A stretch of 64,000 nucleotides of DNA, taken from Cupriavidus pauculus (GTDB lineage: Bacteria; Pseudomonadota; Gammaproteobacteria; Burkholderiales; Burkholderiaceae). The translations under genes were made by a program, and so were the position numbers. Shown here piece by piece: positions 1-64,000 of the stretch; positions within the stretch are counted from its first letter, which is position 1, and each line of letters begins with the position of its first letter. The stretch is taken from NCBI RefSeq assembly GCF_022179805.1, contig NZ_BPUO01000004.1, forward strand, positions 372,001-436,000. The letters run 5' to 3'. The notes under the pieces were generated by a model. The model was not told the DNA's origin, made no database searches, and saw only the letters and a list, made by a program, of their open reading frames with translations.

Positions 1-628
1 ATGCTGACAGCACCTGGTCCGCGTAACTGGGCCTGGGTGTCTTGGGAAACACGATCAACGTCTCGTGGATCAGGTCGCGCAGCGACAGCACCGACTTGGA
101 TACCGAGAGCGGATGCCCCACGGGTAGCGCGACGATCATTTTTTCCTCGCGCAGGATCACGCGGCGGATGTTGGCGTCCTCGTGCCGGATACGGCCGAAC
201 CCGACGTCGATGCGCCCATCCTTGAGCGCGCGGATCTGGTCCATGGTCGACATCTCGTGCAGGCTCAGCTCGACGGACTTGTTCTCGTCGCGAAAGCGCC
301 GGATGATCTTGGGCAGCATGCCGTAGAGCGTGGAGCCGACAAAACCTACCGACAGGCTGCGCTCGATATTGCCCACGCGCCTTGTCATCGACTCCAGTTC
401 GCTGGTCTGCGCCAGCAGGCTGACCGCGTGCGAATAAAAGAACTTGCCGGTCTCGGTGAGCTTGAGCGGGCGCGAGTTCCGTTCGAACAACTGCACGCCG
501 AGCAACTCTTCCAGTTGCTGGATCTGGCGGCTGAGTGGCGGCTGGGCGATATGGAGTCGTTCTGCCGCCCGCGTGAAGTTGCGTTCTTCCGCAACGGCGA
601 CGAAGTAGCGCAGGTGTCGCAGCTCCAT
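1..628 (-). CDS. LysR-type regulator of the cat/ben genes (3' end outside window)
   Basis: The gene starts at the ATG complementary to 626-628 and runs off the left edge, so about 209 of the usual 300 residues are visible. The N-terminus (MELRHLRYFVAVAEERNFTR) and the following AQPPLSRQIQQLEELLG are the standard LysR winged helix-turn-helix. The effector domain then begins, including a VFPKTPRPSYADQVLS stretch typical of the CatR/CatM/BenM branch. It is transcribed divergently from catA, and the shared spacer carries two CatM/BenM-like dyads, so it probably activates catA and the ben genes with cis,cis-muconate or benzoate as inducer. The family call is firm. Choosing between CatR, CatM and BenM is not possible from this fragment. 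Confidence 0.92.
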   Translation of the reverse strand, partial: MELRHLRYFVAVAEERNFTRAAERLHIAQPPLSRQIQQLEELLGVQLFERNSRPLKLTETGKFFYSHAVSLLAQTSELESMTRRVGNIERSLSVGFVGSTLYGMLPKIIRRFRDENKSVELSLHEMSTMDQIRALKDGRIDVGFGRIRHEDANIRRVILREEKMIVALPVGHPLSVSKSVLSLRDLIHETLIVFPKTPRPSYADQVLSA

Positions 629-631
629 ACA

Positions 632-646
632 ATACCTCCAGGATAT
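632..646. promoter_or_regulatory. Putative LysR recognition site ATAC-N7-ATAT
   Basis: The sequence reads ATAC, seven bases, ATAT, one mismatch from the ATAC-N7-GTAT consensus bound by CatM/BenM. It sits immediately upstream of the regulator's own ATG, as expected for autorepression plus activation of the divergent gene. Confidence 0.5.
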
Positions 647-652
647 AACCCG

Positions 653-667
653 ATACTAATTCAGTGT
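653..667. promoter_or_regulatory. Putative LysR activation site ATAC-N7-GTGT
   Basis: This is a second half-conserved dyad, one mismatch from ATAC-N7-GTAT, centred 21 bp (two helical turns) from the first. That spacing is the classical recognition/activation site layout of CatM and BenM. A weak promoter (TTGGAC at 667-672, TATTCT at 691-696) follows directly on the catA strand. Confidence 0.5.
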
Positions 668-800
668 TGGACTGGTCCGTTTGCCGTCTCTATTCTGGTT
701 TTACACACCGTTTCGGGCGCCGATTATACCTTCCGAGTTGCTTCGAATTGGCCCGGAACGAGGGTAAACCCCACAGAAAACCAGAGAGTCAGGAGCAGAC

Positions 801-1742
801 ATGAGTGCCAACGTATTCGATTCGAAGGAAGTGCAAGACCTGCTGAAGGCCGCCGCCAATCTGGGAAGCCAGGACGGCAATGCCCGCACCAAGCAGATCA
901 CGCATCGCCTGCTGAGCGACCTCTTCAAGGCCATCGACGACCTGGACATGACGCCCGACGAGATCTGGGCCGGCGTGAACTACTTCAACAAGCTGGGCAA
1001 GGATGGCGAGGCTGCGCTGCTGGCTGCTGGCCTTGGCCTGGAAAAGTATCTCGATATCCGCATGGACGCGGAAGACCGCGAAGCCGACATCCACGGCGGC
1101 ACCCCGCGCACCATCGAAGGCCCGCTGTATGTGGCCGGTGCGCCGGTGCGCCAGGGCGTGTCGAAAATCGACCTCAATGCCGACGAAGCGGCCGGCCCGC
1201 TGGTGATCCGTGGCACGGTGACCGGCCCGGACGGCAAGCCCGTGGCCGATGCGGTGGTGGAATGCTGGCACGCCAATTCGAAGGGCTTCTACTCGCACTT
1301 CGACCCGACCGGCGCGCAGGACGACTTCAACCTGCGCGGCGCGGTGAAGACTGGCGTCGACGGCAAGTACGAATTCCGCACGCTGATGCCGGTGGGCTAC
1401 GGCTGCCCGCCGCAAGGCGCCACGCAGCAACTGCTTGACGCGATGGCCCGCCACGGCAACCGCCCCGCGCACGTCCACTTCTTCGTGAACAGCGACAAGA
1501 CCCGCAAGCTCACCACGCAGATCAACATCGAAGGCGATCCGCTGATCTGGGATGACTTTGCGTACGCCACGCGTGAAGAACTCGTGCCCCACGTGGTCGA
1601 GAAGACCGGCGGTGTCGCGCTTGGCCTCAAGGACGACGCGTACAAGGAAATCGAGTTCAACATCACGCTGACCCCGCTGGTGCAAGGCAAGGACAACCAG
1701 CTCGTCAACCGCCCGCGCGTCGCCGCCGCCGCCGCCGCGTAA
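801..1742 (+). CDS. catA: Catechol 1,2-dioxygenase
   Basis: This intradiol Fe(III) dioxygenase cleaves catechol to cis,cis-muconate in the beta-ketoadipate pathway. The 313-aa length is normal. The iron ligands are all visible and fall at the positions known from Pseudomonas CatA: Tyr164 in GFYSHFD, Tyr200 in PVGYGCPP, and His224 and His226 in RPAHVHFF. The N-terminal helical dimerisation segment (about residues 1-105) is present. The start has an AGGAG box five bases upstream. It lies upstream of benABCD in the same direction, so product of the Ben enzymes feeds straight into it. The C-terminus ends in an alanine-rich tail (VAAAAAA). Confidence 0.97.
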
Positions 1743-1762
1743 AAAGCCTCCAGCTTCCGTAT

Positions 1763-1838
1763 GGCGGCCCGCCTGGCCGGCCGCCAATCCCCCGCACGAA
1801 CTTTCTGAACCGATGCCATCGGCCTGACCACCAGGCCG
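1763..1838 (+). promoter_or_regulatory. Two hairpins in the catA-benA spacer
   Basis: GGCGGCC at 1763-1769 pairs with GGCCGCC at 1779-1785, and CGGCCTG at 1820-1826 pairs with CAGGCCG at 1832-1838. Neither is followed by a T-run, so they look like mRNA-processing or stability structures rather than strong terminators. The second lies just before the benA ribosome site (GGGAG). Confidence 0.35.
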
Positions 1839-1855
1839 GCATAGGGAGACGACTC

Positions 1856-3214
1856 ATGTCCGCAACGATCGATCAAGCCCGCCAACTGGACGACCTGCTC
1901 AGCAACGCCGTCCAGGACGACAAGGAAAACGGTGTCTTCCGGTGCCGCCGAGACATCTTCACGAACGCCGACCTGTACGAACTCGAGATGAAGCACATCT
2001 TCGAGAGCAACTGGGTCTACCTGGCGCACGAAAGCCAGGTGCCGAACATCAACGACTACTACACCACGTGGATTGGCCGCCAGCCCATCGTCATCACGCG
2101 TGACAAGACCGGCGAATTGCACGCGGTGATCAATGCCTGCGCACACAAGGGCGCCATGCTGTGCCGTCGCAAGCATGGCAACAAGGGCAGCTTCACCTGC
2201 CCGTTCCATGGCTGGACGTTCTCCAACGCCGGCAAGCTGCTGAAGGTGAAGGACGAGAAGACCACCGAGTACCCGGTGCAGTTCAACAAGCAAGGCTCGC
2301 ACGATCTGCGCCGCGTGGCGCGCTTCGAGAACTATCGCGGCTTCCTGTTCGGCAGCCTCAGCGAGGACGTGATGCCGCTGGAGGATTACCTCGGCGAAAC
2401 GCGCGTCATCATCGACCAGATCGTGGCGCAGGCGCCCGAAGGGCTGGAAGTGCTGCGCGGCAATTCGTCCTACATCTACGACGGCAACTGGAAGATGCAG
2501 ATGGAGAACGGCTGCGACGGCTATCACGTCAGCACCGTGCACTGGAACTACGCCGCCACGATGGGCCGCCGCAAGGATGAAGGCACCAAGGCCGTCGACG
2601 CCAATGGCTGGAGCAAGTCGGTGGCCGGCGTGTATGGCTTCGAGCACGGCCACATCCTGCTGTGGACCAACACGATGAACCCCGAGGTGCGGCCGGTCTA
2701 CCAGCATCGCGACGAGATCGCCGCACGCGTGGGTGAGGACAAGGCGCACTACATCGTGAACCAGACGCGCAACCTGTGCCTGTATCCGAACGTGTTCCTG
2801 ATGGACCAGTTCAGCACCCAGATTCGCGTGGTGCGTCCGATTGGCGTCGACAAGACCGAAGTCAGCATCTTCTGCTTCGCACCCAAGGGCGAGAGCGCGG
2901 AAAGCCGCGCCATCCGCATCCGCCAGTACGAAGATTTCTTCAACGTGTCGGGCATGGGTACCAGCGACGACCTGGAAGAGTTCCGCGCCTGCCAGGCGGG
3001 CTATGCCAGCACCACGTCGATGTGGAACGACATGTCGCGCGGCGCGCCGCTGTGGGTGCATGGGCCTGACGACAACGCCAAGGGCATGGGCCTGAATCCG
3101 CTGATCTCGGGCGAGCGCAGCGAGGACGAAGGGCTGTTCGTCGTGCAGCACGAATACTGGATGCGGGTTATGCGCGAAGCAGTGCGCAAGGAGCAGGCGG
3201 AGGCGGCAGCATGA
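1856..3214 (+). CDS. benA: Benzoate 1,2-dioxygenase, large (alpha) subunit
   Basis: This is the catalytic oxygenase subunit that, with BenB and BenC, converts benzoate to the cis-1,2-dihydrodiol carboxylate. The 452-aa protein has a Rieske [2Fe-2S] site with Cys95, His97, Cys115 and His118 (CAHKGAML and CPFHGW), and the mononuclear-iron histidines His224 and His229 in [12 protein letters not shown]. The sequence closely follows BenA of Acinetobacter over its whole length, including WVYLAHESQ and the [10 protein letters not shown] region, which favours benzoate over anthranilate dioxygenase. The stop overlaps the benB start (ATGA at 3211-3214), so the two are translationally coupled. Confidence 0.95.
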
Positions 3215-3699
3215 GCATCGACTATCAAACGATCTGCCAGGCGCTGTATCAGGAAGCGCGCTACCTGGACGACCGTCAATGGGACGAGTGGCTGGCCTGC
3301 TACGCCGAGGACGTCACCTACTGGATGCCGGCATGGGACGACGATGACAAGCTCACCGAAGACCCGCAGAGCGAAATTTCCCTGATGTACTACGCCGACC
3401 GTGGCGGCCTGGAAGACCGTGTATTCCGCATCCGTACCGAGCGCAGCAGCGCGTCGATGCCGGAACCGCGCACCAGCCACAACGTCACCAACGTCGAGGT
3501 GCTTGCCGAACGCGATGGCGAGGTCGACGTTCGCTACAACTTCAACACGCTGAGCCATCGCTACAAGGTGACAGACCAGTACTTTGGCACGGTCTACCTC
3601 ACCTTGCGCAAGGCTGACGACCGCTTGCTGATCGCCAGCAAGAAGATCGTGCTCAGGAATGACTACATCCGCCAGGTGCTCGACGTCTATCACGTCTGA
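3211..3699 (+). CDS. benB: Benzoate 1,2-dioxygenase, small (beta) subunit
   Basis: This 162-aa protein of the ring-hydroxylating dioxygenase beta family forms the alpha3-beta3 oxygenase with BenA. It has the cone-shaped NTF2-like fold signature seen in these subunits (the [20 protein letters not shown] region and the conserved [19 protein letters not shown] stretch near residues 72-90). It has no catalytic metal site, as expected. It starts inside the benA stop codon and is followed after a short gap by benC. Confidence 0.95.
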
Positions 3700-3737
3700 G
3701 CCCACCGGTTGGAACGAGAACGGACGCAGGAGGCAAC

Positions 3738-4760
3738 ATGTCCAGCTACAACATCGCACTGAATTTTGAAGACGGCGTCACCCGCTTTGTGGAATGCAAG
3801 GCCGGCGAGAAGGTCCTCGATGCCGCGTTTCGCGCGAAGATCAACCTGCCGATGGATTGCTCCGACGGCGTGTGCGGCACTTGCAAGTGCCGCGCCGAGA
3901 GCGGCCGCTACGATCTGGGCGACGACTACATCGAAGACGCACTGAGCGAAGACGAGAAGGAAGGCGGCCTGGTGCTGACCTGCCAGATGGTGCCGCAGAG
4001 CGACTGCGTGATCGCCGTGCCGGCATCGTCGACCGTGTGCAAGACCGAGCAAAGCAAGTTCGCAGCAACGGTCACCAAGGTCGAGCAACACAACGATGCG
4101 GCAGTGGTGCTGGAACTGGACGTGGACAGCATCCCCCCGGTGTTCCTGGCCGGGCAGTACGTGAACATCGACGTGCCCGGCAGTGGCCAGCATCGCTCGT
4201 ACTCGTTCTCGTCGGCACCGGGTGCATCGAAGATCAGCTTCCTGATCAAGAAGATTCCGGGCGGGGTGATGAGCACCTGGCTCGAATCGGCACAACCGGG
4301 CCACAAGGTGCAGCTGACCGGCCCGCTGGGCAGCTTCTACCTGCGCGCGGTGGAGCGCCCGCTGCTGTTCCTGGCTGGCGGCACGGGCCTGGCCCCGTTC
4401 CTGTCGATGCTGGAAGTGCTGGTGCGCGCCAACTCGCAGCAGAAGGCGCACCTGATCTACGGCGTGACGCGCGACCTGGATCTGGTGCAGGTGGAAGCCA
4501 TCGAGGCGTACGTGGCCAAGCTGCCGAACTTCACGTTCAGCACCGTGGTGGCCGAAGAAGCGTCGGCGCATCCGCGCAAGGGCTGGGTGACCCAGCATAT
4601 GCCGGCCGAATGCCTCAATGATGGCGACGTCGACGTGTACCTGTGCGGCCCGCCCCCGATGGTGGACGCCGTACGCAAGTACTTCGACGACAACGGTGTG
4701 AAGCCCAACAGCTTCCACTACGAGAAGTTCACGCCCAACGCAGCCCCGGTGCCAGCATGA
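3738..4760 (+). CDS. benC: Benzoate dioxygenase electron-transfer component (ferredoxin-NADH reductase)
   Basis: This 340-aa reductase passes electrons from NADH through FAD and a [2Fe-2S] cluster to BenA. The N-terminal plant-type ferredoxin domain carries Cys41, Cys46, Cys49 and Cys82 (CSDGVCGTCKC and LTCQM). The FAD-binding RSYSFSS motif and the NAD-binding GGTGLAPF motif follow in the usual order. The gene has a good AGGAGG box before the ATG, and its stop overlaps the benD start (ATGA at 4757-4760). Length and domain order match BenC of other proteobacteria. Confidence 0.95.
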   Translation: MSSYNIALNFEDGVTRFVECKAGEKVLDAAFRAKINLPMDCSDGVCGTCKCRAESGRYDLGDDYIEDALSEDEKEGGLVLTCQMVPQSDCVIAVPASSTVCKTEQSKFAATVTKVEQHNDAAVVLELDVDSIPPVFLAGQYVNIDVPGSGQHRSYSFSSAPGASKISFLIKKIPGGVMSTWLESAQPGHKVQLTGPLGSFYLRAVERPLLFLAGGTGLAPFLSMLEVLVRANSQQKAHLIYGVTRDLDLVQVEAIEAYVAKLPNFTFSTVVAEEASAHPRKGWVTQHMPAECLNDGDVDVYLCGPPPMVDAVRKYFDDNGVKPNSFHYEKFTPNAAPVPA

Positions 4761-5533
4761 ACACGCAGCGATTCGCAGGCAAGGTAATGGTGGTGACCGG
4801 TGCCGCCCAGGGCATTGGCCGTGGCGTGGCGCTGCGCGCAGCGGCGGAAGGCGCGAAGGTGCTGCTGGTCGATCGTGCCGACTTCGTTTCCGAAGTGGCG
4901 GCCGAAGCTACAGGCGGTGAAGCAGCAGGTTTCATGGCTGACCTTGAGACCTACGAGGGCGCCTTCTCCGCGATGGCCTTCGCGATGAAGATCTTCGGTC
5001 GCATCGACATCCTTATCAACGGCGTGGGCGGCGCCATTCGCATGCGGCCATATGCCGAGTTCGAGCCGGCCCAGATCGATGCCGAGATCCGCCGTTCGCT
5101 GATGCCCACGCTGTACGCGTGCCACGCGGTGCTGCCGCATATGCTCGCGCAGGGGCACGGCACCATCGTCAACGTGTCGTCGAATGCTACGCGTGGCATC
5201 CGCCGCGTGCCGTATTCGGCCGCAAAGGGCGGTGTCAATGCGATGACGCAGTCGCTGGCGATGGAGTACGGCGAGCACAACATCCGCGTAGTCGCCGCCG
5301 CGCCCGGTGGCACCGCGGCGCCGCCGCGACGCGTGCCGCGCAATGCGGCGGGCGATAGCGAACGCGAGAAGGCCTGGATGGACGAGGCGGTGACACAAGT
5401 GACCGAGTCCACCTTCTTCAAGCGCTACGGCACGCTCGACGAGCAGGTGGCGCCGATCCTGTTCCTGGCCTCTGACGAAGCGGGCTACATCACAGGAGCC
5501 GTGCTGCCGGTGGCCGGCGGCGATAACGGTTAG
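4757..5533 (+). CDS. benD: 1,6-dihydroxycyclohexa-2,4-diene-1-carboxylate dehydrogenase
   Basis: This short-chain dehydrogenase oxidises and decarboxylates the benzoate cis-diol to catechol with NAD+. The 258-aa product shows the Rossmann motif TGAAQGIG (residues 14-21), the NGVGG structural motif and the catalytic YSAAK (Tyr153, Lys157). I chose the ATG at 4757 rather than further upstream because it overlaps the benC stop, leaves a normal SDR N-terminus, and any longer reading would extend deep into benC. It is the last enzyme of the ben pathway before CatA. Confidence 0.95.
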   Translation: MNTQRFAGKVMVVTGAAQGIGRGVALRAAAEGAKVLLVDRADFVSEVAAEATGGEAAGFMADLETYEGAFSAMAFAMKIFGRIDILINGVGGAIRMRPYAEFEPAQIDAEIRRSLMPTLYACHAVLPHMLAQGHGTIVNVSSNATRGIRRVPYSAAKGGVNAMTQSLAMEYGEHNIRVVAAAPGGTAAPPRRVPRNAAGDSEREKAWMDEAVTQVTESTFFKRYGTLDEQVAPILFLASDEAGYITGAVLPVAGGDNG

Positions 5534-5617
5534 GCGGTTAGGCAGAAGTTAGAGGCCGGGTCATAGAAGCGGAAAAAAGCACGCCGCGACCATTCCAGTA
5601 CACGGAGGAGACAAACC

Positions 5618-6991
5618 ATGCGACATATCGACGTACACAAGCTCGCCGACGACGCGCGCTTCAACAAATTCCACGCGGGCCTGCTGTTCTGGTGCGCGCT
5701 GATCATCATCTTCGACGGCTATGACCTTGCCGTGGTGGGCATTGCGCTGCCGTCCATCATGAAGAGCATGGGCGTGGATGCCACGCGCGCCGGCTTCATG
5801 GTCAGTGCTGCGCTATTCGGCATGATGTTCGGTGCTGTCGTCATGGGCACCATCGCCGACCGTATCGGCCGGCCCAAGGCGATTGCCATCTGTATCGGCC
5901 TGTTCAGCGTCTTTACCGCTGCGGCGGGCATGACGCACGACCCGGTCACGTTCAGCGTGACGCGCTTTCTCGCGGGACTCGGTATCGGCGGTGTGATGCC
6001 CAACGTGGTGGCTCAGATGACCGAGTTCTCGCCACGAAAGATTCGCGGCACGATGGTCACGCTGATGTTCAGCGGGTATTCGGTGGGCGGGATGCTTGCC
6101 GCGCTGATGGGCAAGTCGCTGATCGAGACGTACGGCTGGCAGTCGGTGTTCCTGGCCGCCAGCGCACCCGTGCTGATCATCCCCGCCGTACTGAAGCTGA
6201 TGCCGGAGTCGCTGCCGTTCCTGATCCAGCGGAATCGCCTGGACAAGCTGAAGGGCGTGCTGACGCGGATGGAGCCCAACTATCGTGCACAGTCGACGGA
6301 CCGCTTCGACCTGCCACAGACCGAGAAAGGCGCCAGTGCCCCCATCAGCATGCTGTTCCGCGATGGGCGCGGCTTCAGCACCGTGATGCTGTGGGTGGCG
6401 TTCTTCATGTGCCTGTTCATGGTCTACGCGCTGAGTTCCTGGCTGACCAAGCTGATGGCTGGCGCGGGCTACAGCCTGGGGTCGGCGCTGACGTTCGTGC
6501 TGGTGCTGAACTTCGGCGCGATGGCTGGTGCCATCGGCGGCGGCTGGCTGGCGGACCGGTTCAATATCAAGTACGTGCTGGTCGGCATGTACGCGCTGGC
6601 GGCGGTATCGATCACGCTGCTGGGCTTCAAGATGCCCACGGAGGCACTGTTCTTCGTCGTAGCGCTGGCCGGTGCCTCGACGATCGGCACCCAGATCGTG
6701 ACGTACGCCTATGCCGGGCAGTTCTATCCCGCCACGGTGCGCAGCACGGGCATTGGCTGGGCGTCGGGGGTTGGCAGAAGCGGTGCGATCCTTGCACCCA
6801 TCGTGATCGGTGTGCTGGTCAGCATGTCGCTGCCGCTGCAGCAGAATTTTGCGGCGATGGCGGTGCCGGCGGTCATTGCGGTGCTGGCCGTGCTGCTGAT
6901 CGACCACAAGCGCTCGGCATCGGTCATCGACAGCCAGCAGGCCCAGGCCAAAGCGAATCCCGGCCAGGCGACGATGTCCACCGCACGATGA
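5618..6991 (+). CDS. benK: Benzoate:H+ symporter, MFS aromatic acid family
   Basis: This 457-aa, 12-helix major facilitator of the AAHS family takes up benzoate across the inner membrane. The TM1 motif DGYD (Asp33 and Asp36), essential in PcaK/BenK homologues, is present. The loop 2-3 motif GTIADRIGRPK and the TM4-5 region match the family. A strong GGAGGAG box precedes the ATG. It follows benD by about 85 bases in the same direction, which makes benzoate the most likely substrate. A related hydroxybenzoate could also be carried. Confidence 0.88.
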   Translation: MRHIDVHKLADDARFNKFHAGLLFWCALIIIFDGYDLAVVGIALPSIMKSMGVDATRAGFMVSAALFGMMFGAVVMGTIADRIGRPKAIAICIGLFSVFTAAAGMTHDPVTFSVTRFLAGLGIGGVMPNVVAQMTEFSPRKIRGTMVTLMFSGYSVGGMLAALMGKSLIETYGWQSVFLAASAPVLIIPAVLKLMPESLPFLIQRNRLDKLKGVLTRMEPNYRAQSTDRFDLPQTEKGASAPISMLFRDGRGFSTVMLWVAFFMCLFMVYALSSWLTKLMAGAGYSLGSALTFVLVLNFGAMAGAIGGGWLADRFNIKYVLVGMYALAAVSITLLGFKMPTEALFFVVALAGASTIGTQIVTYAYAGQFYPATVRSTGIGWASGVGRSGAILAPIVIGVLVSMSLPLQQNFAAMAVPAVIAVLAVLLIDHKRSASVIDSQQAQAKANPGQATMSTAR

Positions 6992-6996
6992 CAACC

Positions 6997-7019
6997 GGCC
7001 GGCATGCGATATGCCGGCC
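6997..7019. terminator. Bidirectional terminator between benK and the porin
   Basis: GGCCGGCAT pairs perfectly with ATGCCGGCC around a five-base GCGAT loop and is followed by TTT. It lies between the convergent benK and porin genes and can serve both. Confidence 0.7.
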
Positions 7020-7036
7020 TTTACCCTTCCAGAACC

Positions 7037-8116
7037 TTAGAACCGGTGGCGGATGCCCACCACGGCGCCGAACTGGTTCGCGCCGGGCTCGACGTTGTAC
7101 ACGGCCGAGGTGGCCGAGACATTGTTGAAACCGTTCACGCCCAGGGCCGACTTGTCTTTGTTCAGCGAGTACGACACCGACGCATAGAGGTCGGTACGCT
7201 TGGTCAGCGTGTAGTCGCCGGTCACGGCGAACAGCCACGGGTCCGAGCCGGTGTTGCGGAAGTCCTGGTAGTAGGCCGCACCGGTCACCGTGAATGCCTG
7301 CGTGAACTTGTAGCCGAGCGCCAGCCAGTAGAGGTTCGATCCACTGTTGGCGGTCTGCGCGCCGGGCAGCATGGCGCCGTCCAGCGCCTTGGCCAGCCGG
7401 TAGCCGGCAAACACCTTGACCGGGCCGGTGGCGTAGGTGCCGGCCACCGAATAGCGGCGGATCACGGGCGCCTGCACGGCTGGCGTGCCAGCGTGCGCAT
7501 CGTCATAGGCCACGCCCACCGATACCGGACCCGTGGCGTAGTTGACGTAGGCCCCGAAGTCACGGCCGAACACATAGGCGCCCGGCACCTCGTTGCCATT
7601 GGACTGGAACGAGTAGAACGCCGAAGCGGTCAGCCCGCCGAACTGGCCGATGTACTTGACCGAGTTGTCGGCGCGCGCCGCGAATTCCGGTGCGATCGAC
7701 AGGATGCCGTAGCGGTCTGCCAGCGCGGCCGGATCGTAGATGTTCGCGAAATCGCGCAGCGAGGTCTGCTGGCGACCCAGCAGCAGCGTGCCGTAGCGGC
7801 TTTCGGCGCCCACATAGGCATTACGGCCGAACAGTCGGCCGCTCTGGCCCGACACGCCGGTATCCAGGTCGAAGCCGCTTTCCAGTACGAACAGCGCCTT
7901 CAGGCCCTGGCCCAGGTCCTCGGTGCCGCGCAGGCCCCAGCGTGATCCGGACAGGTTGCCCGACGTCAGCCGCACCTGGCTGTTGCCGTTGCGTCCGGCA
8001 TTGGTGGTGAATTCGACGCCGGCGTCGGCCACGCCATACAGCGTGATGTTGGATTGGGCATACGCGGAGCCGGTCAGGGTGGAGACCGCGAGCAACACAA
8101 GGGACTTCTTCTTCAT
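7037..8116 (-). CDS. General porin, 16-strand OmpC/Omp32 type
   Basis: This 359-aa outer-membrane trimeric porin of the Gram-negative porin_4 family has a signal peptide (MKKKSLVLLAVSTLTGSAYA) with cleavage before QSNITLYG, the canonical first strand. The C-terminal residue is Phe (VVGIRHRF), as required for BAM recognition. I took the ATG at 8116; a longer reading to 8200 adds a non-signal leader. Its position against benK suggests a role in benzoate entry, as for other porins next to aromatic-acid clusters, but specificity cannot be read from sequence. Confidence 0.9.
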   Translation of the reverse strand: MKKKSLVLLAVSTLTGSAYAQSNITLYGVADAGVEFTTNAGRNGNSQVRLTSGNLSGSRWGLRGTEDLGQGLKALFVLESGFDLDTGVSGQSGRLFGRNAYVGAESRYGTLLLGRQQTSLRDFANIYDPAALADRYGILSIAPEFAARADNSVKYIGQFGGLTASAFYSFQSNGNEVPGAYVFGRDFGAYVNYATGPVSVGVAYDDAHAGTPAVQAPVIRRYSVAGTYATGPVKVFAGYRLAKALDGAMLPGAQTANSGSNLYWLALGYKFTQAFTVTGAAYYQDFRNTGSDPWLFAVTGDYTLTKRTDLYASVSYSLNKDKSALGVNGFNNVSATSAVYNVEPGANQFGAVVGIRHRF

Positions 8117-8156
8117 TGGACGTTCTGGATACGGCTGGGGGAGGGGGTTGTAAGAA

Positions 8157-8174
8157 GGGCGCCCGGAGGCGCCC
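8157..8174 (-). terminator. Terminator downstream of the small secreted-protein gene
   Basis: GGGCGCC and GGCGCCC form a 7-bp stem with a four-base loop, followed on the minus strand by TTCTTA. It separates the hydrolase/small-protein transcript from the porin gene. Confidence 0.55.
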
Positions 8175-8196
8175 CTTTTTGCTCTTCTGGTGCTTC

Positions 8197-8343
8197 TCAA
8201 ACGCGGCGCCGTCTGCCGCCGGGCGGATCCACCCGATACTGGCCGGGTGCGCCCTTCCAGGCGCAGCGGTCGGCGCCGCCGCCCAGTTCGCAGGCCATCG
8301 CGGACAACGCCATCGTGGCCAGTATCAGCAGTCGATGCAGCAT
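8197..8343 (-). CDS. 48-aa small secreted or lipoprotein-like peptide
   Basis: The start is supported by an AAGGAG box six bases before the ATG (complement of 8341-8343) and lies 17 bases after the stop of the upstream hydrolase, so the two form one transcript. The product has a hydrophobic signal (MLHRLLILATMALSAMAC) ending in a cysteine that could be a lipidation or cleavage point. A short glycine- and arginine-rich mature part follows (CAWKGAPGQYRVDPPGGRRR). I do not recognise a family. Codon use and the good ribosome site argue that it is real. Confidence 0.65.
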   Translation of the reverse strand: MLHRLLILATMALSAMACELGGGADRCAWKGAPGQYRVDPPGGRRRRV

Positions 8344-8360
8344 GGCGGCTCCTTGGCTAG

Positions 8361-9413
8361 TTACTTGCGGTCGATGTCGAGCACGGCCTGCGCGAACGCC
8401 GTGGGGGCTTCCTGCGGCAGGTTGTGGCCGATGCCGCCGGTAATGTCGCGGTGCTCGTAGCGACCCGTGAACTTGCTCTTGTACGCGCTGGGCGACGGGT
8501 GCGGCGCGCCGTTGTCGTCGCCTTCCATCGTGATGGTGGGCACGCTGATGGTGGGCGCCGTGGCCAGTTTCTTCTCGATGTCGTCGAACTTGGACTCGCC
8601 CTCGACCAGGCCCATGCGCCAGCGGTAGTTGTGGATCGTGATGGCAACGTGGTCCACGTTGTCCAGCGACACGGCGCTGCGTGCGAACGTGGCGTCGTCG
8701 AACTTCCACTTCGGCGATGCCAGCTTCCAGATCAGCTTGGCAAAGTCGTGCGTGTACTTCGTGTAGCCCGCAGCGCCACGGTCGGTGGCGAAGTAGAACT
8801 GGTACCACCACTGCAGCTCGGCCTCGGGCGGCAGCGGCAGCTTGCCCGCGGCCTGGCTGCCGATCAGGTAGCCGCTCACGGACACCAGGCCACGGCAACG
8901 GTCCGGCCACAGCGCGGCCATGATGTCGGCGGTGCGCGCACCCCAGTCGAATCCGGCCACCACGGCGTTGCGGATCTTCAGCGCGTCCATCAGCGCGATC
9001 ATGTCGACGGCGATGGCGGACGGCTGGCCGTTGCGCTTGGTCTCGGGCGACAGGAACGTGGTGGTGCCGTAGCCGCGCAGGTGCGGAATGATCACGCGGT
9101 AGCCGCGCTGCGCCAGCAGCGGCGCCACGTCGACAAAGGCGTGGATGTCATAGGGCCAGCCGTGCAGCAGCAGGGCCACGGGGCCGTCGGCCGGGCCCAC
9201 TTCGGCGTAGCCGACGTTGAGCACGCCGGCATTGATCTGGCGGATCGTGGCGAACGACGTATGCGCACCCGGCGTCACCGGAGCCAGCGCAGCCGCCTTC
9301 GACACGCCGGACTGGGCGTGCGCCGAGCTGATCATGCCCAGGTTGGCGGCAGCCAGCGCCAGGCCGGCGGTGCCAAGAAAGTTACGGCGCGGCAAATCGA
9401 TGGTCTTCTTCAT
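8361..9413 (-). CDS. Exported alpha/beta hydrolase, epoxide hydrolase/dehalogenase-like
   Basis: This 350-aa enzyme has a Tat-type leader (RRNFLG at 9-14, mature from about residue 34, AHAQSG). The fold motifs are the oxyanion HGWP (84-87) and the nucleophile elbow GFDWG (154-158) with Asp156. That Asp, instead of Ser, places it with epoxide hydrolases and haloalkane dehalogenases. His330 in GIGHNLPQE is the likely catalytic base. The cap region is tryptophan-rich, as in that group. The substrate is unknown. It is followed by the 48-aa gene and lies at the edge of a cluster with other exported hydrolases. Confidence 0.85.
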   Translation of the reverse strand: MKKTIDLPRRNFLGTAGLALAAANLGMISSAHAQSGVSKAAALAPVTPGAHTSFATIRQINAGVLNVGYAEVGPADGPVALLLHGWPYDIHAFVDVAPLLAQRGYRVIIPHLRGYGTTTFLSPETKRNGQPSAIAVDMIALMDALKIRNAVVAGFDWGARTADIMAALWPDRCRGLVSVSGYLIGSQAAGKLPLPPEAELQWWYQFYFATDRGAAGYTKYTHDFAKLIWKLASPKWKFDDATFARSAVSLDNVDHVAITIHNYRWRMGLVEGESKFDDIEKKLATAPTISVPTITMEGDDNGAPHPSPSAYKSKFTGRYEHRDITGGIGHNLPQEAPTAFAQAVLDIDRK

Positions 9414-9717
9414 TTCTTCTCCTTTGCGTCTGACGCTAGCAGATGGCTACGTGTCGCTTGGTTTGGCTGGAAAAAGTCGGGTCACGGTGTGATGCAAGTA
9501 CCGACACACTGGTGTTTAATGCCAGCGCGTGTGCTGCGATATCGACCCGGTGCGACGCGTTGCCGAAACGCACGGTGTCTGAAGCATCGGTGCCGGCACT
9601 TGCATCGAACCGGTGAGTTGGCACGAGTCTAGGCACCCGGCGCAAGCCTTGTGTGTCGGTATGCCCGGGTTTTGTATCGCAGTGTATTTGGCGCCGGGCA
9701 GCCTGATATGCCGATAC

Positions 9718-9740
9718 AAAAAGGGGCGCCTCGTGCCCCT
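9718..9740 (-). terminator. Terminator-like hairpin with no obvious minus-strand gene
   Basis: On the minus strand AGGGGC pairs with GCCCCT around seven bases and runs into TTTTTG. No minus-strand gene ends here, so it may end a small RNA or attenuate the leader of the hydrolase transcript. Confidence 0.45.
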
Positions 9741-9778
9741 GCGCTTGTGCCGCCAGGCAGGCCGCCCGAGCGGCCTCG

Positions 9779-9794
9779 ATACGTCTTTGGTATG
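9779..9794. promoter_or_regulatory. Dyad ATAC-N7-GTAT, copy 1
   Basis: ATACGTCTTTGGTATG matches 13 of 16 bases with the copy at 26956-26971. Both are inverted repeats with the same seven-base spacing, upstream of hydrolase genes. This looks like a shared operator. Confidence 0.45.
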
Positions 9795-9907
9795 ACATCG
9801 CCATGCCGACGCGCTACGGCCGTCGAACCAACGGGCAATGCACAAGCTGGCCGCGTCTGCCTACCATGTGTTCACGGGGCGCGGGCATTCGCCCCTGGGG
9901 AGAAAAC

Positions 9908-10147
9908 ATGAATCAAGCTAATGGCCTCGAGATCGTCCGCCTGCGCGCGGCGGCATCCGCGCAGATCCAGGATGCCCGGCTGTGGCGCTGGTTTTCAGAC
10001 CAGATGGAAGAGCACCGGCTGTGCTGCGAGCGCACGCGCGACTGGTGGCGTATCACCATCGCCGGGCGGGAACTCGCGTGCGACCGGTCGTTCGACGTCG
10101 CGGTACGCACCGCCTACACGCTGAGCCGGGCGCTGGAAGCGTTGTAG
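9908..10147 (+). CDS. Conserved-looking 79-aa protein of unknown function
   Basis: I chose the ATG at 9908 because GGGGAGAAA lies five bases upstream. The 79-aa product has no signal or membrane segment. It is rich in Trp, Arg and Cys (LWRWFSDQMEEHRLCCERTR, then DWWRITIAGREL) and looks like a compact alpha/beta cytoplasmic domain. I do not recognise a family. It lies alone between the hydrolase region and the first FixJ-type regulator gene, in the same direction as the latter. Confidence 0.6.
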   Translation: MNQANGLEIVRLRAAASAQIQDARLWRWFSDQMEEHRLCCERTRDWWRITIAGRELACDRSFDVAVRTAYTLSRALEAL

Positions 10148-10364
10148 CACCAGGCTGGTGCGTCAAGTAGCGCCGGCTAGAGGCCCGCTTCGACGGCCGG
10201 CGCCGTGCGGCCGTTTGCAAATCCACCGAAAGCGCCGATAATTCCGCTTCGCATTAGGCGGGCTGACGTCGGTATCGCGCCGTTTCACGGCAAATTCATC
10301 GTGTTCAGTGTGCATCTCCGGCCAGCCCCGGCGGACCGTCCATGAATGCATAGTGAGAGTCGCG

Positions 10365-11039
10365 ATGAACAGCAGTGCCGCCATGTTGCGCCAACCCGAA
10401 CCCACCGACGATGGGGTCGTCCTCGTGGTCGATGACGACCATGACGTGCGGCAGGCCCTGGCGGGGCTGTTCCGCTCGGTCGGACTTGCCAGCGCGTCGT
10501 TTGCCTCGGGCGAGGAAATGCTGATGCACGTCATGCCGGACCGGCCCACCTGCATCGTGCTCGACGTACGGCTGCGTGGCGCCAGCGGACTCGACCTGCA
10601 AAGCCATCTCAACGACGCGGGGCGCAGTGCCTCCATCGTCTTCATCTCGGGCTACGGCGACGTGCCGATGACCGTGGCCGCCATGAAGGCCGGCGCGGTC
10701 AGCTTTATTCCCAAGCCATTCCGCGAGCAGGACCTGCTGGACGCCGTCAACGAGGCGCTGGAGCGCGACCGCGACCGGCGCCAGGCACGCTCGCAGACGC
10801 AACTGCTGCGCGAGCGCTTCGACGCCCTGACCGGCCGCGAGCAGGAAGTCATGCAGCGGCTGGTGCACGGCCTGATGAACAAGGAAGTGGCCGACCAGCT
10901 CGGTATCAGCCAGGCCACCGTGAAGATCTATCGCGGCCAGGCCATGCGCAAGATGCAGGCGCGCACCTTTGCCGAACTGATCCTGATGGCGCAGGCGCTG
11001 GGCCTGGTGATGAACGCCGCGGCCCAGGTCCCGATCTAG
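10365..11039 (+). CDS. FixJ/NarL-type two-component response regulator (first copy)
   Basis: This 224-aa regulator has an N-terminal receiver with the acidic pocket (VVDDD), the phospho-acceptor Asp67 in CIVLDVRL and the switch Lys117 (PKPF). The C-terminus is a LuxR-type helix-turn-helix ([20 protein letters not shown], then the recognition helix [15 protein letters not shown]). It is close in sequence to the regulator at 27119, including identical Asp and Lys numbering, so the two are paralogues. The stop overlaps the stop of the convergent poxB within a shared CTAG. The likely partner is the large histidine kinase nearby. Confidence 0.9.
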
Positions 11040-12766
11040 CGCAGCAAGTTCGTCTTCGCCAGTTCCACCAGTTCGTCGGCGCGGCCGTTCACCACGGCCT
11101 TGAGCGCCCACAGGCTGAACCCCTTGATCTGCTCGGCCTTCAGCGCGGGCGGCATGGCCAGTTCCTGCGTGTTGGTCACCACATCGAGCAGCGCCGGGCC
11201 GTCGTGCTCCAGCATCGATGCCACGGCATCGGGCAGCAGCAACGGGTCTTCCACGCGCTGGGCATGCACGCCCACGGCACGGGCCATGGCGGCGAAATCG
11301 GGATTCTGCAGCGATGTGCCCGCCTCCAGGAAGCCCGACGCCTTCATTTCCAGCGCCACAAAGCCCAGCACGCTGTTGTTGAAGATCACCACCTTGACCG
11401 GCAGCCGCTGCTGCACCAGCGTCAGGAAGTCACCCATCAGCATCGCAAAGCCGCCGTCGCCGGACAGGCTGATCACCTGCCGGCCCGGATACGCGGACTG
11501 GGCGCCGATGGCCTGCGGCAACGCATTGGCCATCGACCCGTGCGCCAGCGAGCCGATCAGCCGGCGTTGGCCGTTCATCTGCAGGTAGCGCGCGGCCCAG
11601 ATGGTGGGCGTGCCCACGTCGAACGTGAACACGGCATCCTCGGCAGCATGCTCGCTGATGAGCTTCGCCAGGTATTGCGGATGGATCGGGCGCCGCCCGC
11701 TGTCGCCGGTAGCCAGGTCGTCGAGTTGCCGGCGGGCGTCGCGGTAGTGCCGCACGCTGGCGTCCAGGTGCGTGCTGTCGGCCTGCGGCCGCAGGCGCGG
11801 CTGCAGCGCGTCGAGCGTCGCCGCCACATCGCCCACGAGCCCGAGGTCCAGCCGCGTGCGGCGTCCCAGGTTCTCGGGACGCACATCGACCTGCACCACG
11901 CGTGCGCCCTCCGGATAGAACTGGCGGTACGGAAAATCGGTGCCAAGCATGACCAGGGTGTCGCAGTTCTGCATCGCGTGATAGCCCGAGCTGAAGCCGA
12001 TCAGCCCTGTCATGCCGACGTCATACGGATTGTCGTACTCGATGTACTCCTTGCCGCCCAGCGCATGCACCACCGGCGCCTTGAGCGTTTCGGCCAGCCG
12101 CACCACCTGGTCATGCGCCCCGGCGCAGCCTCGGCCGCACAGCAGCGTGGTGCGCTGGCTGCCGGCCAGCAGGTCCGCCAGCGCATCGAGCGATGCGGCG
12201 TCGGGCACCACCACCGGCGCAGGCAGCATCATCGAGGCCGGTGCCGACAACGCGGCGGTGGCGGCCTTCAGTGCTACATCGCCCGGAATCACGATGACGG
12301 CCACGCCCCGGCGGCCCACGGCGGTGCGGATGGCGGTTTCCAGCACGCCGGGCAACTGCTCGACGCTGGTCACCAGCTCGCAGTAGTGGCTGCATTCGCG
12401 GAACAGCTGCTCGGGATGGGTTTCCTGGAAGTAGTTGCGTCCAATCTCGGCGCTCGGGATATGCGCGGCAATGGCCAGCACCGGTACACGCGACCGGTGG
12501 CAATCGAACAGCCCGTTGATCAGGTGCAGGTTGCCCGGCCCGCAACTGCCGGCACAAACGGCCAGCTCGCCGGTCAGATGCGCTTCCGCACCGGCTGCGA
12601 AGGCCGCCGTTTCCTCATGCCGCGTGTGGATCCAGTCGATGTCACCGCGCCTGCGCAGCGATTCGGTCAGCCCGTTCAGGCTGTCGCCCACCACGCCGTA
12701 GATACGGCGGACACCAACGCCATACAGCACCGAGGTGATCAGATCGGCTGCATTTTCCGTGGCCAT
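11036..12766 (-). CDS. poxB: Pyruvate dehydrogenase (quinone), PoxB
   Basis: This peripheral membrane flavoprotein uses thiamine diphosphate to decarboxylate pyruvate to acetate and CO2, passing electrons to ubiquinone. The 576-aa sequence follows E. coli PoxB end to end: the active-site glutamate in [15 protein letters not shown], the [20 protein letters not shown] stretch, the GDGG...NN ThDP motif, and a C-terminus ([12 protein letters not shown]) matching the lipid-activated tail. PoxB is known for stationary phase and stress. Its place between a FixJ-type regulator and a large sensor kinase suggests control by them. Confidence 0.95.
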
Positions 12767-12896
12767 GCTGTGCTCCTTGTCCGGAGGGATAGTTCAACCT
12801 AGCCTACGCGGGCGTGATGCGCCAGGGTTGTGTACCGGTGTGCGGGGTTGTGGATTTGCACAGTGGATCGTTCGTTGCCCTTTGCTTTCTTTGTTT

Positions 12897-12929
12897 GCTC
12901 CCCTCTCCCGCCTTGCGGGAGAGGGGAGC
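12897..12929. repeat. Intergenic palindromic repeat (perfect 15-bp arms)
   Basis: GCTCCCCTCTCCCGC and its exact complement are separated by CTT. It shares the core CTCTCCCGC-N3-GCGGGAGAG with copies near 22.75 and 22.8 kb, so it belongs to a REP-like family. It lies downstream of the histidine kinase gene and could cap its mRNA. Confidence 0.75.
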
Positions 12930-12952
12930 AAGACAATCGAAGCGAGCCAGTC

Positions 12953-15900
12953 TCACCCCCGCAACGGAATCCCGAACCAGAACCGGCTACCGTGTGGCTC
13001 CAATGCGGCAGCCTGCAACTGCCCCTTGTGTGCCTCGATGATCGAGCGGCAGATGGCCAGGCCCATGCCCATGCCGTTGACCTTGGTGGTGTAGAACGGC
13101 TCGAACACCTGTTCAGCCAGCGCCTGGCCGATGCCGGTGCCGTTGTCGGTCACGCTCACTTCCAGGCACTGGCCGTCGACGATGCGGGTGGCGATATGCA
13201 GCACGCGCGGGCGGTCCAGGATCTCGGCCATCGCATCGATGGCGTTGACCACGAGGTTCAGGATCACCTGCTGCAACTGAATGTCGTCCCCGAACGCGGT
13301 GGGCGGGTCGGCATCGAGCGACAGCGTCAACGCAATCTGGCGGCGGTCCACTTCGTTGCGCGAGATGGCCAGGATATGGCGGATGGCCTGGTGGATGTCC
13401 ACGTTGGCCAGCACGGGTGCCGCGTTGCGCGTCAGCCCCTGCAGGCTGCGGATCATGTCGCCGGCGCGTTGTCCTTCGCTGCGGATGGCCTCCAGGCCCT
13501 CGCGCGCGTTGGCGATGTCCGGCGTGGCCCGCGCCAGCCAGCGCAGGCTGGCTCCCGCGTTCGAGACAATCGACATCAGTGGCTGGTTCACCTCATGCGC
13601 GATCGACGCGGTGAGCTGGCCCACCGTGGTAGCCCGGGCCACGCGGGCCAGGTCGGCCTGCGCGCTGCGTAGTGCGTCCTCGGACTGACGCCGCGCGGTG
13701 ATATCGGTGACGGTGCCCACGTAGTCCAGCGCGCCGTTGTCTCCGGGCAGTGGCTTGCCGATGGCGGCCACGTACCGGATCGATCCATCGGCACGGACGA
13801 TGCGATGCTCCACGCGAACCGTGGCCTGCCGCGCGACCTGCGTTTCGGTGACATGGCGCACCATCTCGCGGTCTTCGGGATGCATGCGCGAGAGAAACAC
13901 CTCGAATGGTGCTTCGCGCTGGTCGGGGCCGAGTTCGTAGATGCGGCGCAGTTCCTCGGAACCCGTGAAGCGGTCGCGCCGCAAATCCCAGCGCCAGCTA
14001 CCGGTGTGGCTGACGCTCTCGCCCATGGCCAGCGATGCCTCGCTGGCGCGCAACTCTCGTTCCACCTGCTGGCGGCGCTCGTTCTCGACGAGCAGGTCGT
14101 CGTAGAGCCGTGCCGTGCGCAGCGAGATGGCCGCTTGCGACGCGATCAGCTCCAGCACGCGCGTGCGATCCAGCGTGAAGGCGTCGTGGATCAGGCGGTT
14201 CTCCAGGTACAGCGCACCGATCACCTCGTTGAGGCGCAGCATCGGGATGCACAGCGCCGAGACATGTGGCGAGGCGAGCTGCCCGAAATAGGGATCGATC
14301 GCAAACGGATTGGCGCCCGTCGATGCATCCGCCATGGCCGCCTGCCCGGTGCGTACGGCGGTGTGGAACATGGCCAGCGGCAGCGCGCGGGCCGTGACCG
14401 GGTCCTGCGTCAGCCGCACCTGGATGCCGTCGGCCGCGGTGTCGGCGCAGGCTTCGATCAGCGGGCCCTCGGGACGGATACGGATCAGCAACCCGCGCTG
14501 CGCACCCGCATATTCAAGCGCGACGGTCATCAGCTTGTCGATCAGCCGGTCCAGCCGGATTTCTTCGCTCAACGCACGCGACGCCTTGATCACGCTCTCG
14601 GCATCGAGCGTCTGCGCGCTAGCGCCAAGGTGCCAGGTGCGCGGCGGCGATGCGGCATCGGCGATGTCCGGATGCGCGGCTTCCAGTTGCCGCGCCTTGG
14701 CCGTGGCACCCCAACGCAGATAAGCATCGCGCGCATGCCGCCGATGCGCGTTTGCGGCCGATGTCAGCCCCTGCGTGGCGCACAGCGCCGCAGCGCGCTC
14801 GTGGGCCATGGCGGCGATCTGCACGAAGCCGTGCGCCGAGGCATGACTGATGGCCTGCTCGTAGCGCGACATCGCACCCAGCACATCGCCTTCCAGCCGT
14901 GCCACTTCCGCCTCCACCAGCAAGGCCTTGTCGGTGAACGTGTGCGGGTTGGCCTCGGCCCAGCCGCGCAGGCGGCCGGCGTCGGCGCGCAGCGTTTGCC
15001 AGCCGGCGGCATCGGGCGAGCCCGGCTGAGCGGCGATGGACAGCGCGCGCAACAGGTGGAAGTCGAGCTGGTGGATATGAGCCGGCGCCGACCAGGCAAA
15101 CACGGCCGCGTGCTCCAGGCACTGCGCGGCTGTATCGAAACGGCCGGAGAGGAACAGCACAGTCGCCTGGTACACGGACTGCCAGAACTCGAACGTGCTG
15201 AGGCGTTCTTCCACCGCGCCCGTGGCTTCGCGTACCACCTCGGCCTCAGGCCAGGACAGCGTGCGCAGCCCGTCGACAAAGCGCTGCTGCAACAACAGGA
15301 TGGCCTCGACGTCGCCAAACCGGGCCGTGCGGACGAACTGCAGCCCCCGGGCGATTTCGGCCTCCACGTCGTCGAGTACGTCGCCGCGCACCAGCATCGC
15401 GGCCGCGATATGGCAGCACTCGTAGCAGGCGGTGGTCACGTCGCCATGCGTGACGCCAGCGGCAAAGCCGGCGCGTGCGCATTCGATGGAATAGGCCAGT
15501 GGCTGGGTCCAGACGCTGAGCTGATCCAGCGGCAGCAGCGTGCGCGCCTCGTGTTCGGCGTACCCGGCACGGGTGGCCAGCCGGTGCGCCAGCTCTCCGT
15601 AGCGGAAGCCATCGGCATACGCATCGTAGCGGTGGCACACCAGCACGCCGAGCCAGCCCAGCGAGGCCGCCGCCGCCGCGGTCATGCCGTGGCTCAGCGT
15701 CAGCCGGATCATCTGGCACAAGCCCGTGAAAGCCAGGTTCTCGTCGGTGAAGCTGGCCGGAATATGCAGCGCCGACAGCAGCCCCATGGCCGCCTCGGTG
15801 CGGGCATCGGCCACCTCGGGCAGGGCCAGCAGCGCATCGAGACTGGCGTGGTCGAGGTGCGGCCGGATCTCGGCGTAGAGCGTATCGCACAAGGAGTCGG

Positions 15901-18466
15901 ACGGATGCGGATGCAGGTCGATGCCAAAGCCCCGCAGCCCGTCGATGGCCTGCTCCACGGCCAGCGCATTCTCTGAGCGCCGCAGGTGGATCTCGATCTT
16001 GAGCCGGTACACGGCGGCCTGGCGCAGCGGCCCGGCTGGCTGTTCGAGCAGGTCGGTGGTCAGTGCCAGCGCGTCGTCCAGATGCCCCTGCAGGAACTGG
16101 CAGTGCGCCTGTTCCTCGCGCAGCGAGTAGGCCAGCCCGTCGGCAGCTGGCACCGGTACATCGGGAAGGCTGACGCGATGCAGCCCGCCTTCGACATAGC
16201 GCAGCGCGGCCCCATAGGCGGCGGCGCTGCGCGCCCGTCTTGCCGCGTCCAGGAGCAGCGTGGCCATCTGTCGGGCGTCGTCGATCGATGCCTGCTGCGC
16301 GGCGCCCTGCAGCAGCAGGTCGGCGGCGCGGAACAGCAGGTCGTCGCGGGCGTCGGGCCGTACCGACCGGGCCAGCAGGCGCCCGGCGCGCAGGCAGATC
16401 GACGCACGTTCGGCGGCATCGATCCCGGCTTGCGCGGCATCCTGGATGCGGTCATGCGCGAAGACGTAGTCGTGCTCCATCAGCATGATCAGGCCGGACG
16501 CGCGGGCCGGTGCCAGTTGCGCGTGCAGCGCGCGTTCGCTGATATCGAAAACTTCGCACAGCAGCGCGGTCGACGAACGGCTTCCCAGGCACGCCATGCC
16601 GCCCAGCCGCTCGAACGTGTCGGGCGGCAGCCGGTGCAGGCGTTGCAGGCTCAGCGCCGCCACGTTGTCGGTGTAGGCGCGTTGCTCGATGGCGGTGAGG
16701 TCGAACTGCCAGCTATCGCCATCGGCCGTGCCGGAGATCAGCCGTTCATCAGCCAGCGTCTGCAGGAACTGCCTGACGAAGAACGGGTTACCCAACGTCT
16801 TGAGGTGGACCCGGTGGGCGAGCGACCGCACGGCCGCCGCCGGCATGCGGAAGGCTTCCGCCAGCAGGCTGGCCACGGAATCCACTGTCAGGTTGTCCAC
16901 GGCGATCTGCTGGACGTGCGCGGACTGTCGAGGCGTTGCCAGCAGCGAGATGCCGGGCGTCGGAGCGCTGCAGACCAAAAGCCACGGTAACGGCGGCGAC
17001 ATGTCCGCCAGCCGCGCGAGCAATGCCTGCGAGGGCTGGTCGAGCCACTGGACGTCGTCCATCAGCAGCACGAAGGGCAGGTCCGGTTGCGCGAAGGCCT
17101 GGATCAGCCGGCGCAGTGCGATATCGACGTGGACGTCGGCGTCCGCGCCTTGCGATGCGGGCGCCGCCGGAAAGTCGTCGACCAGCAGGCGCAGCGCCGG
17201 GGCAACGCGCGCCGCCACGCGGCCGTAGTTGCCCAGCGCCTGCCCAAGGCGTACTTGCCATGTCCGAACGGCGTCGTCGGGCAGGGCCAGGATCCGATGC
17301 ACGAGGCCGCCGAATGCAGTGGCCAGCGCGGCGTACGGCACGTCTTGCTGGGAGCGGTCTGCCTTGCCGATGGCGGCATGTACGCCACGCGTCTGCAACG
17401 TCTGCACAAACGCTTGCAGCAGCGCGCTCTTGCCCACACCCGATGGCCCGGTCGCCACCACCACGGCAGGCTTGCCGGTGGCGGCCACGCTGGAGAGCGC
17501 ATCGTCCAGGCGCGCAAGTTCCGCATGGCGCGCGTAGAGGCGGTCGGGCAGTTCGAGCCCGGCGGACAGGTCGCGCTCGCCGGGCTCGAACGGTTCGATA
17601 CGGTGGTGCGCGCCCCACGCCTGCGCGCATCGCGCCAGATCGGCATGCAGGCCGGCGGCGGTCTGGTAGCGGCGCGACGGCGCCTTCTCCAGCAGCTTGA
17701 GCACGATGCGCGACAGCATCGGGGGTACGCCGGGCTCCAGCGCGTCGGGCGGCTGCGGCGTACCGGCGACGTGGCCGTGTATCCATTCGCCCATGTCGTC
17801 CGGGTTCCTGACGCCAAACGGCAACTGGCCGGTCAGCAACTGGTACAGCACCACGCCCAGCGAATAGAGGTCGCTGCGCGCATCGATCGTGCGCCCGGTG
17901 CGGCCCGTATGTTCGGGCGACATGTAGGCCGGCGCCTCGCCGGCCAGCATGGTCACGGCGGGCCGGCTGGCCGCCGGTTGCGAAGCGTGCGTGGCCATGC
18001 CGAAGCGGCCGATGCGGCATCGTCCCGTGTCATCGACGAAGAGACTGCAGGGCGTGATCGCGCGATGCAGCATGCCGCAGTCGTGCGCGGCTTTCAGCGC
18101 CGCAGTGGCGCCAAGTGCCACCGCCAGCGCACGCGTGACGCTGGGGCGCTGCGGCAGCAGCGCGGACACCGGCATGCCGTACAGGTCGTCGTAGACCGAT
18201 GCCACACCGTGGCGATAGCGGGTCAACGCACGCGGCACCAGCGCCCATTCGGCGCGCAGCAGGCCCCGCAATGCGTACTCGGTTTCAATGCGGCGCGCGG
18301 CGTCGGCTTCCACCTGGAGCGACGCGGCATGCGTCACCATGACGGTACTGCCTGTGCGGGGGTGCGTGCCGCGAGAGAACGCGACGATGCCGTCCTGCAG
18401 GCAGGGCTCGAAGTGGAAATCGTCGAGGGGAAAGGCGTTGGTCAGGCCGGTGGCGTCGGTCGTCAT
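12953..18466 (-). CDS. Giant hybrid sensor: pseudokinase, AAA-type ATPase, GAF, PAS, histidine kinase
   Basis: The 1837-aa protein begins with a Ser/Thr-kinase-like domain (about 11-285), then a signal-transducing ATPase (Walker A GPSGVGKS at 340-347, Walker B LLMDD at 467-471). A helical repeat region (about 690-1200), GAF (about 1303-1455), PAS (about 1475-1595), HisKA with His1624 (SIAHEVNQPL) and HATPase (Asn1741, DNGTGIG near 1774) follow. The kinase domain looks dead: the catalytic loop reads HRAITP (Ala136 for Asp) and the DFG position reads RFG (Arg154), while SPE and the DLYSLG helix remain. The histidine kinase looks active. A TTG at 18487 with GGAGG seven bases upstream is an alternative start. 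It is coded 24 bases after a lone receiver. Confidence 0.92.
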   Translation of the reverse strand: MTTDATGLTNAFPLDDFHFEPCLQDGIVAFSRGTHPRTGSTVMVTHAASLQVEADAARRIETEYALRGLLRAEWALVPRALTRYRHGVASVYDDLYGMPVSALLPQRPSVTRALAVALGATAALKAAHDCGMLHRAITPCSLFVDDTGRCRIGRFGMATHASQPAASRPAVTMLAGEAPAYMSPEHTGRTGRTIDARSDLYSLGVVLYQLLTGQLPFGVRNPDDMGEWIHGHVAGTPQPPDALEPGVPPMLSRIVLKLLEKAPSRRYQTAAGLHADLARCAQAWGAHHRIEPFEPGERDLSAGLELPDRLYARHAELARLDDALSSVAATGKPAVVVATGPSGVGKSALLQAFVQTLQTRGVHAAIGKADRSQQDVPYAALATAFGGLVHRILALPDDAVRTWQVRLGQALGNYGRVAARVAPALRLLVDDFPAAPASQGADADVHVDIALRRLIQAFAQPDLPFVLLMDDVQWLDQPSQALLARLADMSPPLPWLLVCSAPTPGISLLATPRQSAHVQQIAVDNLTVDSVASLLAEAFRMPAAAVRSLAHRVHLKTLGNPFFVRQFLQTLADERLISGTADGDSWQFDLTAIEQRAYTDNVAALSLQRLHRLPPDTFERLGGMACLGSRSSTALLCEVFDISERALHAQLAPARASGLIMLMEHDYVFAHDRIQDAAQAGIDAAERASICLRAGRLLARSVRPDARDDLLFRAADLLLQGAAQQASIDDARQMATLLLDAARRARSAAAYGAALRYVEGGLHRVSLPDVPVPAADGLAYSLREEQAHCQFLQGHLDDALALTTDLLEQPAGPLRQAAVYRLKIEIHLRRSENALAVEQAIDGLRGFGIDLHPHPSDSLCDTLYAEIRPHLDHASLDALLALPEVADARTEAAMGLLSALHIPASFTDENLAFTGLCQMIRLTLSHGMTAAAAASLGWLGVLVCHRYDAYADGFRYGELAHRLATRAGYAEHEARTLLPLDQLSVWTQPLAYSIECARAGFAAGVTHGDVTTACYECCHIAAAMLVRGDVLDDVEAEIARGLQFVRTARFGDVEAILLLQQRFVDGLRTLSWPEAEVVREATGAVEERLSTFEFWQSVYQATVLFLSGRFDTAAQCLEHAAVFAWSAPAHIHQLDFHLLRALSIAAQPGSPDAAGWQTLRADAGRLRGWAEANPHTFTDKALLVEAEVARLEGDVLGAMSRYEQAISHASAHGFVQIAAMAHERAAALCATQGLTSAANAHRRHARDAYLRWGATAKARQLEAAHPDIADAASPPRTWHLGASAQTLDAESVIKASRALSEEIRLDRLIDKLMTVALEYAGAQRGLLIRIRPEGPLIEACADTAADGIQVRLTQDPVTARALPLAMFHTAVRTGQAAMADASTGANPFAIDPYFGQLASPHVSALCIPMLRLNEVIGALYLENRLIHDAFTLDRTRVLELIASQAAISLRTARLYDDLLVENERRQQVERELRASEASLAMGESVSHTGSWRWDLRRDRFTGSEELRRIYELGPDQREAPFEVFLSRMHPEDREMVRHVTETQVARQATVRVEHRIVRADGSIRYVAAIGKPLPGDNGALDYVGTVTDITARRQSEDALRSAQADLARVARATTVGQLTASIAHEVNQPLMSIVSNAGASLRWLARATPDIANAREGLEAIRSEGQRAGDMIRSLQGLTRNAAPVLANVDIHQAIRHILAISRNEVDRRQIALTLSLDADPPTAFGDDIQLQQVILNLVVNAIDAMAEILDRPRVLHIATRIVDGQCLEVSVTDNGTGIGQALAEQVFEPFYTTKVNGMGMGLAICRSIIEAHKGQLQAAALEPHGSRFWFGIPLRG

Positions 18467-18490
18467 GGTGCGGCGTCCCGGGGGCAAGCG

Positions 18491-18871
18491 TCAGCCTCCG
18501 GGGCGCATCTGCAAAGCGTTTTCGATGCAGTCGATGATATCCGTATCCTGGAACGGCTTGTTCAGGAAACAGGCGGCGCCGGCATCGCGCGCGCGTTGTT
18601 CGTAGCCTTCCTGCGCAAAGGCCGTCATGAAGATCACCGGCATCCGGTGGCCGTTGGTGCGCAGCGCGTCGCACAGGGCAAAGCCGTTCATCCCGGGCAT
18701 CTGCACGTCGGTGATCACGCAATCGATGTCACCGATCGAGGGAGACTGCAGCAATTCGGGGCCGCCGCCGTAGAGTTCCACGGCCATGTCGAGCGAGCGC
18801 ACCAGTCGGCCCATGGCATGCCGGACGGAAACGTCGTCGTCGACAATGGCAATCACGGGGGTGGCAGTCAC
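18491..18871 (-). CDS. Stand-alone receiver (response regulator without output domain)
   Basis: This 126-aa CheY-like receiver has the acidic pocket in AIVDDD, phospho-acceptor Asp55 (CVITDVQMPGMNGF), Thr/Ser in FMTAFA and Lys105 in LNKPF. I chose the GTG at 18871 because AAGGA sits at the right distance, although the frame stays open to 18958. No DNA-binding domain follows, so it likely acts as a phosphate shuttle or sink for the histidine kinase coded immediately downstream on the same strand. The last codons hold the GGAGG that could serve the downstream TTG start. Confidence 0.88.
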   Translation of the reverse strand: MTATPVIAIVDDDVSVRHAMGRLVRSLDMAVELYGGGPELLQSPSIGDIDCVITDVQMPGMNGFALCDALRTNGHRMPVIFMTAFAQEGYEQRARDAGAACFLNKPFQDTDIIDCIENALQMRPGG

Positions 18872-19021
18872 ACGAGTTCCTTGAATAGTCGAAAGCGGCG
18901 GCATACCTGCCACCGCTTTGCCCAAAGCATAATCTCGCTGGCCACCGGTCGACATCATACGGTGGTATTGTCAGCGCGCCGCCGACATGCGCCGCTGACG
19001 TGACCACCGTGGCCCGCGCGT

Positions 19022-19074
19022 AAACCGACAAGGATATTCGGTTTCCGATACGCTCCGCCACCAATCGGAGCGTA
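19022..19074. promoter_or_regulatory. Two adjacent perfect inverted repeats upstream of the receiver gene
   Basis: AAACCGA (19022-19028) pairs with TCGGTTT (19038-19044), and TACGCTCCG (19049-19057) pairs with CGGAGCGTA (19066-19074). They lie between the end of a porin gene and the start of the receiver/kinase transcript, so they may be a terminator, an operator, or both. Confidence 0.45.
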
Positions 19075-19117
19075 CCCATACCAAGGTATTAGTGACGCTC
19101 CGAGCGTGGCATCGGCG

Positions 19118-20224
19118 TCAGAAGTTGTGCCGCATGCCCAGTGCGAACGTCTGCGGATCGGCGCCAGCGCTCACACCCAGCTCGTTGATCGCGAAGTCGT
19201 AGATCGCGTTGCGCTTGTTGTTGATGCGGCTGTAGTACGCAAACAGCGCTGTGCGCTTTGACAGCGGATAGTCGTAGCCCACCGTGAACTGCGTGGCGCC
19301 CGTCTCGGACCCGCTGCGGAAAAAGCCCACCGTCTCGGTGGAAGATCCGGTGCCGTTGGCGGCCAGCGCAAAGCCCACGCGCACGCTGCCCGGCCCCAGC
19401 TGCTGCACCAGCGACGCGTAGTAGCCGTTGCGCTGCAGGTCGCCGCTGTCGGTGCGGTAGTGCAGGTGCTCGTAGACGGCCGAGATACGCGTGCCCTGGA
19501 ACAGCTGGTAGGCCACGCCTACCTTGAGCGCATCGTCGTTGCGGCCGGCGGCCTGGTAGTGCTGGTGGATCTCGTAGGCGACGGTGGCATTGAGCGGCCC
19601 CTTGTCGTAGACCAGCGCGGCCGAGTACAGCGCCGGATTGCGCGCCACCGTGGTCTTTTCCTCGGGCAGGCCCCAGCCCAGCCAGACGCTGACGCCGGCC
19701 AGTTGCGGCGAGCGGTACTGCAGGATGTTCTTCTGGCGCCGGTCGAACGAACTGGTGTCCTGCACGTTGTCCGAGCTCGACGTGGAGCCGTTGCCCATCA
19801 GCGCCATGTACCCCGCCGTGGTGGGGTAGTACGGGTCGTAGGCCATGGTCGCCTCGGTGTAAGGCGTATGCCAGTGCCCCATGAACAGCAGCCCGTAGTC
19901 GCCCTGCAGCCCGATGCGCGAGTTGCGCGTGGCAATGCCGCCCTGGCCGTTGTCCACCGACAGGTTGCTTTCGATCTGCCACAGCGCCTTCAACGAGCCG
20001 CCCAGGTCTTCCTCGCCGCGCAGGCCCCACACCGACCGGTTGTTGGTCTGGCGCACCACGCTGCCCAGCGACGTGCCATCGGTGGCGGTGCTGGCGCGCG
20101 AATACTCGATGGCCGTGTTCAGGCGGCCATAGATCGTGACGGTGCCGGCCGCGCCGGCGCACGCCGGCGCCAGCAGGGCGGTGGTCAGCGCAAGCTGCTT
20201 ACTGTGCCACTTACTGCGTCGCAT
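19118..20224 (-). CDS. General porin, second copy
   Basis: This 368-aa porin_4-family outer-membrane protein has an N-terminal signal (LALTTALLAPACAGAAG) before the first strand GTVTIYGRLNTAIEYS. Its C-terminus ends in FALGMRHNF with the terminal Phe required for outer-membrane assembly. The ATG at 20224 lies 14 bases inside the preceding XapX gene, which indicates translational coupling and places it at the end of the DoxX-MFS-XapX operon. It differs clearly from the benK-linked porin and probably supplies a solute route for the products handled by this locus. Confidence 0.9.
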   Translation of the reverse strand: MRRSKWHSKQLALTTALLAPACAGAAGTVTIYGRLNTAIEYSRASTATDGTSLGSVVRQTNNRSVWGLRGEEDLGGSLKALWQIESNLSVDNGQGGIATRNSRIGLQGDYGLLFMGHWHTPYTEATMAYDPYYPTTAGYMALMGNGSTSSSDNVQDTSSFDRRQKNILQYRSPQLAGVSVWLGWGLPEEKTTVARNPALYSAALVYDKGPLNATVAYEIHQHYQAAGRNDDALKVGVAYQLFQGTRISAVYEHLHYRTDSGDLQRNGYYASLVQQLGPGSVRVGFALAANGTGSSTETVGFFRSGSETGATQFTVGYDYPLSKRTALFAYYSRINNKRNAIYDFAINELGVSAGADPQTFALGMRHNF

Positions 20225-20486
20225 CGGTCTTCCCGTCGTCGCGCGCCGCCAGCGTCGGCCCCGGCGTGCCCGTGATCTTGGGCACGCACTCCGAATGGAA
20301 CCAGGCCACCGTCACCGGCTCACCTGCGATCATGCGCTTGATGGGCGGCACCACCTGTTCGCCGATCAGCATGCCAAGCAGGCCGATCAGCGCCACGGCC
20401 GGCGGCGCGGGAGAGCGCACCTGCATCAGTGCATAGATGATGCCGACCAGCACGCCGGCGCCCAGGGATACGAGATAGATCTTCAT
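20211..20486 (-). CDS. XapX domain membrane protein (DUF1427)
   Basis: This 91-aa protein has two hydrophobic helices (YLVSLGAGVLVGIIYALM and VALIGLLGMLIGEQVVP) and the XapX hallmark SPAPPAVALIGLLG between them. A hydrophilic C-terminal tail of about 35 residues follows. The family is found in small operons of proteobacteria and has no proven function. It lies 21 bases after the MFS gene and overlaps the porin start by 14 bases, so it is part of a four-gene operon. Confidence 0.88.
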   Translation of the reverse strand: MKIYLVSLGAGVLVGIIYALMQVRSPAPPAVALIGLLGMLIGEQVVPPIKRMIAGEPVTVAWFHSECVPKITGTPGPTLAARDDGKTDATQ

Positions 20487-20507
20487 GATGACTTCTCAAC
20501 AGTAACT

Positions 20508-22133
20508 TCAGACAGGTGACGATGCCGGGGGCGTGGCCGGCAGGCCCACGCCAAGCAGGTGCCGCACGCGCGGCGGCTCGCTGGCCACGTGGTAGCGCGC
20601 CACGTCGCGCTGCAGGTCGGCATCGGCATTGGGTACGCGGCGATGCTGGCGCAGGTGTTCGGCCCACGACTCCACCAGGAACCACTCGGTCAGCAGTTCG
20701 GGGTTGGCCGGGTCCTCCATGACGCCCCAGTTGAAGGCGCCGTCGCGCAGGCGCTCTTCCTTCAGGCCGTGCACGGCGCGCAGGAATGCGTCGCGGCTTG
20801 CCGCCGGAATGCAGTACTCGATCAGGATCATGACCGGGCCGCGATCGTGGGCGATCTCGTCGGCCATTTCCGGCTCGGGCCAGTGGCGTGCCGGGCCCAG
20901 GTCCTCCTCGCCGCGCGGCAGTCGTACGCGGTGCAGCAGCAGCGCGGCCACCACCAGGCCGACGGCGGCGATCAGCAGCGCATGGGGCGTGCCCATGGCC
21001 TGGGCCACGAAGCCCCACAGCAGGCTGCCACCCGCCAGCGCGCCGTTGAACACCATCTGGTAGACGGCCAGCGCGCGGCCACGTACCCAGTTGGGCAGGA
21101 TGGCCTGCGCCGCGCCGCCCAGCGTGGTCAGCGCCATGATCCAGGCCGCGCCAAGCACGAGCAGCAGCGGCAACGCCAGCCAGACCGGCGGTGCGAACGA
21201 CAGGCCGGCCATGACGGCGGCGGTGGCGATGGCGGACACCAGCACCACGCCGTCGCCGTCGAGCCGCCTCTGCAATGCGGGCATCGTCAGCGCACCCATG
21301 ATGGCGCCTGCACCAACCGCGCCCAGCAGCACGCCATAGAGACCGGCGCCGCCGTGCAGCAGTTGCTTGGCGACCAGCGGCAACAAGGCCCACACGCTGC
21401 TGCCGAACGCGAAGTGCACGGCCGCGCGCAACAGCACCACATGGAGCTTGCTGTGGGCGCGTGTGAAGCGCAGCCCGGCACGGAAGGCGCTGAAGAAATG
21501 CTCGCGCAGCGGATCGGCGGGCTGCGCGGGACGCTTCCACCAGATCAGCGCGGCAATCACGAACAGATAACTCAGCAGGTCGGCGCCATAGGTGGCGGCG
21601 GCACCGAATGCGGCCAGCAGCAGGCCGCCCGTGGCCGGGCCGATGGCGCGGGCGATATTGACGCCCAGTGCGTTGAGCGCCACGGCCTGGCGCAGCGTGC
21701 TGGGGGGCACCAGCTCCGGCACGATCGACTGCCACGTCGGCCCCATCATCGCGGCGCCGATACCGCCGGCAAACGCCAGCGCAATCAGGATCTCGATCGT
21801 CAGGCCGTTATGCCAGGACAGGAACGCCAGCGTGCCGCTGACCGCTGCCAGAGCGATCTGGATCACGATCAGGAAGCGGCGCCGATCCAGGATGTCGGAC
21901 AGCACGCCGGCCGGAATGGCCAGCAGGAAGACCGGCAGCGTGGCCGCGGCCTGGATGGTGGCCACGGCGGCGGGCGACGACGACAGGTCGGTGGCCAGCC
22001 ACGCGCTGGCCACGTCGCGCATGAAGCTGCCGACGTTGCCGAGAATGGTGGCCGCCCAGAGGACGGCGAAGGTCGTTTGCGCCAGTGGCGCGAACGAGCC
22101 GACGGACTTGGGTTGCGATGCAGCCTGCGTCAT
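20508..22133 (-). CDS. MFS exporter (EntS-like) with a C-terminal ABM-like domain
   Basis: This 541-aa protein has about 400 residues of MFS_3 transporter with 12 predicted helices. They start at FAVLWAATILGNVGSFM and include DILDRRRFLI as the loop 2-3 motif. From about residue 420 a soluble domain follows (MILIEYCIPAASRDAFLRAV, then FNWGVMEDP and EWFLVESWAEH), which resembles dimeric alpha/beta-barrel monooxygenases. The start overlaps the DoxX stop by four bases. Substrate is unknown. The fused domain suggests it binds or modifies the exported small molecule. Confidence 0.85.
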   Translation of the reverse strand: MTQAASQPKSVGSFAPLAQTTFAVLWAATILGNVGSFMRDVASAWLATDLSSSPAAVATIQAAATLPVFLLAIPAGVLSDILDRRRFLIVIQIALAAVSGTLAFLSWHNGLTIEILIALAFAGGIGAAMMGPTWQSIVPELVPPSTLRQAVALNALGVNIARAIGPATGGLLLAAFGAAATYGADLLSYLFVIAALIWWKRPAQPADPLREHFFSAFRAGLRFTRAHSKLHVVLLRAAVHFAFGSSVWALLPLVAKQLLHGGAGLYGVLLGAVGAGAIMGALTMPALQRRLDGDGVVLVSAIATAAVMAGLSFAPPVWLALPLLLVLGAAWIMALTTLGGAAQAILPNWVRGRALAVYQMVFNGALAGGSLLWGFVAQAMGTPHALLIAAVGLVVAALLLHRVRLPRGEEDLGPARHWPEPEMADEIAHDRGPVMILIEYCIPAASRDAFLRAVHGLKEERLRDGAFNWGVMEDPANPELLTEWFLVESWAEHLRQHRRVPNADADLQRDVARYHVASEPPRVRHLLGVGLPATPPASSPV

Positions 22134-22558
22134 GCCCGGCTCCGCAGGTCATGCCATGCCACCAGCACGAAGCCGCCGACCAGGCCCAGATGTTCGAAGA
22201 ACGCGTTCATCAGCATGAACTGCGCTTCGGGCGGCGCACTCCAGAAACGGTTGGCCATGAACGTGGCCGCCAGCGTGAACACGGCCAGCGCCAGCGCGCC
22301 AAGCCAGCGGAACACACCCAGCAGGATCATGGCCGGCGCGGCCAGTTCCAGTGCAATGGTGGCGGCGGCAAGCGGCACGGCCGGTGCCAGGCCAAAGTGC
22401 TGCATCTCGGCGACCGCGCCGGAGAAATCGAACAGCTTGACGAGCCCGCCTTGCAGGTACGCCGCGCAAAGCAGCAGCAGGGCGATCCAGTGCAGCCAGC
22501 GGGGCAGCCGGTGCGCGGGGGCGCCGGAAGCGGCCATTGGGGAAAAGGATGATTGCAT
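22130..22558 (-). CDS. DoxX family membrane protein
   Basis: This 142-aa inner-membrane protein has four hydrophobic helices and the DoxX pattern (AAYLQGGLVKLFDFSGAVAE near residue 33, then ELAAPAMILLGV and MNAFFEHLGLVGGFV). I chose the ATG at 22558, since the frame upstream runs through intergenic palindromes. It is first in an operon with the MFS exporter, XapX protein and porin. DoxX proteins are linked to redox, thiosulfate or quinone chemistry in other organisms, but nothing here defines the substrate. Confidence 0.88.
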   Translation of the reverse strand: MQSSFSPMAASGAPAHRLPRWLHWIALLLLCAAYLQGGLVKLFDFSGAVAEMQHFGLAPAVPLAAATIALELAAPAMILLGVFRWLGALALAVFTLAATFMANRFWSAPPEAQFMLMNAFFEHLGLVGGFVLVAWHDLRSRA

Positions 22559-22593
22559 GGTGGGAGCTCCAGGGGCGAAGATGGGTGCAGCGA

Positions 22594-22635
22594 AACAGGG
22601 TGATGCGAACAGGGTGATGCGAACAGGGTGATGCG
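22594..22635. repeat. Three tandem copies of a 14-bp unit
   Basis: AACAGGGTGATGCG occurs three times head to tail without mismatches (22594-22607, 22608-22621, 22622-22635). It lies upstream of the DoxX operon start, where copy-number change could alter promoter spacing. Confidence 0.85.
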
Positions 22636-22654
22636 CGGTTGTTCGGTTTTTGCT

Positions 22655-22681
22655 CCCCTCTCCCACGCAGTGGGAGAAGGG
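22655..22681. repeat. Intergenic palindromic repeat, imperfect copy
   Basis: CCCCTCTCCCA faces TGGGAGAAGGG with one mismatch around a short loop. It is followed by GGGGGTGAGGG, which is mirrored by CCCTCACCCCC ahead of the next copy at 22754, so the two copies are inverted relative to each other. Confidence 0.65.
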
Positions 22682-22753
22682 CTGGGGGTGAGGGCCGGGC
22701 GCGTCAAATTGCTGACTGGTTGGCAAGCAGAACCTCGATGCCCTCACCCCCAA

Positions 22754-22780
22754 CCCCTCTCCCGCCGTGCGGGAGAGGGG
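22754..22780. repeat. Intergenic palindromic repeat, perfect 12-bp arms
   Basis: CCCCTCTCCCGC and GCGGGAGAGGGG are separated by CGT. It has the same core as the repeats at 12897 and 22796. Confidence 0.75.
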
Positions 22781-22795
22781 AGCACATATGGTGGG

Positions 22796-22814
22796 TCTCC
22801 CGCCATGCGGGAGA
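22796..22814. repeat. Intergenic palindromic repeat, short copy
   Basis: TCTCCCGC and GCGGGAGA surround CAT. It lies a few bases beyond the end of the amidohydrolase gene and could act as its transcript end. Confidence 0.7.
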
Positions 22815-22826
22815 GGGGAGAAACAA

Positions 22827-24770
22827 TCAGAACGCCCAGCAAGAACAGCCCAGCGCGCCCCAGAACGTGCTTTCGTCCGACGTCGGTGCGCTCGTGGTCC
22901 ACGCCTTGGCATGCGCGTGGCCGTGCACGCCGCATGAGCTGGCGCAGCCGCAGGCGGTGTTCATCGCCAGCTTGGCCTGCGCGGTCGGGCGCGGCTGGTA
23001 CTTGCTGCCGTGGCGAGCGGGCGACCAGTCGGGCATGGCCGGCGGAATGTTGGGCGAGTGCTTGCCGAATTCGCTATCGCCGTAGACCACCTTGCCGCCC
23101 AGCACCGTCATCACCGACGTGATGTCCTGGATGTCGTCGCCCGGCACGCTGAAGTAGTCGGCCGACAGCACGGCCAGGTCGGCGAGTTGGCCGCTCTTGA
23201 TCTGGCCCTTCTTGCCTTCTTCCGACGAGAACCACGTATTGGCTTCGGTCCACAGGCGCAGCGCCGTTTCGCGATCCAGCAGGTTGGCTTGCGGATACAT
23301 CGACATGCCGCCCACGGTCTTGCCCGTGGTCAGCCAGTACAGCGACACCCACGGGTTGTACGATGCCACGCGCGTGGCATCGGTACCGGCGCCCACCTTC
23401 ACGCCCTTTTCCAGCATCTTCTTGACCGGCGGCGTCGCCTCGGCGGCGCGTGCACCGTAGCGCTCCACGAAGTACTCGCCCTGGTAGGCCATGCGGTGCT
23501 GCACGGCGATGCCGCCGCCCAGTGCCGCGATGCGGTCGATATTGCGGTCGGAAATCGTCTCCGCGTGGTCGAAGAACCAGTTCAGGCCGTTGAACGGCAC
23601 GTCCTTGGCCACCTTCTCGTAGACGTCCAGCGCACGCGTGATGGTTTCGTCGTAGGTGGCATGCAGGCGCCACGGCCAGCGCTTCTCGGCCAGCAGGCGG
23701 ATTACCGGTTCGAGATCGGCTTCCATCGATGGCGGCATGTCGGGACGCTCCACGCGGAAGTCCTCGAAGTCGGCGGCCGTGTACACCAGCATCTCGCCGG
23801 CGCCGTTGTGGCGGTACAGGTCATCGCCCTGGCCCGGCTTGACGGTCGACGTCCAGGTCTTGAAGTCGCTCAGTTCTTCCTTGGGCTTCTGCGTGAACAG
23901 GTTGTAGGCCAGGCGCACCGTGAGCTGGCCGTCGCGGTGCAGTTCCTCGATGATGTTGTAGTCCTCGGGGTAGTTCTGGTATCCGCCGCCGGCATCGATC
24001 ACGCCGGTTACGCCCAGGCGGTTCACTTCGCGCATGAAATGGCGCGTGGAATTCTTCTGGTATTCCGGCGGCAGCTTCGGACCCTTGGCCAGCGTGGCAT
24101 ACAGGATCGTCGCGTTGGGCTTGGCCAGCAGCAGGCCGGTGGGGTTACCCGCCTTGTCGCGGATGATCTCGCCGCCCGGCGGGTTTGGCGTGTCCTTGTT
24201 GTAGCCCACAGCGCGCAGCGCGGCGCCGTTCAGGATGGCACGGTCGTACAGGTGCAGGATGAACACGGGCGTGTCGGGTGCCGCCGCGTTCAGTTCCTCG
24301 ATGGTCGGCAGGCGCTTTTCCACGAACTGGTGTTCGGTGAAGCCACCCACCACGCGCACCCATTGCGGGGCGGGCGTACGGGCAACCTGGTCCTTGAGCA
24401 TGCGCATGGCGTCGGCCAGCGACCGCACGCCGTCCCAGCGCAGCTCCATGTTGTAGTTCAGGCCGCCACGAATGATGTGCATGTGGCTGTCGATCAGCCC
24501 TGGAATGGCCCGCCGGCCATTCAGGTCGATCACCCTGGTACCGGCTGCCGCGAGCTTCATGATCTCGTCGCGCGTACCCACGCCGATGAAACGGCCGTCC
24601 TGGATGGCAACGGCATCAGCCTGGGGGTTGGACTTGTCTAGGGTGGTGAACTTGCCGTTGACAAGGATGAGATCGGGAGTCGGGGTCGGTGACATGGCGA
24701 AAAGCTCCGAAGAAGCTGCCGCCCCAAGGGCGGCAGCCGAGGCGATGAATTGCCGGCGGGTTACTGACAT
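22827..24770 (-). CDS. Exported YtcJ-type metal-dependent amidohydrolase
   Basis: This 647-aa protein starts with a Tat-like leader (TRRQFIASAAALGAAAS) and has the amidohydrolase metal motif GLIDSHMH (His96, His98). Later it has the family's HATYDET, HAE and GAGTDAT motifs. YtcJ proteins hydrolyse amide or carbamate bonds, and the substrate here is unknown. The last 44 residues form an unusual tail with Cys607, Cys609, Cys613, His616, His618, His620, Cys642 and Cys644, which could bind metal. I set the start at 24770 (MSVTRRQF) because the longer frame lacks a leader. It follows the chloroperoxidase-like gene by 20 bases. Confidence 0.9.
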   Translation of the reverse strand: MSVTRRQFIASAAALGAAASSELFAMSPTPTPDLILVNGKFTTLDKSNPQADAVAIQDGRFIGVGTRDEIMKLAAAGTRVIDLNGRRAIPGLIDSHMHIIRGGLNYNMELRWDGVRSLADAMRMLKDQVARTPAPQWVRVVGGFTEHQFVEKRLPTIEELNAAAPDTPVFILHLYDRAILNGAALRAVGYNKDTPNPPGGEIIRDKAGNPTGLLLAKPNATILYATLAKGPKLPPEYQKNSTRHFMREVNRLGVTGVIDAGGGYQNYPEDYNIIEELHRDGQLTVRLAYNLFTQKPKEELSDFKTWTSTVKPGQGDDLYRHNGAGEMLVYTAADFEDFRVERPDMPPSMEADLEPVIRLLAEKRWPWRLHATYDETITRALDVYEKVAKDVPFNGLNWFFDHAETISDRNIDRIAALGGGIAVQHRMAYQGEYFVERYGARAAEATPPVKKMLEKGVKVGAGTDATRVASYNPWVSLYWLTTGKTVGGMSMYPQANLLDRETALRLWTEANTWFSSEEGKKGQIKSGQLADLAVLSADYFSVPGDDIQDITSVMTVLGGKVVYGDSEFGKHSPNIPPAMPDWSPARHGSKYQPRPTAQAKLAMNTACGCASSCGVHGHAHAKAWTTSAPTSDESTFWGALGCSCWAF

Positions 24771-24790
24771 GGGGTCTGTTCGCTCGGGCT

Positions 24791-25789
24791 TCAGGCGTTC
24801 AGGAAGGCCAGCAGGTCGGCGTTGACCTGGTCGGCGTTGATCACGCACATGCCGTGCGAGGCGCCCGGGTACACCTTCAGCGTGGCGTTCTTGACGATCT
24901 TGGCGGTCAGCTTGCCGGCGTTGTCGATCGGCACGATCTGGTCGTCTTCACCATGCAGCACCAGCGTGGGCACGTCGAACTTCTTCAAGTCGGCCGTGTA
25001 GTCCACTTCCGAGAATTCCTTGATGCACAGGTACTGGCCCAGGATGCCGCCGGTCATGCCCTGCGCCCAGAACGCGTCGATGGTGCCTTGCGAAACCTTG
25101 GCGTTCGGACGGTTGAAGCCGAAGAACGGCACGGCCAGGTCCTTGTAGAACTGCGAGCGGTTCTCGGCAACGCCCTTGCGGATGTTGTCGAACACTTCGA
25201 GCGGCAGGCCGTTCGGGTAGGCGGCGCTCTTGGCCATGGTCGGCGGCACCGCGCCGATCAGCACGGCCTTGGCCACGCGCTTCGTGCCATGACGGCCGAT
25301 GTAGCGCGCCACTTCGCCGCCGCCGGTGGAGTGGCCCACCAGCGTGGCGCCCTTGATGTCCAGTGCGTCGAGCACGGCGGCCAGGTCGTCGGCGTAGGTG
25401 TCCATGTTGTTGCCCTGCGCCGGCTGGTCCGAGCGGCCATGGCCACGGCGGTCATGGGCGATCACGCGGAAGCCCTTCTGCACCAGGAACAGCATCTGGG
25501 CGTCCCAGGCGTCGGCGTCGAGCGGCCAGCCGTGCGAGAACACCACCGGACGGCCCGAACCCCAGTCCTTGTAGAAGATGCGCGTGCCGTCCTTGGTCGT
25601 CACGAAGCTGCCGCCTTGCTTGTTCTGGCGGCCGGCAGCCTGCGCGGCTTCGGCGACGCCCGGCGTCAGCGCGGCCATCGATGCCACCGACGCGGCTGCC
25701 GCGCCGACGGTGCTGCCAACCAGCAGCTTGCGGCGCGAGGCGTCGGGTTGGTTGGCTTGTTCGGCTTGTTGGGGGGCGAGGTTCGACAT
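24791..25789 (-). CDS. Tat-exported alpha/beta hydrolase, non-haem chloroperoxidase/arylesterase type
   Basis: This 332-aa enzyme has a twin-arginine leader ([17 protein letters not shown], residues 18-34, with cleavage near AEAAQA). The catalytic triad is visible: Ser154 in GHSTGG, Asp283 in GEDDQIVP and His312 in GASHGM, and HGWP (86-89) forms the oxyanion region. The sequence is typical of cofactor-free chloroperoxidases, which act in vivo as esterases or perhydrolases. It is the first gene of a pair with the YtcJ-like amidohydrolase. The ATG at 25789 follows an AAGGTAG-like ribosome site. Confidence 0.9.
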
Positions 25790-25838
25790 GATTTCTACCT
25801 TCCTGCAAAAAGTTGATTCGGTTTTTTTGATTGATGTA

Positions 25839-25868
25839 AACGGTGGTGTCTGGCTCGTTGCCACCGTT
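25839..25868. promoter_or_regulatory. Inverted repeat upstream of the chloroperoxidase-like gene
   Basis: AACGGTGG (25839-25846) and CCACCGTT (25861-25868) are exact complements 14 bases apart. They lie 50 bases from the start codon, so this is a candidate operator. Confidence 0.4.
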
Positions 25869-25907
25869 CTATGCTGCGGGTGCTGCGATGGGGTGAACTT
25901 TAGCGGC

Positions 25908-25937
25908 CAGCATGAGCCCATTGCCGCACTCATGCTG
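25908..25937 (-). terminator. Hairpin after the YcaC-like gene
   Basis: CAGCATGAG and CTCATGCTG form a perfect 9-bp stem with a 12-base loop, 40 bases downstream of the YcaC-like stop. No T-run follows on the minus strand, so it may be a weak terminator or a regulatory dyad. Confidence 0.4.
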
Positions 25938-25976
25938 TACATTTTGTTCAAAAAATTAGAATGATGTCTGGATGGC

Positions 25977-26663
25977 TCAGCGAGCGGGCACCGGAGCGAT
26001 CGAATCGTGCGCCGTGGTGGTGCGCTGCGCGGCCTTGTGGACCATCGTGTAGGCGTAGTCGACACCCATGCCGTAGGCACCCGAGTGTTCCTTGACCAGC
26101 TTCATCACGGCGTCGTAGGTGTCGCGGTGGGCCCAGTCGCGCTGCCATTCCAGCAACACCTGCTGCCAGGTCACGGGCACCACGCCGGCCTGCACCATGC
26201 GCTGCATGGCGTAGTCGTGGGCTTCCTTGCTGGTGCCGCCCGAGGCGTCGGCCACCATGTAGATCTCGTAGTCGCCTTCCAGCATCGCGCACAGCGCGAA
26301 CGTGGTGTTGCAGACCTCGGTCCACAGGCCGGCCACTACCACCTTCTTGCGGCCGTTGGCCTTCAGCGCGTCACGTACCTTCTGGTCGTCCCACGAGTTC
26401 ATCGAGGTACGTTCCAGCGTCTTGGCGTCCGGGAAGACATCGAGGATCTCCGGGTACGTGTAGCCCGAGAACGACTCGCTTTCCACGGTGGTGATGGTGG
26501 TCGGCACATTGAAGATCTTCGCGGCCTTGGCCAGGCCGACGACGTTGTTCTTCAGCGCCTGGCGGTCCATCGACTGCACGCCAAAGGCCATCTGGGGCTG
26601 GTGATCGATGATGATCAGCTGGCTGTTCTGCGGCGTCAGCACTTCGAGCTTCGGGTTGGACAT
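25977..26663 (-). CDS. YcaC-like isochorismatase-superfamily hydrolase
   Basis: This 228-aa cysteine hydrolase has the catalytic Asp20 in [14 protein letters not shown] and the nucleophile Cys118 in [10 protein letters not shown], as in YcaC, whose natural substrate is unsettled. Pro-X cis-peptide and ADASGGTS motifs agree with the family. It has no export signal, unlike its hydrolase neighbours. The long 5' gap (to 27118) contains the second ATAC-N7-GTAT dyad. It could act downstream of the exported hydrolases on small amide products, though that is inference. Confidence 0.9.
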
Positions 26664-27118
26664 GGTGTGGCTCCTTGAAACGAAGAGTTGGGCGAAGCAC
26701 GGGGGGCAGCCGCGGCGGCTGGCGTGTCCCGCACCGATTGCATCGCGCCGCCATGGCAAGGCATGGGCGATGCAACCCGACGCAAGACTAGACGGGGCTT
26801 GCGAATGGAGCCATCGAACCATCGTATTAGCGCATCCGTGTTTCGGATGACTGGCGGCGCCACGGAATCGGCGCCTGACCGGGCGCAGGGGCCAACGGTG
26901 CGGGGCGGCAGGGGCAAACGGGAGGCGTATCCCGGTGTACACAGACGGCGGCGCCATACGCTCTTGGTATGGGTTCGGCATTCCGCGCTGGCTGGCGGTG
27001 GGCGGCGGGGTGCTTGTCCACTCAGCCGATGGTATGGGTGGCGCAGCGTCCGCCGCTGTGCTGAAATGCGGGGCGGCGCCATTGACCGGCGCCAACACCC
27101 TATTGGAGAACCAAAGCC
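26664..27118. other. 455-bp gene-free divergent promoter region
   Basis: The segment separates the YcaC-like gene from the second FixJ-type regulator gene. I see no plausible gene. It contains the dyad at 26956-26971 and a further GGTATGGGT near 27030, so it is likely a regulatory region for both genes. Confidence 0.5.
26956..26971. promoter_or_regulatory. Dyad ATAC-N7-GTAT, copy 2
   Basis: ATACGCTCTTGGTATG is an inverted repeat with the same spacing as the copy at 9779-9794 and matches it at 13 of 16 bases. It lies 148 bases before the FixJ-type gene and 293 before the YcaC-like gene. Confidence 0.45.
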
Positions 27119-27778
27119 GTGACTTCCCAGAGCGGGGACCTTGCCGATACCGGCGTGGCCGACGAATCGATGGTACTGATCGTCGACGACGACGCCATGC
27201 TGCGTGCCGGCCTTGGCAACCTGTTCCGTTCAGTGGGAATGCCGGTGGCGCTGTTCGGGTCGGCGGCCGAGCTGCTGGAGTTCAAGCTGCCGGACGTACC
27301 TAGCTGCCTGGTGCTCGACGTACGGCTGCGCGGGCCCAGCGGGCTGGACCTGCAGACCCGGCTGGGCCAGATGGGGGTGCATATCCCGATCATCTTCATG
27401 ACCGGCTACGGCGACATTGCGATGACGGTCACGGCCATGAAGGCTGGCGCCGAGGATTTCATGGCCAAGCCGTTCCGCGACCAGGACCTGCTGGATGCGG
27501 TGTCGGCGGCCATCGAGAAAGACCGGCTGCGCCGGCGGGGGTTGCGCCGCGTGGACGAGATCCGTGCCCACTACGCCACGCTGACGCCGCGCGAGGCCGA
27601 AGTCATGGGCATGGCCGTGTCGGGATTGCTCAACAAGCAGATTGCCGGCGAGATCGGCATCAGCGAGGTCACGGTGAAGATCCATCGTGGCCAGGCCATG
27701 CGCAAGATGCACGCGCGCACATTTGCCGACCTGGTGCTGATGGCCCAGCAGATCGGCCTCTGTCGCGCCGAGCAGTAA
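27119..27778 (+). CDS. FixJ/NarL-type two-component response regulator (second copy)
   Basis: This 219-aa regulator has a GTG start with GGAGAA upstream. The receiver has LIVDDD, phospho-acceptor Asp67 ([16 protein letters not shown]) and Lys117 (AKPF). The LuxR-type output domain follows (LTPREAEVMGMAVSGLLNKQ, recognition helix [15 protein letters not shown]). Its DNA-contact helix is nearly the same as in the paralogue at 10365, so both may bind the same sites. No kinase is coded beside it; the giant sensor 9 kb away is the best candidate partner. Confidence 0.9.
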   Translation: MTSQSGDLADTGVADESMVLIVDDDAMLRAGLGNLFRSVGMPVALFGSAAELLEFKLPDVPSCLVLDVRLRGPSGLDLQTRLGQMGVHIPIIFMTGYGDIAMTVTAMKAGAEDFMAKPFRDQDLLDAVSAAIEKDRLRRRGLRRVDEIRAHYATLTPREAEVMGMAVSGLLNKQIAGEIGISEVTVKIHRGQAMRKMHARTFADLVLMAQQIGLCRAEQ

Positions 27779-27783
27779 GTTCA

Positions 27784-27799
27784 GGGCCGGCTCCGGCCC
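27784..27799 (+). terminator. Hairpin after the second FixJ-type gene
   Basis: GGGCCG pairs with CGGCCC around a four-base loop, six bases after the stop, and is followed by GCTTCTTCG. It is a modest intrinsic terminator. Confidence 0.45.
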
Positions 27800-27875
27800 G
27801 CTTCTTCGTATCCCACTGTGTCTGGCGCCGTGCTTTCCTACGGTAGCTGACAGGAAGCAAGCCCGCGCGATACGC

Positions 27876-27896
27876 CACCGATACACGGTATCGGTG
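27876..27896. promoter_or_regulatory. Perfect 21-bp palindrome upstream of the cupin gene
   Basis: CACCGATAC and GTATCGGTG are exact complements around ACG. It is 44 bases before the cupin ATG, a typical place for a repressor or activator site. Confidence 0.6.
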
Positions 27897-27940
27897 AAAT
27901 GGGGCCTCCACTAGCCATTGTTCGAGTACGGAGGATTCCC

Positions 27941-28357
27941 ATGACGACGATTCGCCCCATGAAACCTGTTCGCCTTGTTGCTGCCACGCTGCTGATGCTG
28001 GGCGCGGGGCTGTTGCAGGCCGCGCATGCGCAGGCGCCCGGCATCCATCGCACCGATCTTGTGCAGCAGGCGATCTCGGTGCCCGGCAATGAGGCTGTGC
28101 AGGTCCGCGTGGATTTCGATGCTGGCGCCTTCGCGCCCGCGCACACGCATCCGGGCGAGGAAGTGGCCTATGTGCTGGAAGGCACGCTGGAATACCGGCT
28201 TGAAGGCCGCGCCCCAGTGACGCTGAAGGCCGGCCAGGCGCTGTTCATTCCGTCAGGCGTGGCGCATTCCGCGCGTAACGTGGGCACCGGCAAGGCGTCG
28301 GAGCTGGCCACGTACATCGTGAAGCAGGGCGCGCCGCTGGTTGAACTGAAGAAGTAA
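27941..28357 (+). CDS. Exported cupin-domain protein
   Basis: This 138-aa protein has a signal peptide (LVAATLLMLGAGLLQAAHAQ, residues 11-30) and one cupin beta-barrel. The two metal-binding motifs are HTHPGEEVAYVLEG (motif 1, with two His and one Glu) and PSGVAHSARNVG (motif 2, with a His). Such periplasmic cupins may bind a metal and small ligand or act as dioxygenase-like enzymes, and nothing defines the ligand here. The start has GGAGG seven bases upstream, and a perfect 21-bp palindrome precedes the gene. Confidence 0.88.
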   Translation: MTTIRPMKPVRLVAATLLMLGAGLLQAAHAQAPGIHRTDLVQQAISVPGNEAVQVRVDFDAGAFAPAHTHPGEEVAYVLEGTLEYRLEGRAPVTLKAGQALFIPSGVAHSARNVGTGKASELATYIVKQGAPLVELKK

Positions 28358-28377
28358 GGCGCAAGCAGAGGCGCGGC

Positions 28378-29631
28378 TCAGCCGAACTTGCGCGCCGCGT
28401 CCAGCGCCAGGCCCGAACCGATACCGCCAAACAGGTCGCCTTCCACACGACGCGCGCCGGGCAGCAGGCGTGCCAGTTGCTCGCGCAGCATCGGCACGCT
28501 GCTGGAGCCGCCCGTGAACAGGATGGTGTCGACGCCATCGGCGGGCACGCCCGCCGTCTTCAGCATGCCTTGCACGGTGCTGGCCGTCTTGCTCACGAGT
28601 TTGTCGATGGACTGGTCGAAGTCCTCACGCGTGATATCGAGCGTGGTGTCCGGCGCAATGCGTGCCAGGTCCATCGTGGTCAGCGTGTTTTCGGACAGCG
28701 CGATCTTGGCGGCCTCCACCTGGATGGCCAGCCAGTGGCCGGCACGTTCCTTGATCAGCCTGATCAGGCGGTCGAGCTTCTCGGTGTCGGCCGCGTCGCG
28801 GTAGTTGTCCATCACGATGGCCCACGCTCGGCGCGTGTAGATCAGGTTGATGGTGTGCCAGCTGGCCAGGTCGAAATACTGGCCGGACGGCATGGCCTTG
28901 CCGTTGCGCAACTGGCTGTTCAGCCCCAGCAGCGGCATCACGCTGGCCAGGCTCAGTGCACGGTCGAAATCGGTCCCGCCGATATGCACGCCGCCGTTGG
29001 CCAGGATGTCTTCGCGGCGGTCGATCTTCTTCGCGCGTTCCGGCGACAGCCGCACCAGCGAAAAGTCCGATGTACCACCGCCAATATCCGCCACCAGCAC
29101 CAGTTCCTCGCTGCTGATCCCGGCCTCGTAGTCGAAGGCCGCGGCAATCGGCTCGTACTGGAACGCAATGTCCTTGAAGCCCGCGTCACGCGCGATCTCG
29201 GCCAGCGTGTCCTCGGCCAACTTGTCGGCGACGGGGTCCTCGTCGATGAAATGCACCGGGCGTCCCAGCACGGCGGCACTGAACTGTCGGCCGGCGACGC
29301 GTTCGGCACGGCCCTTCAGCTCGCCGATGAAATGCGCGAGCAGCTTGCGGAACGGCATGGCCTGGCCCATGACCTCGGTGCTGTCGTCCATCATCGACGT
29401 GCCCAGCAGGCTCTTGAGCGACCGCATCATGCGGCCTTCGTAGCCGGCCAGGTAGTCGGCCAGCGCCGCGCGGCCGTAGCTGACCAGCGGGTCTTCGGCG
29501 TGGAAGAAGATCACGGACGGCAGCGTGGACTTGCCGTCTTCCAGCGGCAGCAGCGTGGGCATGCCGGGCCGGAGCCAGCCGACGGTGGAGTTGGACGTGC
29601 CGAAGTCGACGCCGCAAGCGTTTGTGGTCAT
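28378..29631 (-). CDS. yegD: Hsp70-family chaperone-like protein YegD
   Basis: This 417-aa actin-fold ATPase lacks the substrate-binding domain of DnaK. Phosphate loops DFGTSNSTVGW (near residue 9) and ADIGGGTSDFSL, and the adenosine motif FTGGSSSVP, are all present. YegD proteins occur across proteobacteria and have no settled role. I placed the start at 29631 (MTTNACGVDFG) since the fold begins at once. The gene is convergent with the cupin gene, 20 bases apart, and stands alone otherwise. Confidence 0.9.
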   Translation of the reverse strand: MTTNACGVDFGTSNSTVGWLRPGMPTLLPLEDGKSTLPSVIFFHAEDPLVSYGRAALADYLAGYEGRMMRSLKSLLGTSMMDDSTEVMGQAMPFRKLLAHFIGELKGRAERVAGRQFSAAVLGRPVHFIDEDPVADKLAEDTLAEIARDAGFKDIAFQYEPIAAAFDYEAGISSEELVLVADIGGGTSDFSLVRLSPERAKKIDRREDILANGGVHIGGTDFDRALSLASVMPLLGLNSQLRNGKAMPSGQYFDLASWHTINLIYTRRAWAIVMDNYRDAADTEKLDRLIRLIKERAGHWLAIQVEAAKIALSENTLTTMDLARIAPDTTLDITREDFDQSIDKLVSKTASTVQGMLKTAGVPADGVDTILFTGGSSSVPMLREQLARLLPGARRVEGDLFGGIGSGLALDAARKFG

Positions 29632-29891
29632 GTAAATCAGGGGTTCAGGTGCAGCGGAAGGCAGACGGCGCGCGACAGGTGCCGCCGTTGCGCGGGGCGT
29701 TATTGTAGGGGTTTTCCTGGCGTCGGGTTGAAACGCACAGCGCGGCCATCCATCGGGGATCACCCCATGCGGGTTTGTGCCAACTGTTCTCCACACGGCC
29801 GTTGCAGTCTACTGAAGCTGCAGGTTGCAGTGTGACCGACGGGTGCTTCCGCACCGGCCGGCCGTTTGGAAAACCGACTGGAGACAATACC

Positions 29892-30005
29892 ATGGTGACC
29901 AAGCAGGACGAATCACGCATTTTCCACGAACTGCTGGCGCTGGCCACGCTGGAGGCACTGGGCGGCGCCATCGCACTAGGGTTCGTATTCAATCTGCTCA
30001 CATGA
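29892..30005 (+). CDS. 37-aa single-span membrane peptide
   Basis: The frame starts at ATG 29892 with GGAG seven bases upstream and ends at 30005, followed by a strong hairpin. The product has a charged N-terminus (MVTKQDESRIFHELL) and one hydrophobic helix (ALATLEALGGAIALGFVFNL). It is too short for a domain match. The ribosome site plus a dedicated terminator support a real small-protein gene. Confidence 0.6.
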   Translation: MVTKQDESRIFHELLALATLEALGGAIALGFVFNLLT

Positions 30006-30017
30006 GCCCCCACGGCG

Positions 30018-30061
30018 AGAGGGGCCGCACGGGCCGCGGATGCGGCTACGACGGCCCCTCT
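30018..30061 (+). terminator. Terminator-like hairpin after the 37-aa gene
   Basis: AGAGGGGCC (30018-30026) pairs with GGCCCCTCT (30053-30061), with further GC pairing inside the loop. A TTG follows. Confidence 0.55.
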
Positions 30062-30176
30062 TGCATGACCGGCGCCTGACAGCGGCGCCTCGATCCGCCT
30101 CCCGGCAGCGTTGCCGGAACCCCACTAGAATGGCGCATCGCCTGGCAAGGTGCCGGGCTGGACCTGGGAGTCGAAG

Positions 30177-31097
30177 ATGCGAATTCTGGTAGTTGGCGCG
30201 GGCGCCATTGGCGGATATTTCGGTGCGCGGTTGCTGCAGGCCGGGCGTGATGTCACGTTCCTGGTGCGGGCGCGGCGTGCCGCCCAACTGGCCGAGCATG
30301 GCCTGCGCGTCAAGAGCCAGCAAGGCGACCTGCATATCGCCAAGCCCCCCATCGTCCTGTCCGAACAGATCCGCGAGCCGTACGACGTGGTGCTGCTGAG
30401 CTGCAAGGCGTATGACCTTGACAGCGCCATGGATGCCATCGCCCCGGCAATGGGCCCGGACACCGTGATCGTGCCGATGCTCAACGGCATGCGCCACCTG
30501 GACCAGCTAGATGCCCGCTTTGGCGCCGCGCGCGTGATGGGCGGCCGCTGCATGATTTCTTCCACGCTCGACGAGCAGGGCACCATCCTGCATCTGTCGG
30601 CATTCCACGTGCTGTCGTTTGGCGAACGCCCGGCGGGCAACACGCCACGCGCGCAGGCGCTGGCCGAAGCGTTCGGCAACGCCGGCTTCGACGTGCAGCG
30701 CAGCGACGCGATGCTGCACGACATGTGGGAAAAATGGTTCTTCCTGGCCACGCTGGCAGCGTCCACCTGCCTGATGCGCGCCACCGTCGGCGACATCCTG
30801 GCTGCCCCGCGCGGCCGCGAAACCATCGACGCGCTATTGCAGGAATGCGCGTCGATTGCGGTGGCCAATGGCTACCCGGTACGCGATCCGGCGCTGCAGC
30901 AGGCGCGCAACACGCTGTTTGCCGATGGGTCGCCGCTGATGGCGTCGATGCTGCGTGACGTGGAGCGCGGTGCCGCCATCGAGTCGGACCAGATCGTGGG
31001 CGACCTGATCGCGCGCCGTGGCAGCGTGGCGGCACCGACGCTGACCCTGGCGCTGACCAACCTCAAGGCCTACGAGGCCCGCCGCGCACGCGGCTAA
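30177..31097 (+). CDS. panE: 2-dehydropantoate 2-reductase (ketopantoate reductase)
   Basis: This 306-aa NADPH-dependent enzyme of the ApbA/PanE family reduces ketopantoate to pantoate for pantothenate and CoA synthesis. The N-terminal Rossmann motif is GAGAIGGYFG (residues 7-16). The Lys of the SCKAYD motif near residue 80 and the C-terminal helical substrate domain are present. I chose the ATG at 30177, which has GGGAG seven bases upstream. Burkholderiales often carry several paralogues, so this one may reduce another 2-oxo acid. Confidence 0.88.
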   Translation: MRILVVGAGAIGGYFGARLLQAGRDVTFLVRARRAAQLAEHGLRVKSQQGDLHIAKPPIVLSEQIREPYDVVLLSCKAYDLDSAMDAIAPAMGPDTVIVPMLNGMRHLDQLDARFGAARVMGGRCMISSTLDEQGTILHLSAFHVLSFGERPAGNTPRAQALAEAFGNAGFDVQRSDAMLHDMWEKWFFLATLAASTCLMRATVGDILAAPRGRETIDALLQECASIAVANGYPVRDPALQQARNTLFADGSPLMASMLRDVERGAAIESDQIVGDLIARRGSVAAPTLTLALTNLKAYEARRARG

Positions 31098-31115
31098 TGG
31101 GCTGACGCCACCGGC

Positions 31116-33164
31116 TCAGGACACGCTGGCCTGTGCCGTGCGTGTCTGCAGCCACGACAACAGATCCGCCGCCGGCATGGGCCGCGCCAGCAGGTAGCCC
31201 TGCATGGCGTGGCAGCCGATGCCGATCAGCGTCTGCCGGTCGGCCTCGTGTTCCACGCCTTCGGCCACCACTTCGAAGCCGAACGACCGGCCCAGCGCCA
31301 GTACCGCGCGCATCAGGTCTTGGTTGCGCGATGAGCGGGCGATGTCGGTGATGAAGCTGCGGTCCACCTTCACGCAGGCCGCGCCAAGCTGGCGCAGCGC
31401 GCCCAGCCCCGAGTAGCCCACCCCGAAGTCGTCCAGCGCGATGGTCACGCCGGCATTGGCCATGTTGGCGAGCTTGCCCTGCACGGCTACCACGTCGAGC
31501 GCCACTTCCTCGGTGATCTCCACGGTCAGCATGCCGGGTTCGATCTTGCATTCGTCCAGCGTGGTCAGCAGCAGGGTGTCGATATCCACCTGGGCCATTT
31601 CGCGTGGCGACAGATTGATGGCGATCGGGATGCGCGGGCCGCCCTCGGCCTCCAGCGCCTTCGACATCCGGCACACCTTCGACAGCGTGGCGCGCAGCAG
31701 CGTCTCGGACAACCCCGAGGCCGCTGCCACCGACACCAGCTCCGGCGGTGGTACCCAGCCATGGCGGGCGTGCTTCCAGCGCAGCAGGGCTTCCAGGCTG
31801 CGCACCTGCGTGCCGCCTTCGCCAAAGATCGGCTGGAACCAGACTTCGAGCTTGTCGTCGGACAGCGCGCGCGGCAGGTCGCGCTCGATATCGCGCTGCA
31901 TCTGCAGATGCCGGTGCAGGTCTTCGTCGAAAACGTAGCAACCGTTGCGGCCGGTGCGCTTGGCGGCGTACAGCGCGGCATCGGCAAACAGCAGCATGTC
32001 GTCCAGGCTGATGTCGGGCCCTTTGCAGATGCCAATGCTGATGCCCAGGGCGCAATACTCGTACCCATCCAGCGGCTGGCGCACCGCTTCGATCAGCCGC
32101 GCGGCCAGCGACGACGGGCAATCCGACGCCGCGAACGGATCGTAGAGCAGCATGAATTCGTCGCCGCCCATGCGGCCCACCAGCATGTCCGGCCCCGCCA
32201 CGGCTTCGAGCCGGCGGGCCACCTCGCGCAGCACGCCGTCGCCGGCCTTGTGGCCGAACGCATCGTTGATGAGCTTGAAGCCGTCCAGGTCGAGCAGCAG
32301 CAGGCAATGCCGCCCGCTCATGCCGTTGGCAAAGCGCTTGTTGGCGCGGTCGAAGAAGCCGCTGCGGCTCAACAGCCCGGTCAGCGGGTCCAGGCTGGCC
32401 AGCGTCCACATCTCGTCGGCGCGGTTCACCGCGTGGTCATGCGCGATGCGCAGCGAATCCTGCAGCGCCGTGGCTTCGTTCTTGAGACGGATCGAATGCC
32501 GGATCTGCCGTTCACTTTCAAGCGTGCACCGGATCAGTGCCGCCAGGTAGAGCACCGTCGTGCCGGCCAGCCAGTACTTGTCGAAGTTGCCGAACCAGAA
32601 CAGGCACGCGGCGGCCGACAGCAGCGGCGGTGTGATGAAGCACAGGGGAATGCGCGCGTACGCAAAGCCGTGCGTGACCGCACCGGCCGTGATGCCGCAA
32701 ACGACGGTCAGGTAGAACAGCGTTTGCGGCGACGTATAGCCGTCGCACAGCACGGGAATCGTGGCCCACGTCAGGCCGGACAGCAGGGCCAGCGTGCAAT
32801 GGATGCGCAGGTGCCGCGTCACCGTGGCCGCCACCCTGGCATCGTCACCGCGAGCGGCAATGCCCGCGCGGGTCACCGGCACCTGGCACATCCAGATCCG
32901 CAGCACGTTCCAGAGCAGCGATACCAGGAACCACGCACCCGCCGTGGCGCCGCGCCCGGCATGCCAGGCCACGGCCAGCACGCACAGGCCCAGGATGATG
33001 TTGATCGGGATCGACAGCCGTACCGTGCGGCGCACGGCCAGCAACTGGTCATGCCGTGTGAGTCGCGCCTGCGATGCATCGAGGGCGCCAGCAGTCATGC
33101 CGGCGGCTCCATCGGACGCACGCAGGGTGTTCAGCGCTCCGCCAGCGCTATTTGTTGTTTTCAT
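31116..33164 (-). CDS. Membrane GGDEF-EAL c-di-GMP enzyme
   Basis: This 682-aa protein has an N-terminal sensor of five to six predicted membrane helices (about 45-215), a short coiled linker, a GGDEF domain with intact motif (333-337) and an EAL domain. The EAL metal and catalytic residues are intact: Glu458 in EALLRW, INLSP, EITE, DDFG at 578-581, Lys599 and AEGVE. The RxxD inhibitory site is absent. It could both make and degrade c-di-GMP, and the complete EAL set suggests strong phosphodiesterase potential. I started at 33164 (MKTTNSAGG). Confidence 0.92.
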   Translation of the reverse strand: MKTTNSAGGALNTLRASDGAAGMTAGALDASQARLTRHDQLLAVRRTVRLSIPINIILGLCVLAVAWHAGRGATAGAWFLVSLLWNVLRIWMCQVPVTRAGIAARGDDARVAATVTRHLRIHCTLALLSGLTWATIPVLCDGYTSPQTLFYLTVVCGITAGAVTHGFAYARIPLCFITPPLLSAAACLFWFGNFDKYWLAGTTVLYLAALIRCTLESERQIRHSIRLKNEATALQDSLRIAHDHAVNRADEMWTLASLDPLTGLLSRSGFFDRANKRFANGMSGRHCLLLLDLDGFKLINDAFGHKAGDGVLREVARRLEAVAGPDMLVGRMGGDEFMLLYDPFAASDCPSSLAARLIEAVRQPLDGYEYCALGISIGICKGPDISLDDMLLFADAALYAAKRTGRNGCYVFDEDLHRHLQMQRDIERDLPRALSDDKLEVWFQPIFGEGGTQVRSLEALLRWKHARHGWVPPPELVSVAAASGLSETLLRATLSKVCRMSKALEAEGGPRIPIAINLSPREMAQVDIDTLLLTTLDECKIEPGMLTVEITEEVALDVVAVQGKLANMANAGVTIALDDFGVGYSGLGALRQLGAACVKVDRSFITDIARSSRNQDLMRAVLALGRSFGFEVVAEGVEHEADRQTLIGIGCHAMQGYLLARPMPAADLLSWLQTRTAQASVS

Positions 33165-33407
33165 GGGTTCATGCCCACCGCCATCCGTGCGAAACACGCA
33201 TGGGGTCTTCCGCGTCCAGAATTACCCGGTTCCTGCCGTTTTTGTGTTTTGACTCCGTCGCAGTGCCAGCCGGCACGATGACGGGTTCATGAACCGTGGT
33301 GCCGTCAATTTCCGCGACGCCGGCATGTCCCCGAAATCCAGCGTCGAAAACGGCGAGTATAGGTCCAAACGTGTGCCGCGCCGGAACGATTGCGTCCGGG
33401 CCGCGCG

Positions 33408-34985
33408 TCACGCGTCGGGCGCCGGCTTGCCGTGCTGCTGCCAGAACGCCAGGAAATCGGCCACGGGCATGGCCTTGCCGAACAGCCAGCCCTGGCCGAA
33501 TTGCACGCCACGTTGCCGCAGCGCCACGCACTGGGCCTCGGTCTCGATGCCTTCGGCCACCATGCGGATGCCCAGCGCGTTTGCCATGTCGATGATATGG
33601 GGCCCGACCGACTTCGACGGCGCGTCGGTGGTCATCGATCCGACAAACGCCTTGTCGATCTTGAGCCCGTCCACATCGAGGTCGTGCAGGTAGGCCAGGC
33701 TCGAATAGCCGGTGCCGAAGTCGTCGATCAGGATCGGGTGGCCGGCGCGGCGGAACGCGGCAATGGTGTCGCGGCAGGTGGCGTCGTTGGCGAAACCGCG
33801 TTCGGTGACCTCGACCCAGACCTGTCGCGCGCGAATGCCAGTGCTGGCCAGCGCGTTGCTCAGCACTGGCAGGGTGTCGCGCGCACGGAAGTCGTCCGGG
33901 GAGAGATTGATCGAGACATGCATGGCGGGGTTGGCGGCCAGGTGTGGGCCCAGGTCGCTGAGCACGGCATTGATCACGCACTGGGTGATGGCGTGGATGA
34001 CCCCCACGGACTCCGCCATCGGAATGAACCGGTCGGGCAGCACGATCGTGCCATCGGCCAGGCGCCAGCGCACCAGCGCCTCGGCGCCGATGCAGCGGCC
34101 ATCGGCCAGCGACATCACGGGCTGGTACACCGCGAAGAATTCCTCGCGCCGGATGGCGTTCAGCAGCGTGTATTTGGGGCTGCGCAGATGCCGGCCCCAG
34201 CGCAGCATCAGCCAGGTGGCCAGCGCACTGATCACCAGCCCCACGGGCAGGCCGACGTAGAGCAACTTCAGCCAGGTACCCGCGAACTCGCCGGACGGCT
34301 CGTAGGCCACCACCGCGAACGGTAGCATCGGCGATTCCTTGACGTCCAGATAGCGGCCGCCATGCACCTGGCCGTCCTGCTTGCCGGCCCATGCACCCTG
34401 CCGCGTGGCGGCATCGGTGTCGTTCCAGGCCGCGACCACCTCGCCCGACGTGGCATCGACCATGCCCAGCCGGATCTGCGCGTCGAGCGGCACGATGTCG
34501 ATGAAGAACTGCGCATCGACGATGGCCACGTGGCGGCCAACGCGGAACTGCACCCCGCGCGGCAGCCTGCCGGCGGTGCCCAGGCGATACGCGGCCTGCA
34601 GGTGCGGCAAGGCAATCCAGGGCTGGTGTTGTCCTTCGATACTGCGCAGGGCGCCCGGAAACGACGACGAGGAGCACAGCAGCTGCCCATTGTCGAAATA
34701 GGTGATCAGGCGTGTATAGCGGTGCTGGAGATCGGCTTCGCGCATGGCGTCCAGGTGTTCCTGGCTGCAGGCGTCGCCGGTGAAGCGGTCGGCCTGGCGG
34801 GCGGCCTGGATGGCTTCGCGCGCCACCACCTCCACGCGCAGCAGCGCGCGCCCGGTGAACTCGTCCACGCGTTCGCGGAACAGTTGCTCGGCAAACTCGC
34901 GTGACAGCCACGTGGTCAGCGCCACCGGGCCGCAGACGCCTAGCGCTACCACGCAGAACATGAAGAGCCAGAGTCGCCGGGTCAT
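33408..34985 (-). CDS. CSS-EAL c-di-GMP phosphodiesterase (PdeC-like)
   Basis: This 525-aa membrane protein has two transmembrane helices (about 5-25 and 240-262) flanking a periplasmic CSS domain. That domain carries Cys73 and the CSS motif (Cys104-Ser105-Ser106), the two cysteines whose disulfide controls proteolysis and activity in E. coli PdeC-type enzymes. The cytoplasmic EAL domain has EAL (302-304), INLSP, EVTE, DDFGTGYSS and AEGIE, all complete. It degrades c-di-GMP in response to periplasmic redox. It lies 250 bases from the GGDEF-EAL gene. Confidence 0.92.
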   Translation of the reverse strand: MTRRLWLFMFCVVALGVCGPVALTTWLSREFAEQLFRERVDEFTGRALLRVEVVAREAIQAARQADRFTGDACSQEHLDAMREADLQHRYTRLITYFDNGQLLCSSSSFPGALRSIEGQHQPWIALPHLQAAYRLGTAGRLPRGVQFRVGRHVAIVDAQFFIDIVPLDAQIRLGMVDATSGEVVAAWNDTDAATRQGAWAGKQDGQVHGGRYLDVKESPMLPFAVVAYEPSGEFAGTWLKLLYVGLPVGLVISALATWLMLRWGRHLRSPKYTLLNAIRREEFFAVYQPVMSLADGRCIGAEALVRWRLADGTIVLPDRFIPMAESVGVIHAITQCVINAVLSDLGPHLAANPAMHVSINLSPDDFRARDTLPVLSNALASTGIRARQVWVEVTERGFANDATCRDTIAAFRRAGHPILIDDFGTGYSSLAYLHDLDVDGLKIDKAFVGSMTTDAPSKSVGPHIIDMANALGIRMVAEGIETEAQCVALRQRGVQFGQGWLFGKAMPVADFLAFWQQHGKPAPDA

Positions 34986-35162
34986 CGGAGTAGGCGGTTA
35001 GGAGTGCGAGGCAGCATAGCAGATGACCCCCCGCCATCCGTCTGATATTGCGCATGCATGGACCGGATCGGCCATGCATTCGACATTTCACGACGTGCCG
35101 AAGCATTCCGGGCCGGCAAGCTGCGACTATCCATCCATCGTCAGCTCGCCGCACACACCGCC

Positions 35163-36365
35163 ATGCCTGCCCTAACCGATGTCCTGCCAGAGTCGCTTCG
35201 CACGGCCACCATGCCGGCCGACCCCATTGCCGCCGTGGTGCACCGCGATCCCTATCCGTGGTATCGCGACCTGGCTGCCACACGGCCGTTTTACTTCGAC
35301 GCCACCCTGAAGCTGTGGGTGACCGCCAGCGCGGCGGCCGTGGCCGAAGTGCTGGATCACCCCGCCGCCCGGGTGCGTCCGGCCAGCCAGCCGGTGCCGC
35401 CGGCGCTGGCGGGTGGCGCGGCGGGCGACCTGTTCGGCCGGCTGGTGCGCATGACCGATGGCCCGGCGCACGCCGCGCTGAAATCGATCGTGCTGCGGCG
35501 GCTGGCGGCGCTGGACCTGGGCCTGGCGCGTGTGCGCGCCCACGCCCTGGCCACGGCGCTGCCACGCATGACGGACGACGATGCCCACGAGGCCAATCGC
35601 TGGATGTTCACGTTGCCGGTGCTGGCCATGGCCGACCTGCTGGGTCTGCCGCTGGAGCGCGACGACGCTGGCCATGTGGCCACGCGCGTGGCGGGCTTTG
35701 TTGCCACGTTTGCCACGGCCATGTCGCCGCTGGCCACGCCGGCCGAGGTGCAGGCCGGCGCGGCGGCCGCGCAATGGCTGGGGGAATGCGTGGCGGCGTG
35801 CGAGCCGTCGGCGCCCGATGGCAGCCTGTTGCAGGCGCTATCCCGCGACGCCGCGCTGGCCGGTATCGACCGCACCGTGCTGATCGCCAACGCCGTGGGG
35901 CTGATGATCCAGGCGTGCGAAGCCACGGCGGGGCTGGTCGGCAACACGCTGGTCAGCCTGGGCCGCTCGGGCCGCCCACCGGGTGACATCGATATCGATG
36001 CGCGGGTGGCGCAAGTCGCCCGGATGGACCCGCCGGTGCAGAATACGCGCCGCTTCATGGCGGCCGATGCCACGTTGTGTGGGCAGCCGGTGCGCGCCAA
36101 CGATGCCGTGCTGGTGCTGCTGGCCGGTGCCGCGCATGATCCGGCAGGCGACCCGGCGGCCGATGTGGCGCCCGGCAACCGGGCCTGGACATTCGGCGCC
36201 GGCCGCCACGGCTGCCCCGGCGACGCACTTGCCCGGGTACTGGCCGCCTGCACGGTGCAGGCGCTGCTGGGCCGTGGCCTGCAGCCCGCGCGCCTGGCCG
36301 ATGGCGTACGCTATCGGCCATCGGTGAACGCCCGCATTCCGCAGTTCGCCGCGCAACCCGCTTGA
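35163..36365 (+). CDS. Cytochrome P450 with degenerate ExxR and acid-alcohol motifs
   Basis: Taken from ATG 35163 the product is 400 aa, a usual bacterial P450 length; an ATG at 35058 would add 35 residues without a clear ribosome site. The haem loop FGAGRHGCPG places the thiolate at Cys351. The helix-K ExxR position reads QVAR (284-287), and the helix-I segment reads IQACEATAG with Ala254 where a Thr is usual. Such changes are known in a few P450s. It is followed 30 bases later by an ABM protein gene. No ferredoxin or reductase partner is adjacent. Confidence 0.88.
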   Translation: MPALTDVLPESLRTATMPADPIAAVVHRDPYPWYRDLAATRPFYFDATLKLWVTASAAAVAEVLDHPAARVRPASQPVPPALAGGAAGDLFGRLVRMTDGPAHAALKSIVLRRLAALDLGLARVRAHALATALPRMTDDDAHEANRWMFTLPVLAMADLLGLPLERDDAGHVATRVAGFVATFATAMSPLATPAEVQAGAAAAQWLGECVAACEPSAPDGSLLQALSRDAALAGIDRTVLIANAVGLMIQACEATAGLVGNTLVSLGRSGRPPGDIDIDARVAQVARMDPPVQNTRRFMAADATLCGQPVRANDAVLVLLAGAAHDPAGDPAADVAPGNRAWTFGAGRHGCPGDALARVLAACTVQALLGRGLQPARLADGVRYRPSVNARIPQFAAQPA

Positions 36366-36395
36366 CCCTCATATAACTACCAGAACGGAGCCCCC

Positions 36396-36752
36396 ATGAT
36401 TGCCGTGATCTTCGAAGTCGAACCCGCCCCGGGACGCCAGGACAACTATCTCGACATCGCCGCCCACCTGAAGCCGACGCTGGAGGCCATCGACGGCTTC
36501 ATCTCGGTGGAACGCTTCCAGAGTCTGACCACACCGGGCAAGCTGCTGTCGCTGTCGTTCTTCCGCGATGAGGCCGCCGTGCTGGCCTGGCGCAATACGA
36601 TCGACCACCGCCGCGCGCAGGCGGCGGGGCGTGGCGGCGTGTTCGCCAACTACCGGCTGCGCGTGGCGCACGTGCTGCGCGACTACGGCCTGCATGAACG
36701 GGAGGAAGCCCCGGCCGACAGCCGGCAGGCGCACGACGCCGCCGGCCATTGA
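36396..36752 (+). CDS. ABM-family (antibiotic biosynthesis monooxygenase-like) protein
   Basis: This 118-aa dimeric alpha/beta-barrel protein shows the family pattern: an opening strand MIAVIFEVEPAPGRQDNY, GFISVERFQSLTTPGKLLSL and the FRDEAAVLAWRNT helix. Cofactor-free members oxidise aromatic or anthrone-like compounds, while others bind haem or act as small-molecule isomerases. A weak purine-rich ribosome site precedes the ATG, and a 30-base gap to the P450 gene suggests a two-gene operon. Confidence 0.88.
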   Translation: MIAVIFEVEPAPGRQDNYLDIAAHLKPTLEAIDGFISVERFQSLTTPGKLLSLSFFRDEAAVLAWRNTIDHRRAQAAGRGGVFANYRLRVAHVLRDYGLHEREEAPADSRQAHDAAGH

Positions 36753-36876
36753 TGGCTCCGGCCGGCGGGCGCCGACATTGGCATTCGTGACAATCTGACA
36801 TATTCGCCCCGTAGACTCGTGCATCATCGCAGCAGAGGTCTGACCATGCAGCACCGACACGAAAGGGCGATGCGGG

Positions 36877-38007
36877 ATGAAACGGCGCACGGGCGGCACG
36901 AAGTTGTGGGCAATGCTGAGCAAACAGGCGACGCGCAGCGCACGCGAGTTCGGCCGCACGGTCACCAAGACCGTGACCAATCCGATGCTGCGCGCGGCCA
37001 AGCAGCAGAGCCAGGCCATGAGCAAGGCGATGGGGCAGGCCGTCGGCAAGGCCGCGCGCCAGGTGGTGACCGGCGTGGTGACCCCGGCCCGCGCCCCGGT
37101 CAGCCGCGCTGGCGGCGGATCGTGGGAAGAAGGGCAATGGGGCTTCAGCCTGGGCATCGGCCGGTTGGCGCAGCGCCGTTATCGGGTGTTCGTGCCGCCC
37201 GGCGTCAGTGCGGCGCGGCCCGCCCCGCTGCTGGTGCTGCTGCATGGCTGCGGCCAGGACGCGGCCAGCTTTGCCGCCTGCGCCCGCGTGGCCACGGTGG
37301 CCCGCGACGCGCGGTGGGTCGTGCTGATGCCCGAACAGTCGGTACAGGCCAATCCGCAGCGTTGCTGGAACTGGTTTCGGCCGGCGGCGCGCGGCGCTTC
37401 GGAAACCGCGCTGCTGATGTCAATGATCGATCACGTGTGCCAGCGCTATGCCGTGATGGCGCACCGCGTGTGTGCATTCGGCCTGTCGGCGGGCGGCGCC
37501 ATGGCGATGATGCTTGGCCTGCGTTATCCCGACCGGTTTGCCGCCATCGGCTCGCACTCGGGGGCGGCCCCGTACAGCGCCGTCAACGCCACGCAGGCGC
37601 CCAAGGCCATGCGCGGCGAGCGCGCGCCCGATCTTGTCGCGGCGCGCTTCGCGCTGGCCGGGCAGCGTCCGCCGCCGCTACTGTTGCTGCATGGTGACGA
37701 AGACAGCGTGGTGTCCTACGACAACGCCACGTCCACGGCGGCCATGTGGCTGGACCTGCTGCCACCGGGCGCACCGGCGCCCAAGGCATTGCCGGTCAAG
37801 CGCGTGCGCCGTGGCACGCGCCGCGCGGTGGACGTGTTCGACTGGCAGGCCGGCGCGCGCCCCTACCTGCGTGTGGTCAAGGTGGAAGGGCTGCGCCACG
37901 CCTGGAGCGGCGGCGCGCCCGGCCAGGCATTCTCCGACCCGGCCGGCCCCGACGCGCTGAAGATCGCCCTGCGCTTCTTCTCGGTCAATGGAACGGCAAC
38001 GGACTGA
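36877..38007 (+). CDS. PHB depolymerase-type esterase
   Basis: This 376-aa alpha/beta hydrolase of the esterase_phb (LpqC) family shows LLHGCGQD, the nucleophile Ser204 in GLSAGGA, a later GDEDSVVSYDNA acidic segment and a C-terminal GLRHAW histidine. The first 80 residues are basic and alanine-rich with no clear signal peptide, so it may act on polyhydroxybutyrate granules or oligomers inside the cell. The GC-rich start region has AAGGG upstream of the ATG at 36877; a second ATG at 36913 is possible. No PHB-synthesis genes are adjacent. Confidence 0.82.
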   Translation: MKRRTGGTKLWAMLSKQATRSAREFGRTVTKTVTNPMLRAAKQQSQAMSKAMGQAVGKAARQVVTGVVTPARAPVSRAGGGSWEEGQWGFSLGIGRLAQRRYRVFVPPGVSAARPAPLLVLLHGCGQDAASFAACARVATVARDARWVVLMPEQSVQANPQRCWNWFRPAARGASETALLMSMIDHVCQRYAVMAHRVCAFGLSAGGAMAMMLGLRYPDRFAAIGSHSGAAPYSAVNATQAPKAMRGERAPDLVAARFALAGQRPPPLLLLHGDEDSVVSYDNATSTAAMWLDLLPPGAPAPKALPVKRVRRGTRRAVDVFDWQAGARPYLRVVKVEGLRHAWSGGAPGQAFSDPAGPDALKIALRFFSVNGTATD

Positions 38008-38021
38008 AGCGCGGCGGCAAC

Positions 38022-38675
38022 CTAGCGGTCATGCAGCCGCCGCACGAACCGGTCTCCGGCCGCCTGCACGAGCGTGACCAGCGCGATCAGGATCACGATG
38101 ACGACGGCCATGAGCGTCGTGTCAAAGCGCTGGTAGCCGTATCGGATCGCCAGGTCGCCCAGGCCGCCGGCGCCCACGGCACCCGCCATGGCGGATGCGC
38201 CGATCAGCGACACCACGGTGATCGTGAAGCCGCCGATGATGCCGGGCAAGGCTTCGGGCAGCAGCACGTGCAGCAGGATATGCCGGCGTCGGCAACCCAT
38301 GGCCTGCGCGGCCTCGACCAGGCCCGCATCCACCTCTCGCAGGCTCACTTCGGCAATGCGCGCGAAAAACGGCGTGGCGCTGACCGCCAGCGGCACCACA
38401 GCCGCCCAGACGCCGATAGTCGCGCCCACCACCAGCCGCGTGAAGGGCAGCAGTGCCACCAGCAGCACGATGAACGGCGTGGCGCGGAAGCCGTTGACCA
38501 CGCCGCCCAGCACGCGATGCAGTCTTGGCGCCGGACGCACGCCGCCCGGCGCGGACACCACCAGCACCAGCGCCAGCGGAATGCCGGCCAGCGCGGCAAT
38601 CGCCGCCGACGCGCCGACCATCGTCAGCGTATCGAGAAAGCCCTGCAACAGTCGTTCAATGAGGATCGGCGACAT
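38022..38675 (-). CDS. metI: Methionine-type ABC transporter permease
   Basis: This 217-aa MetI-like permease has five predicted helices and the ABC permease EAA motif region ([25 protein letters not shown] near residue 127). It lies 3' of the ATPase gene and overlaps it by 20 bases, so the two are cotranslated. With MetN and MetQ it forms the MUT-family importer for methionine or related sulfur compounds. Confidence 0.92.
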
Positions 38676-39786
38676 AGCCAAGTGTCCGGAAGGTCGGGGT
38701 AGACGGGATGGTGCCGCTGCCGGGCAGCGACAGCAGCAACTGGCCCTGCGTATGGCCCTGGATGCGATCGACGCTGGCATGCAGCAGGCGCACATCGACG
38801 CCCAGCAAGGTGCCCAGCTCCGCCAGTTCGGGTGGCCGGGCGCTGCCGGCGTAGTGCAGGGCACCGATGCGCCGATAGGTGCCCGACGCCGGCGGCTGCG
38901 CCACCAGCCGGGCGGCAATGTCCTCGGGCACCGCGGGTGCCAGCGGCGCGAGCAGCGCCTGCGTGGCTGCGTGGCGTGGATTGCCGAAGACCTGCCACAC
39001 GGGGCCGGTCTCGGCGATGTTGCCGCGCTCCAGCACCAGCACGTCGTCGCATATCTCGCGGATCACGCGCATCTCGTGGGTGATCAGCACGATGGTCAGG
39101 CCGAGCCGCCGGTTGATGTCGCGCAGCAACTGCAGGATCGACTGCGTGGTCTCGGGGTCCAGCGCCGAGGTGGCTTCGTCACACAGCAGGATCTCGGGCC
39201 GGTGCACCAGCGCACGCGCAATGCCCACGCGCTGCTTCTGGCCACCCGACAGCCGGCCCGGATAGCTGTGCTGGCGGTCCTGCAGCCCCACCAGCGCCAG
39301 TACCTCGTCCACGCGCCGCGCAATCGCGTCACGCGGCACGCCGGCCACCTTCAGCGGCAGCGCCACGTTCTCGCGCACGGTCTTGGCCGACAGCAGGTTG
39401 AAATGCTGGAAGATCATGCCGATGCGACGCCGCAGCGCCACACGTCCGTCGTCGTCGAGCGTGGCGACATCGTGCCCGTCCACCAGCACGCGGCCTTCGG
39501 TCGGCGACTCCAGCCCGTTGATCGTCCGTAGCAGCGACGACTTGCCGGCACCGCTGCGGCCGATGATGCCGAAAATGCGGCCGGCCGGAATCTCCAGGTC
39601 GATGCCGTCCAGCGCCTGGACGGTGCCGGCGGCGCTGGCATAGCGCTTCGAAACCTGTTCGAACCGGATATGGCCGCCGGCCGGTGCGGCATGGTCCGTG
39701 GCCGGGCGCGGGACGGCGCGTACGGTGTCGCCCGCCCCGGTGGTGAACGGCAGGCCCCGTCGCAGCAATGCAGTGAGCGTGGTCAT
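38656..39786 (-). CDS. metN: Methionine-type ABC transporter ATPase with NIL domain
   Basis: This 376-aa ATPase has Walker A GRSGAGKS, signature LSGGQKQR, Walker [13 protein letters not shown] and the switch His in THEM. The C-terminal NIL/ACT-type domain (about residues 285-376) is the regulatory site at which methionine inhibits MetNI. The ATG at 39786 gives an extra 45-residue N-terminal segment before [10 protein letters not shown], longer than usual. It is coded between metQ upstream and metI downstream. Confidence 0.92.
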
Positions 39787-39797
39787 GGGGTGGCCTG

Positions 39798-40625
39798 TCA
39801 CGGTTGCGTCTTGAGCCACGGCAGGCTGTAGAGCTTGGCGTTGTCGGCAAAGGAACTGGCCAGTTGCTTGCGGACCGCCGGCGAGTCCTGGTAGATCCGC
39901 ACGAAGCGCGCCACGCGCGGGTCGGCCGCGTTGTCGTCACGCGTGACGAAGCGGATGGCAAAGTAGGTGTCGTCGATGCCCGAGTACAGCAGCCCGGCCC
40001 CTGCGACCTGCGGCTTGCCCGCGTTGACGAAGTGGGCCGGATAGCCTTGCGCCAGGTCCACGTCGTCGAGCGCGCGCACCAGCTGCGGACCTTCCACCTC
40101 GATCAGCTTGAGCTTCTTCGGGTTGCCGACGATGTCGTTGACGCTGCCCTTCGCGCCCACGCCATCGCGCAGCTTGATCAGCCCGGCCTTCTGCAGCAGC
40201 AACAGCCCGCGCCCCTGGTTGACCGGGTCGTTGGCCACGCCCACGCGCGCGCCGTCCTTGAGGTCTTCAAAGCGCTTCACGCGGTTCGAGTACAGCCCGA
40301 TGTTGGACAAGACCCCGGTAGCCACGGCGCGGAACTTGTAGCCGCGTTCCTTGACGGCATTGTCGAGAAACGCCTGGTGCTGGAAGTAGTTCACGTCGAG
40401 GTCGCCGGCCGACAGCGCCACATTGGGCGTGGTCCAGTCGGTGAACTCCACCACCTTGACGTCGAGCCCCTGCTTGCGGGCCTCGGTGGCGGCAACTTCG
40501 ACGGAATCGGCCAGCGCGCCAGGCGTGACACCGATGCGCAGTGGGGCGGCGTGAGCCGGGGACAGCGCCGCGAACGAGGTCAGCAGCGACACAAACAGCG
40601 GAGCGAGGGCGGAAGACAGTTTCAT
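39798..40625 (-). CDS. metQ: MetQ-like substrate-binding protein
   Basis: This 275-aa periplasmic binding protein of the NlpA family has a cleavable signal (ending [11 protein letters not shown]) and no lipobox cysteine, so it is likely a soluble periplasmic protein, unlike lipoprotein MetQ. The domain shows [17 protein letters not shown] and [10 protein letters not shown], typical of the family. It precedes metN and metI and follows the FMN monooxygenase gene, so it may bind an organosulfur compound that the oxygenases release or use, rather than methionine itself. Confidence 0.9.
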
Positions 40626-40655
40626 TGTGGTTGGACTCGAAGCGGATTGGGATGG

Positions 40656-42023
40656 TCAGAGATTGCGGAAGGCGTCGGCGGCATGGCGCGCGGGCAGACG
40701 GTCGCCTTCGGCGAACAGCTTCTGCCGCAGCGTGCCGTCGGCATAGGCGGTCTTGTAGCGGCCACGGTCCTGCAGCGCGGGCACGACGAGGTCGACAAAG
40801 TCCTCGTAGCTTTCGGGCACCACGGTGCGGCTCAGGTTGAAGCCGTCGATGCCGGTTTCGTCGATCCATTCGGCCAGCGTGTCGGCCACCTGCGACGGAT
40901 CGCCGACGATGGCCGGATAGCGCCCGCCCAGTTCGAACAGATCGAGCAGCTTGCGGCGCGTCCAGCCTTGCTGGGCCGCCGTCTTGGTGGCCGATTCGAT
41001 GGCGTTGCCGCCACCGTAGTCCACCGGATCGTCCAGGCCATAGCGGCCGAAGTCGACGCCCGTGCTGGCCGCGAAGTGGGCCAGGCCGGCTTCGCGGCTG
41101 GCGTAGTCGCGGTATTCGGCGTGCTTCTCGCGCGCCTGCGCTGCGGTCGGGGCCGTGACCACGGCCGCGCCCATGAAGACCTTCACGTCATCGGGCCGCC
41201 GGCCAGCCGCCACCAGCTGCTCGCGCAGCGCCTGCACCGTCTTGCGTGCCGCTTCCTTGCTGGGCGGCGAGATAAACACGCATTCGGCATGGCGCGCGGC
41301 AAAGCGCTGGCCGCGCCCGGAGCTGCCCGCCTGGAACAGCACGGGCGTGCGTTGCGGCGACGGCTCCGACAGGTGGTAGCCATCGACCTTGTAGTAGCGG
41401 CCGTGGTGGTGCACCTGGCGCACCCGGGCCGGATCGGCGAACACGCGGCCGGCCTTGTCGCGCCGCACGGCGTCGTCCTGCCAGCTACCTTCCCAGAGCT
41501 TGTAGAGCACGTCCAGGTACTCGTCGGCGCGGTCGTAGCGCTCGTCGTGGGCAAGCTGCGCGTCGAGCCCCATCGCCCGGGCCGCGCTGTCCAGGTAGCC
41601 GGTGACGATGTTCCAGCCTATGCGGCCGCGCGTCAGGTGGTCGAGCGTGGAAAAGCGCCGGGCCAGCAGGTATGGCTGCTCGTAGGTCAGGTTCACCGTC
41701 ACGCCGAAGCCGAGGTGCCGCGTGGCGGCGGCCATGGCCGGCACCACCAGCAACGGATCGTTGACCGGCAACTGGATAGATTCGTGCAGCGTCACGTCGA
41801 CGTTGTTGCGATAGACGTCGTAGACGCCGACGATGTCGGCCAGGAACAGCCCGTCGAACAGCCCGCGTTCAAGCGTGCGCGCCTGGTCGATCCAGTAGTC
41901 GAGCGTGTTGTAGTCGGCGGAACGGTCGCGCGGATGCGTCCACAGGCCATGGTTGATGTGCCCGACGCAGTTCATGTTGAACGCGTTGAGCAGGATGTGT
42001 TGCCGCCGTGGTGTGTCCGCCAT
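40656..42023 (-). CDS. FMN-dependent monooxygenase, NtaA/SnaA/DszA family
   Basis: This 455-aa luciferase-like oxygenase uses reduced FMN. The family motifs include the opening NAFNMNCVGHINHGLW, RTLERGLFDGLF, GRIGWNIVTGYLDSAARAMG and VLFQAGSSGRGQRFAA. It resembles the dibenzothiophene-sulfone and sulfone monooxygenases found in sulfur-starvation clusters. The ATG at 42023 overlaps the preceding SfnB-like stop by one base (TGATG), so translation is coupled. The flavin reductase partner is not in the window. Confidence 0.92.
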   Translation of the reverse strand: MADTPRRQHILLNAFNMNCVGHINHGLWTHPRDRSADYNTLDYWIDQARTLERGLFDGLFLADIVGVYDVYRNNVDVTLHESIQLPVNDPLLVVPAMAAATRHLGFGVTVNLTYEQPYLLARRFSTLDHLTRGRIGWNIVTGYLDSAARAMGLDAQLAHDERYDRADEYLDVLYKLWEGSWQDDAVRRDKAGRVFADPARVRQVHHHGRYYKVDGYHLSEPSPQRTPVLFQAGSSGRGQRFAARHAECVFISPPSKEAARKTVQALREQLVAAGRRPDDVKVFMGAAVVTAPTAAQAREKHAEYRDYASREAGLAHFAASTGVDFGRYGLDDPVDYGGGNAIESATKTAAQQGWTRRKLLDLFELGGRYPAIVGDPSQVADTLAEWIDETGIDGFNLSRTVVPESYEDFVDLVVPALQDRGRYKTAYADGTLRQKLFAEGDRLPARHAADAFRNL

Positions 42024-43273
42024 CAGATGGCTCCGTGCCGTGGCGGCGGCGTGTCGTTGAGGTAATAGTTGCCGATCGCGTGGTACTTCCAGCGCACGGG
42101 GTCGTGCAGCGTATGTGTGCGGGCGTTGCGCCAGAAGCGGTCCAGGCCCTGGTGGTCGAGCGTGGAGGACGTGCCGCCCAGTTCGAACAACCGCGTGCCG
42201 GCCAGCAGCGACGCCGTGGTGGTGGCGGCGCGTGCCGCTGCCACCGCCAGCGAAGCCTGCGCGATGCTGTGCGCATCGGGCGCCTTCTGTGCGGCTTCGA
42301 CGATGCGGCCCGCGCGGCGGACCAGCGCCTCGGCCGCGCGCAGCCTGACCTGGACTTCGCCGATGTGATGCAGCGTGAGCGGATCGTCGCTGGCATTGGC
42401 CACGTTCGCATCGATCCAGGGCCGCGCCCGGTCGCGCACGAAAGGCAGCGTGGCGGCCAGCGCGCCACGGCTGATGCCCAGGTCGATCGCCGCGTGCAGT
42501 AGCTGCGCGAACGGACCGATGGTTGTGGGCCGCTCGAACGACGCCAGGAACGGCACCACCCAGTCGGCTTCCACGCGCACGTTGTCAAAGGCCACCGATC
42601 CACTACCGGTGACGCGCTGGCCAAAGCCGTCCCAGTCGTCGGTGATGGTGACGCCATCGGCGGTGCGCGGTACGAACGCCAGCCATGTCACGTCGCGGCC
42701 ATCGTCCTGCGTGACCACCAGTGTCGGAATCCAGTGGGCGTACACGGCGCCCGTGCAATAGAACTTCTGTCCGTCGACGCGAAAGCCATCGCCATCGCGC
42801 GTCAGTCGTGTGCGGCGCTTGAAGTCCTTGTGGCCGATCTCGGCCAGCGCATTGCCGAAGCGCTCGCCGGCCAGTGCGCGCTGATGGAAGAATGCCTGCT
42901 GGGCGGGCGTGGCGCCCACGCGCAGCACTTCCAGCGCATAGAAATGGTTTTGCGGAATCTGCCCCAGCGAGCCGTCGGCAGCGGCGATGATGGCGATGAC
43001 CTCGGCCAGTGTCTCGGCCGATACGCCCGCGCCACCGTGCTCGCGCGGGACAGTGATGCCCCACAGGCCGCTGGCGCTGAACGCTTCGAGTTCGTCCCAG
43101 GGCAGCACGCGCTCGCGGTCGCGCTGGGCGGCGCCCGGTGCGAATTGCGCGGCCAGGCGATGCGCGATGGCGATGGCTTCGGCATCGTCGGCAATGACGT
43201 GGGGCACGGCGCGGGGCGCGGGCGCGGGACCCACGCGGCCATCGGCCGGAGGGGGAGTGAATAGCAGGGACAT
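42023..43273 (-). CDS. SfnB-like sulfur-acquisition flavoprotein (second of a tandem pair)
   Basis: This 416-aa acyl-CoA-dehydrogenase-fold protein belongs to the SfnB/DszC-like group. FMN-type features include GITVPREHGGAGVS, LGQIPQNHF, KFYCTGA and a C-terminal RNARTHTLHDPVRWK motif shared with the upstream copy. SfnB-family proteins take part in dimethylsulfone or sulfonate oxidation under sulfate limitation. It lies one base after the stop of the upstream copy (TGAC-ATG). The two copies differ enough to act on different substrates. Confidence 0.9.
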   Translation of the reverse strand: MSLLFTPPPADGRVGPAPAPRAVPHVIADDAEAIAIAHRLAAQFAPGAAQRDRERVLPWDELEAFSASGLWGITVPREHGGAGVSAETLAEVIAIIAAADGSLGQIPQNHFYALEVLRVGATPAQQAFFHQRALAGERFGNALAEIGHKDFKRRTRLTRDGDGFRVDGQKFYCTGAVYAHWIPTLVVTQDDGRDVTWLAFVPRTADGVTITDDWDGFGQRVTGSGSVAFDNVRVEADWVVPFLASFERPTTIGPFAQLLHAAIDLGISRGALAATLPFVRDRARPWIDANVANASDDPLTLHHIGEVQVRLRAAEALVRRAGRIVEAAQKAPDAHSIAQASLAVAAARAATTTASLLAGTRLFELGGTSSTLDHQGLDRFWRNARTHTLHDPVRWKYHAIGNYYLNDTPPPRHGAI

Positions 43274-43274
43274 G

Positions 43275-44528
43275 TCAGTTCCAGGAATGCCGGCGGGGCA
43301 GCGCGTTGTTGAGCTGGTAGTTGCCGATCAGATGCAGCTTCCAGCGCACGGGGTCGTGTAGCGTGTGGGTGCGTGCGTTGCGCCAGTGACGGTCGAGGTT
43401 GTGCTTTGCGCGCGTGGCCGACGATCCGGCCAGTTCGAACAGCTTCTCGCTGGCATGCAGCGCGGCCTCGGTGGTCAGCACCTTGGCCTCGGCCACGGCA
43501 ACCGACGCGCGGCCGCTCGATTCAGCGGACACTGGCTGCGTGGCGATCTCGTCGAGCACGAGCGCGGCTTCGCGCAGCACGGCCCGCGCGCCTTCGATGT
43601 CGATGGCAAGCCGGCCCACGTCGGCAATCAGATGGGGATCGTCGCTGGCGCGCGCCAGGCCCGAGTCGATCCACGGGCGTGCATGGTCGCGGACAAAGGC
43701 GACGGCGTCGTCGAAAGCGGCCTGTGCGATGCCGAGATCGATCGCGGCCTGGATCAGTTGCGAATTGGCGCCGTAGAGGCCGGGTTTGTCGGCCAGTTGC
43801 CACAGCGGCAGTACGTCGTCCGGCTGGATCGACACGTGCTCGAAGACCACCGTGCCGCTGGCCGTCGTGCGCTGGCCGAACGACGACCAGTCGTCCACCA
43901 CGGTCAGCCCGGCGGCGTTGCGCGGCACCCAGACCTGCACCGGCCGGTCGTCATCGTCCAGCGCACGCGTGGGGATGCGATGCGCGAACAGCGCGCCGGT
44001 GGAGTAGTAGCGCGTGCCACTGAGCCGCAGCCCCTGCGACGTGCGGCGCAGCCGCGTGGTGCCGTCGAGCACGGTGCGGCTGCCGGCCGAACGCCGTTCG
44101 GGCCCGGCATTGCCGAGCCGCTGCCCGGCCAGTACTTCGGCGTAGATGCGGCGCTTCTGGGCTTCGGTGCCGGCTTCGCGCAGCACGCCCAGCAGGCCGA
44201 AATGGTTTTGCGGAATCTGGCCCAGCGACGCGTCGGCCGCGCTGATGATCGCGAATACATCGGCCAGCGTGACGTAGGACACCTCTGCGCCGCCATGGGC
44301 ACGCGGCACGGTGATGCCGCCCAGGCCGCTCTCCGACCAGAGATCGAGTTCCGCCCATGGCAGGCGGCGCTCGCGGTCGCGCGCGGACGCACCGTCACGG
44401 AACACGGCCGCCAGCGCATGCGCGGCTTCGATGGCTTCGGCGTCGTCGCGCAGGCGGCGCACGCGGGCGGGGTCGGGAAGTCGCGGTTCGCGCGGCTGCA
44501 CGGCGTGGATATCGGAAAGGTCGGTCAT
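43275..44528 (-). CDS. SfnB-like sulfur-acquisition flavoprotein (first of a tandem pair)
   Basis: This 417-aa protein of the same family as the next gene has GGITVPRAHGGAEVS, LGQIPQNHFG, RYYSTGA and RNARTHTLHDPVRWK. I set the start at 44528 (MTDLSDIHAV), since the longer frame upstream is GC-rich leader. It heads the sulfur-scavenging operon (SfnB, SfnB, FMN monooxygenase, MetQ, MetN, MetI). Transcription probably starts in the 170-bp gap that separates it from the ferredoxin gene. Confidence 0.9.
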   Translation of the reverse strand: MTDLSDIHAVQPREPRLPDPARVRRLRDDAEAIEAAHALAAVFRDGASARDRERRLPWAELDLWSESGLGGITVPRAHGGAEVSYVTLADVFAIISAADASLGQIPQNHFGLLGVLREAGTEAQKRRIYAEVLAGQRLGNAGPERRSAGSRTVLDGTTRLRRTSQGLRLSGTRYYSTGALFAHRIPTRALDDDDRPVQVWVPRNAAGLTVVDDWSSFGQRTTASGTVVFEHVSIQPDDVLPLWQLADKPGLYGANSQLIQAAIDLGIAQAAFDDAVAFVRDHARPWIDSGLARASDDPHLIADVGRLAIDIEGARAVLREAALVLDEIATQPVSAESSGRASVAVAEAKVLTTEAALHASEKLFELAGSSATRAKHNLDRHWRNARTHTLHDPVRWKLHLIGNYQLNNALPRRHSWN

Positions 44529-44697
44529 CGAGAATCGGGATGCGCGGCCAGGCGGGACTGCCTGTGGCACAGCGGTGTTCCGACACGATACTGCGGCGTT
44601 TGCGCAGCGCGAACGACGCGTTCCGTCTATCCATAGGCGAACGCGGCGCATAAGACCATACGCTGTCGTTCTTGCAAACGGGCGTGGGGGAGAGGGG

Positions 44698-45012
44698 TCA
44701 GGCCGGGCCGGCCGGCTCGATGGTGACGTCGCTGGTCGGGCACGCCACGCACGGCAGGATGAAGCCGTCATCCTTCTCGTCGGGGCTCAGGCCGGGCCAT
44801 GCAATGCGGTAGCGCACGCTGCCCGCGTGCAGGCGGCTCATGCAGGCGCGGCACGTGCCATTGCGGCATGAACTGGGCAGTGCCACGCCATCGAGCAATG
44901 CAGCTTCGAGCAGCGTCAGCGATGCGGGCGCGGCAAAGCGTGCGCCGCCCGGCAGCACCTGGGCGGAGAACTCGCGGTCGTCGTCGAACGGTTCGGGCTG
45001 CGGCGCGGTCAT
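44698..45012 (-). CDS. Plant-type [2Fe-2S] ferredoxin
   Basis: This 104-aa ferredoxin has the cluster ligands in SSCRNGTCRACM (C-X4-C-X2-C) and a fourth Cys in ILPCVACP. The N-terminus is acidic and proline-rich. It is coded four bases after the YigZ stop, so the two are cotranscribed. It could deliver electrons to the flavin or P450 enzymes nearby, but no partner is proven. The ATG at 45012 is the only reasonable start before the fold. Confidence 0.9.
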   Translation of the reverse strand: MTAPQPEPFDDDREFSAQVLPGGARFAAPASLTLLEAALLDGVALPSSCRNGTCRACMSRLHAGSVRYRIAWPGLSPDEKDDGFILPCVACPTSDVTIEPAGPA

Positions 45013-45016
45013 AAAA

Positions 45017-45622
45017 CTACTCGTCGATGTCCGGAAAGCCGGCGCGGCCGTGCGTGGCATCGCGCAGGTCCGCATGTGCCTGGTCGCGCAACGTGGCAGG
45101 CAGGCGGATCGTCAGCGTGGCGAGCGCCCCGTAACCGGTGTCGGCCAGCGAGCAGCCGGCCTCGGCATGCTGCTCGATCCAGCGGCGCACGCGCGGTTCG
45201 TCGGCGTAGTCGACCTGCACGGTCAGCGTGGCATAGGCGATGCGCTCGATGCGTGCCGCGTCCTTGAGCGCCATCGCAATCGCATCGGTATAGGCCCGCA
45301 CCAGCCCGCCGGCGCCCAGCTTGATGCCCCCGTAGTAGCGCACCACGGCGGCCAGCACGCCATCCAGGTCGTGATGGCGCAGCACTTCCAGGATCGGTCG
45401 TCCGGCCGTGCCCGATGGCTCGCCGTCGTCGGACATGCCCGACTGCCCGCCCGCCAGCAGCGCCCAGCACACGTGAGTGGCGGCCGGATGCTGCGCACGC
45501 AGGTCCGCGATCACGCCCATGGCCGATTCGCGGTCGGGCACGGGCACGGCCAGCGCGATAAAGCGGCTTTTCCGTATCTCGATGTCGGCGTGGACCGGGG
45601 CGGCTAGGGTGAACGTGGGCAA
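45017..45622 (-). CDS. yigZ: YigZ/IMPACT-family protein with TTG start
   Basis: This 201-aa member of the IMPACT/YigZ family has an N-terminal UPF0029 domain (KSRFIALAVPV, SDDGEPSGTAGRPILEVL, VVRYYGGIKLGAGGLVRAY) and a C-terminal DUF1949-type domain. The start is the TTG at 45622, chosen because the family's N-terminus begins just before TLAAPVHADIEI. YigZ binds or modulates translation factors and has no settled enzyme activity. It is followed closely by the ferredoxin gene. Confidence 0.9.
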   Translation of the reverse strand: MPTFTLAAPVHADIEIRKSRFIALAVPVPDRESAMGVIADLRAQHPAATHVCWALLAGGQSGMSDDGEPSGTAGRPILEVLRHHDLDGVLAAVVRYYGGIKLGAGGLVRAYTDAIAMALKDAARIERIAYATLTVQVDYADEPRVRRWIEQHAEAGCSLADTGYGALATLTIRLPATLRDQAHADLRDATHGRAGFPDIDE

Positions 45623-45703
45623 GGCGGGCTTGGGGCTAAAGGCAGGCAGGAGGGCGAGTGTAGCGCAGGCGCCGGCGGGGCCGTTTGTGTGACAGCTTGC
45701 CGA

Positions 45704-45732
45704 CGGTCAAATGACTGTCACGAAACCGTCTT
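45704..45732 (+). promoter_or_regulatory. Pho box-like array upstream of phoX
   Basis: CGGTCAA, CTGTCAC and CCGTCTT occur as three 7-bp units separated by ATGA and GAAA, an 11-bp period like PhoB sites (CTGTCAT with four-base AT-rich spacers). It lies 103 bases before the phoX ATG. Confidence 0.55.
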
Positions 45733-45834
45733 AAGATCCGGACGGGGCCGATATCGGCCCACAACCGGAATTCCCGAATTCCCACTTCCCACATGGAAAC
45801 GGCAGCGTCCGACTGCCACCACCCACGAACAACC

Positions 45835-47820
45835 ATGTCCGACCAGAACGTCCTTTCCCGTCGCCGTGCCCTGAAGATCCTTGGTGGAGCCCCGATGCTG
45901 CCGCTCGGCGCTGCCGCCGCCAGCCTGGTGGGCGGCATGACCGCCATGGAGGCGGCGTTTGCCGCACCGCGCCGCAAGGCGGGCGCCGCGTTTGCATCGG
46001 CAACGTTCACGGGCATGGCTGCGCCCACGCTGGACAATCCGGCGGCCATGGCCACCACGACGGTGGGGTCGTCGCTGAAGGTTTCGTACGCCGACGGCAC
46101 TGAACAGACCTACACGCTGGCCTACCAGCCGTTCTTCGTCACCGGAGACCTGGTGCCGGACGGCAAGGGCAACCGGGTGCTGGCCGGTGGCTACTACGAC
46201 ATCCAGAACCGGCCGATCCTGGACGACTCGGTGCCAGGCAAGTCGCGGCCGTTCTATTCCGATGCGCCCGATGGCAGCTCGCTGCTGACGCTGCGCAACG
46301 CCAAGGTACGCGGCGTCAAGGGCAATACCGTGTTCGCGGTGGTGCAGTTCGAGTACACGTCGCGCGACCAGGCCGATGCCGAGATGCATGGCATGCTGCC
46401 GTCGCCCATCGCCGTGCTGACGCTGGACCAGGACCCGAAGACCGGCAAGCTGAGCCTGGTGCAGTATCACAACGTGGATACGTCAGGCGTGAACGGGCTG
46501 TGGATCACCTGCGGCGCGAGCCTGTCGCCGTGGAACACGCACCTGTCGAGCGAGGAATACGAGCCCGACGCGGCCCGCGCGGCCACCGACAAGAAGCTGC
46601 GCGGCTTCAGCCAGCACCTGTATGGCGATGCGTCGCGCGCCAACCCCTACAACTACGGCCATCTGCCCGAGGTCACCGTGCATCCCGACGGCACGGGATC
46701 GATCCGCAAGCACTATTGCATGGGGCGCATCTCGCATGAACTCGTGCAGGTAATGCCCGACGAGCGCACGGTGCTGATGGGTGACGATGCCACCAACGGT
46801 GGGCTGTTCATGTTCGTGGCCGACCGTGCGCGCGACCTGTCGGCCGGCAAGCTGTACGTGGCCAAATGGCAGCAGACATCGGGCACCGGCCCGGGCGCGG
46901 CCACGCTGTCGTGGATTCCGCTCGGCAGCGCCACCAGCGACGAGATCCGCAAGCTGGTGGACGGCGGCGTGAAGATCGACGACATCATGGAAGTCCAGTT
47001 CAAGGACCCGGAAGACGCCGCCTACACGCGCATCCTGTTCGACGGCAAGCCTAACTGGGTCAAGCTCAAGCCGGGCCAGGAAAAGGCAGCGGCCTTTCTG
47101 GAAACCCACCGCTACGCCGCGCTGGTGGGCGGCAGCCTGGGCTTTACCAAGATGGAAGGCACCACGGTCAACATCGCCGACCGCAAGGCGTACTCGGCAA
47201 TCTCCCGCATCGAATCGAGCATGCTGGCCGGCCACGCGGCCAATGCCGGCGACATCCGCGTGGAAGGGCCGTATTCGGGCGCGGTCTACGAACTGAACCT
47301 GCGCGACGCGCAGACCGACCGCGCGGGTGCGCGCATCGACAGCGAATGGGTGCCGGTGGACATGGCGCCCGTGCCGGCGCTGGTGTCCGAAGACCTGGGC
47401 GGCGGCTTCAAGAAGGCGCAGGATGCGCTGGGCAACTACGCCAACCCGGACAAGGTGGCCACGCCGGACAACCTCAAGTTCTCGGAGTCGCTGCGCACGC
47501 TGTTCATTGGCGAAGACAGCAACACGCACGTGAACAACTTCCTGTGGGCCTACAACGTCGACACGAAGCAACTGGCGCGCGTGCTGTCGTGCCCGGCTGG
47601 CGCCGAATCCACCGGCCTGCATGCGGTGGACGAAATCCACGGCTGGACCTACATCATGAGCAACTTCCAGCATGCCGGCGACTGGGAAAAGGGCCTGCAC
47701 GACAAGGTGCGCGCGAAGCTGGACCCGCTGGTGCGCGCCAAATACAAGGACCGCTTTGGCGCCGCGGTGGGCTATCTCACCGCCACCCCGACTGCGCTGC
47801 GGCTGGGCAAGCGCGCCTAG
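45835..47820 (+). CDS. phoX: PhoX-type Tat-exported alkaline phosphatase
   Basis: This 661-aa DUF839/PhoX protein has a twin-arginine leader (RRRALKILGGAPMLPLG) cleaved near AFAAPR. The PhoX pattern is seen in RVLAGGYYDI, PWNTHLSSEEY, EVTVHPDG and FIGEDSNTHVNNF. PhoX enzymes are Ca- and Fe-dependent periplasmic phosphomonoesterases induced by phosphate starvation. I chose ATG 45835 (MSDQNVLSRRR) to begin with the leader; an ATG at 45793 in frame would add 14 residues. A Pho-box-like array precedes it. No phosphate transport genes are adjacent. Confidence 0.92.
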   Translation: MSDQNVLSRRRALKILGGAPMLPLGAAAASLVGGMTAMEAAFAAPRRKAGAAFASATFTGMAAPTLDNPAAMATTTVGSSLKVSYADGTEQTYTLAYQPFFVTGDLVPDGKGNRVLAGGYYDIQNRPILDDSVPGKSRPFYSDAPDGSSLLTLRNAKVRGVKGNTVFAVVQFEYTSRDQADAEMHGMLPSPIAVLTLDQDPKTGKLSLVQYHNVDTSGVNGLWITCGASLSPWNTHLSSEEYEPDAARAATDKKLRGFSQHLYGDASRANPYNYGHLPEVTVHPDGTGSIRKHYCMGRISHELVQVMPDERTVLMGDDATNGGLFMFVADRARDLSAGKLYVAKWQQTSGTGPGAATLSWIPLGSATSDEIRKLVDGGVKIDDIMEVQFKDPEDAAYTRILFDGKPNWVKLKPGQEKAAAFLETHRYAALVGGSLGFTKMEGTTVNIADRKAYSAISRIESSMLAGHAANAGDIRVEGPYSGAVYELNLRDAQTDRAGARIDSEWVPVDMAPVPALVSEDLGGGFKKAQDALGNYANPDKVATPDNLKFSESLRTLFIGEDSNTHVNNFLWAYNVDTKQLARVLSCPAGAESTGLHAVDEIHGWTYIMSNFQHAGDWEKGLHDKVRAKLDPLVRAKYKDRFGAAVGYLTATPTALRLGKRA

Positions 47821-47919
47821 GCGGCACCGACGCTGTCTGACCACGCAGGCGCCGCGGGCCTGCTACCCTGTGGGCTTGCCGACCGGCATTCCGACCGGCG
47901 CAACCCCACAGGAGACCCC

Positions 47920-48543
47920 ATGACCCAGCCCGCCGCCGACCTGACCGCGCGCCGCATGGCGCCCGCCACCGAGCGTAACCGCGAGCCCATCCTGGCCGTG
48001 TTGCGCGGCGTGCTGCCCCAATCGGGCACGGTGCTCGAGATCGCCAGCGGCACCGGCCAGCACGCCGTGCATTTTGCGGCGGCGCTTCCCGGGCTGACCT
48101 GGCAGCCGAGCGACCTCGATGCCACGCACCGCGAATCGATTGCCGCCTGGACGGCCCACGCGCAGCTTGCGAACGTTTTGCCGCCGCTGGCCATCGACGT
48201 CCGGCAGGAGCCGTGGGGCATCGACGCGGTGGACGCCATCGTCTGCATCAACATGATCCACATTGCGCCCTGGGCCGCTGCCGAAGCGCTGTTCACCGGC
48301 GCGGGAAAGCGGCTCGGCCCGGGCGGCGTGCTGTACCTGTACGGCCCTTACCGCCGCCATGGCGCCCATACGGCCCCCAGCAACGAAGCGTTCGACCGGC
48401 AACTGAAAGTGGCCGATGCCGAATGGGGCGTGCGCGACATGGAAGACGTGATCGCGCTTGGCGCGGCGCACGGCCTGACCTGCGACGAACCGGTGCCGAT
48501 GCCGGCCAACAACTTCAGCCTGGTGTTTCGCAAGGCGGGTTGA
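47920..48543 (+). CDS. DUF938 S-adenosylmethionine-dependent methyltransferase-like protein
   Basis: This 207-aa protein has a class I methyltransferase core: the SAM-binding LEIASGTGQHAVHFA (residues 40-54), the acidic PSDLDATHRESI and the later CINMIHIAPW. The family is widespread in proteobacteria and has unknown substrate. A GGAG box stands before the ATG. It follows phoX by 100 bases and may be read from the same or its own promoter. Confidence 0.88.
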   Translation: MTQPAADLTARRMAPATERNREPILAVLRGVLPQSGTVLEIASGTGQHAVHFAAALPGLTWQPSDLDATHRESIAAWTAHAQLANVLPPLAIDVRQEPWGIDAVDAIVCINMIHIAPWAAAEALFTGAGKRLGPGGVLYLYGPYRRHGAHTAPSNEAFDRQLKVADAEWGVRDMEDVIALGAAHGLTCDEPVPMPANNFSLVFRKAG

Positions 48544-48664
48544 GGGCTTCGCGCACGGAATGTTGTGGAAGCGTTAAGGATTGCGACATTGCTGTGACGG
48601 TGGTTGAGCGGCCATCGCTCCATCTCTACGCTGGGCTTCGTGGTGTTCAACCAGGAGCCCGGCC

Positions 48665-49201
48665 ATGCATGCCGAAGCCTTAGCTGTCGCGGAAATCATC
48701 GAAACCCATCGCCTGTCTCAGGTGCCCCAGCCTGACCACGGCGCGCACGACCTGTACCGGGCGATGCGCGAGGTGTTCTGCCTGCCGATCAAGGGGCTGA
48801 CGCCCGCCGAGGTCATCGAGAACCGGCTTGTCGACTTGTCCATCGAAGCGCTGACGCAAGCCATCGAGGCCGGCGAGTTTTGCGTGGAGTGGGACCCGGA
48901 CAGACGGTGCCAGGAGCTGCCGGTATGGCAATTCCTGGAGCCGGCACGGAGGTTGATGCCGCCTGTTATGGCTTTGCTGCGTGAGAATCGCTTCGACACA
49001 AGCGATTTCTGGTCGGACCACGGCGATGATCTGCTGGATCTGACGCCAGCCGAGGTGCTCTGCGGCAAACTGTTCATCACGCGTCAATGGGTAGACCTGG
49101 ACCAGGCCAGCTACCTTGCCGAGCCCGATGCCAGGCGGCAGCAGATCGTGATGGATCACTACAAGTACGAGGTGGCGGAGCGGACGGGGGTGAGCGTATG
49201 A
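48665..49201 (+). CDS. Putative antitoxin of a RES-type toxin-antitoxin pair
   Basis: This 178-aa protein shows an internal duplication: LTPAEVIENRL (45-55) and LTPAEVLCGKLF (126-137) with similar flanks. It does not look like the usual Xre/MbcA antitoxin with an N-terminal helix-turn-helix, which makes the assignment positional: it is followed by a RES-domain gene with a 4-base ATGA overlap. GC content and codon use are a little lower than in neighbours, consistent with transfer. Confidence 0.7.
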   Translation: MHAEALAVAEIIETHRLSQVPQPDHGAHDLYRAMREVFCLPIKGLTPAEVIENRLVDLSIEALTQAIEAGEFCVEWDPDRRCQELPVWQFLEPARRLMPPVMALLRENRFDTSDFWSDHGDDLLDLTPAEVLCGKLFITRQWVDLDQASYLAEPDARRQQIVMDHYKYEVAERTGVSV

Positions 49202-49896
49202 GTCCGTACGCTCGCGACAATCCTTGTGCTCCGATGCCACCCCGCAGCCACCTGATCGAGATCCTTGCGGACAGCGTATGCGTATTGCGTCGTGGCACGT
49301 GGCTGGTCAGGGCGGCTCGATCCCCGGAGCAGGTGTTGCCGGAATCGGTCTCCAATACGTATCGTTGGGGACCTCCGGATTCGGCACGGAATGCCGAGGC
49401 CGGTTTCCCATTCTATTGGGTGTATGCCGCCGAAGATGTCGCCACTGCGGTTTGGGAAGGCCAGTTCTGCAAAACCAGCAAGAAGCGTCCAGGCTTCTTT
49501 AAAGTGGATCGTGGCGCGGCTGAAACTGGGTTATTGGCTGTTTTCCGGCTGGAGACTGATCTGCCACTGCTAGAACTTGGCGGTAGCACGGGCACCCGGC
49601 TCGGGCTCTACGACCGCATCTCGCAACCCAACCACAAATGGTGCCAGCGCCTAGGCATGGAGTTACACCACGTGCTATCCGAACTCCACCCGCGCACTGG
49701 TGTGATCGGTATCCGCTATCCATCCAGGCGAATGCGCAATCGTTCCGCAGTGGCCATCCACTCGGATTACCTGAAGGATTGGCGACGATCGATCACGGTC
49801 CAAACGTCCCGCTTTGGCCAGATGCCGTTCCACCGTGAACTACGCCGGGATCCGTGCTGTCTCGCGGAAGTGGAAAACCGTCAGATGGCTGTGTAA
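49198..49896 (+). CDS. RES-domain toxin
   Basis: This 232-aa protein contains a RES domain (about residues 35-205) with the family's WLVRAARSP, YRWGPPDSARNAEAGF, YWVYAAEDVATAVWE and VFRLETDLPLLEL segments. RES toxins degrade NAD+ and are held in check by their antitoxin. I started at 49198 because the ATG overlaps the antitoxin stop; the longer frame runs inside that gene. The next gene is convergent, six bases beyond the stop. Confidence 0.85.
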   Translation: MSPYARDNPCAPMPPRSHLIEILADSVCVLRRGTWLVRAARSPEQVLPESVSNTYRWGPPDSARNAEAGFPFYWVYAAEDVATAVWEGQFCKTSKKRPGFFKVDRGAAETGLLAVFRLETDLPLLELGGSTGTRLGLYDRISQPNHKWCQRLGMELHHVLSELHPRTGVIGIRYPSRRMRNRSAVAIHSDYLKDWRRSITVQTSRFGQMPFHRELRRDPCCLAEVENRQMAV

Positions 49897-49902
49897 GGCT
49901 GC

Positions 49903-50667
49903 CTACCCCCGCACCAGCATCACCAGCGCCGTGGCAATCAGGCACACGGCGAATGCGGCGCGCAGGCGGCGCTCCGGCATGCGGTGGGCCAGCGCCACAC
50001 CCCACGAGATCGTGAGCATGCCCCCGAGCGACAGCGGAATGCCGCTGTACCAGTCGACATGGCCCGCGTGGGCGTAGGTGAGCAGGGCGACGACGGCGCC
50101 TGGTGTCACCAACGCCAGGGCCAGGCCCTGCGCTGCAGCCTGGCGCATGCCGAACAGGCCCACCAGTGCCGGTGCGGCGACCACGCCGCCGCCCACGCTG
50201 AAGAAGCCCGAGAACGCGCCGCCGACGACGCCGACGGCGGGGATCCACGCCGTGGAAACGCGGGCTTGCTGATGCGTCGTAGAGCGGCCGGGGAGCAGGC
50301 GCCAGAGGAAGTACAGCGCCAGTCCGATCATGAAGACGGCGAAGATGCGACGTAGCAGTGCGGCGTCGATCGATGTGGCGAGCCGGGCCGAGAGGTAGGT
50401 TGCGAGTACGGCGGACAGGCCGAGGACGACCGCGGTCTTCAGGTCGATGTCGGCGCGCTTGCGGTATTGCCAGAAGCCGATCAAGACGTTGGGCGCGATC
50501 ATGACGAGCGAAGTGCCCTGCGCCAGTTGCTGGTCCATGCCGTAGAGCAGGCCCAGCGCAGGAATCGCGATCAGGCCGCCGCCGATGCCGAAGAGGCCGC
50601 CCACGCCGCCAAGCAGCCCTCCAAGTCCGAAGATGAGCAGGGCGGACAACAGCGAATGGTCAGGCAT
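49903..50667 (-). CDS. TauE/SafE-family sulfite or anion exporter
   Basis: This 254-aa membrane protein has about eight helices and glycine-rich duplicated motifs (GGVGGLFGIGGGLIAIPAL near residue 20, GGAFSGFFSVGGGVVAAPAL in the second half). The family exports sulfite, sulfoacetate or related anions. It is convergent with the RES toxin gene and stands alone, and the sulfur operon 5-10 kb away is not in direct linkage. Confidence 0.9.
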   Translation of the reverse strand: MPDHSLLSALLIFGLGGLLGGVGGLFGIGGGLIAIPALGLLYGMDQQLAQGTSLVMIAPNVLIGFWQYRKRADIDLKTAVVLGLSAVLATYLSARLATSIDAALLRRIFAVFMIGLALYFLWRLLPGRSTTHQQARVSTAWIPAVGVVGGAFSGFFSVGGGVVAAPALVGLFGMRQAAAQGLALALVTPGAVVALLTYAHAGHVDWYSGIPLSLGGMLTISWGVALAHRMPERRLRAAFAVCLIATALVMLVRG

Positions 50668-50752
50668 GGCGAATCAGGGGCGGGGGCGAACGAGCAAGCG
50701 CCCGATGATACGCGGACATGGACCAGACATTGGGGAATTCGAGGACAGGGTG

Positions 50753-52180
50753 TCATTCCCCGCGTACGCGGGCAACGGCCGGGAAGCCGCCCGCTCCGGC
50801 CACGGTGTCCGGCGCCGCCCGCCAGCCGCCGCCCATGGCCTGGTACAGCGCCACGCTGGCGTTGAGGCGATCCGCGTGCGCCTGGATCAGGTTCAGTTCC
50901 GCGCTGAATAGCTGGCGCTGGGCGTCGAGCTGCTCCAGGTAGGGCGAGTAGCCGGCGCGATACCGGTTGGTGGCGTGCCGTAGCGCAGCGGCCAGCGCGT
51001 CGCGCTGTTCGCGCAGGCGCGCTTCCTGTTCGCCGAGCTTCTGCACGGCGGCGAGATTGTCGTTGACCTCGCGGAATGCGGTCAGCGCCACGCGGCGGTA
51101 GGCGTAGGCGGCCTCGTCGCGTTGCGCGGCGGCGGCATCGGCGCCGGCCACGATACGTCCACCCTCGAACAGCGGTGCGAGCACGCTGCCGCCGAGTGTC
51201 CAGATACGCAGCGGATTGGCCAGCCCGGTGGCATACACCAGGCCGCCCGAGGCGGTCAGCGGAATGCGTGGCAGGTACGCCTTGCGTGCGGCGGACAGGC
51301 TGGCGTCGGTGGCGGCCAGCGTGTATTCGGCCTGGGCGATGTCGGGGCGCCGGCGCAGCAGGTCGGACGGCAGACCATCGGGCACCGCCGGTTGCTGTAA
51401 CGCCTGCAGCGGTATCCCACGCGCGATGGCCGAAGCGTCGGTGGCGCCGGTCAGTACGGCCAGCGCGTTTTCCTGGCGCGTGACGGCTAGCTCGGACTGT
51501 GGCACGGCTTGGGCGGTCGATTCGTATTCGGCGCGTGCCTGTTCGTATTCGAGCTGGGAGGTATAGCCCGCCTGCGCGCGACCGCGCGCCAGGCGCAGCG
51601 CATCGGCGCGCGATGCCAGCGTTTGCCGCACCACTTCCAGTTGCGCGTCGAGCGCGCGCAGCGTGATGTACCCGCGCGCGGCCGCTGCCGACACGGACAG
51701 GATGGTGGTGTCGCGCGCCGCTTCGCTGGCCAGCAGGCTGCTGCGCGCGGCGCCCACCGTATCGCTGATGCGCCCGAACAGGTCCACTTCGTATGCGGCA
51801 TCGAGCGTCAGTTGCCCGGTGCTGGCCGCGCGCGGCACGCCGAACGCGTTGATTGCCCGCGCCCGCGTGCCGCCGGCCTCGAAATCGAGCGTCGGAAACA
51901 GCGCGGCGCGGGCAATGCGCGACTGGGCATCGGCCTGGCGCACGCGCGTCACGGCAATGGCGATGTCGTCGTTCTGCGCCAGCGCCTGGGTGACGAGCGC
52001 GGTCAGCGCCGGATCGCCATACGCCTGCCACCAGTCGCGCTCGATGGCCACCGTCGGGCCGGGGTCCACGCGCCAGGCCAGCGGCGGCACAACGGGTTCC
52101 GGCGCCGGAGGTCGCGGTCCCATGCAGCCCGCAAGCAACACGCAGGCGAGCAGCAGGGCGGGATGGCGTGTTTGGTTCAT
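50753..52180 (-). CDS. Outer-membrane efflux lipoprotein, NodT/OprM type
   Basis: This 475-aa TolC-like channel has a lipobox (LLLACVLLAGC), so it is lipid-anchored. The repeated outer-membrane efflux domains are visible (YGDPALTALVTQALAQN, then DLLRRRPDIAQAEYTLAATD). It is the last gene of an operon: its ATG overlaps the HlyD-like stop by four bases (ATGA). With the adaptor and the DHA2 MFS pump upstream it forms a tripartite drug exporter. Confidence 0.93.
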   Translation of the reverse strand: MNQTRHPALLLACVLLAGCMGPRPPAPEPVVPPLAWRVDPGPTVAIERDWWQAYGDPALTALVTQALAQNDDIAIAVTRVRQADAQSRIARAALFPTLDFEAGGTRARAINAFGVPRAASTGQLTLDAAYEVDLFGRISDTVGAARSSLLASEAARDTTILSVSAAAARGYITLRALDAQLEVVRQTLASRADALRLARGRAQAGYTSQLEYEQARAEYESTAQAVPQSELAVTRQENALAVLTGATDASAIARGIPLQALQQPAVPDGLPSDLLRRRPDIAQAEYTLAATDASLSAARKAYLPRIPLTASGGLVYATGLANPLRIWTLGGSVLAPLFEGGRIVAGADAAAAQRDEAAYAYRRVALTAFREVNDNLAAVQKLGEQEARLREQRDALAAALRHATNRYRAGYSPYLEQLDAQRQLFSAELNLIQAHADRLNASVALYQAMGGGWRAAPDTVAGAGGFPAVARVRGE

Positions 52181-53325
52181 CGGCTGGCCGGGCGGTTGCT
52201 GCCGGTGTCGACTTCCGCCTGCACCGACATGCCGGGGCGCAGGCGGTCCGCCAGTGGCTGGTCGGGGTCGATCGTGATGCGCACCGAGATGCGCTGCGCC
52301 ACCTTGACGAAGTTGCCCGTGGCGTTGTCGGCGACGATGACCGCGAATTCCGATCCGGCGGCCGGTGACAGCCGTTCCACGCGGCCGGTCAGGCGTGCGT
52401 TGTCCAGCGCGTCCACGCGGAACGTGGCCTTCTGCCCCGGTGCCATGTGGGCCGTCTGGGCTTCCTTGTAGTTGGCGATGACCCAGCGTTGCGGCGGCAC
52501 CAGGAACATCAGCTGCGTGCCCGATGTCACGTACTGTCCCAGCCGCGCGCCGATCTGGCTCAGCCGCCCGTCCTGCGGGGCGCTCACGACGGTGTTCGAT
52601 AGGTCGATGGCGGCCAGTTGCAGCGCGGCGCGCGCCTGTTCCACGGCGGCCTTCAGGCCGTCGCGGCCGACGATGATGGCCTGCACGTCCTGGCGCGCGA
52701 TTTCCACGGCGGCACGCGACTGCTCGACACCGGCCTCGGCCTGGCGCAACGCGGCGCGTGTCTGGTCGCGCTCGCGCAGCGAGACCGAACCATCGGCAAC
52801 CAGTTCGTCCACGCGCTTCATGTCGGCCTGTGCGCGCAGTAGCTGGGCGCGGGCGTTGTCGGCATTGGCCCGTTGCGATGTCACGGTGGCTTCGCGGGCG
52901 CGCTGGGTCTGGTCCGCGTTGGCAAGGTTGGCCACCTGCGTGTCCAGCGATGCGCGTGCCTGTTCCACGCGTTGCCGGTAGATCCGGTCGTCGATGCGCA
53001 GTAGCACCTGTCCCGCCGTGACCAGGTCGAAGTCATGCACGGGCACTTCGGTGACATAGCCGCTGACCTGCGGACTGATGAACGTGGTCTGGCCGCGCAC
53101 ATAGGCGTTGTCGGTGCTCTGGATCGTCGGCGAGAACGGCGGCAGGCCCCATGCATAGAGGATGATCATCACGCTGGCCAGCGCCACCAGCACGATCAGC
53201 GCGGTCAGGCGCCACGATCCGCGCGGTGGTGCCCAGCCCTTGGGCGCGGTCTCCACCTCGACCGGATCTTCCAGCCGTTCCGGTTTGCCCGGCGGTGGGG
53301 CGTGGCGCTCGGGCGAATCGGTCAA
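52177..53325 (-). CDS. HlyD/EmrA-type periplasmic adaptor with TTG start
   Basis: This 382-aa membrane-fusion protein has one transmembrane helix (TALIVLVALASVMIILYAWG, about 40-59), a lipoyl half (TTFISPQVSGYVTEVPVHDF), a long coiled-coil hairpin and a beta-barrel. The start is the TTG at 53325, with AGGAG eight bases before and overlap with the MFS stop (TTGA). That start fixes the N-terminus at LTDSPERHAP. It links the MFS pump to the NodT channel. Confidence 0.92.
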   Translation of the reverse strand: MTDSPERHAPPPGKPERLEDPVEVETAPKGWAPPRGSWRLTALIVLVALASVMIILYAWGLPPFSPTIQSTDNAYVRGQTTFISPQVSGYVTEVPVHDFDLVTAGQVLLRIDDRIYRQRVEQARASLDTQVANLANADQTQRAREATVTSQRANADNARAQLLRAQADMKRVDELVADGSVSLRERDQTRAALRQAEAGVEQSRAAVEIARQDVQAIIVGRDGLKAAVEQARAALQLAAIDLSNTVVSAPQDGRLSQIGARLGQYVTSGTQLMFLVPPQRWVIANYKEAQTAHMAPGQKATFRVDALDNARLTGRVERLSPAAGSEFAVIVADNATGNFVKVAQRISVRITIDPDQPLADRLRPGMSVQAEVDTGSNRPASR

Positions 53326-54974
53326 GTGCCTGTCTCCTTGGACGACGCGGTGGATTTGCGGTCCGGCACATGGCCCGGCACCACCCTGTTCAGATAGAGC
53401 GCCAGCAACCAGACGAACGTGAGGGTCGACAGCACGCCGATCAGCAGGAACACGTCGTTGAACGCCAGCACGTTGGCCTCGCGCGTGATCTGCTGCGCCA
53501 GCGCCATGGCGCCCTCGGTCTGGCGCAGCAATGAGTCGCCCAGCACGCGGCTGTAAACGTTGCCCAGCAACTGCAGGCGCGCCGCGTCGAGCGGATCGGA
53601 AAGACTGATGCCCTGCACCAGTGCGTGCGAATGGATTTTCTCGCGCCAGGTCTGGAAGGTGCCCAGCAGCGCCGAGCCCGCCAGCCCGCCCAGCGACTGC
53701 GTGATGCTGAACAGCGCGGAGAAGCTGACGAAGTGGCTCATGCCGCGCTGCAGTGCGCTGCCCATGCCGATCAGCAGCGTCGGCCCCAGGAAGAACACGG
53801 CGGCAAAGGCGATCAGCGACTGTGTGAAATACATGTTCTGCGGCCGCGTCAGGTTGGTGGCGCCCGCGTCGATGAAGGCGCCAATCGCGATCAGCACCAG
53901 CGAGATGCGGATCGGCCTGCCCAGGTTCTGCGGATTGAGCGTCAGCGCGCTGGCGGCAATGCCAGCCACCGTGGCCAGCGACACGACGATGTAGAGCGAG
54001 ATCAGCTGGTCGTTGCCCATGCCCAGCGCCGTGAGCAGGCCCACGGCGCCGTACGGCTGTTCGGACAGCAGGATGCGCACCGACGTGGCCACCACGGCAA
54101 AGCGGATGATGGCCGTGCTGCCGAGCCAGCGCGTGTTGAGCAGCGGATTCACGCGGTTGTGCTCGATCCACAGCGCGGCCGCGATCAGGATCACCGCGCC
54201 GCACAAAGCGTAGCCCAGCCATGCCGCCTCGGTCCACCACAGGATGCGCCCCTGGCCCAGCACGGCGCAGAGTAGCGCCATGCCCGGCGCGAACAGCGCG
54301 AACGTCACGAAATCGAGTGGCTCGAATGCCTTGATGCGTTCGCTGGGTGGCAACGGCAGCAGGCCCACGGCCACCAGCGACAGCAACGACAGGCCAAACT
54401 CGAACTGGTAGAGCGTCTGCCAGTTGCCGGCTTCGAGCATGCCCGTGGAGAACGTGCGGGCCAGCGGCGTGGCCAGTTGCGGCACGCCGAAGCCAATCAC
54501 CACGGCGCGCATCCGGTGTTTGGCTGGCAGTGCCTGGATGATGTAGTAGAGCGCCAGCGTGGACATGCCGCTGGCCGCGATGCCGTTGGCGGCGCGCGCC
54601 AGCAGCGCGGTGCCGAAGGTGTGGGTCAGCAGGTGCGCGCCGGTGATCAGCGCGTAGGAGAGCAGGAAGACCTTGGTGAAGCGTTGCAGCCCGTATTGCT
54701 GGCGAAACTTGATCACCAGCATCGACATGCAGACATTGGTCATCACGTAGACCGTGGACAACCACGCGGCCTCGTCGCTGTACAGGCCGAACACCCCCTG
54801 GATGTTGTTGAGGTTGGCCACCACGAGCGCGTTGCCGAAGCCGCCGGTCAGGCCAATCAGCACGCCTACGCAGAAATACCCCACGCGCCGCGGCGTGGGA
54901 TGGTCGGGCGTGGCGGGCGAGCCCGGCATCGACGGCCGTTCGTGCGGCTTGAACTCGCAACTGGCAGTTGCCAT
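53322..54974 (-). CDS. EmrB-type DHA2 MFS drug exporter
   Basis: This 550-aa protein of the 14-helix DHA2 family has hydrophobic segments from VGYFCVGVLIGLTGGFGNAL onwards, AAWLSTVYVMTNVCMSM in TM2 and GIAASGMSTLALYYIIQAL in TM4-5. It has a C-terminal tail of about 25 residues and overlaps the adaptor start. Start 54974 (MATASCEFKPHE) gives a normal cytoplasmic N-terminus; M16 is an alternative. The pumped compound is unknown. The gene is divergent from a CoA-transferase gene and has no local regulator. Confidence 0.92.
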   Translation of the reverse strand: MATASCEFKPHERPSMPGSPATPDHPTPRRVGYFCVGVLIGLTGGFGNALVVANLNNIQGVFGLYSDEAAWLSTVYVMTNVCMSMLVIKFRQQYGLQRFTKVFLLSYALITGAHLLTHTFGTALLARAANGIAASGMSTLALYYIIQALPAKHRMRAVVIGFGVPQLATPLARTFSTGMLEAGNWQTLYQFEFGLSLLSLVAVGLLPLPPSERIKAFEPLDFVTFALFAPGMALLCAVLGQGRILWWTEAAWLGYALCGAVILIAAALWIEHNRVNPLLNTRWLGSTAIIRFAVVATSVRILLSEQPYGAVGLLTALGMGNDQLISLYIVVSLATVAGIAASALTLNPQNLGRPIRISLVLIAIGAFIDAGATNLTRPQNMYFTQSLIAFAAVFFLGPTLLIGMGSALQRGMSHFVSFSALFSITQSLGGLAGSALLGTFQTWREKIHSHALVQGISLSDPLDAARLQLLGNVYSRVLGDSLLRQTEGAMALAQQITREANVLAFNDVFLLIGVLSTLTFVWLLALYLNRVVPGHVPDRKSTASSKETGT

Positions 54975-55230
54975 GACTGGCTGGCTTGGACGAAGTTGTG
55001 AACAGCCCGACGCTGACGGCGATGATGCGTGCGGTCGGCGTCGTATGTCAAGGCGCGCCGGAAGGGCGACTTGGGGCAATGGTGTGCAGCGGCCAGCGCG
55101 GACGGAGGCCAGGCGGACGGACTATTGATTCCCCTTAGGGTGCCTTCCGCAATGGCAATTTCACAGGAGCGTGGGGGACGGGTAGATTGGCGGCATCGCG
55201 CCTTGCGCACATTTCGCCCCCGACACTGCC

Positions 55231-56403
55231 ATGTCCAGACCGCTTGAAGGCATTACCGTACTTTCGCTCGAACAGGCCATTGCCGCGCCGTTCTGCACTC
55301 GCCAGCTGGCCGACCTGGGCGCGCGGGTGATCAAGATCGAACGGCCGGGCCCCGGCGATTTCGCCCGCGCCTATGACGGCCGCGTGCGCGGGTTGTCGTC
55401 CCATTTCGTCTGGACCAATCGTTCGAAGGAAAGCCTGACCCTGGATGTGAAGGCACCGGACGCCGCGCCCGTGCTGGAGGCGTTGCTGGAAAAGACCGAC
55501 GTGCTGGTGCAGAACCTGGCGCCGGGCGCTTCCGCGCGGCTGGGGCTGGACTATGAAACGCTGTCCCGGCGCTATCCGCGCCTGATCGTCTGCGATATCT
55601 CCGGTTACGGCGGCGATGGCCCGTACCGCGACAAGAAGGCGTACGACCTGCTGGTGCAGAGCGAGTCGGGTTTCGTGTCGGTGACCGGCACGGCCGACGA
55701 GGGCGTCAAGGCCGGCGCCTCGGTGGCCGACATCGCGGCGGGCATGTATGCCTACAGCAACGTGCTGTCGGCACTGATCGAGCGGGGCCAGACCGGGCGC
55801 GGCAAGCACATCGACGTGTCGATGCTGGAATCGATGGTCGAGTGGATGAGCTTTCCGATGTACTACGCGTTCGACGGCGCCGCGCCGCCGCCGCGTGCCG
55901 GTGCCGCCCACGCCACGATCTACCCCTATGGGCCGTTCCCGACCGGCGACGGCAAGACCGTCATGCTGGGGCTGCAGAACGAGCGCGAATGGGCCGTGTT
56001 CTGCCGCGTGGTGCTGCAGGAACCCGAGCTGGCCACGCAAGCGGCGTTTGCCACCAACACGCTGCGCAGCGCCAACCGTGCGCAGTTGCGGGCACGTATC
56101 GTCGAGTCGTTCGGGCGGCTGACCTCCGCCGAAGTGGTGGCGCGCCTGGAAGAAGCGAACATCGCCAACGCCAGCGTCAACACCATGGCCGACGTCTGGG
56201 CTCACCCGCAGTTGCAGGCGCGTGGCCGCTGGCGCCAGGTGGACACGGCCGCCGGCCCGGTGCCGGCGCTGTTGCCGCCGGGCCTGACCGATGCACGCAT
56301 GGACCCGGTGCCGGCAGTCGGCCAGCACACTGACGCCATCCTGGCCGAGGTGGGCTGCAACGCCGAGCGGATCGCCAGCCTGCATGCCGATGGCGTGGTC
56401 TGA
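55231..56403 (+). CDS. CaiB/BaiF-type CoA transferase
   Basis: This 390-aa class III CoA transferase starts with RPLEGITVLSLEQAIAAPFC and has the catalytic Asp139 in KKAYDLLVQSESG, the family's GSGG-like GYGGDGPY and VQNLAPGA motifs. It moves CoA between carboxylic acids, for instance from succinyl-CoA or a dicarboxyl-CoA. It is followed 10 bases later by a CitE-like lyase gene, which suggests a two-step organic-acid pathway, perhaps via citramalyl-CoA or a similar ester. Confidence 0.92.
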   Translation: MSRPLEGITVLSLEQAIAAPFCTRQLADLGARVIKIERPGPGDFARAYDGRVRGLSSHFVWTNRSKESLTLDVKAPDAAPVLEALLEKTDVLVQNLAPGASARLGLDYETLSRRYPRLIVCDISGYGGDGPYRDKKAYDLLVQSESGFVSVTGTADEGVKAGASVADIAAGMYAYSNVLSALIERGQTGRGKHIDVSMLESMVEWMSFPMYYAFDGAAPPPRAGAAHATIYPYGPFPTGDGKTVMLGLQNEREWAVFCRVVLQEPELATQAAFATNTLRSANRAQLRARIVESFGRLTSAEVVARLEEANIANASVNTMADVWAHPQLQARGRWRQVDTAAGPVPALLPPGLTDARMDPVPAVGQHTDAILAEVGCNAERIASLHADGVV

Positions 56404-56413
56404 GGAGGGCGGC

Positions 56414-57253
56414 ATGACTGCAACCACCCCCGCACGCGCGCCGCGCAGCTACCTGTTCGTCCCGGCATCGCGCCCCGAGCGCATTGGCAAGGCCATTGCC
56501 GCCGGCGCCGATGCCGTGATCGTCGACCTTGAGGACGCGGTTGCCCCCGACGCCAAAAGCGAGGCACGCGCGGCGCTGGCCGCACCCTGGCGCACGCTGC
56601 AGGATCAGGCCGACGCCGCCGGCGTGGTGTTGCTTGTGCGCGTGAACGGCGCCGATACGGCCTGGTTTGCCGACGATCTGGTGTTTTGCCGGACCTATGG
56701 CGTGCGGTCGGTCGTTCTGCCGAAGGCCGATCGGGCGTCGCTGTCGGCCATGCGTGCCGTGCTGCCCGACCTGCCATGCCATGCGCTGCTGGAAACTGCC
56801 ACGGGCTTTGCCGATCTACGCGAGGTGGCGCGGGCGCCGGGCGTGATCCGCCTGATGTTCGGCAGCATCGACCTGATGTTCGACCTCGATGTTGGCGACG
56901 ACGACCTGCCGCTGCACCACTTCCGCAGCCAGCTGGTGTTGCATTCACGCGCCGCCGGCCTGCCGGCGCCGGTGGATGGCGTCTGCACGGCCATCGGCGA
57001 CGCCGAGGCGCTGGCCGCCGACACCTTGCGGGGCCGTCGTTTCGGGTTTGGCGCCAAGTTGCTGATCCATCCCAACCAGGTGGCCGGCGTGCACGCCGCG
57101 CTGGCGCCGACCGAGGCCGAAACGCTCTGGGCCCGGCGCGTGGTGGAGCAGGCCGCCGCCGCACAGGGAGCCGCCATCGCGGTGGACGGGAAAATGGTCG
57201 ATCGTCCGGTACTGGAACGCGCGCAACGTATTGTGGCGGCCGCCGTTTATTAA
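56414..57253 (+). CDS. HpcH/HpaI-family CoA-ester lyase (CitE-like)
   Basis: This 279-aa protein with a TIM-barrel of the citrate-lyase beta family has RSYLFVPASRPER at the start, metal and substrate residues in DLEDAVAPDAK (38-48), RVNG and a late FGAKLLIHPNQV. Such enzymes cleave malyl-, citramalyl- or similar CoA esters or act as thioesterases. A GAGGAGG box precedes the ATG at 56414. It is cotranscribed with the CaiB-like gene. Confidence 0.92.
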   Translation: MTATTPARAPRSYLFVPASRPERIGKAIAAGADAVIVDLEDAVAPDAKSEARAALAAPWRTLQDQADAAGVVLLVRVNGADTAWFADDLVFCRTYGVRSVVLPKADRASLSAMRAVLPDLPCHALLETATGFADLREVARAPGVIRLMFGSIDLMFDLDVGDDDLPLHHFRSQLVLHSRAAGLPAPVDGVCTAIGDAEALAADTLRGRRFGFGAKLLIHPNQVAGVHAALAPTEAETLWARRVVEQAAAAQGAAIAVDGKMVDRPVLERAQRIVAAAVY

Positions 57254-57442
57254 TGCTTTATTAAGAGCGCGCGCAGCGGTTTTTATATGGGGGACAGCGC
57301 CAATCGGTGTTTTCCCTGACCGGTGGGTTCGGCACAAATATTGAGATATACCGGCAAGATGAAAGCCGTTTGTAATAAGGTTGCGATGAAATGCGCGTGG
57401 GAGATCGTGCGCAGTCCCGATTTGGGGAAACTATGCGGGCAT

Positions 57443-57478
57443 CCGGGTAAAACAGAACGATAAAAGTCACTTACCCGG
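57443..57478. promoter_or_regulatory. Inverted repeat in the leader of the metal-efflux operon
   Basis: CCGGGTAA (57443-57450) and TTACCCGG (57471-57478) are exact complements with a 20-base AT-rich spacer. The 288-bp region 57254-57541 is visibly more AT-rich than its surroundings and is the likely promoter/leader of the operon. Confidence 0.4.
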
Positions 57479-57541
57479 TGCACCATTCGGCTGGCACGGT
57501 CGTTTACTGCAGACCGCATGCTGAATTGAGCCAGACTGATC

Positions 57542-58906
57542 GTGCATTTTCCTGTTTCCCGTGCCGCCGCGGCAGCGCTGCTTGCCCTGGTGGCCAGCGC
57601 TGGTCACGCCGCCAGCGAGCCGATGCCGCCAGACGGCCCCTGCATTCCACCGCCTGCCAAGGCGGCCCTGACCTTGGCCCAGGCCCGGCTTGACGCGCTG
57701 CGCTGCAATCGCGACATCATCAGCGCGCGCCGCAGCGAAGAAGCCAGCCAGGCCGACATCCAGATTGCCTCCCAGCGGCCCAACCCGGTGCTGAGCCTGG
57801 GCGTGGCCAATATCAACCCGCACCTGGGCGTGGGCTCGGGCAACCTGCGCAGCAAGACCGTCGATTCGACCGTCCGTGTGGACCAGGTCATCGAAACCGC
57901 CAACAAGGGCGGCCTGCGCACCGAGGTGGCCCGCAAGGCCAGCGTCGCCGCCGGCGAACAGACCCAGGCCGTAGTGGCCCGGCAGCTGGGCGCGGTGGAC
58001 CAGGCATGGTACGAGGCCGTGGTCAGCCAGACGCGCGTGGAAGTGCTGACCGAAATGGTCGGGCTTTCCGCCCGCACCCAGCAGGCCAATGAAACCCGGC
58101 TCAAGGCTGGCGATGTGTCGCGCGCCGACGTGACCAAGCTGCAACTGGAAACGCTGCGCGCCCAGAGCGACCTGCGCGCGGCCATTGCCGACCACACCAA
58201 CGACAAGGCAGCGCTGGCTGCCGCCATGGGCGTGCCCGGCACGCTGATGGACAACCGCCTGGTGGCGGACTGGCCGGCGCTCGACGCGCAGGTGCCGCGG
58301 GTGGACCCCGATGTGCTGCAGCGCCGTCCCGACGTGACGGCCGCCGAGGCCCGCCTGGCCGCCGCGTCATCGCAGCGCGACCTGGCCCGCGCCGGCCGCG
58401 TGCCCGACGTGACCGTCGGGGTGCAGTACGAGCATTATCCGATCTCCGAGAGCAACACCACGGGCAGCGGCAACAGCTACGGCGCATTCGTGTCGATCCC
58501 GCTGTTCGTGCGGCACAGCTACGGTGGCGAAGCGCGCCGTGCCGAGGTGGACTATTACGCGGCGCTGGACGACCGCAACCGCATCCTGCTCGAAGCCCAG
58601 AACGACATTGGCCGGCTGCGCGCGCAGCTGGACGCCGCGCGGGCATCGCTGCAGCAGATGAAGGAATCGGTACTGCCGGCCGCCGAGAGCGTGGCCAATA
58701 GTGCCGAATTCGCCTATTCGAAGGGTGCCAGTGGCGTGCTGGATCTGCTCGACGCGCGCCGCGCGCTGCGCCAGACCCGCGTCGATGCCGTGGAAGCGCA
58801 GGGCAACTATGCCAAGGCGCTGGCGGCTTACCTGACCGCGCTGCAATCCACCCAATCCGATATCAACAAGCTTCCCCAGGTTCGTACTGATGCGTCGCGC
58901 CCATAA
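57542..58906 (+). CDS. CzcC-like outer-membrane efflux protein
   Basis: This 454-aa TolC-superfamily protein of the CzcC/CnrC branch starts with GTG. It has a signal peptide (AAAALLALVASAGHAAS), the first outer-membrane-efflux repeat LTLAQARLDALRCNRDI, and the second VLQRRPDVTAAEARLAAAS. It is the first of three genes of a heavy-metal RND exporter. The next start lies 17 bases inside it. Metal specificity is not given by this subunit. Confidence 0.9.
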   Translation: MHFPVSRAAAAALLALVASAGHAASEPMPPDGPCIPPPAKAALTLAQARLDALRCNRDIISARRSEEASQADIQIASQRPNPVLSLGVANINPHLGVGSGNLRSKTVDSTVRVDQVIETANKGGLRTEVARKASVAAGEQTQAVVARQLGAVDQAWYEAVVSQTRVEVLTEMVGLSARTQQANETRLKAGDVSRADVTKLQLETLRAQSDLRAAIADHTNDKAALAAAMGVPGTLMDNRLVADWPALDAQVPRVDPDVLQRRPDVTAAEARLAAASSQRDLARAGRVPDVTVGVQYEHYPISESNTTGSGNSYGAFVSIPLFVRHSYGGEARRAEVDYYAALDDRNRILLEAQNDIGRLRAQLDAARASLQQMKESVLPAAESVANSAEFAYSKGASGVLDLLDARRALRQTRVDAVEAQGNYAKALAAYLTALQSTQSDINKLPQVRTDASRP

Positions 58907-60089
58907 ATTCCCGTCTCTCTCCGGCCGCCTGCGCGTGGCCGCCGTGGTGTCGCTGTGCGCGTTGGCACTGGCCGCCTGTGGCAAGAAGGAAGTCCCCGAA
59001 AACGATGACGATCCCAAGATCGCCGGCCAGACCATTACCTACCCCGCCGGCGTCAAGGTGCTGCCGGGTGTGGTCGGACAGGCCGTTCGCAGTGGCGGCG
59101 ACCGCATGCTGAGCATGCCGGGCCGCCTGGTCTGGAACGAGGACAAGACCGTGCGCGTGGCCACGCCGTTCGCGGGCCGCGTCATGGAAATCCTGGTGCA
59201 GCCCGGCACCACGGTGAAGGCCGGCCAGCCGCTGGCCATGCTGACCTCGCCGGACTTCGGCGTGGCGCAGGCCGATGCGCGCAAGTCCGCCGCCGACAGC
59301 GCCGTGGCGGCCAAGTCGCTGGCGCGCCAGCGCGAGCTGTACCAGGCAGGCGTGATTGCCCAGAAGGACCTGGAACAGGCCCAGGCCGACAACGCCCGCG
59401 CGGCCGCCGACCAGGCGCGCACGCAAGCCGCGTTGCGGATGTACGGCGCGGGCGGCGGCGATGCCGTGAACCAGCGCTTTGCGCTGCGCAGCCCGATCGA
59501 GGGCCTGGTGGTGGAGCGCAATATCAATCCGGGCATGGAAGTCCGCCCCGACCAGCAGCCCAACTCGCCGCTGTTCCTGATTACCGACCCGTCCACGCTG
59601 TGGGCACAGCTCGACGCCGCCGAGGCAGACCTGGGCCTGTTCAAGCCCGGCGTCACCGTGCAGCTGTCCAGCGCCGCCTACCCCGGCGAAACGTTCACGG
59701 GCACCGTGGTCAAGATCGCGGACTACGTCGATCCGGCCTCGCGCAGCGTCAAGGTGCGCCTGTCGGTGCCCAACGCCGACCGGCGCCTGAAGGCGGAGAT
59801 GTACGTCACGGCCAAGCTCCAGGCGGCGTCGTTCCAGGGCATCGCGGTGCCGTCGAAGGCCGTGTTCCTGGCCGACAACAAGAACTACGTGTTCATCCGC
59901 ACGTCCGCCGCGCCGTTCGTGTTCGAACGCCGCGAGGTGAAGACCGGCGTGGCGCTGCCGGGCGTGACCGAGGTGGTCTCGGGTTTGAAGGCCGACGAGG
60001 TGGTGGTGACCGACGGCAACCTCTACCTGCAGGACATCCTGCGCGATGCCACCGCGGTGAACGCCGCGCGCGCAACCGCCAAGCAATGA
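58890..60089 (+). CDS. CzcB-like periplasmic adaptor lipoprotein
   Basis: This 399-aa membrane-fusion protein has a lipobox (LCALALAACGKK) and the barrel-sandwich half ATPFAGRVMEILVQPGTTVK. A coiled-coil hairpin, the second half FALRSPIEGLVVERNINPGM and a beta-barrel with GTVVKIADYVDPASRSVKVR follow. It bridges the RND pump and outer-membrane channel and may hand over metal ions. It overlaps the upstream gene by 17 bases and is followed 13 bases later by the pump gene. Confidence 0.92.
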   Translation: MRRAHKFPSLSGRLRVAAVVSLCALALAACGKKEVPENDDDPKIAGQTITYPAGVKVLPGVVGQAVRSGGDRMLSMPGRLVWNEDKTVRVATPFAGRVMEILVQPGTTVKAGQPLAMLTSPDFGVAQADARKSAADSAVAAKSLARQRELYQAGVIAQKDLEQAQADNARAAADQARTQAALRMYGAGGGDAVNQRFALRSPIEGLVVERNINPGMEVRPDQQPNSPLFLITDPSTLWAQLDAAEADLGLFKPGVTVQLSSAAYPGETFTGTVVKIADYVDPASRSVKVRLSVPNADRRLKAEMYVTAKLQAASFQGIAVPSKAVFLADNKNYVFIRTSAAPFVFERREVKTGVALPGVTEVVSGLKADEVVVTDGNLYLQDILRDATAVNAARATAKQ

Positions 60090-60102
60090 GGACGGCGGCC
60101 AG

Positions 60103-63100
60103 ATGATTTCACGTATCGTTCATTTTGCGCTGCACCAGAAGCTGTTCGTCTGGCTGGGCCTGATCATCTTCATCGCAGGCGGCCTGGCCGCCTTCAAGAA
60201 CCTGCCGATCGAGGCATTCCCGGACGTGTCGGACATCCAGGTCAACGTGATCACGTTGTACCCGGGCCGTGCCGCCGAGGAAGTGGAACGCCAGGTCACG
60301 ATTCCGATCGAGACCGCACTGGCCGGCACGCCGAATTCGGTGCGCGTGTTCTCGCACACGCAGTTCGGCCTGTCGTTCATGATGGTGACCTTCAATGACA
60401 AGGCCACCGACGTCACCGCGCGCCAGCAGATCATCGAGCGCCTGCGCAGCGTTGACCTGCCCGACGGCGTGCAGCCGGAGCTGGCGCCGCTGTCCACCGC
60501 CATCGGCGAGATCTTCCGCTTCCGGCTGACCGGCAAGGGCTACACGCCGCAGGAGCTGCGCACGCTGCAGGACTGGGTGGTGGAAAAGAACCTGCGCCAG
60601 GTGCCGGGCGTGGCCGACCTGGTCACCATCGGCGGTTCGATCAAGCAGTACGAGGTGAACCCGAACCTGGGCCGCATGCGTGACGCCAAGATCTCGCTGT
60701 CGCAACTGTTCACGGCGCTGCAGCGCGGCAACTCCAATGCCGGCGGCGGTGCGGTGGCTCATGGCCGGCAGCAGTACCTGCTGCGCTCGCTGGGCAGCTT
60801 CCGCTCGTCGGCGGACATCGCCAACGTGGTGGTAGCCGAGAACAATGGCACGCCGATCCTGGTCAAGGACATCGCCGAGGTCAAGATCGGCCTGGCCCCG
60901 CCGCAGGGCCTGATGGGCCAGGACAACGAAGACGACATCGTCTCGGGCATCGTGGTGATGCGCAAGGGCGAGAATCCGTCGGTGGTGCTGGAGGCGCTGA
61001 AGCAGAAGATCGAACTGCTGGACACGCAGATCCTGCCCAAGGGCGTGAAGATCGTGCCGTACTACGACCGCTCCACGCTGATCGACAAGACGCTGCACAC
61101 GGTGTTCGGCAACCTGGTAGAAGGCGCGCTGCTGGTGATGGCGGTGCTGTACCTGTTCCTGGCCAACGTGCGCGCCGCCGCCATCGTGGCGCTGGTGATT
61201 CCGCTGTCGCTGCTGTCGACGTTCATCGGCCTGACCTGGGTGGGCATTCCGGCCAACCTGCTGTCGCTGGGCGCGATGGACTTCGGGATCATCGTCGACG
61301 GCGCGGTGATCGTCGTCGAGAACATCTTCAAGCGGCTGGGCGAGCTGAAGGAACACCAGATCAAGGACAGCAAGGCACGGCTGCACGCCATCCTGCAGGC
61401 CACCACCGAGGTGGGCCGTCCTACGGTGTTCTCGATGATCATCATCATCGCGGCGCACATTCCGATCTTCACGCTGCAGCGCCACGAGGGCAAGATCTTC
61501 GCGCCGATGGCCTACACGGTGACCGGCGCGCTGATCGGGTCGCTGATCCTGTCGCTGACCGTTGTGCCGCTGCTGTGCCACCTGCTGCTCAAGAAGAACA
61601 TCGCGCACGAAGACAATTTCGTGGTGCGCCACTGCAAGCGCATCTACGAACCGATGCTGTCGTGGGCGCTGGACAACAAGAAGAAGGTGGTGGGCGTGGC
61701 GCTGGCGCTGCTGGTGGCCACCGTGGGGGTCGGCAAGTTCCTGGGCAGCGAATTCCTGCCCGAACTGGACGAAGGCTCGATGTGGGTCAGCTTCGACTTG
61801 CCGGCTTCGGTGTCGCTGGACGAGGCCCGCGACCAGGCGCGCATTCTGCGCACCGTGATTCGCAAGACGCCCGAAGTGAACAGCACGATCTCGAAGGTGG
61901 GCCGCCCGGACGACGGTACCGATCCGAAGCTGATCAATACCGTGGAAATCCTGGTCGACCTGAAGGGCGACAAGCAGTGGCGCGCGGGTTACGACAAGCG
62001 CAAGATCATCGACGAGATCAACCGCAACCTGCGCCAGTTGCCGGGCATCGAACCCAATTTCTCGCAGCCGGTGCGCGACAACATCCTTGAGAGCATCTCG
62101 CAGATCAAGGGCCAGATCGTGATCAAGGTGCAGAGCGACAGCCTGGAGCACAACAAGCACGTGGCCGACCAGATCCTGGCCAACGTGCAGTCGGTCAAGG
62201 GCGTGATGCGCGCGTTCATCGACCGCGACGGCGAACTGCCGCAGTACGTGCTGGAATTCGACCGCGCCCAGGCAGCCCGCTACGGCATCAACGTGGCCGA
62301 CGTGCAGGACCTGATGGAAAGCGCGCTGGCCGGCAAGGCCGCCACGGAACTGTGGGAAGGCGAGCGGCACTTCAGCGTGGTGGTGCGCCTGAAGCCGGGT
62401 GAGCGCGAACTGCCGAACCTGCCGAACATCTTCATGCAGACCGCCGACGGTGCCCAGGTGCCGCTGTCGCAACTGGTGACGTTCCGGGCCGCGTCCGGCG
62501 CGATGAACATCAGCCGCGAGAACGGCCAGCGCACCACGTCGATCGGTATCTTCATCCACGACCGCGACATGGGTAGCGTGGTGAAGGACATGCAGGCGCT
62601 GGTGAAGAAGAACGTCAACGCCGAGGACGTCAAGATTGGCTGGTCCGGTGAATTCGAGAACCAGGAACGCGCCATGGCGCGGCTGTCGATCGTGGTGCCG
62701 CTGTCGGTGCTGATGATCTTCCTGCTGCTGTTCAATGCGTTCCAGTCGTTCAAGAGCGCCGCGCTGATCATCTCGAACATTCCGTTCGCACTGATCGGCG
62801 GCGTGTTCGCGCTGTTCCTGACCGGCATTCCGCTGTCGGTGTCGGCCGCCATCGGCTTTATCGCGCTGTTCGGCCAGGCCGTGCTGAACGGCGTGGTGAT
62901 GGTGACCTACTTCAACCAGCTGCGCCAGGAAGGCATGCCCGTGCGGCAGGCCGTGCTGACCGGCTCGATGGACCGTCTGCGCACTGTGCTGATGACCGCG
63001 ATGCTGGCCATGCTGGGCCTGTTCCCGATGGCCATCTCGCGCGCCATCGGGTCGGAAACGCAGCGCCCGCTGGCCATCGTCATCATCGGCGGCCTGATCA

Positions 63101-63225
63101 CGGCCACCATGCTGACGCTGATCGTGCTGCCCACGCTGTACGAATGGATGGTGGGCCGCAACTGGCCTGACGAGGAAGGCCAGCCGGAAAACGAAAACCG
63201 CCTCAACGATTCGATGGCCAACTGA
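60103..63225 (+). CDS. CzcA/CusA-type heavy-metal RND pump
   Basis: This 1040-aa proton-driven inner-membrane antiporter of the HME-RND family has twelve predicted helices, two large periplasmic loops and the family's EAFPDVSDIQV opening. The TM4 motif DFGIIVDGAVIVVEN has Asp393, Asp399 and Glu406, with the same spacing as CzcA Asp402, Asp408 and Glu415, which favours divalent cations (Zn, Co, Cd or Ni). It ends with a short acidic tail. No metal regulator gene is adjacent in the window. Confidence 0.93.
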   Translation: MISRIVHFALHQKLFVWLGLIIFIAGGLAAFKNLPIEAFPDVSDIQVNVITLYPGRAAEEVERQVTIPIETALAGTPNSVRVFSHTQFGLSFMMVTFNDKATDVTARQQIIERLRSVDLPDGVQPELAPLSTAIGEIFRFRLTGKGYTPQELRTLQDWVVEKNLRQVPGVADLVTIGGSIKQYEVNPNLGRMRDAKISLSQLFTALQRGNSNAGGGAVAHGRQQYLLRSLGSFRSSADIANVVVAENNGTPILVKDIAEVKIGLAPPQGLMGQDNEDDIVSGIVVMRKGENPSVVLEALKQKIELLDTQILPKGVKIVPYYDRSTLIDKTLHTVFGNLVEGALLVMAVLYLFLANVRAAAIVALVIPLSLLSTFIGLTWVGIPANLLSLGAMDFGIIVDGAVIVVENIFKRLGELKEHQIKDSKARLHAILQATTEVGRPTVFSMIIIIAAHIPIFTLQRHEGKIFAPMAYTVTGALIGSLILSLTVVPLLCHLLLKKNIAHEDNFVVRHCKRIYEPMLSWALDNKKKVVGVALALLVATVGVGKFLGSEFLPELDEGSMWVSFDLPASVSLDEARDQARILRTVIRKTPEVNSTISKVGRPDDGTDPKLINTVEILVDLKGDKQWRAGYDKRKIIDEINRNLRQLPGIEPNFSQPVRDNILESISQIKGQIVIKVQSDSLEHNKHVADQILANVQSVKGVMRAFIDRDGELPQYVLEFDRAQAARYGINVADVQDLMESALAGKAATELWEGERHFSVVVRLKPGERELPNLPNIFMQTADGAQVPLSQLVTFRAASGAMNISRENGQRTTSIGIFIHDRDMGSVVKDMQALVKKNVNAEDVKIGWSGEFENQERAMARLSIVVPLSVLMIFLLLFNAFQSFKSAALIISNIPFALIGGVFALFLTGIPLSVSAAIGFIALFGQAVLNGVVMVTYFNQLRQEGMPVRQAVLTGSMDRLRTVLMTAMLAMLGLFPMAISRAIGSETQRPLAIVIIGGLITATMLTLIVLPTLYEWMVGRNWPDEEGQPENENRLNDSMAN

Positions 63226-63250
63226 GCCGGCTGAATTGCCGAGGTAGTGA

Positions 63251-63287
63251 AAAGCCGGGGCGCCTTGACGGGCGCCCCGGCTTTTTT
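63251..63287 (+). terminator. Strong Rho-independent terminator of the RND operon
   Basis: AAAGCCGGGGCGCC (63251-63264) pairs with GGCGCCCCGGCTTT (63271-63284) around six bases and runs into TTTTTT. It ends the czc-like transcript. Confidence 0.9.
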
Positions 63288-63403
63288 CATTGGCACCGGC
63301 CGCATGTCCGACCGGATATCCGGCCCGGCGCAGCAACGCGCTGTAGCATATGGGCTCCAGCAAAAGGCGGGAGGCAGGTTTTCTCCCCGATTCCAGGATT
63401 CCT

Positions 63404-64000
63404 GTGCCGCCGCAATCGTCCCTCCTGAGGTCCATCTTCCCGAGCATCGTGTCGACCGGCGACATGGCGGATCGCGTGCGCCACCACGACTGGGCCCACA
63501 CGTCGCTGGGGCCGATGGCGGCATGGCCAGCCGGTGTGCGCGTGGCCATCAACAATCTGCTGTCGTCGCCGTTTCCGGCCTGCGCCTGTTTTGGCGACGC
63601 GCTGACGATGGTCTACAACGATGCCTTCGTCCCGATCCTGGCGAAGAAGCACCCCGCGCTGGGGCAGTCCTTCCAGCAGGTATGGGCCGAGGCCTGGGAG
63701 CACATCGGGCCGCTCGCGCGCGGCGCGCTGGCCGGCGAGACGGTGTTCATCAAGGATTTTCCGCTGACGACCAACCGCGACGGCCAGCCAGCGCAGGCGT
63801 TCTTCACGTTCAGCTACAGCCCGCTTCACGATGAGAACGGCGCCGTGATCGGCATGCTGGACACCGTGTTCGAGTCGACCGAAGCCGTGGCGGCGGGGCG
63901 CCGGCTGGAGGCGCGCGCGTCAATCCTCGAATACGAGGTGGTGCAGCAGACCGATGCGCGCCAGCAGGCCGAGCATGCGCTCCAGGAAGCCAGGAAGCTG
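63404..64000 (+). CDS. PAS-domain sensor, probably a hybrid histidine kinase (3' end outside window)
   Basis: The visible 199 residues hold a PAS-like domain typical of PAS hybrid kinases: HDWAHTSLGPMAAWPAGVRV, then MVYNDAFVPILAKKHPALG and VWAEAWEHIGPLA, followed by a coiled-coil (ARQQAEHALQEARKL). The start is uncertain: GTG 63404 has AGGA close by, ATG 63464 lacks a ribosome site, and ATG 63350 in the same frame would extend it. The kinase core must lie beyond the window. Confidence 0.75.
   Translation, partial: MPPQSSLLRSIFPSIVSTGDMADRVRHHDWAHTSLGPMAAWPAGVRVAINNLLSSPFPACACFGDALTMVYNDAFVPILAKKHPALGQSFQQVWAEAWEHIGPLARGALAGETVFIKDFPLTTNRDGQPAQAFFTFSYSPLHDENGAVIGMLDTVFESTEAVAAGRRLEARASILEYEVVQQTDARQQAEHALQEARKL

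Follow-up and report, generated by a model that had tools for sequence, protein, structure and literature searches.

In the 64,000-nucleotide stretch of Cupriavidus pauculus DNA that was analysed (the window), the gene for a FixJ-type response regulator (FixJ2) faces an operon for a YcaC-like hydrolase, an alpha/beta hydrolase (abhB), an amidohydrolase (Amid3) and DoxX, MFS, XapX and porin proteins. Together with a lone receiver and a giant sensor kinase, these genes are the core of the locus. We lean towards reading the locus as an autoregulated two-component system by which the cell answers a compound with transport and hydrolysis. The observations behind this are the gene content, its conservation, a promoter word and conserved catalytic residues.

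Gene content and hydrolases

A first-pass annotation had described a 17-kb locus bracketed by two paralogous FixJ-type regulators. All genes that it named lie where it had placed them and the gene content is as it stated, but fewer of the genes belong to the core than it had proposed. The genes are:

10365..11039, + strand: FixJ1, second FixJ-type regulator, clade-specific
11036..12766, - strand: PoxB, ubiquinone-dependent pyruvate dehydrogenase, judged a neighbour outside the core
12953..18487, - strand: giant sensor histidine kinase (degenerate protein kinase, AAA_16, GAF, PAS, HisKA, HATPase)
18491..18958, - strand: lone receiver domain protein
19118..20224, - strand: Gram-negative porin
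20211..20486, - strand: XapX/DUF1427 small protein
20508..22133, - strand: MFS_3 transporter
22130..22912, - strand: DoxX family membrane protein
22827..24848, - strand: Amid3, Amidohydro_3 protein with Tat leader and Cys/His-rich C-terminal tail
24791..26080, - strand: abhB, alpha/beta hydrolase of chloroperoxidase/arylesterase type with Tat leader
25977..26663, - strand: YcaC-like isochorismatase-fold cysteine hydrolase
27119..27778, + strand: FixJ2, receiver plus GerE response regulator, probable cognate regulator of the operon

The YcaC-like frame is open to 27098, with its likely start (MSNPKLE) at 26663, and the true start of DoxX probably lies further inside the annotated frame.

The YcaC-like hydrolase has an Asp, an Arg and a Cys that are invariant in 29 sequences. 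It has the isochorismatase fold in common with YcaC of E. coli and P. aeruginosa, and its Asp and Cys align with theirs, but unlike these proteins it scores below the cut-off of the YcaC equivalog NF041461 (140.3 bits versus 310). The alpha/beta hydrolase matches 1a8s with 400 bits, and its Ser, Asp and His triad is invariant in 19 sequences; triad and match are shared with non-haem chloroperoxidase F/arylesterase, from which abhB differs by its Tat leader. Amid3 gave a full-length match to Pfam Amidohydro_3, and residues H72, H74, H346, H378 and D440 (numbering of the trimmed query), which form an HxH motif plus two further His and an Asp, are invariant in 33 sequences. By its sequence, Amid3 thus carries the HxH, His and Asp ligands of a metal-dependent amidohydrolase. 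Other Amidohydro_3 proteins share these catalytic residues; what sets Amid3 apart is its Cys/His-rich C-terminal tail, whose last residues fit C-x-C-[WF]-x-x in 34 of 37 relatives and for which neither a Pfam match nor a convincing PDB match was obtained. Structure prediction for Amid3 with eight close sequences as input gave no usable model (mean pLDDT 35), and one scan of viral contigs returned no relatives of the protein.

Both Amid3 and abhB carry twin-arginine leaders here, as had been proposed. Such leaders are absent in CH34 and several others, in a comparison in which some N-termini were unplaced. Since the leaders come and go among relatives, extracytoplasmic hydrolysis, which the first-pass annotation had made part of the response, is probably not a general property of the set.

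Conservation within and beyond Cupriavidus

The set stays together across the genus and partly beyond it, more than expected by chance. In 42 of the 45 genomes counted in a genus search, no more than 15 kb separates Amid3 from the best FixJ2; the number rises to 43 when any FixJ2 copy is accepted (the second copy of G171 lies 1.2 kb from Amid3). FixJ2 was near a kinase of the giant-kinase family in 33 of 45 genomes, a count that omits eight weaker kinase matches, two of which (G168 and G173) also qualify. The kinase near FixJ2 in many of these genomes is another family member, 34-38% identical. Gene order was retained in Cupriavidus, rearranged regions included. FixJ1, at an identity of at least 73%, was present in 9 of 60 genomes, and in 8 of these 9 it lay at most 17.3 kb from Amid3. 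The bracketing by two regulators therefore characterises a single clade, in which it is conserved. The CH34 stretch holds a kinase, FixJ2, the enzyme genes, the receiver and FixJ1.

Beyond the genus, 31 loci contain parts of the enzyme set at identities of roughly 35-90%, spread over other families, orders and classes and for the most part under different regulators. The recurring members are the YcaC-like, XapX/DUF1427, amidohydrolase, alpha/beta hydrolase, DoxX and MFS genes, which are frequently plasmid-borne and occur in alpha-, beta- and gammaproteobacteria and in part also in Streptomyces. In a Pantoea and an Erwinia plasmid the enzyme set is joined by kinase, receiver and FixJ-type regulator, and in a Bradyrhizobium and a Pseudomonas the kinase adjoins a receiver-only match and a FixJ-type match. 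The giant-kinase family was near the enzymes in 2 of the 31 loci; the pairing of enzymes and kinase is thus not obligatory. Among the papers listed by searches of the open-access literature we recognised none that describes the gene set, and the mentions in passages of PMC4959519 are unrelated.

Sensor, regulators and a candidate promoter word

The giant kinase has the domain order protein-kinase-like, AAA_16, GAF, PAS, HisKA and HATPase, with a TPR-like match (CHK1 TPR) just below the Pfam cut-off. The two N-terminal domains, protein-kinase-like and AAA_16, had gone unmentioned in the first-pass annotation. Histidine kinase boxes H, N and G1 were all found, and the His1624 named earlier is residue 1631 of the TTG frame, or 1624 when counted from the Met at residue 8. 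The AAA_16 domain has both Walker A and Walker B motifs, as in an AAA/STAND-type ATPase. In place of the HRD and DFG of serine/threonine kinases, the window's kinase has HRA and RFG. The DFG Asp is lost in all 18 aligned sequences, while the HRD Asp is kept in 9 of the 18 (as HKD, HGD or HLD) and lost in the window's lineage; no Lys was seen in the stretch tentatively assigned as VAIK. Judged by these motifs, the protein-kinase domain is degenerate. HstK of cyanobacteria is a dual protein kinase-histidine kinase with an AAA domain. The giant kinase resembles such dual kinases (HstK and fungal CHK1) in its order of protein-kinase-like, AAA, GAF, HisKA and HATPase domains, but differs in its degenerate protein-kinase part, an added PAS domain and the absence of a receiver.

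FixJ1 and FixJ2 each consist of a receiver and a GerE domain with phosphoacceptor Asp and conserved Lys, like FixJ/StyR-type regulators, and the common receiver layout noticed earlier (Asp67 and Lys117 in that numbering) is present in both. They score 180.6 and 174.1 bits against the FixJ equivalog NF006900, below its curated cut-off of 255. The nearest solved chain to FixJ2 is 1yio (StyR). From their adjacency, FixJ2 and the giant kinase would be cognate partners; the N-terminal domains of this kinase differ from those of FixL. FixJ1 and FixJ2 are identical at 118 of 219 positions, and at 40 of 63 in the HTH part. The earlier description of a nearly equal output helix is somewhat strong, as a paralogue on contig C2 of the same genome is closer to FixJ2 (122/204 overall; HTH 47/63). 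FixJ1 may be the nearest relative of FixJ2: the two clades come out as sisters, with modest support (87/78), in a tree built from 43 sequences, while pairwise identity favours the other paralogue.

An alignment of FixJ2-YcaC intergenic regions drew attention to an 11-base word, TTGGTATRGGT. The elements in the window are:

26954..26974, + strand: putative regulator site CCATAC-N7-GTATGG containing TTGGTATGGGT, upstream of FixJ2
27029..27039, + strand: second copy of the word, with one mismatch, upstream of FixJ2
19074..19084, - strand: exact copy of TTGGTATGGGT, upstream of receiver-kinase
26810..26830, - strand: conserved element CTAATACGA-N6-RATGGC, facing the YcaC gene

At up to one mismatch the word occurs in the window only upstream of FixJ2 and of receiver-kinase (3 matches versus 0.26 expected; none of 100 shuffles reached 3). 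Because it was found in the FixJ2-YcaC alignment, the two FixJ2 sites are not independent and only the receiver site is. Across the loci compared, 13 of 19 had the word upstream of FixJ2 (a count that none of 200 permuted words attained) and 6 of 24 had it before the receiver gene, with one such gene entered twice (1 of 200 permuted words reached 6); permuted words understate chance here, since the relatives have common ancestry. The six receiver sites are confined to the window and its closest relatives. At one mismatch the word was missing from 6 of 19 FixJ2 and 18 of 24 receiver upstreams, and was not found upstream of FixJ1 (0/8), PoxB (0/6) or Amid3 (0/18). Two of the six exact matches in the genome itself are the FixJ2 and receiver sites and the other four lie inside long ORFs; the reversed control word gave three. 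Six other genomes held 30 exact matches versus 12 for the reversed control, ten of them upstream of FixJ2 or the receiver, one in a molybdenum hydroxylase (Mo) block and the remaining 19 listed with overlapping ORFs. We regarded copies inside genes, among them those in the Mo block of L008 and L177, as chance matches in coding sequence and did not count them as sites. The longer dyad CCATAC-N7-GTATRGG at three mismatches was at chance level (14 versus 12.6 expected), and the 11-base word alone was kept. Promoter and terminator scans gave no more matches than shuffled sequence.

The coordination proposed earlier is thus supported for FixJ2, the enzyme operon and receiver-kinase, which travel together and share the promoter word (at the receiver in the six closest genomes only), but not for PoxB.

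Competing readings and a model

A general redox or electrophile stress module, in which the hydrolases would detoxify reactive aromatic or quinone-like compounds, perhaps plant-derived, is possible, if rather unlikely. Neighbours elsewhere would suit it (pirin, antibiotic biosynthesis monooxygenase, glyoxalase/VOC, katG, Dps, YceI and flavin-dependent or flavin reductase enzymes), yet they differ between genomes, and the core has no oxidoreductase. Passages of PMC4519933 describe the nucleophilic Cys of PaYcaC as reactive with electrophiles, with a stress or nutrient role suggested by the authors, and passages of PMC554113, from 2005, report DUF1427 only from plant-associated Proteobacteria in the genomes available at that time. 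That limit no longer holds, as parts of the set also occur in sewage, lake and Streptomyces records. We regard a plant-derived compound as a lead only.

Catabolism of an N-heteroaromatic or similar ring along the lines of nicotinate degradation, by oxidation and ring opening followed by deformylation and amide hydrolysis (alpha/beta hydrolase and isochorismatase-fold enzyme), seems doubtful. The enzyme classes at the locus presumably resemble those of nicotinate degradation, and the L008 locus is flanked by members of the molybdenum hydroxylase, cytochrome c and FAD monooxygenase families, with similar-looking ORFs in L007, L004 and G153. The Mo block is, however, found only in some relatives and not in the window locus. 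The hallmarks of nic clusters are a molybdenum nicotinate hydroxylase and a ring-opening dioxygenase, neither of which was among the window locus genes scanned; the core has no ring-cleavage enzyme, and its alpha/beta hydrolase is of the chloroperoxidase/arylesterase type.

That both FixJ proteins, PoxB, kinase and operon form a single 17-kb unit answering one signal, with PoxB giving respiratory electrons, is improbable. PoxB is well identified (NF006591, 1010.8 bits versus a cut-off of 792) and, in the window, L006-L009 and G202, has the kinase on one side and FixJ1 on the other, so that four of the nine loci of one set, besides G202 and the window, show it next to the kinase; FixJ1 keeps near Amid3 in most of its carriers, and its clade is the sister of FixJ2 in the tree. 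Against this, PoxB was present in 6 of the 22 genus genomes fetched and in none of the 31 outside loci, was not seen in the stretches from CH34 and G153, and is parted from FixJ1 by a 5.5-kb block in L007-L009, while the word is missing upstream of both genes. PoxB was ruled out as a core member on its distribution and its upstreams.

Mere neighbourhood in a slowly rearranging region, with common order from recent descent, is already disfavoured and very improbable: the genus loci are mostly closely related, but the set stays together despite rearrangement in G151/G204 (L004/L001), G154, G175, G176 and G156, and its parts recur in other classes at the identities given above.

In the two-component response that we favour, a signal would act on the giant kinase through its degenerate kinase lobe, AAA_16 ATPase, GAF and PAS domains, and phosphate would pass to FixJ2, while the lone receiver would compete for this phosphate or act as a sink for it. 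Once phosphorylated, FixJ2 would bind TTGGTATRGGT-type sites and raise expression of its own gene, of receiver and kinase, and of the operon that it faces. Porin and MFS transporter, perhaps with DoxX and XapX, may carry a small compound across the envelope, and the alpha/beta hydrolase, YcaC-like hydrolase and amidohydrolase may cleave its ester, amide or lactone bonds. FixJ1 would be a second regulator and may read the same sites.

More tentatively, the set may represent a widespread undescribed hydrolysis-transport pathway with interchangeable regulators, in which the Amid3 tail would bind a metal or thiol-reactive ligand. In Cupriavidus and Erwiniaceae its readout would then go through a sensor that combines degenerate kinase, ATPase and histidine kinase and that acts on a lone receiver as well as on FixJ-type regulators. 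In passages of PMC4519933 and PMC554113 the YcaC-like and XapX/DUF1427 proteins are without a settled role, and the recurrent set offers a handle on all of them together. With a candidate operator and a probable cognate regulator, the inducer would be findable by a reporter screen.

Gene content and conservation of the locus within Cupriavidus

Gene and domain scans of the window recovered every gene named in the first-pass annotation, and Asp67 and Lys117 are indeed present in both FixJ-type regulators. The left part of the locus reads FixJ1 (+), PoxB (-), giant kinase (-) and lone receiver (-), while the right part comprises porin, XapX, MFS_3, DoxX, amidohydrolase, alpha/beta hydrolase and YcaC-like hydrolase (all -) and FixJ2 (+). 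The own genome measures 6.8 Mb and its genus companion genomes match Cupriavidus records. Three further features were noted in the window:

5618-9413, left of FixJ1: aromatic-acid MFS, porin and another Tat alpha/beta hydrolase
22830-23015 (-): Cys/His-rich C-terminal tail of the amidohydrolase
28378-29796 (-), adjoining FixJ2: YegD-like Hsp70

The additional Tat hydrolase stays close to FixJ1 in the fetched loci L006, L007, L009 and L138, and the Hsp70 gene is also found near FixJ2 in L006-L009, L137 and L177.

We examined nine loci retrieved via the kinase (L001-L009). The amidohydrolase, YcaC, DoxX, porin and receiver were present within 10 kb in 9/9, the alpha/beta hydrolase and XapX each in 7, MFS_3 in 6, FixJ2 (at least 80%) in 5, and PoxB and FixJ1 (at least 83%) in 4. 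The kinase lies on the opposite flank in L001 and L004. An extra kinase and FixJ gene are interleaved in four genomes, together with an extra receiver in G154, G175 and G176 and without it in G156, and the set is still in one place. Genus-wide, the amidohydrolase was detected in 55 of 60 genomes and FixJ2 in 45, all of which also have the amidohydrolase; the best FixJ2 is at most 15 kb from an amidohydrolase in 42 of these 45, mostly at ∼2 kb. The exceptions are G171 and G187, where it is accompanied by kinase, receiver and another MFS_3 gene (G171 has a second FixJ2 copy 1.2 kb from the amidohydrolase), and G196, where it lies near a contig end and is adjoined by the start of a YcaC-like gene. 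The proposal of one conserved unit is supported for the enzyme set and FixJ2, which co-occur across the genus, and not supported for PoxB, found in 6 of 22 genus genomes with fetched stretches of unequal extent (the window, L006-L009 and G202).

Extra amidohydrolase matches in G177:C2, G201:C4 and G190:C4 are partial or split. L008 carries Mo hydroxylase subunits, cytochrome c and an FAD monooxygenase (17735-22987), with similar ORFs in L007, L004 and L177; in these relatives the block has FixJ1 on one side and PoxB or the kinase on the other, or else lies past the kinase, and it was not found at the window locus.

The FixJ bracket and a shared promoter word

FixJ1 (at least 73% identity) occurs in 9 of 60 genus genomes, at most 17.3 kb from the amidohydrolase in eight and on another contig in the ninth. 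In C. metallidurans CH34 the genes run kinase, FixJ2, YcaC, alpha/beta hydrolase, amidohydrolase, DoxX, MFS_3, XapX, receiver and FixJ1, with no porin match seen at the locus. The bracketing by two FixJ regulators is thus a conserved trait, but of one clade. Their paralogy is by itself ordinary, since the own genome has 34 GerE matches and six FixJ-type genes 54-60% identical to FixJ2, FixJ1 included.

Alignment of FixJ2-YcaC intergenic regions yielded the word TTGGTATRGGT. With at most one mismatch it occurs three times in the window versus 0.26 expected (0/100 shuffles reach three). Two of the copies lie upstream of FixJ2; the third, a perfect match, precedes the receiver-kinase and played no part in the word's discovery. 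One window copy lies inside a dyad, CCATAC-N7-GTATGG. The word was found upstream of FixJ2 in 13/19 loci (permuted words average 0.2 and peak at 10, with 0/200 reaching 13) and of the receiver in 6/24 (1/200 permuted words reach 6), these six all coming from the window and its closest relatives. It also precedes YcaC in 4/20 and MFS_3 in 3/17, and was absent upstream of FixJ1 (0/8), PoxB (0/6), Amid3, the amidohydrolase (0/18), porin (0/14), abhA (0/5) and Hsp70 (0/3). The whole own genome holds six exact matches versus three for the reversed control word; two are at the locus and four within long ORFs. This distribution is the best evidence that FixJ2, the facing enzyme/transport operon and the receiver-kinase may share control, and it argues against PoxB and FixJ1 as targets.

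Giant kinase and enzymes

The kinase combines Pkinase, AAA_16, GAF, PAS_3, HisKA and HATPase_c Pfam domains. In an 18-sequence alignment, none of the 18 retains the DFG Asp and nine retain the HRD Asp, which the window's lineage has lost, so serine/threonine kinase activity is doubtful. The Walker, H, N and G1 motifs appear preserved. Similar kinases adjoin receiver-only and FixJ-type matches in a Bradyrhizobium and a Pseudomonas.

Catalytic residues of the enzymes are invariant across aligned relatives. The alpha/beta hydrolase is closest to chloroperoxidase F and the YcaC-like protein to E. coli YcaC, while the three solved structures matching the amidohydrolase at E 1e-10 are all uncharacterised proteins. 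The amidohydrolase tail ends in C-x-C-[WF]-x-x in 34/37 relatives, gave no Pfam match and a single PDB match (E 0.57), and was seen in 0/9 paralogue loci of the own genome, where some frames are uncertain.

Distribution beyond the genus

The amidohydrolase was found in 12 of 369 genomes of a class search, own genome counted (E 1e-120), and in 377 of 72,556 plasmid records (E 1e-100). Rhizobium contributes most of any genus (102), followed by Sinorhizobium (83) and Pantoea (52), and 136 of the plasmids are typed as conjugative. Many of the plasmid records, though not all, come from rhizobia or plant associates. A 2005 domain survey described DUF1427 (XapX) as a domain of unknown function confined, in the genomes available at the time, to plant-associated Proteobacteria (PMC554113). 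An Escherichia albertii plasmid (CP043257.1) has a partial amidohydrolase match (52% of query, 74% identity).

We compared 31 non-genus loci, of which 20 are plasmid records hand-picked from different genera and 11 were found by the class search. Within 7 kb of the amidohydrolase lay a YcaC-like gene in 26, XapX in 17, alpha/beta hydrolase in 16, MFS_3 in 15, DoxX in 14 and the giant kinase in 2; PoxB and the window-type porin were found in 0/31 within this distance. All these counts are lower bounds, because some contigs are short and genes beyond 7 kb or below the BLAST thresholds are not counted (an annotated Paraburkholderia DoxX gene, for example, was missed). One Pantoea agglomerans and one Erwinia plasmid have, next to amidohydrolase and MFS, a hydrolase, two XapX/DUF1427 genes, a receiver, a receiver-GerE regulator and a giant kinase whose domains follow the order seen in the window. 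Amidohydrolase, DoxX and alpha/beta hydrolase are present on a Streptomyces plasmid. Nearby regulators vary among the non-genus loci (LysR, AraC, a winged-helix AAA_16 protein, a propeller histidine kinase). In Paraburkholderia L175 (5208-7982), a winged-helix regulator that matches AAA_16/NB-ARC-like domains and, weakly, TPR lies beside the enzyme set, another candidate ATPase-type sensor for the same module.

We recognised no description of this gene combination in searches of the open-access literature. Comparative data support the proposed regulatory core well. The components of the locus are ordinary; the way they are combined is unusual and well conserved.
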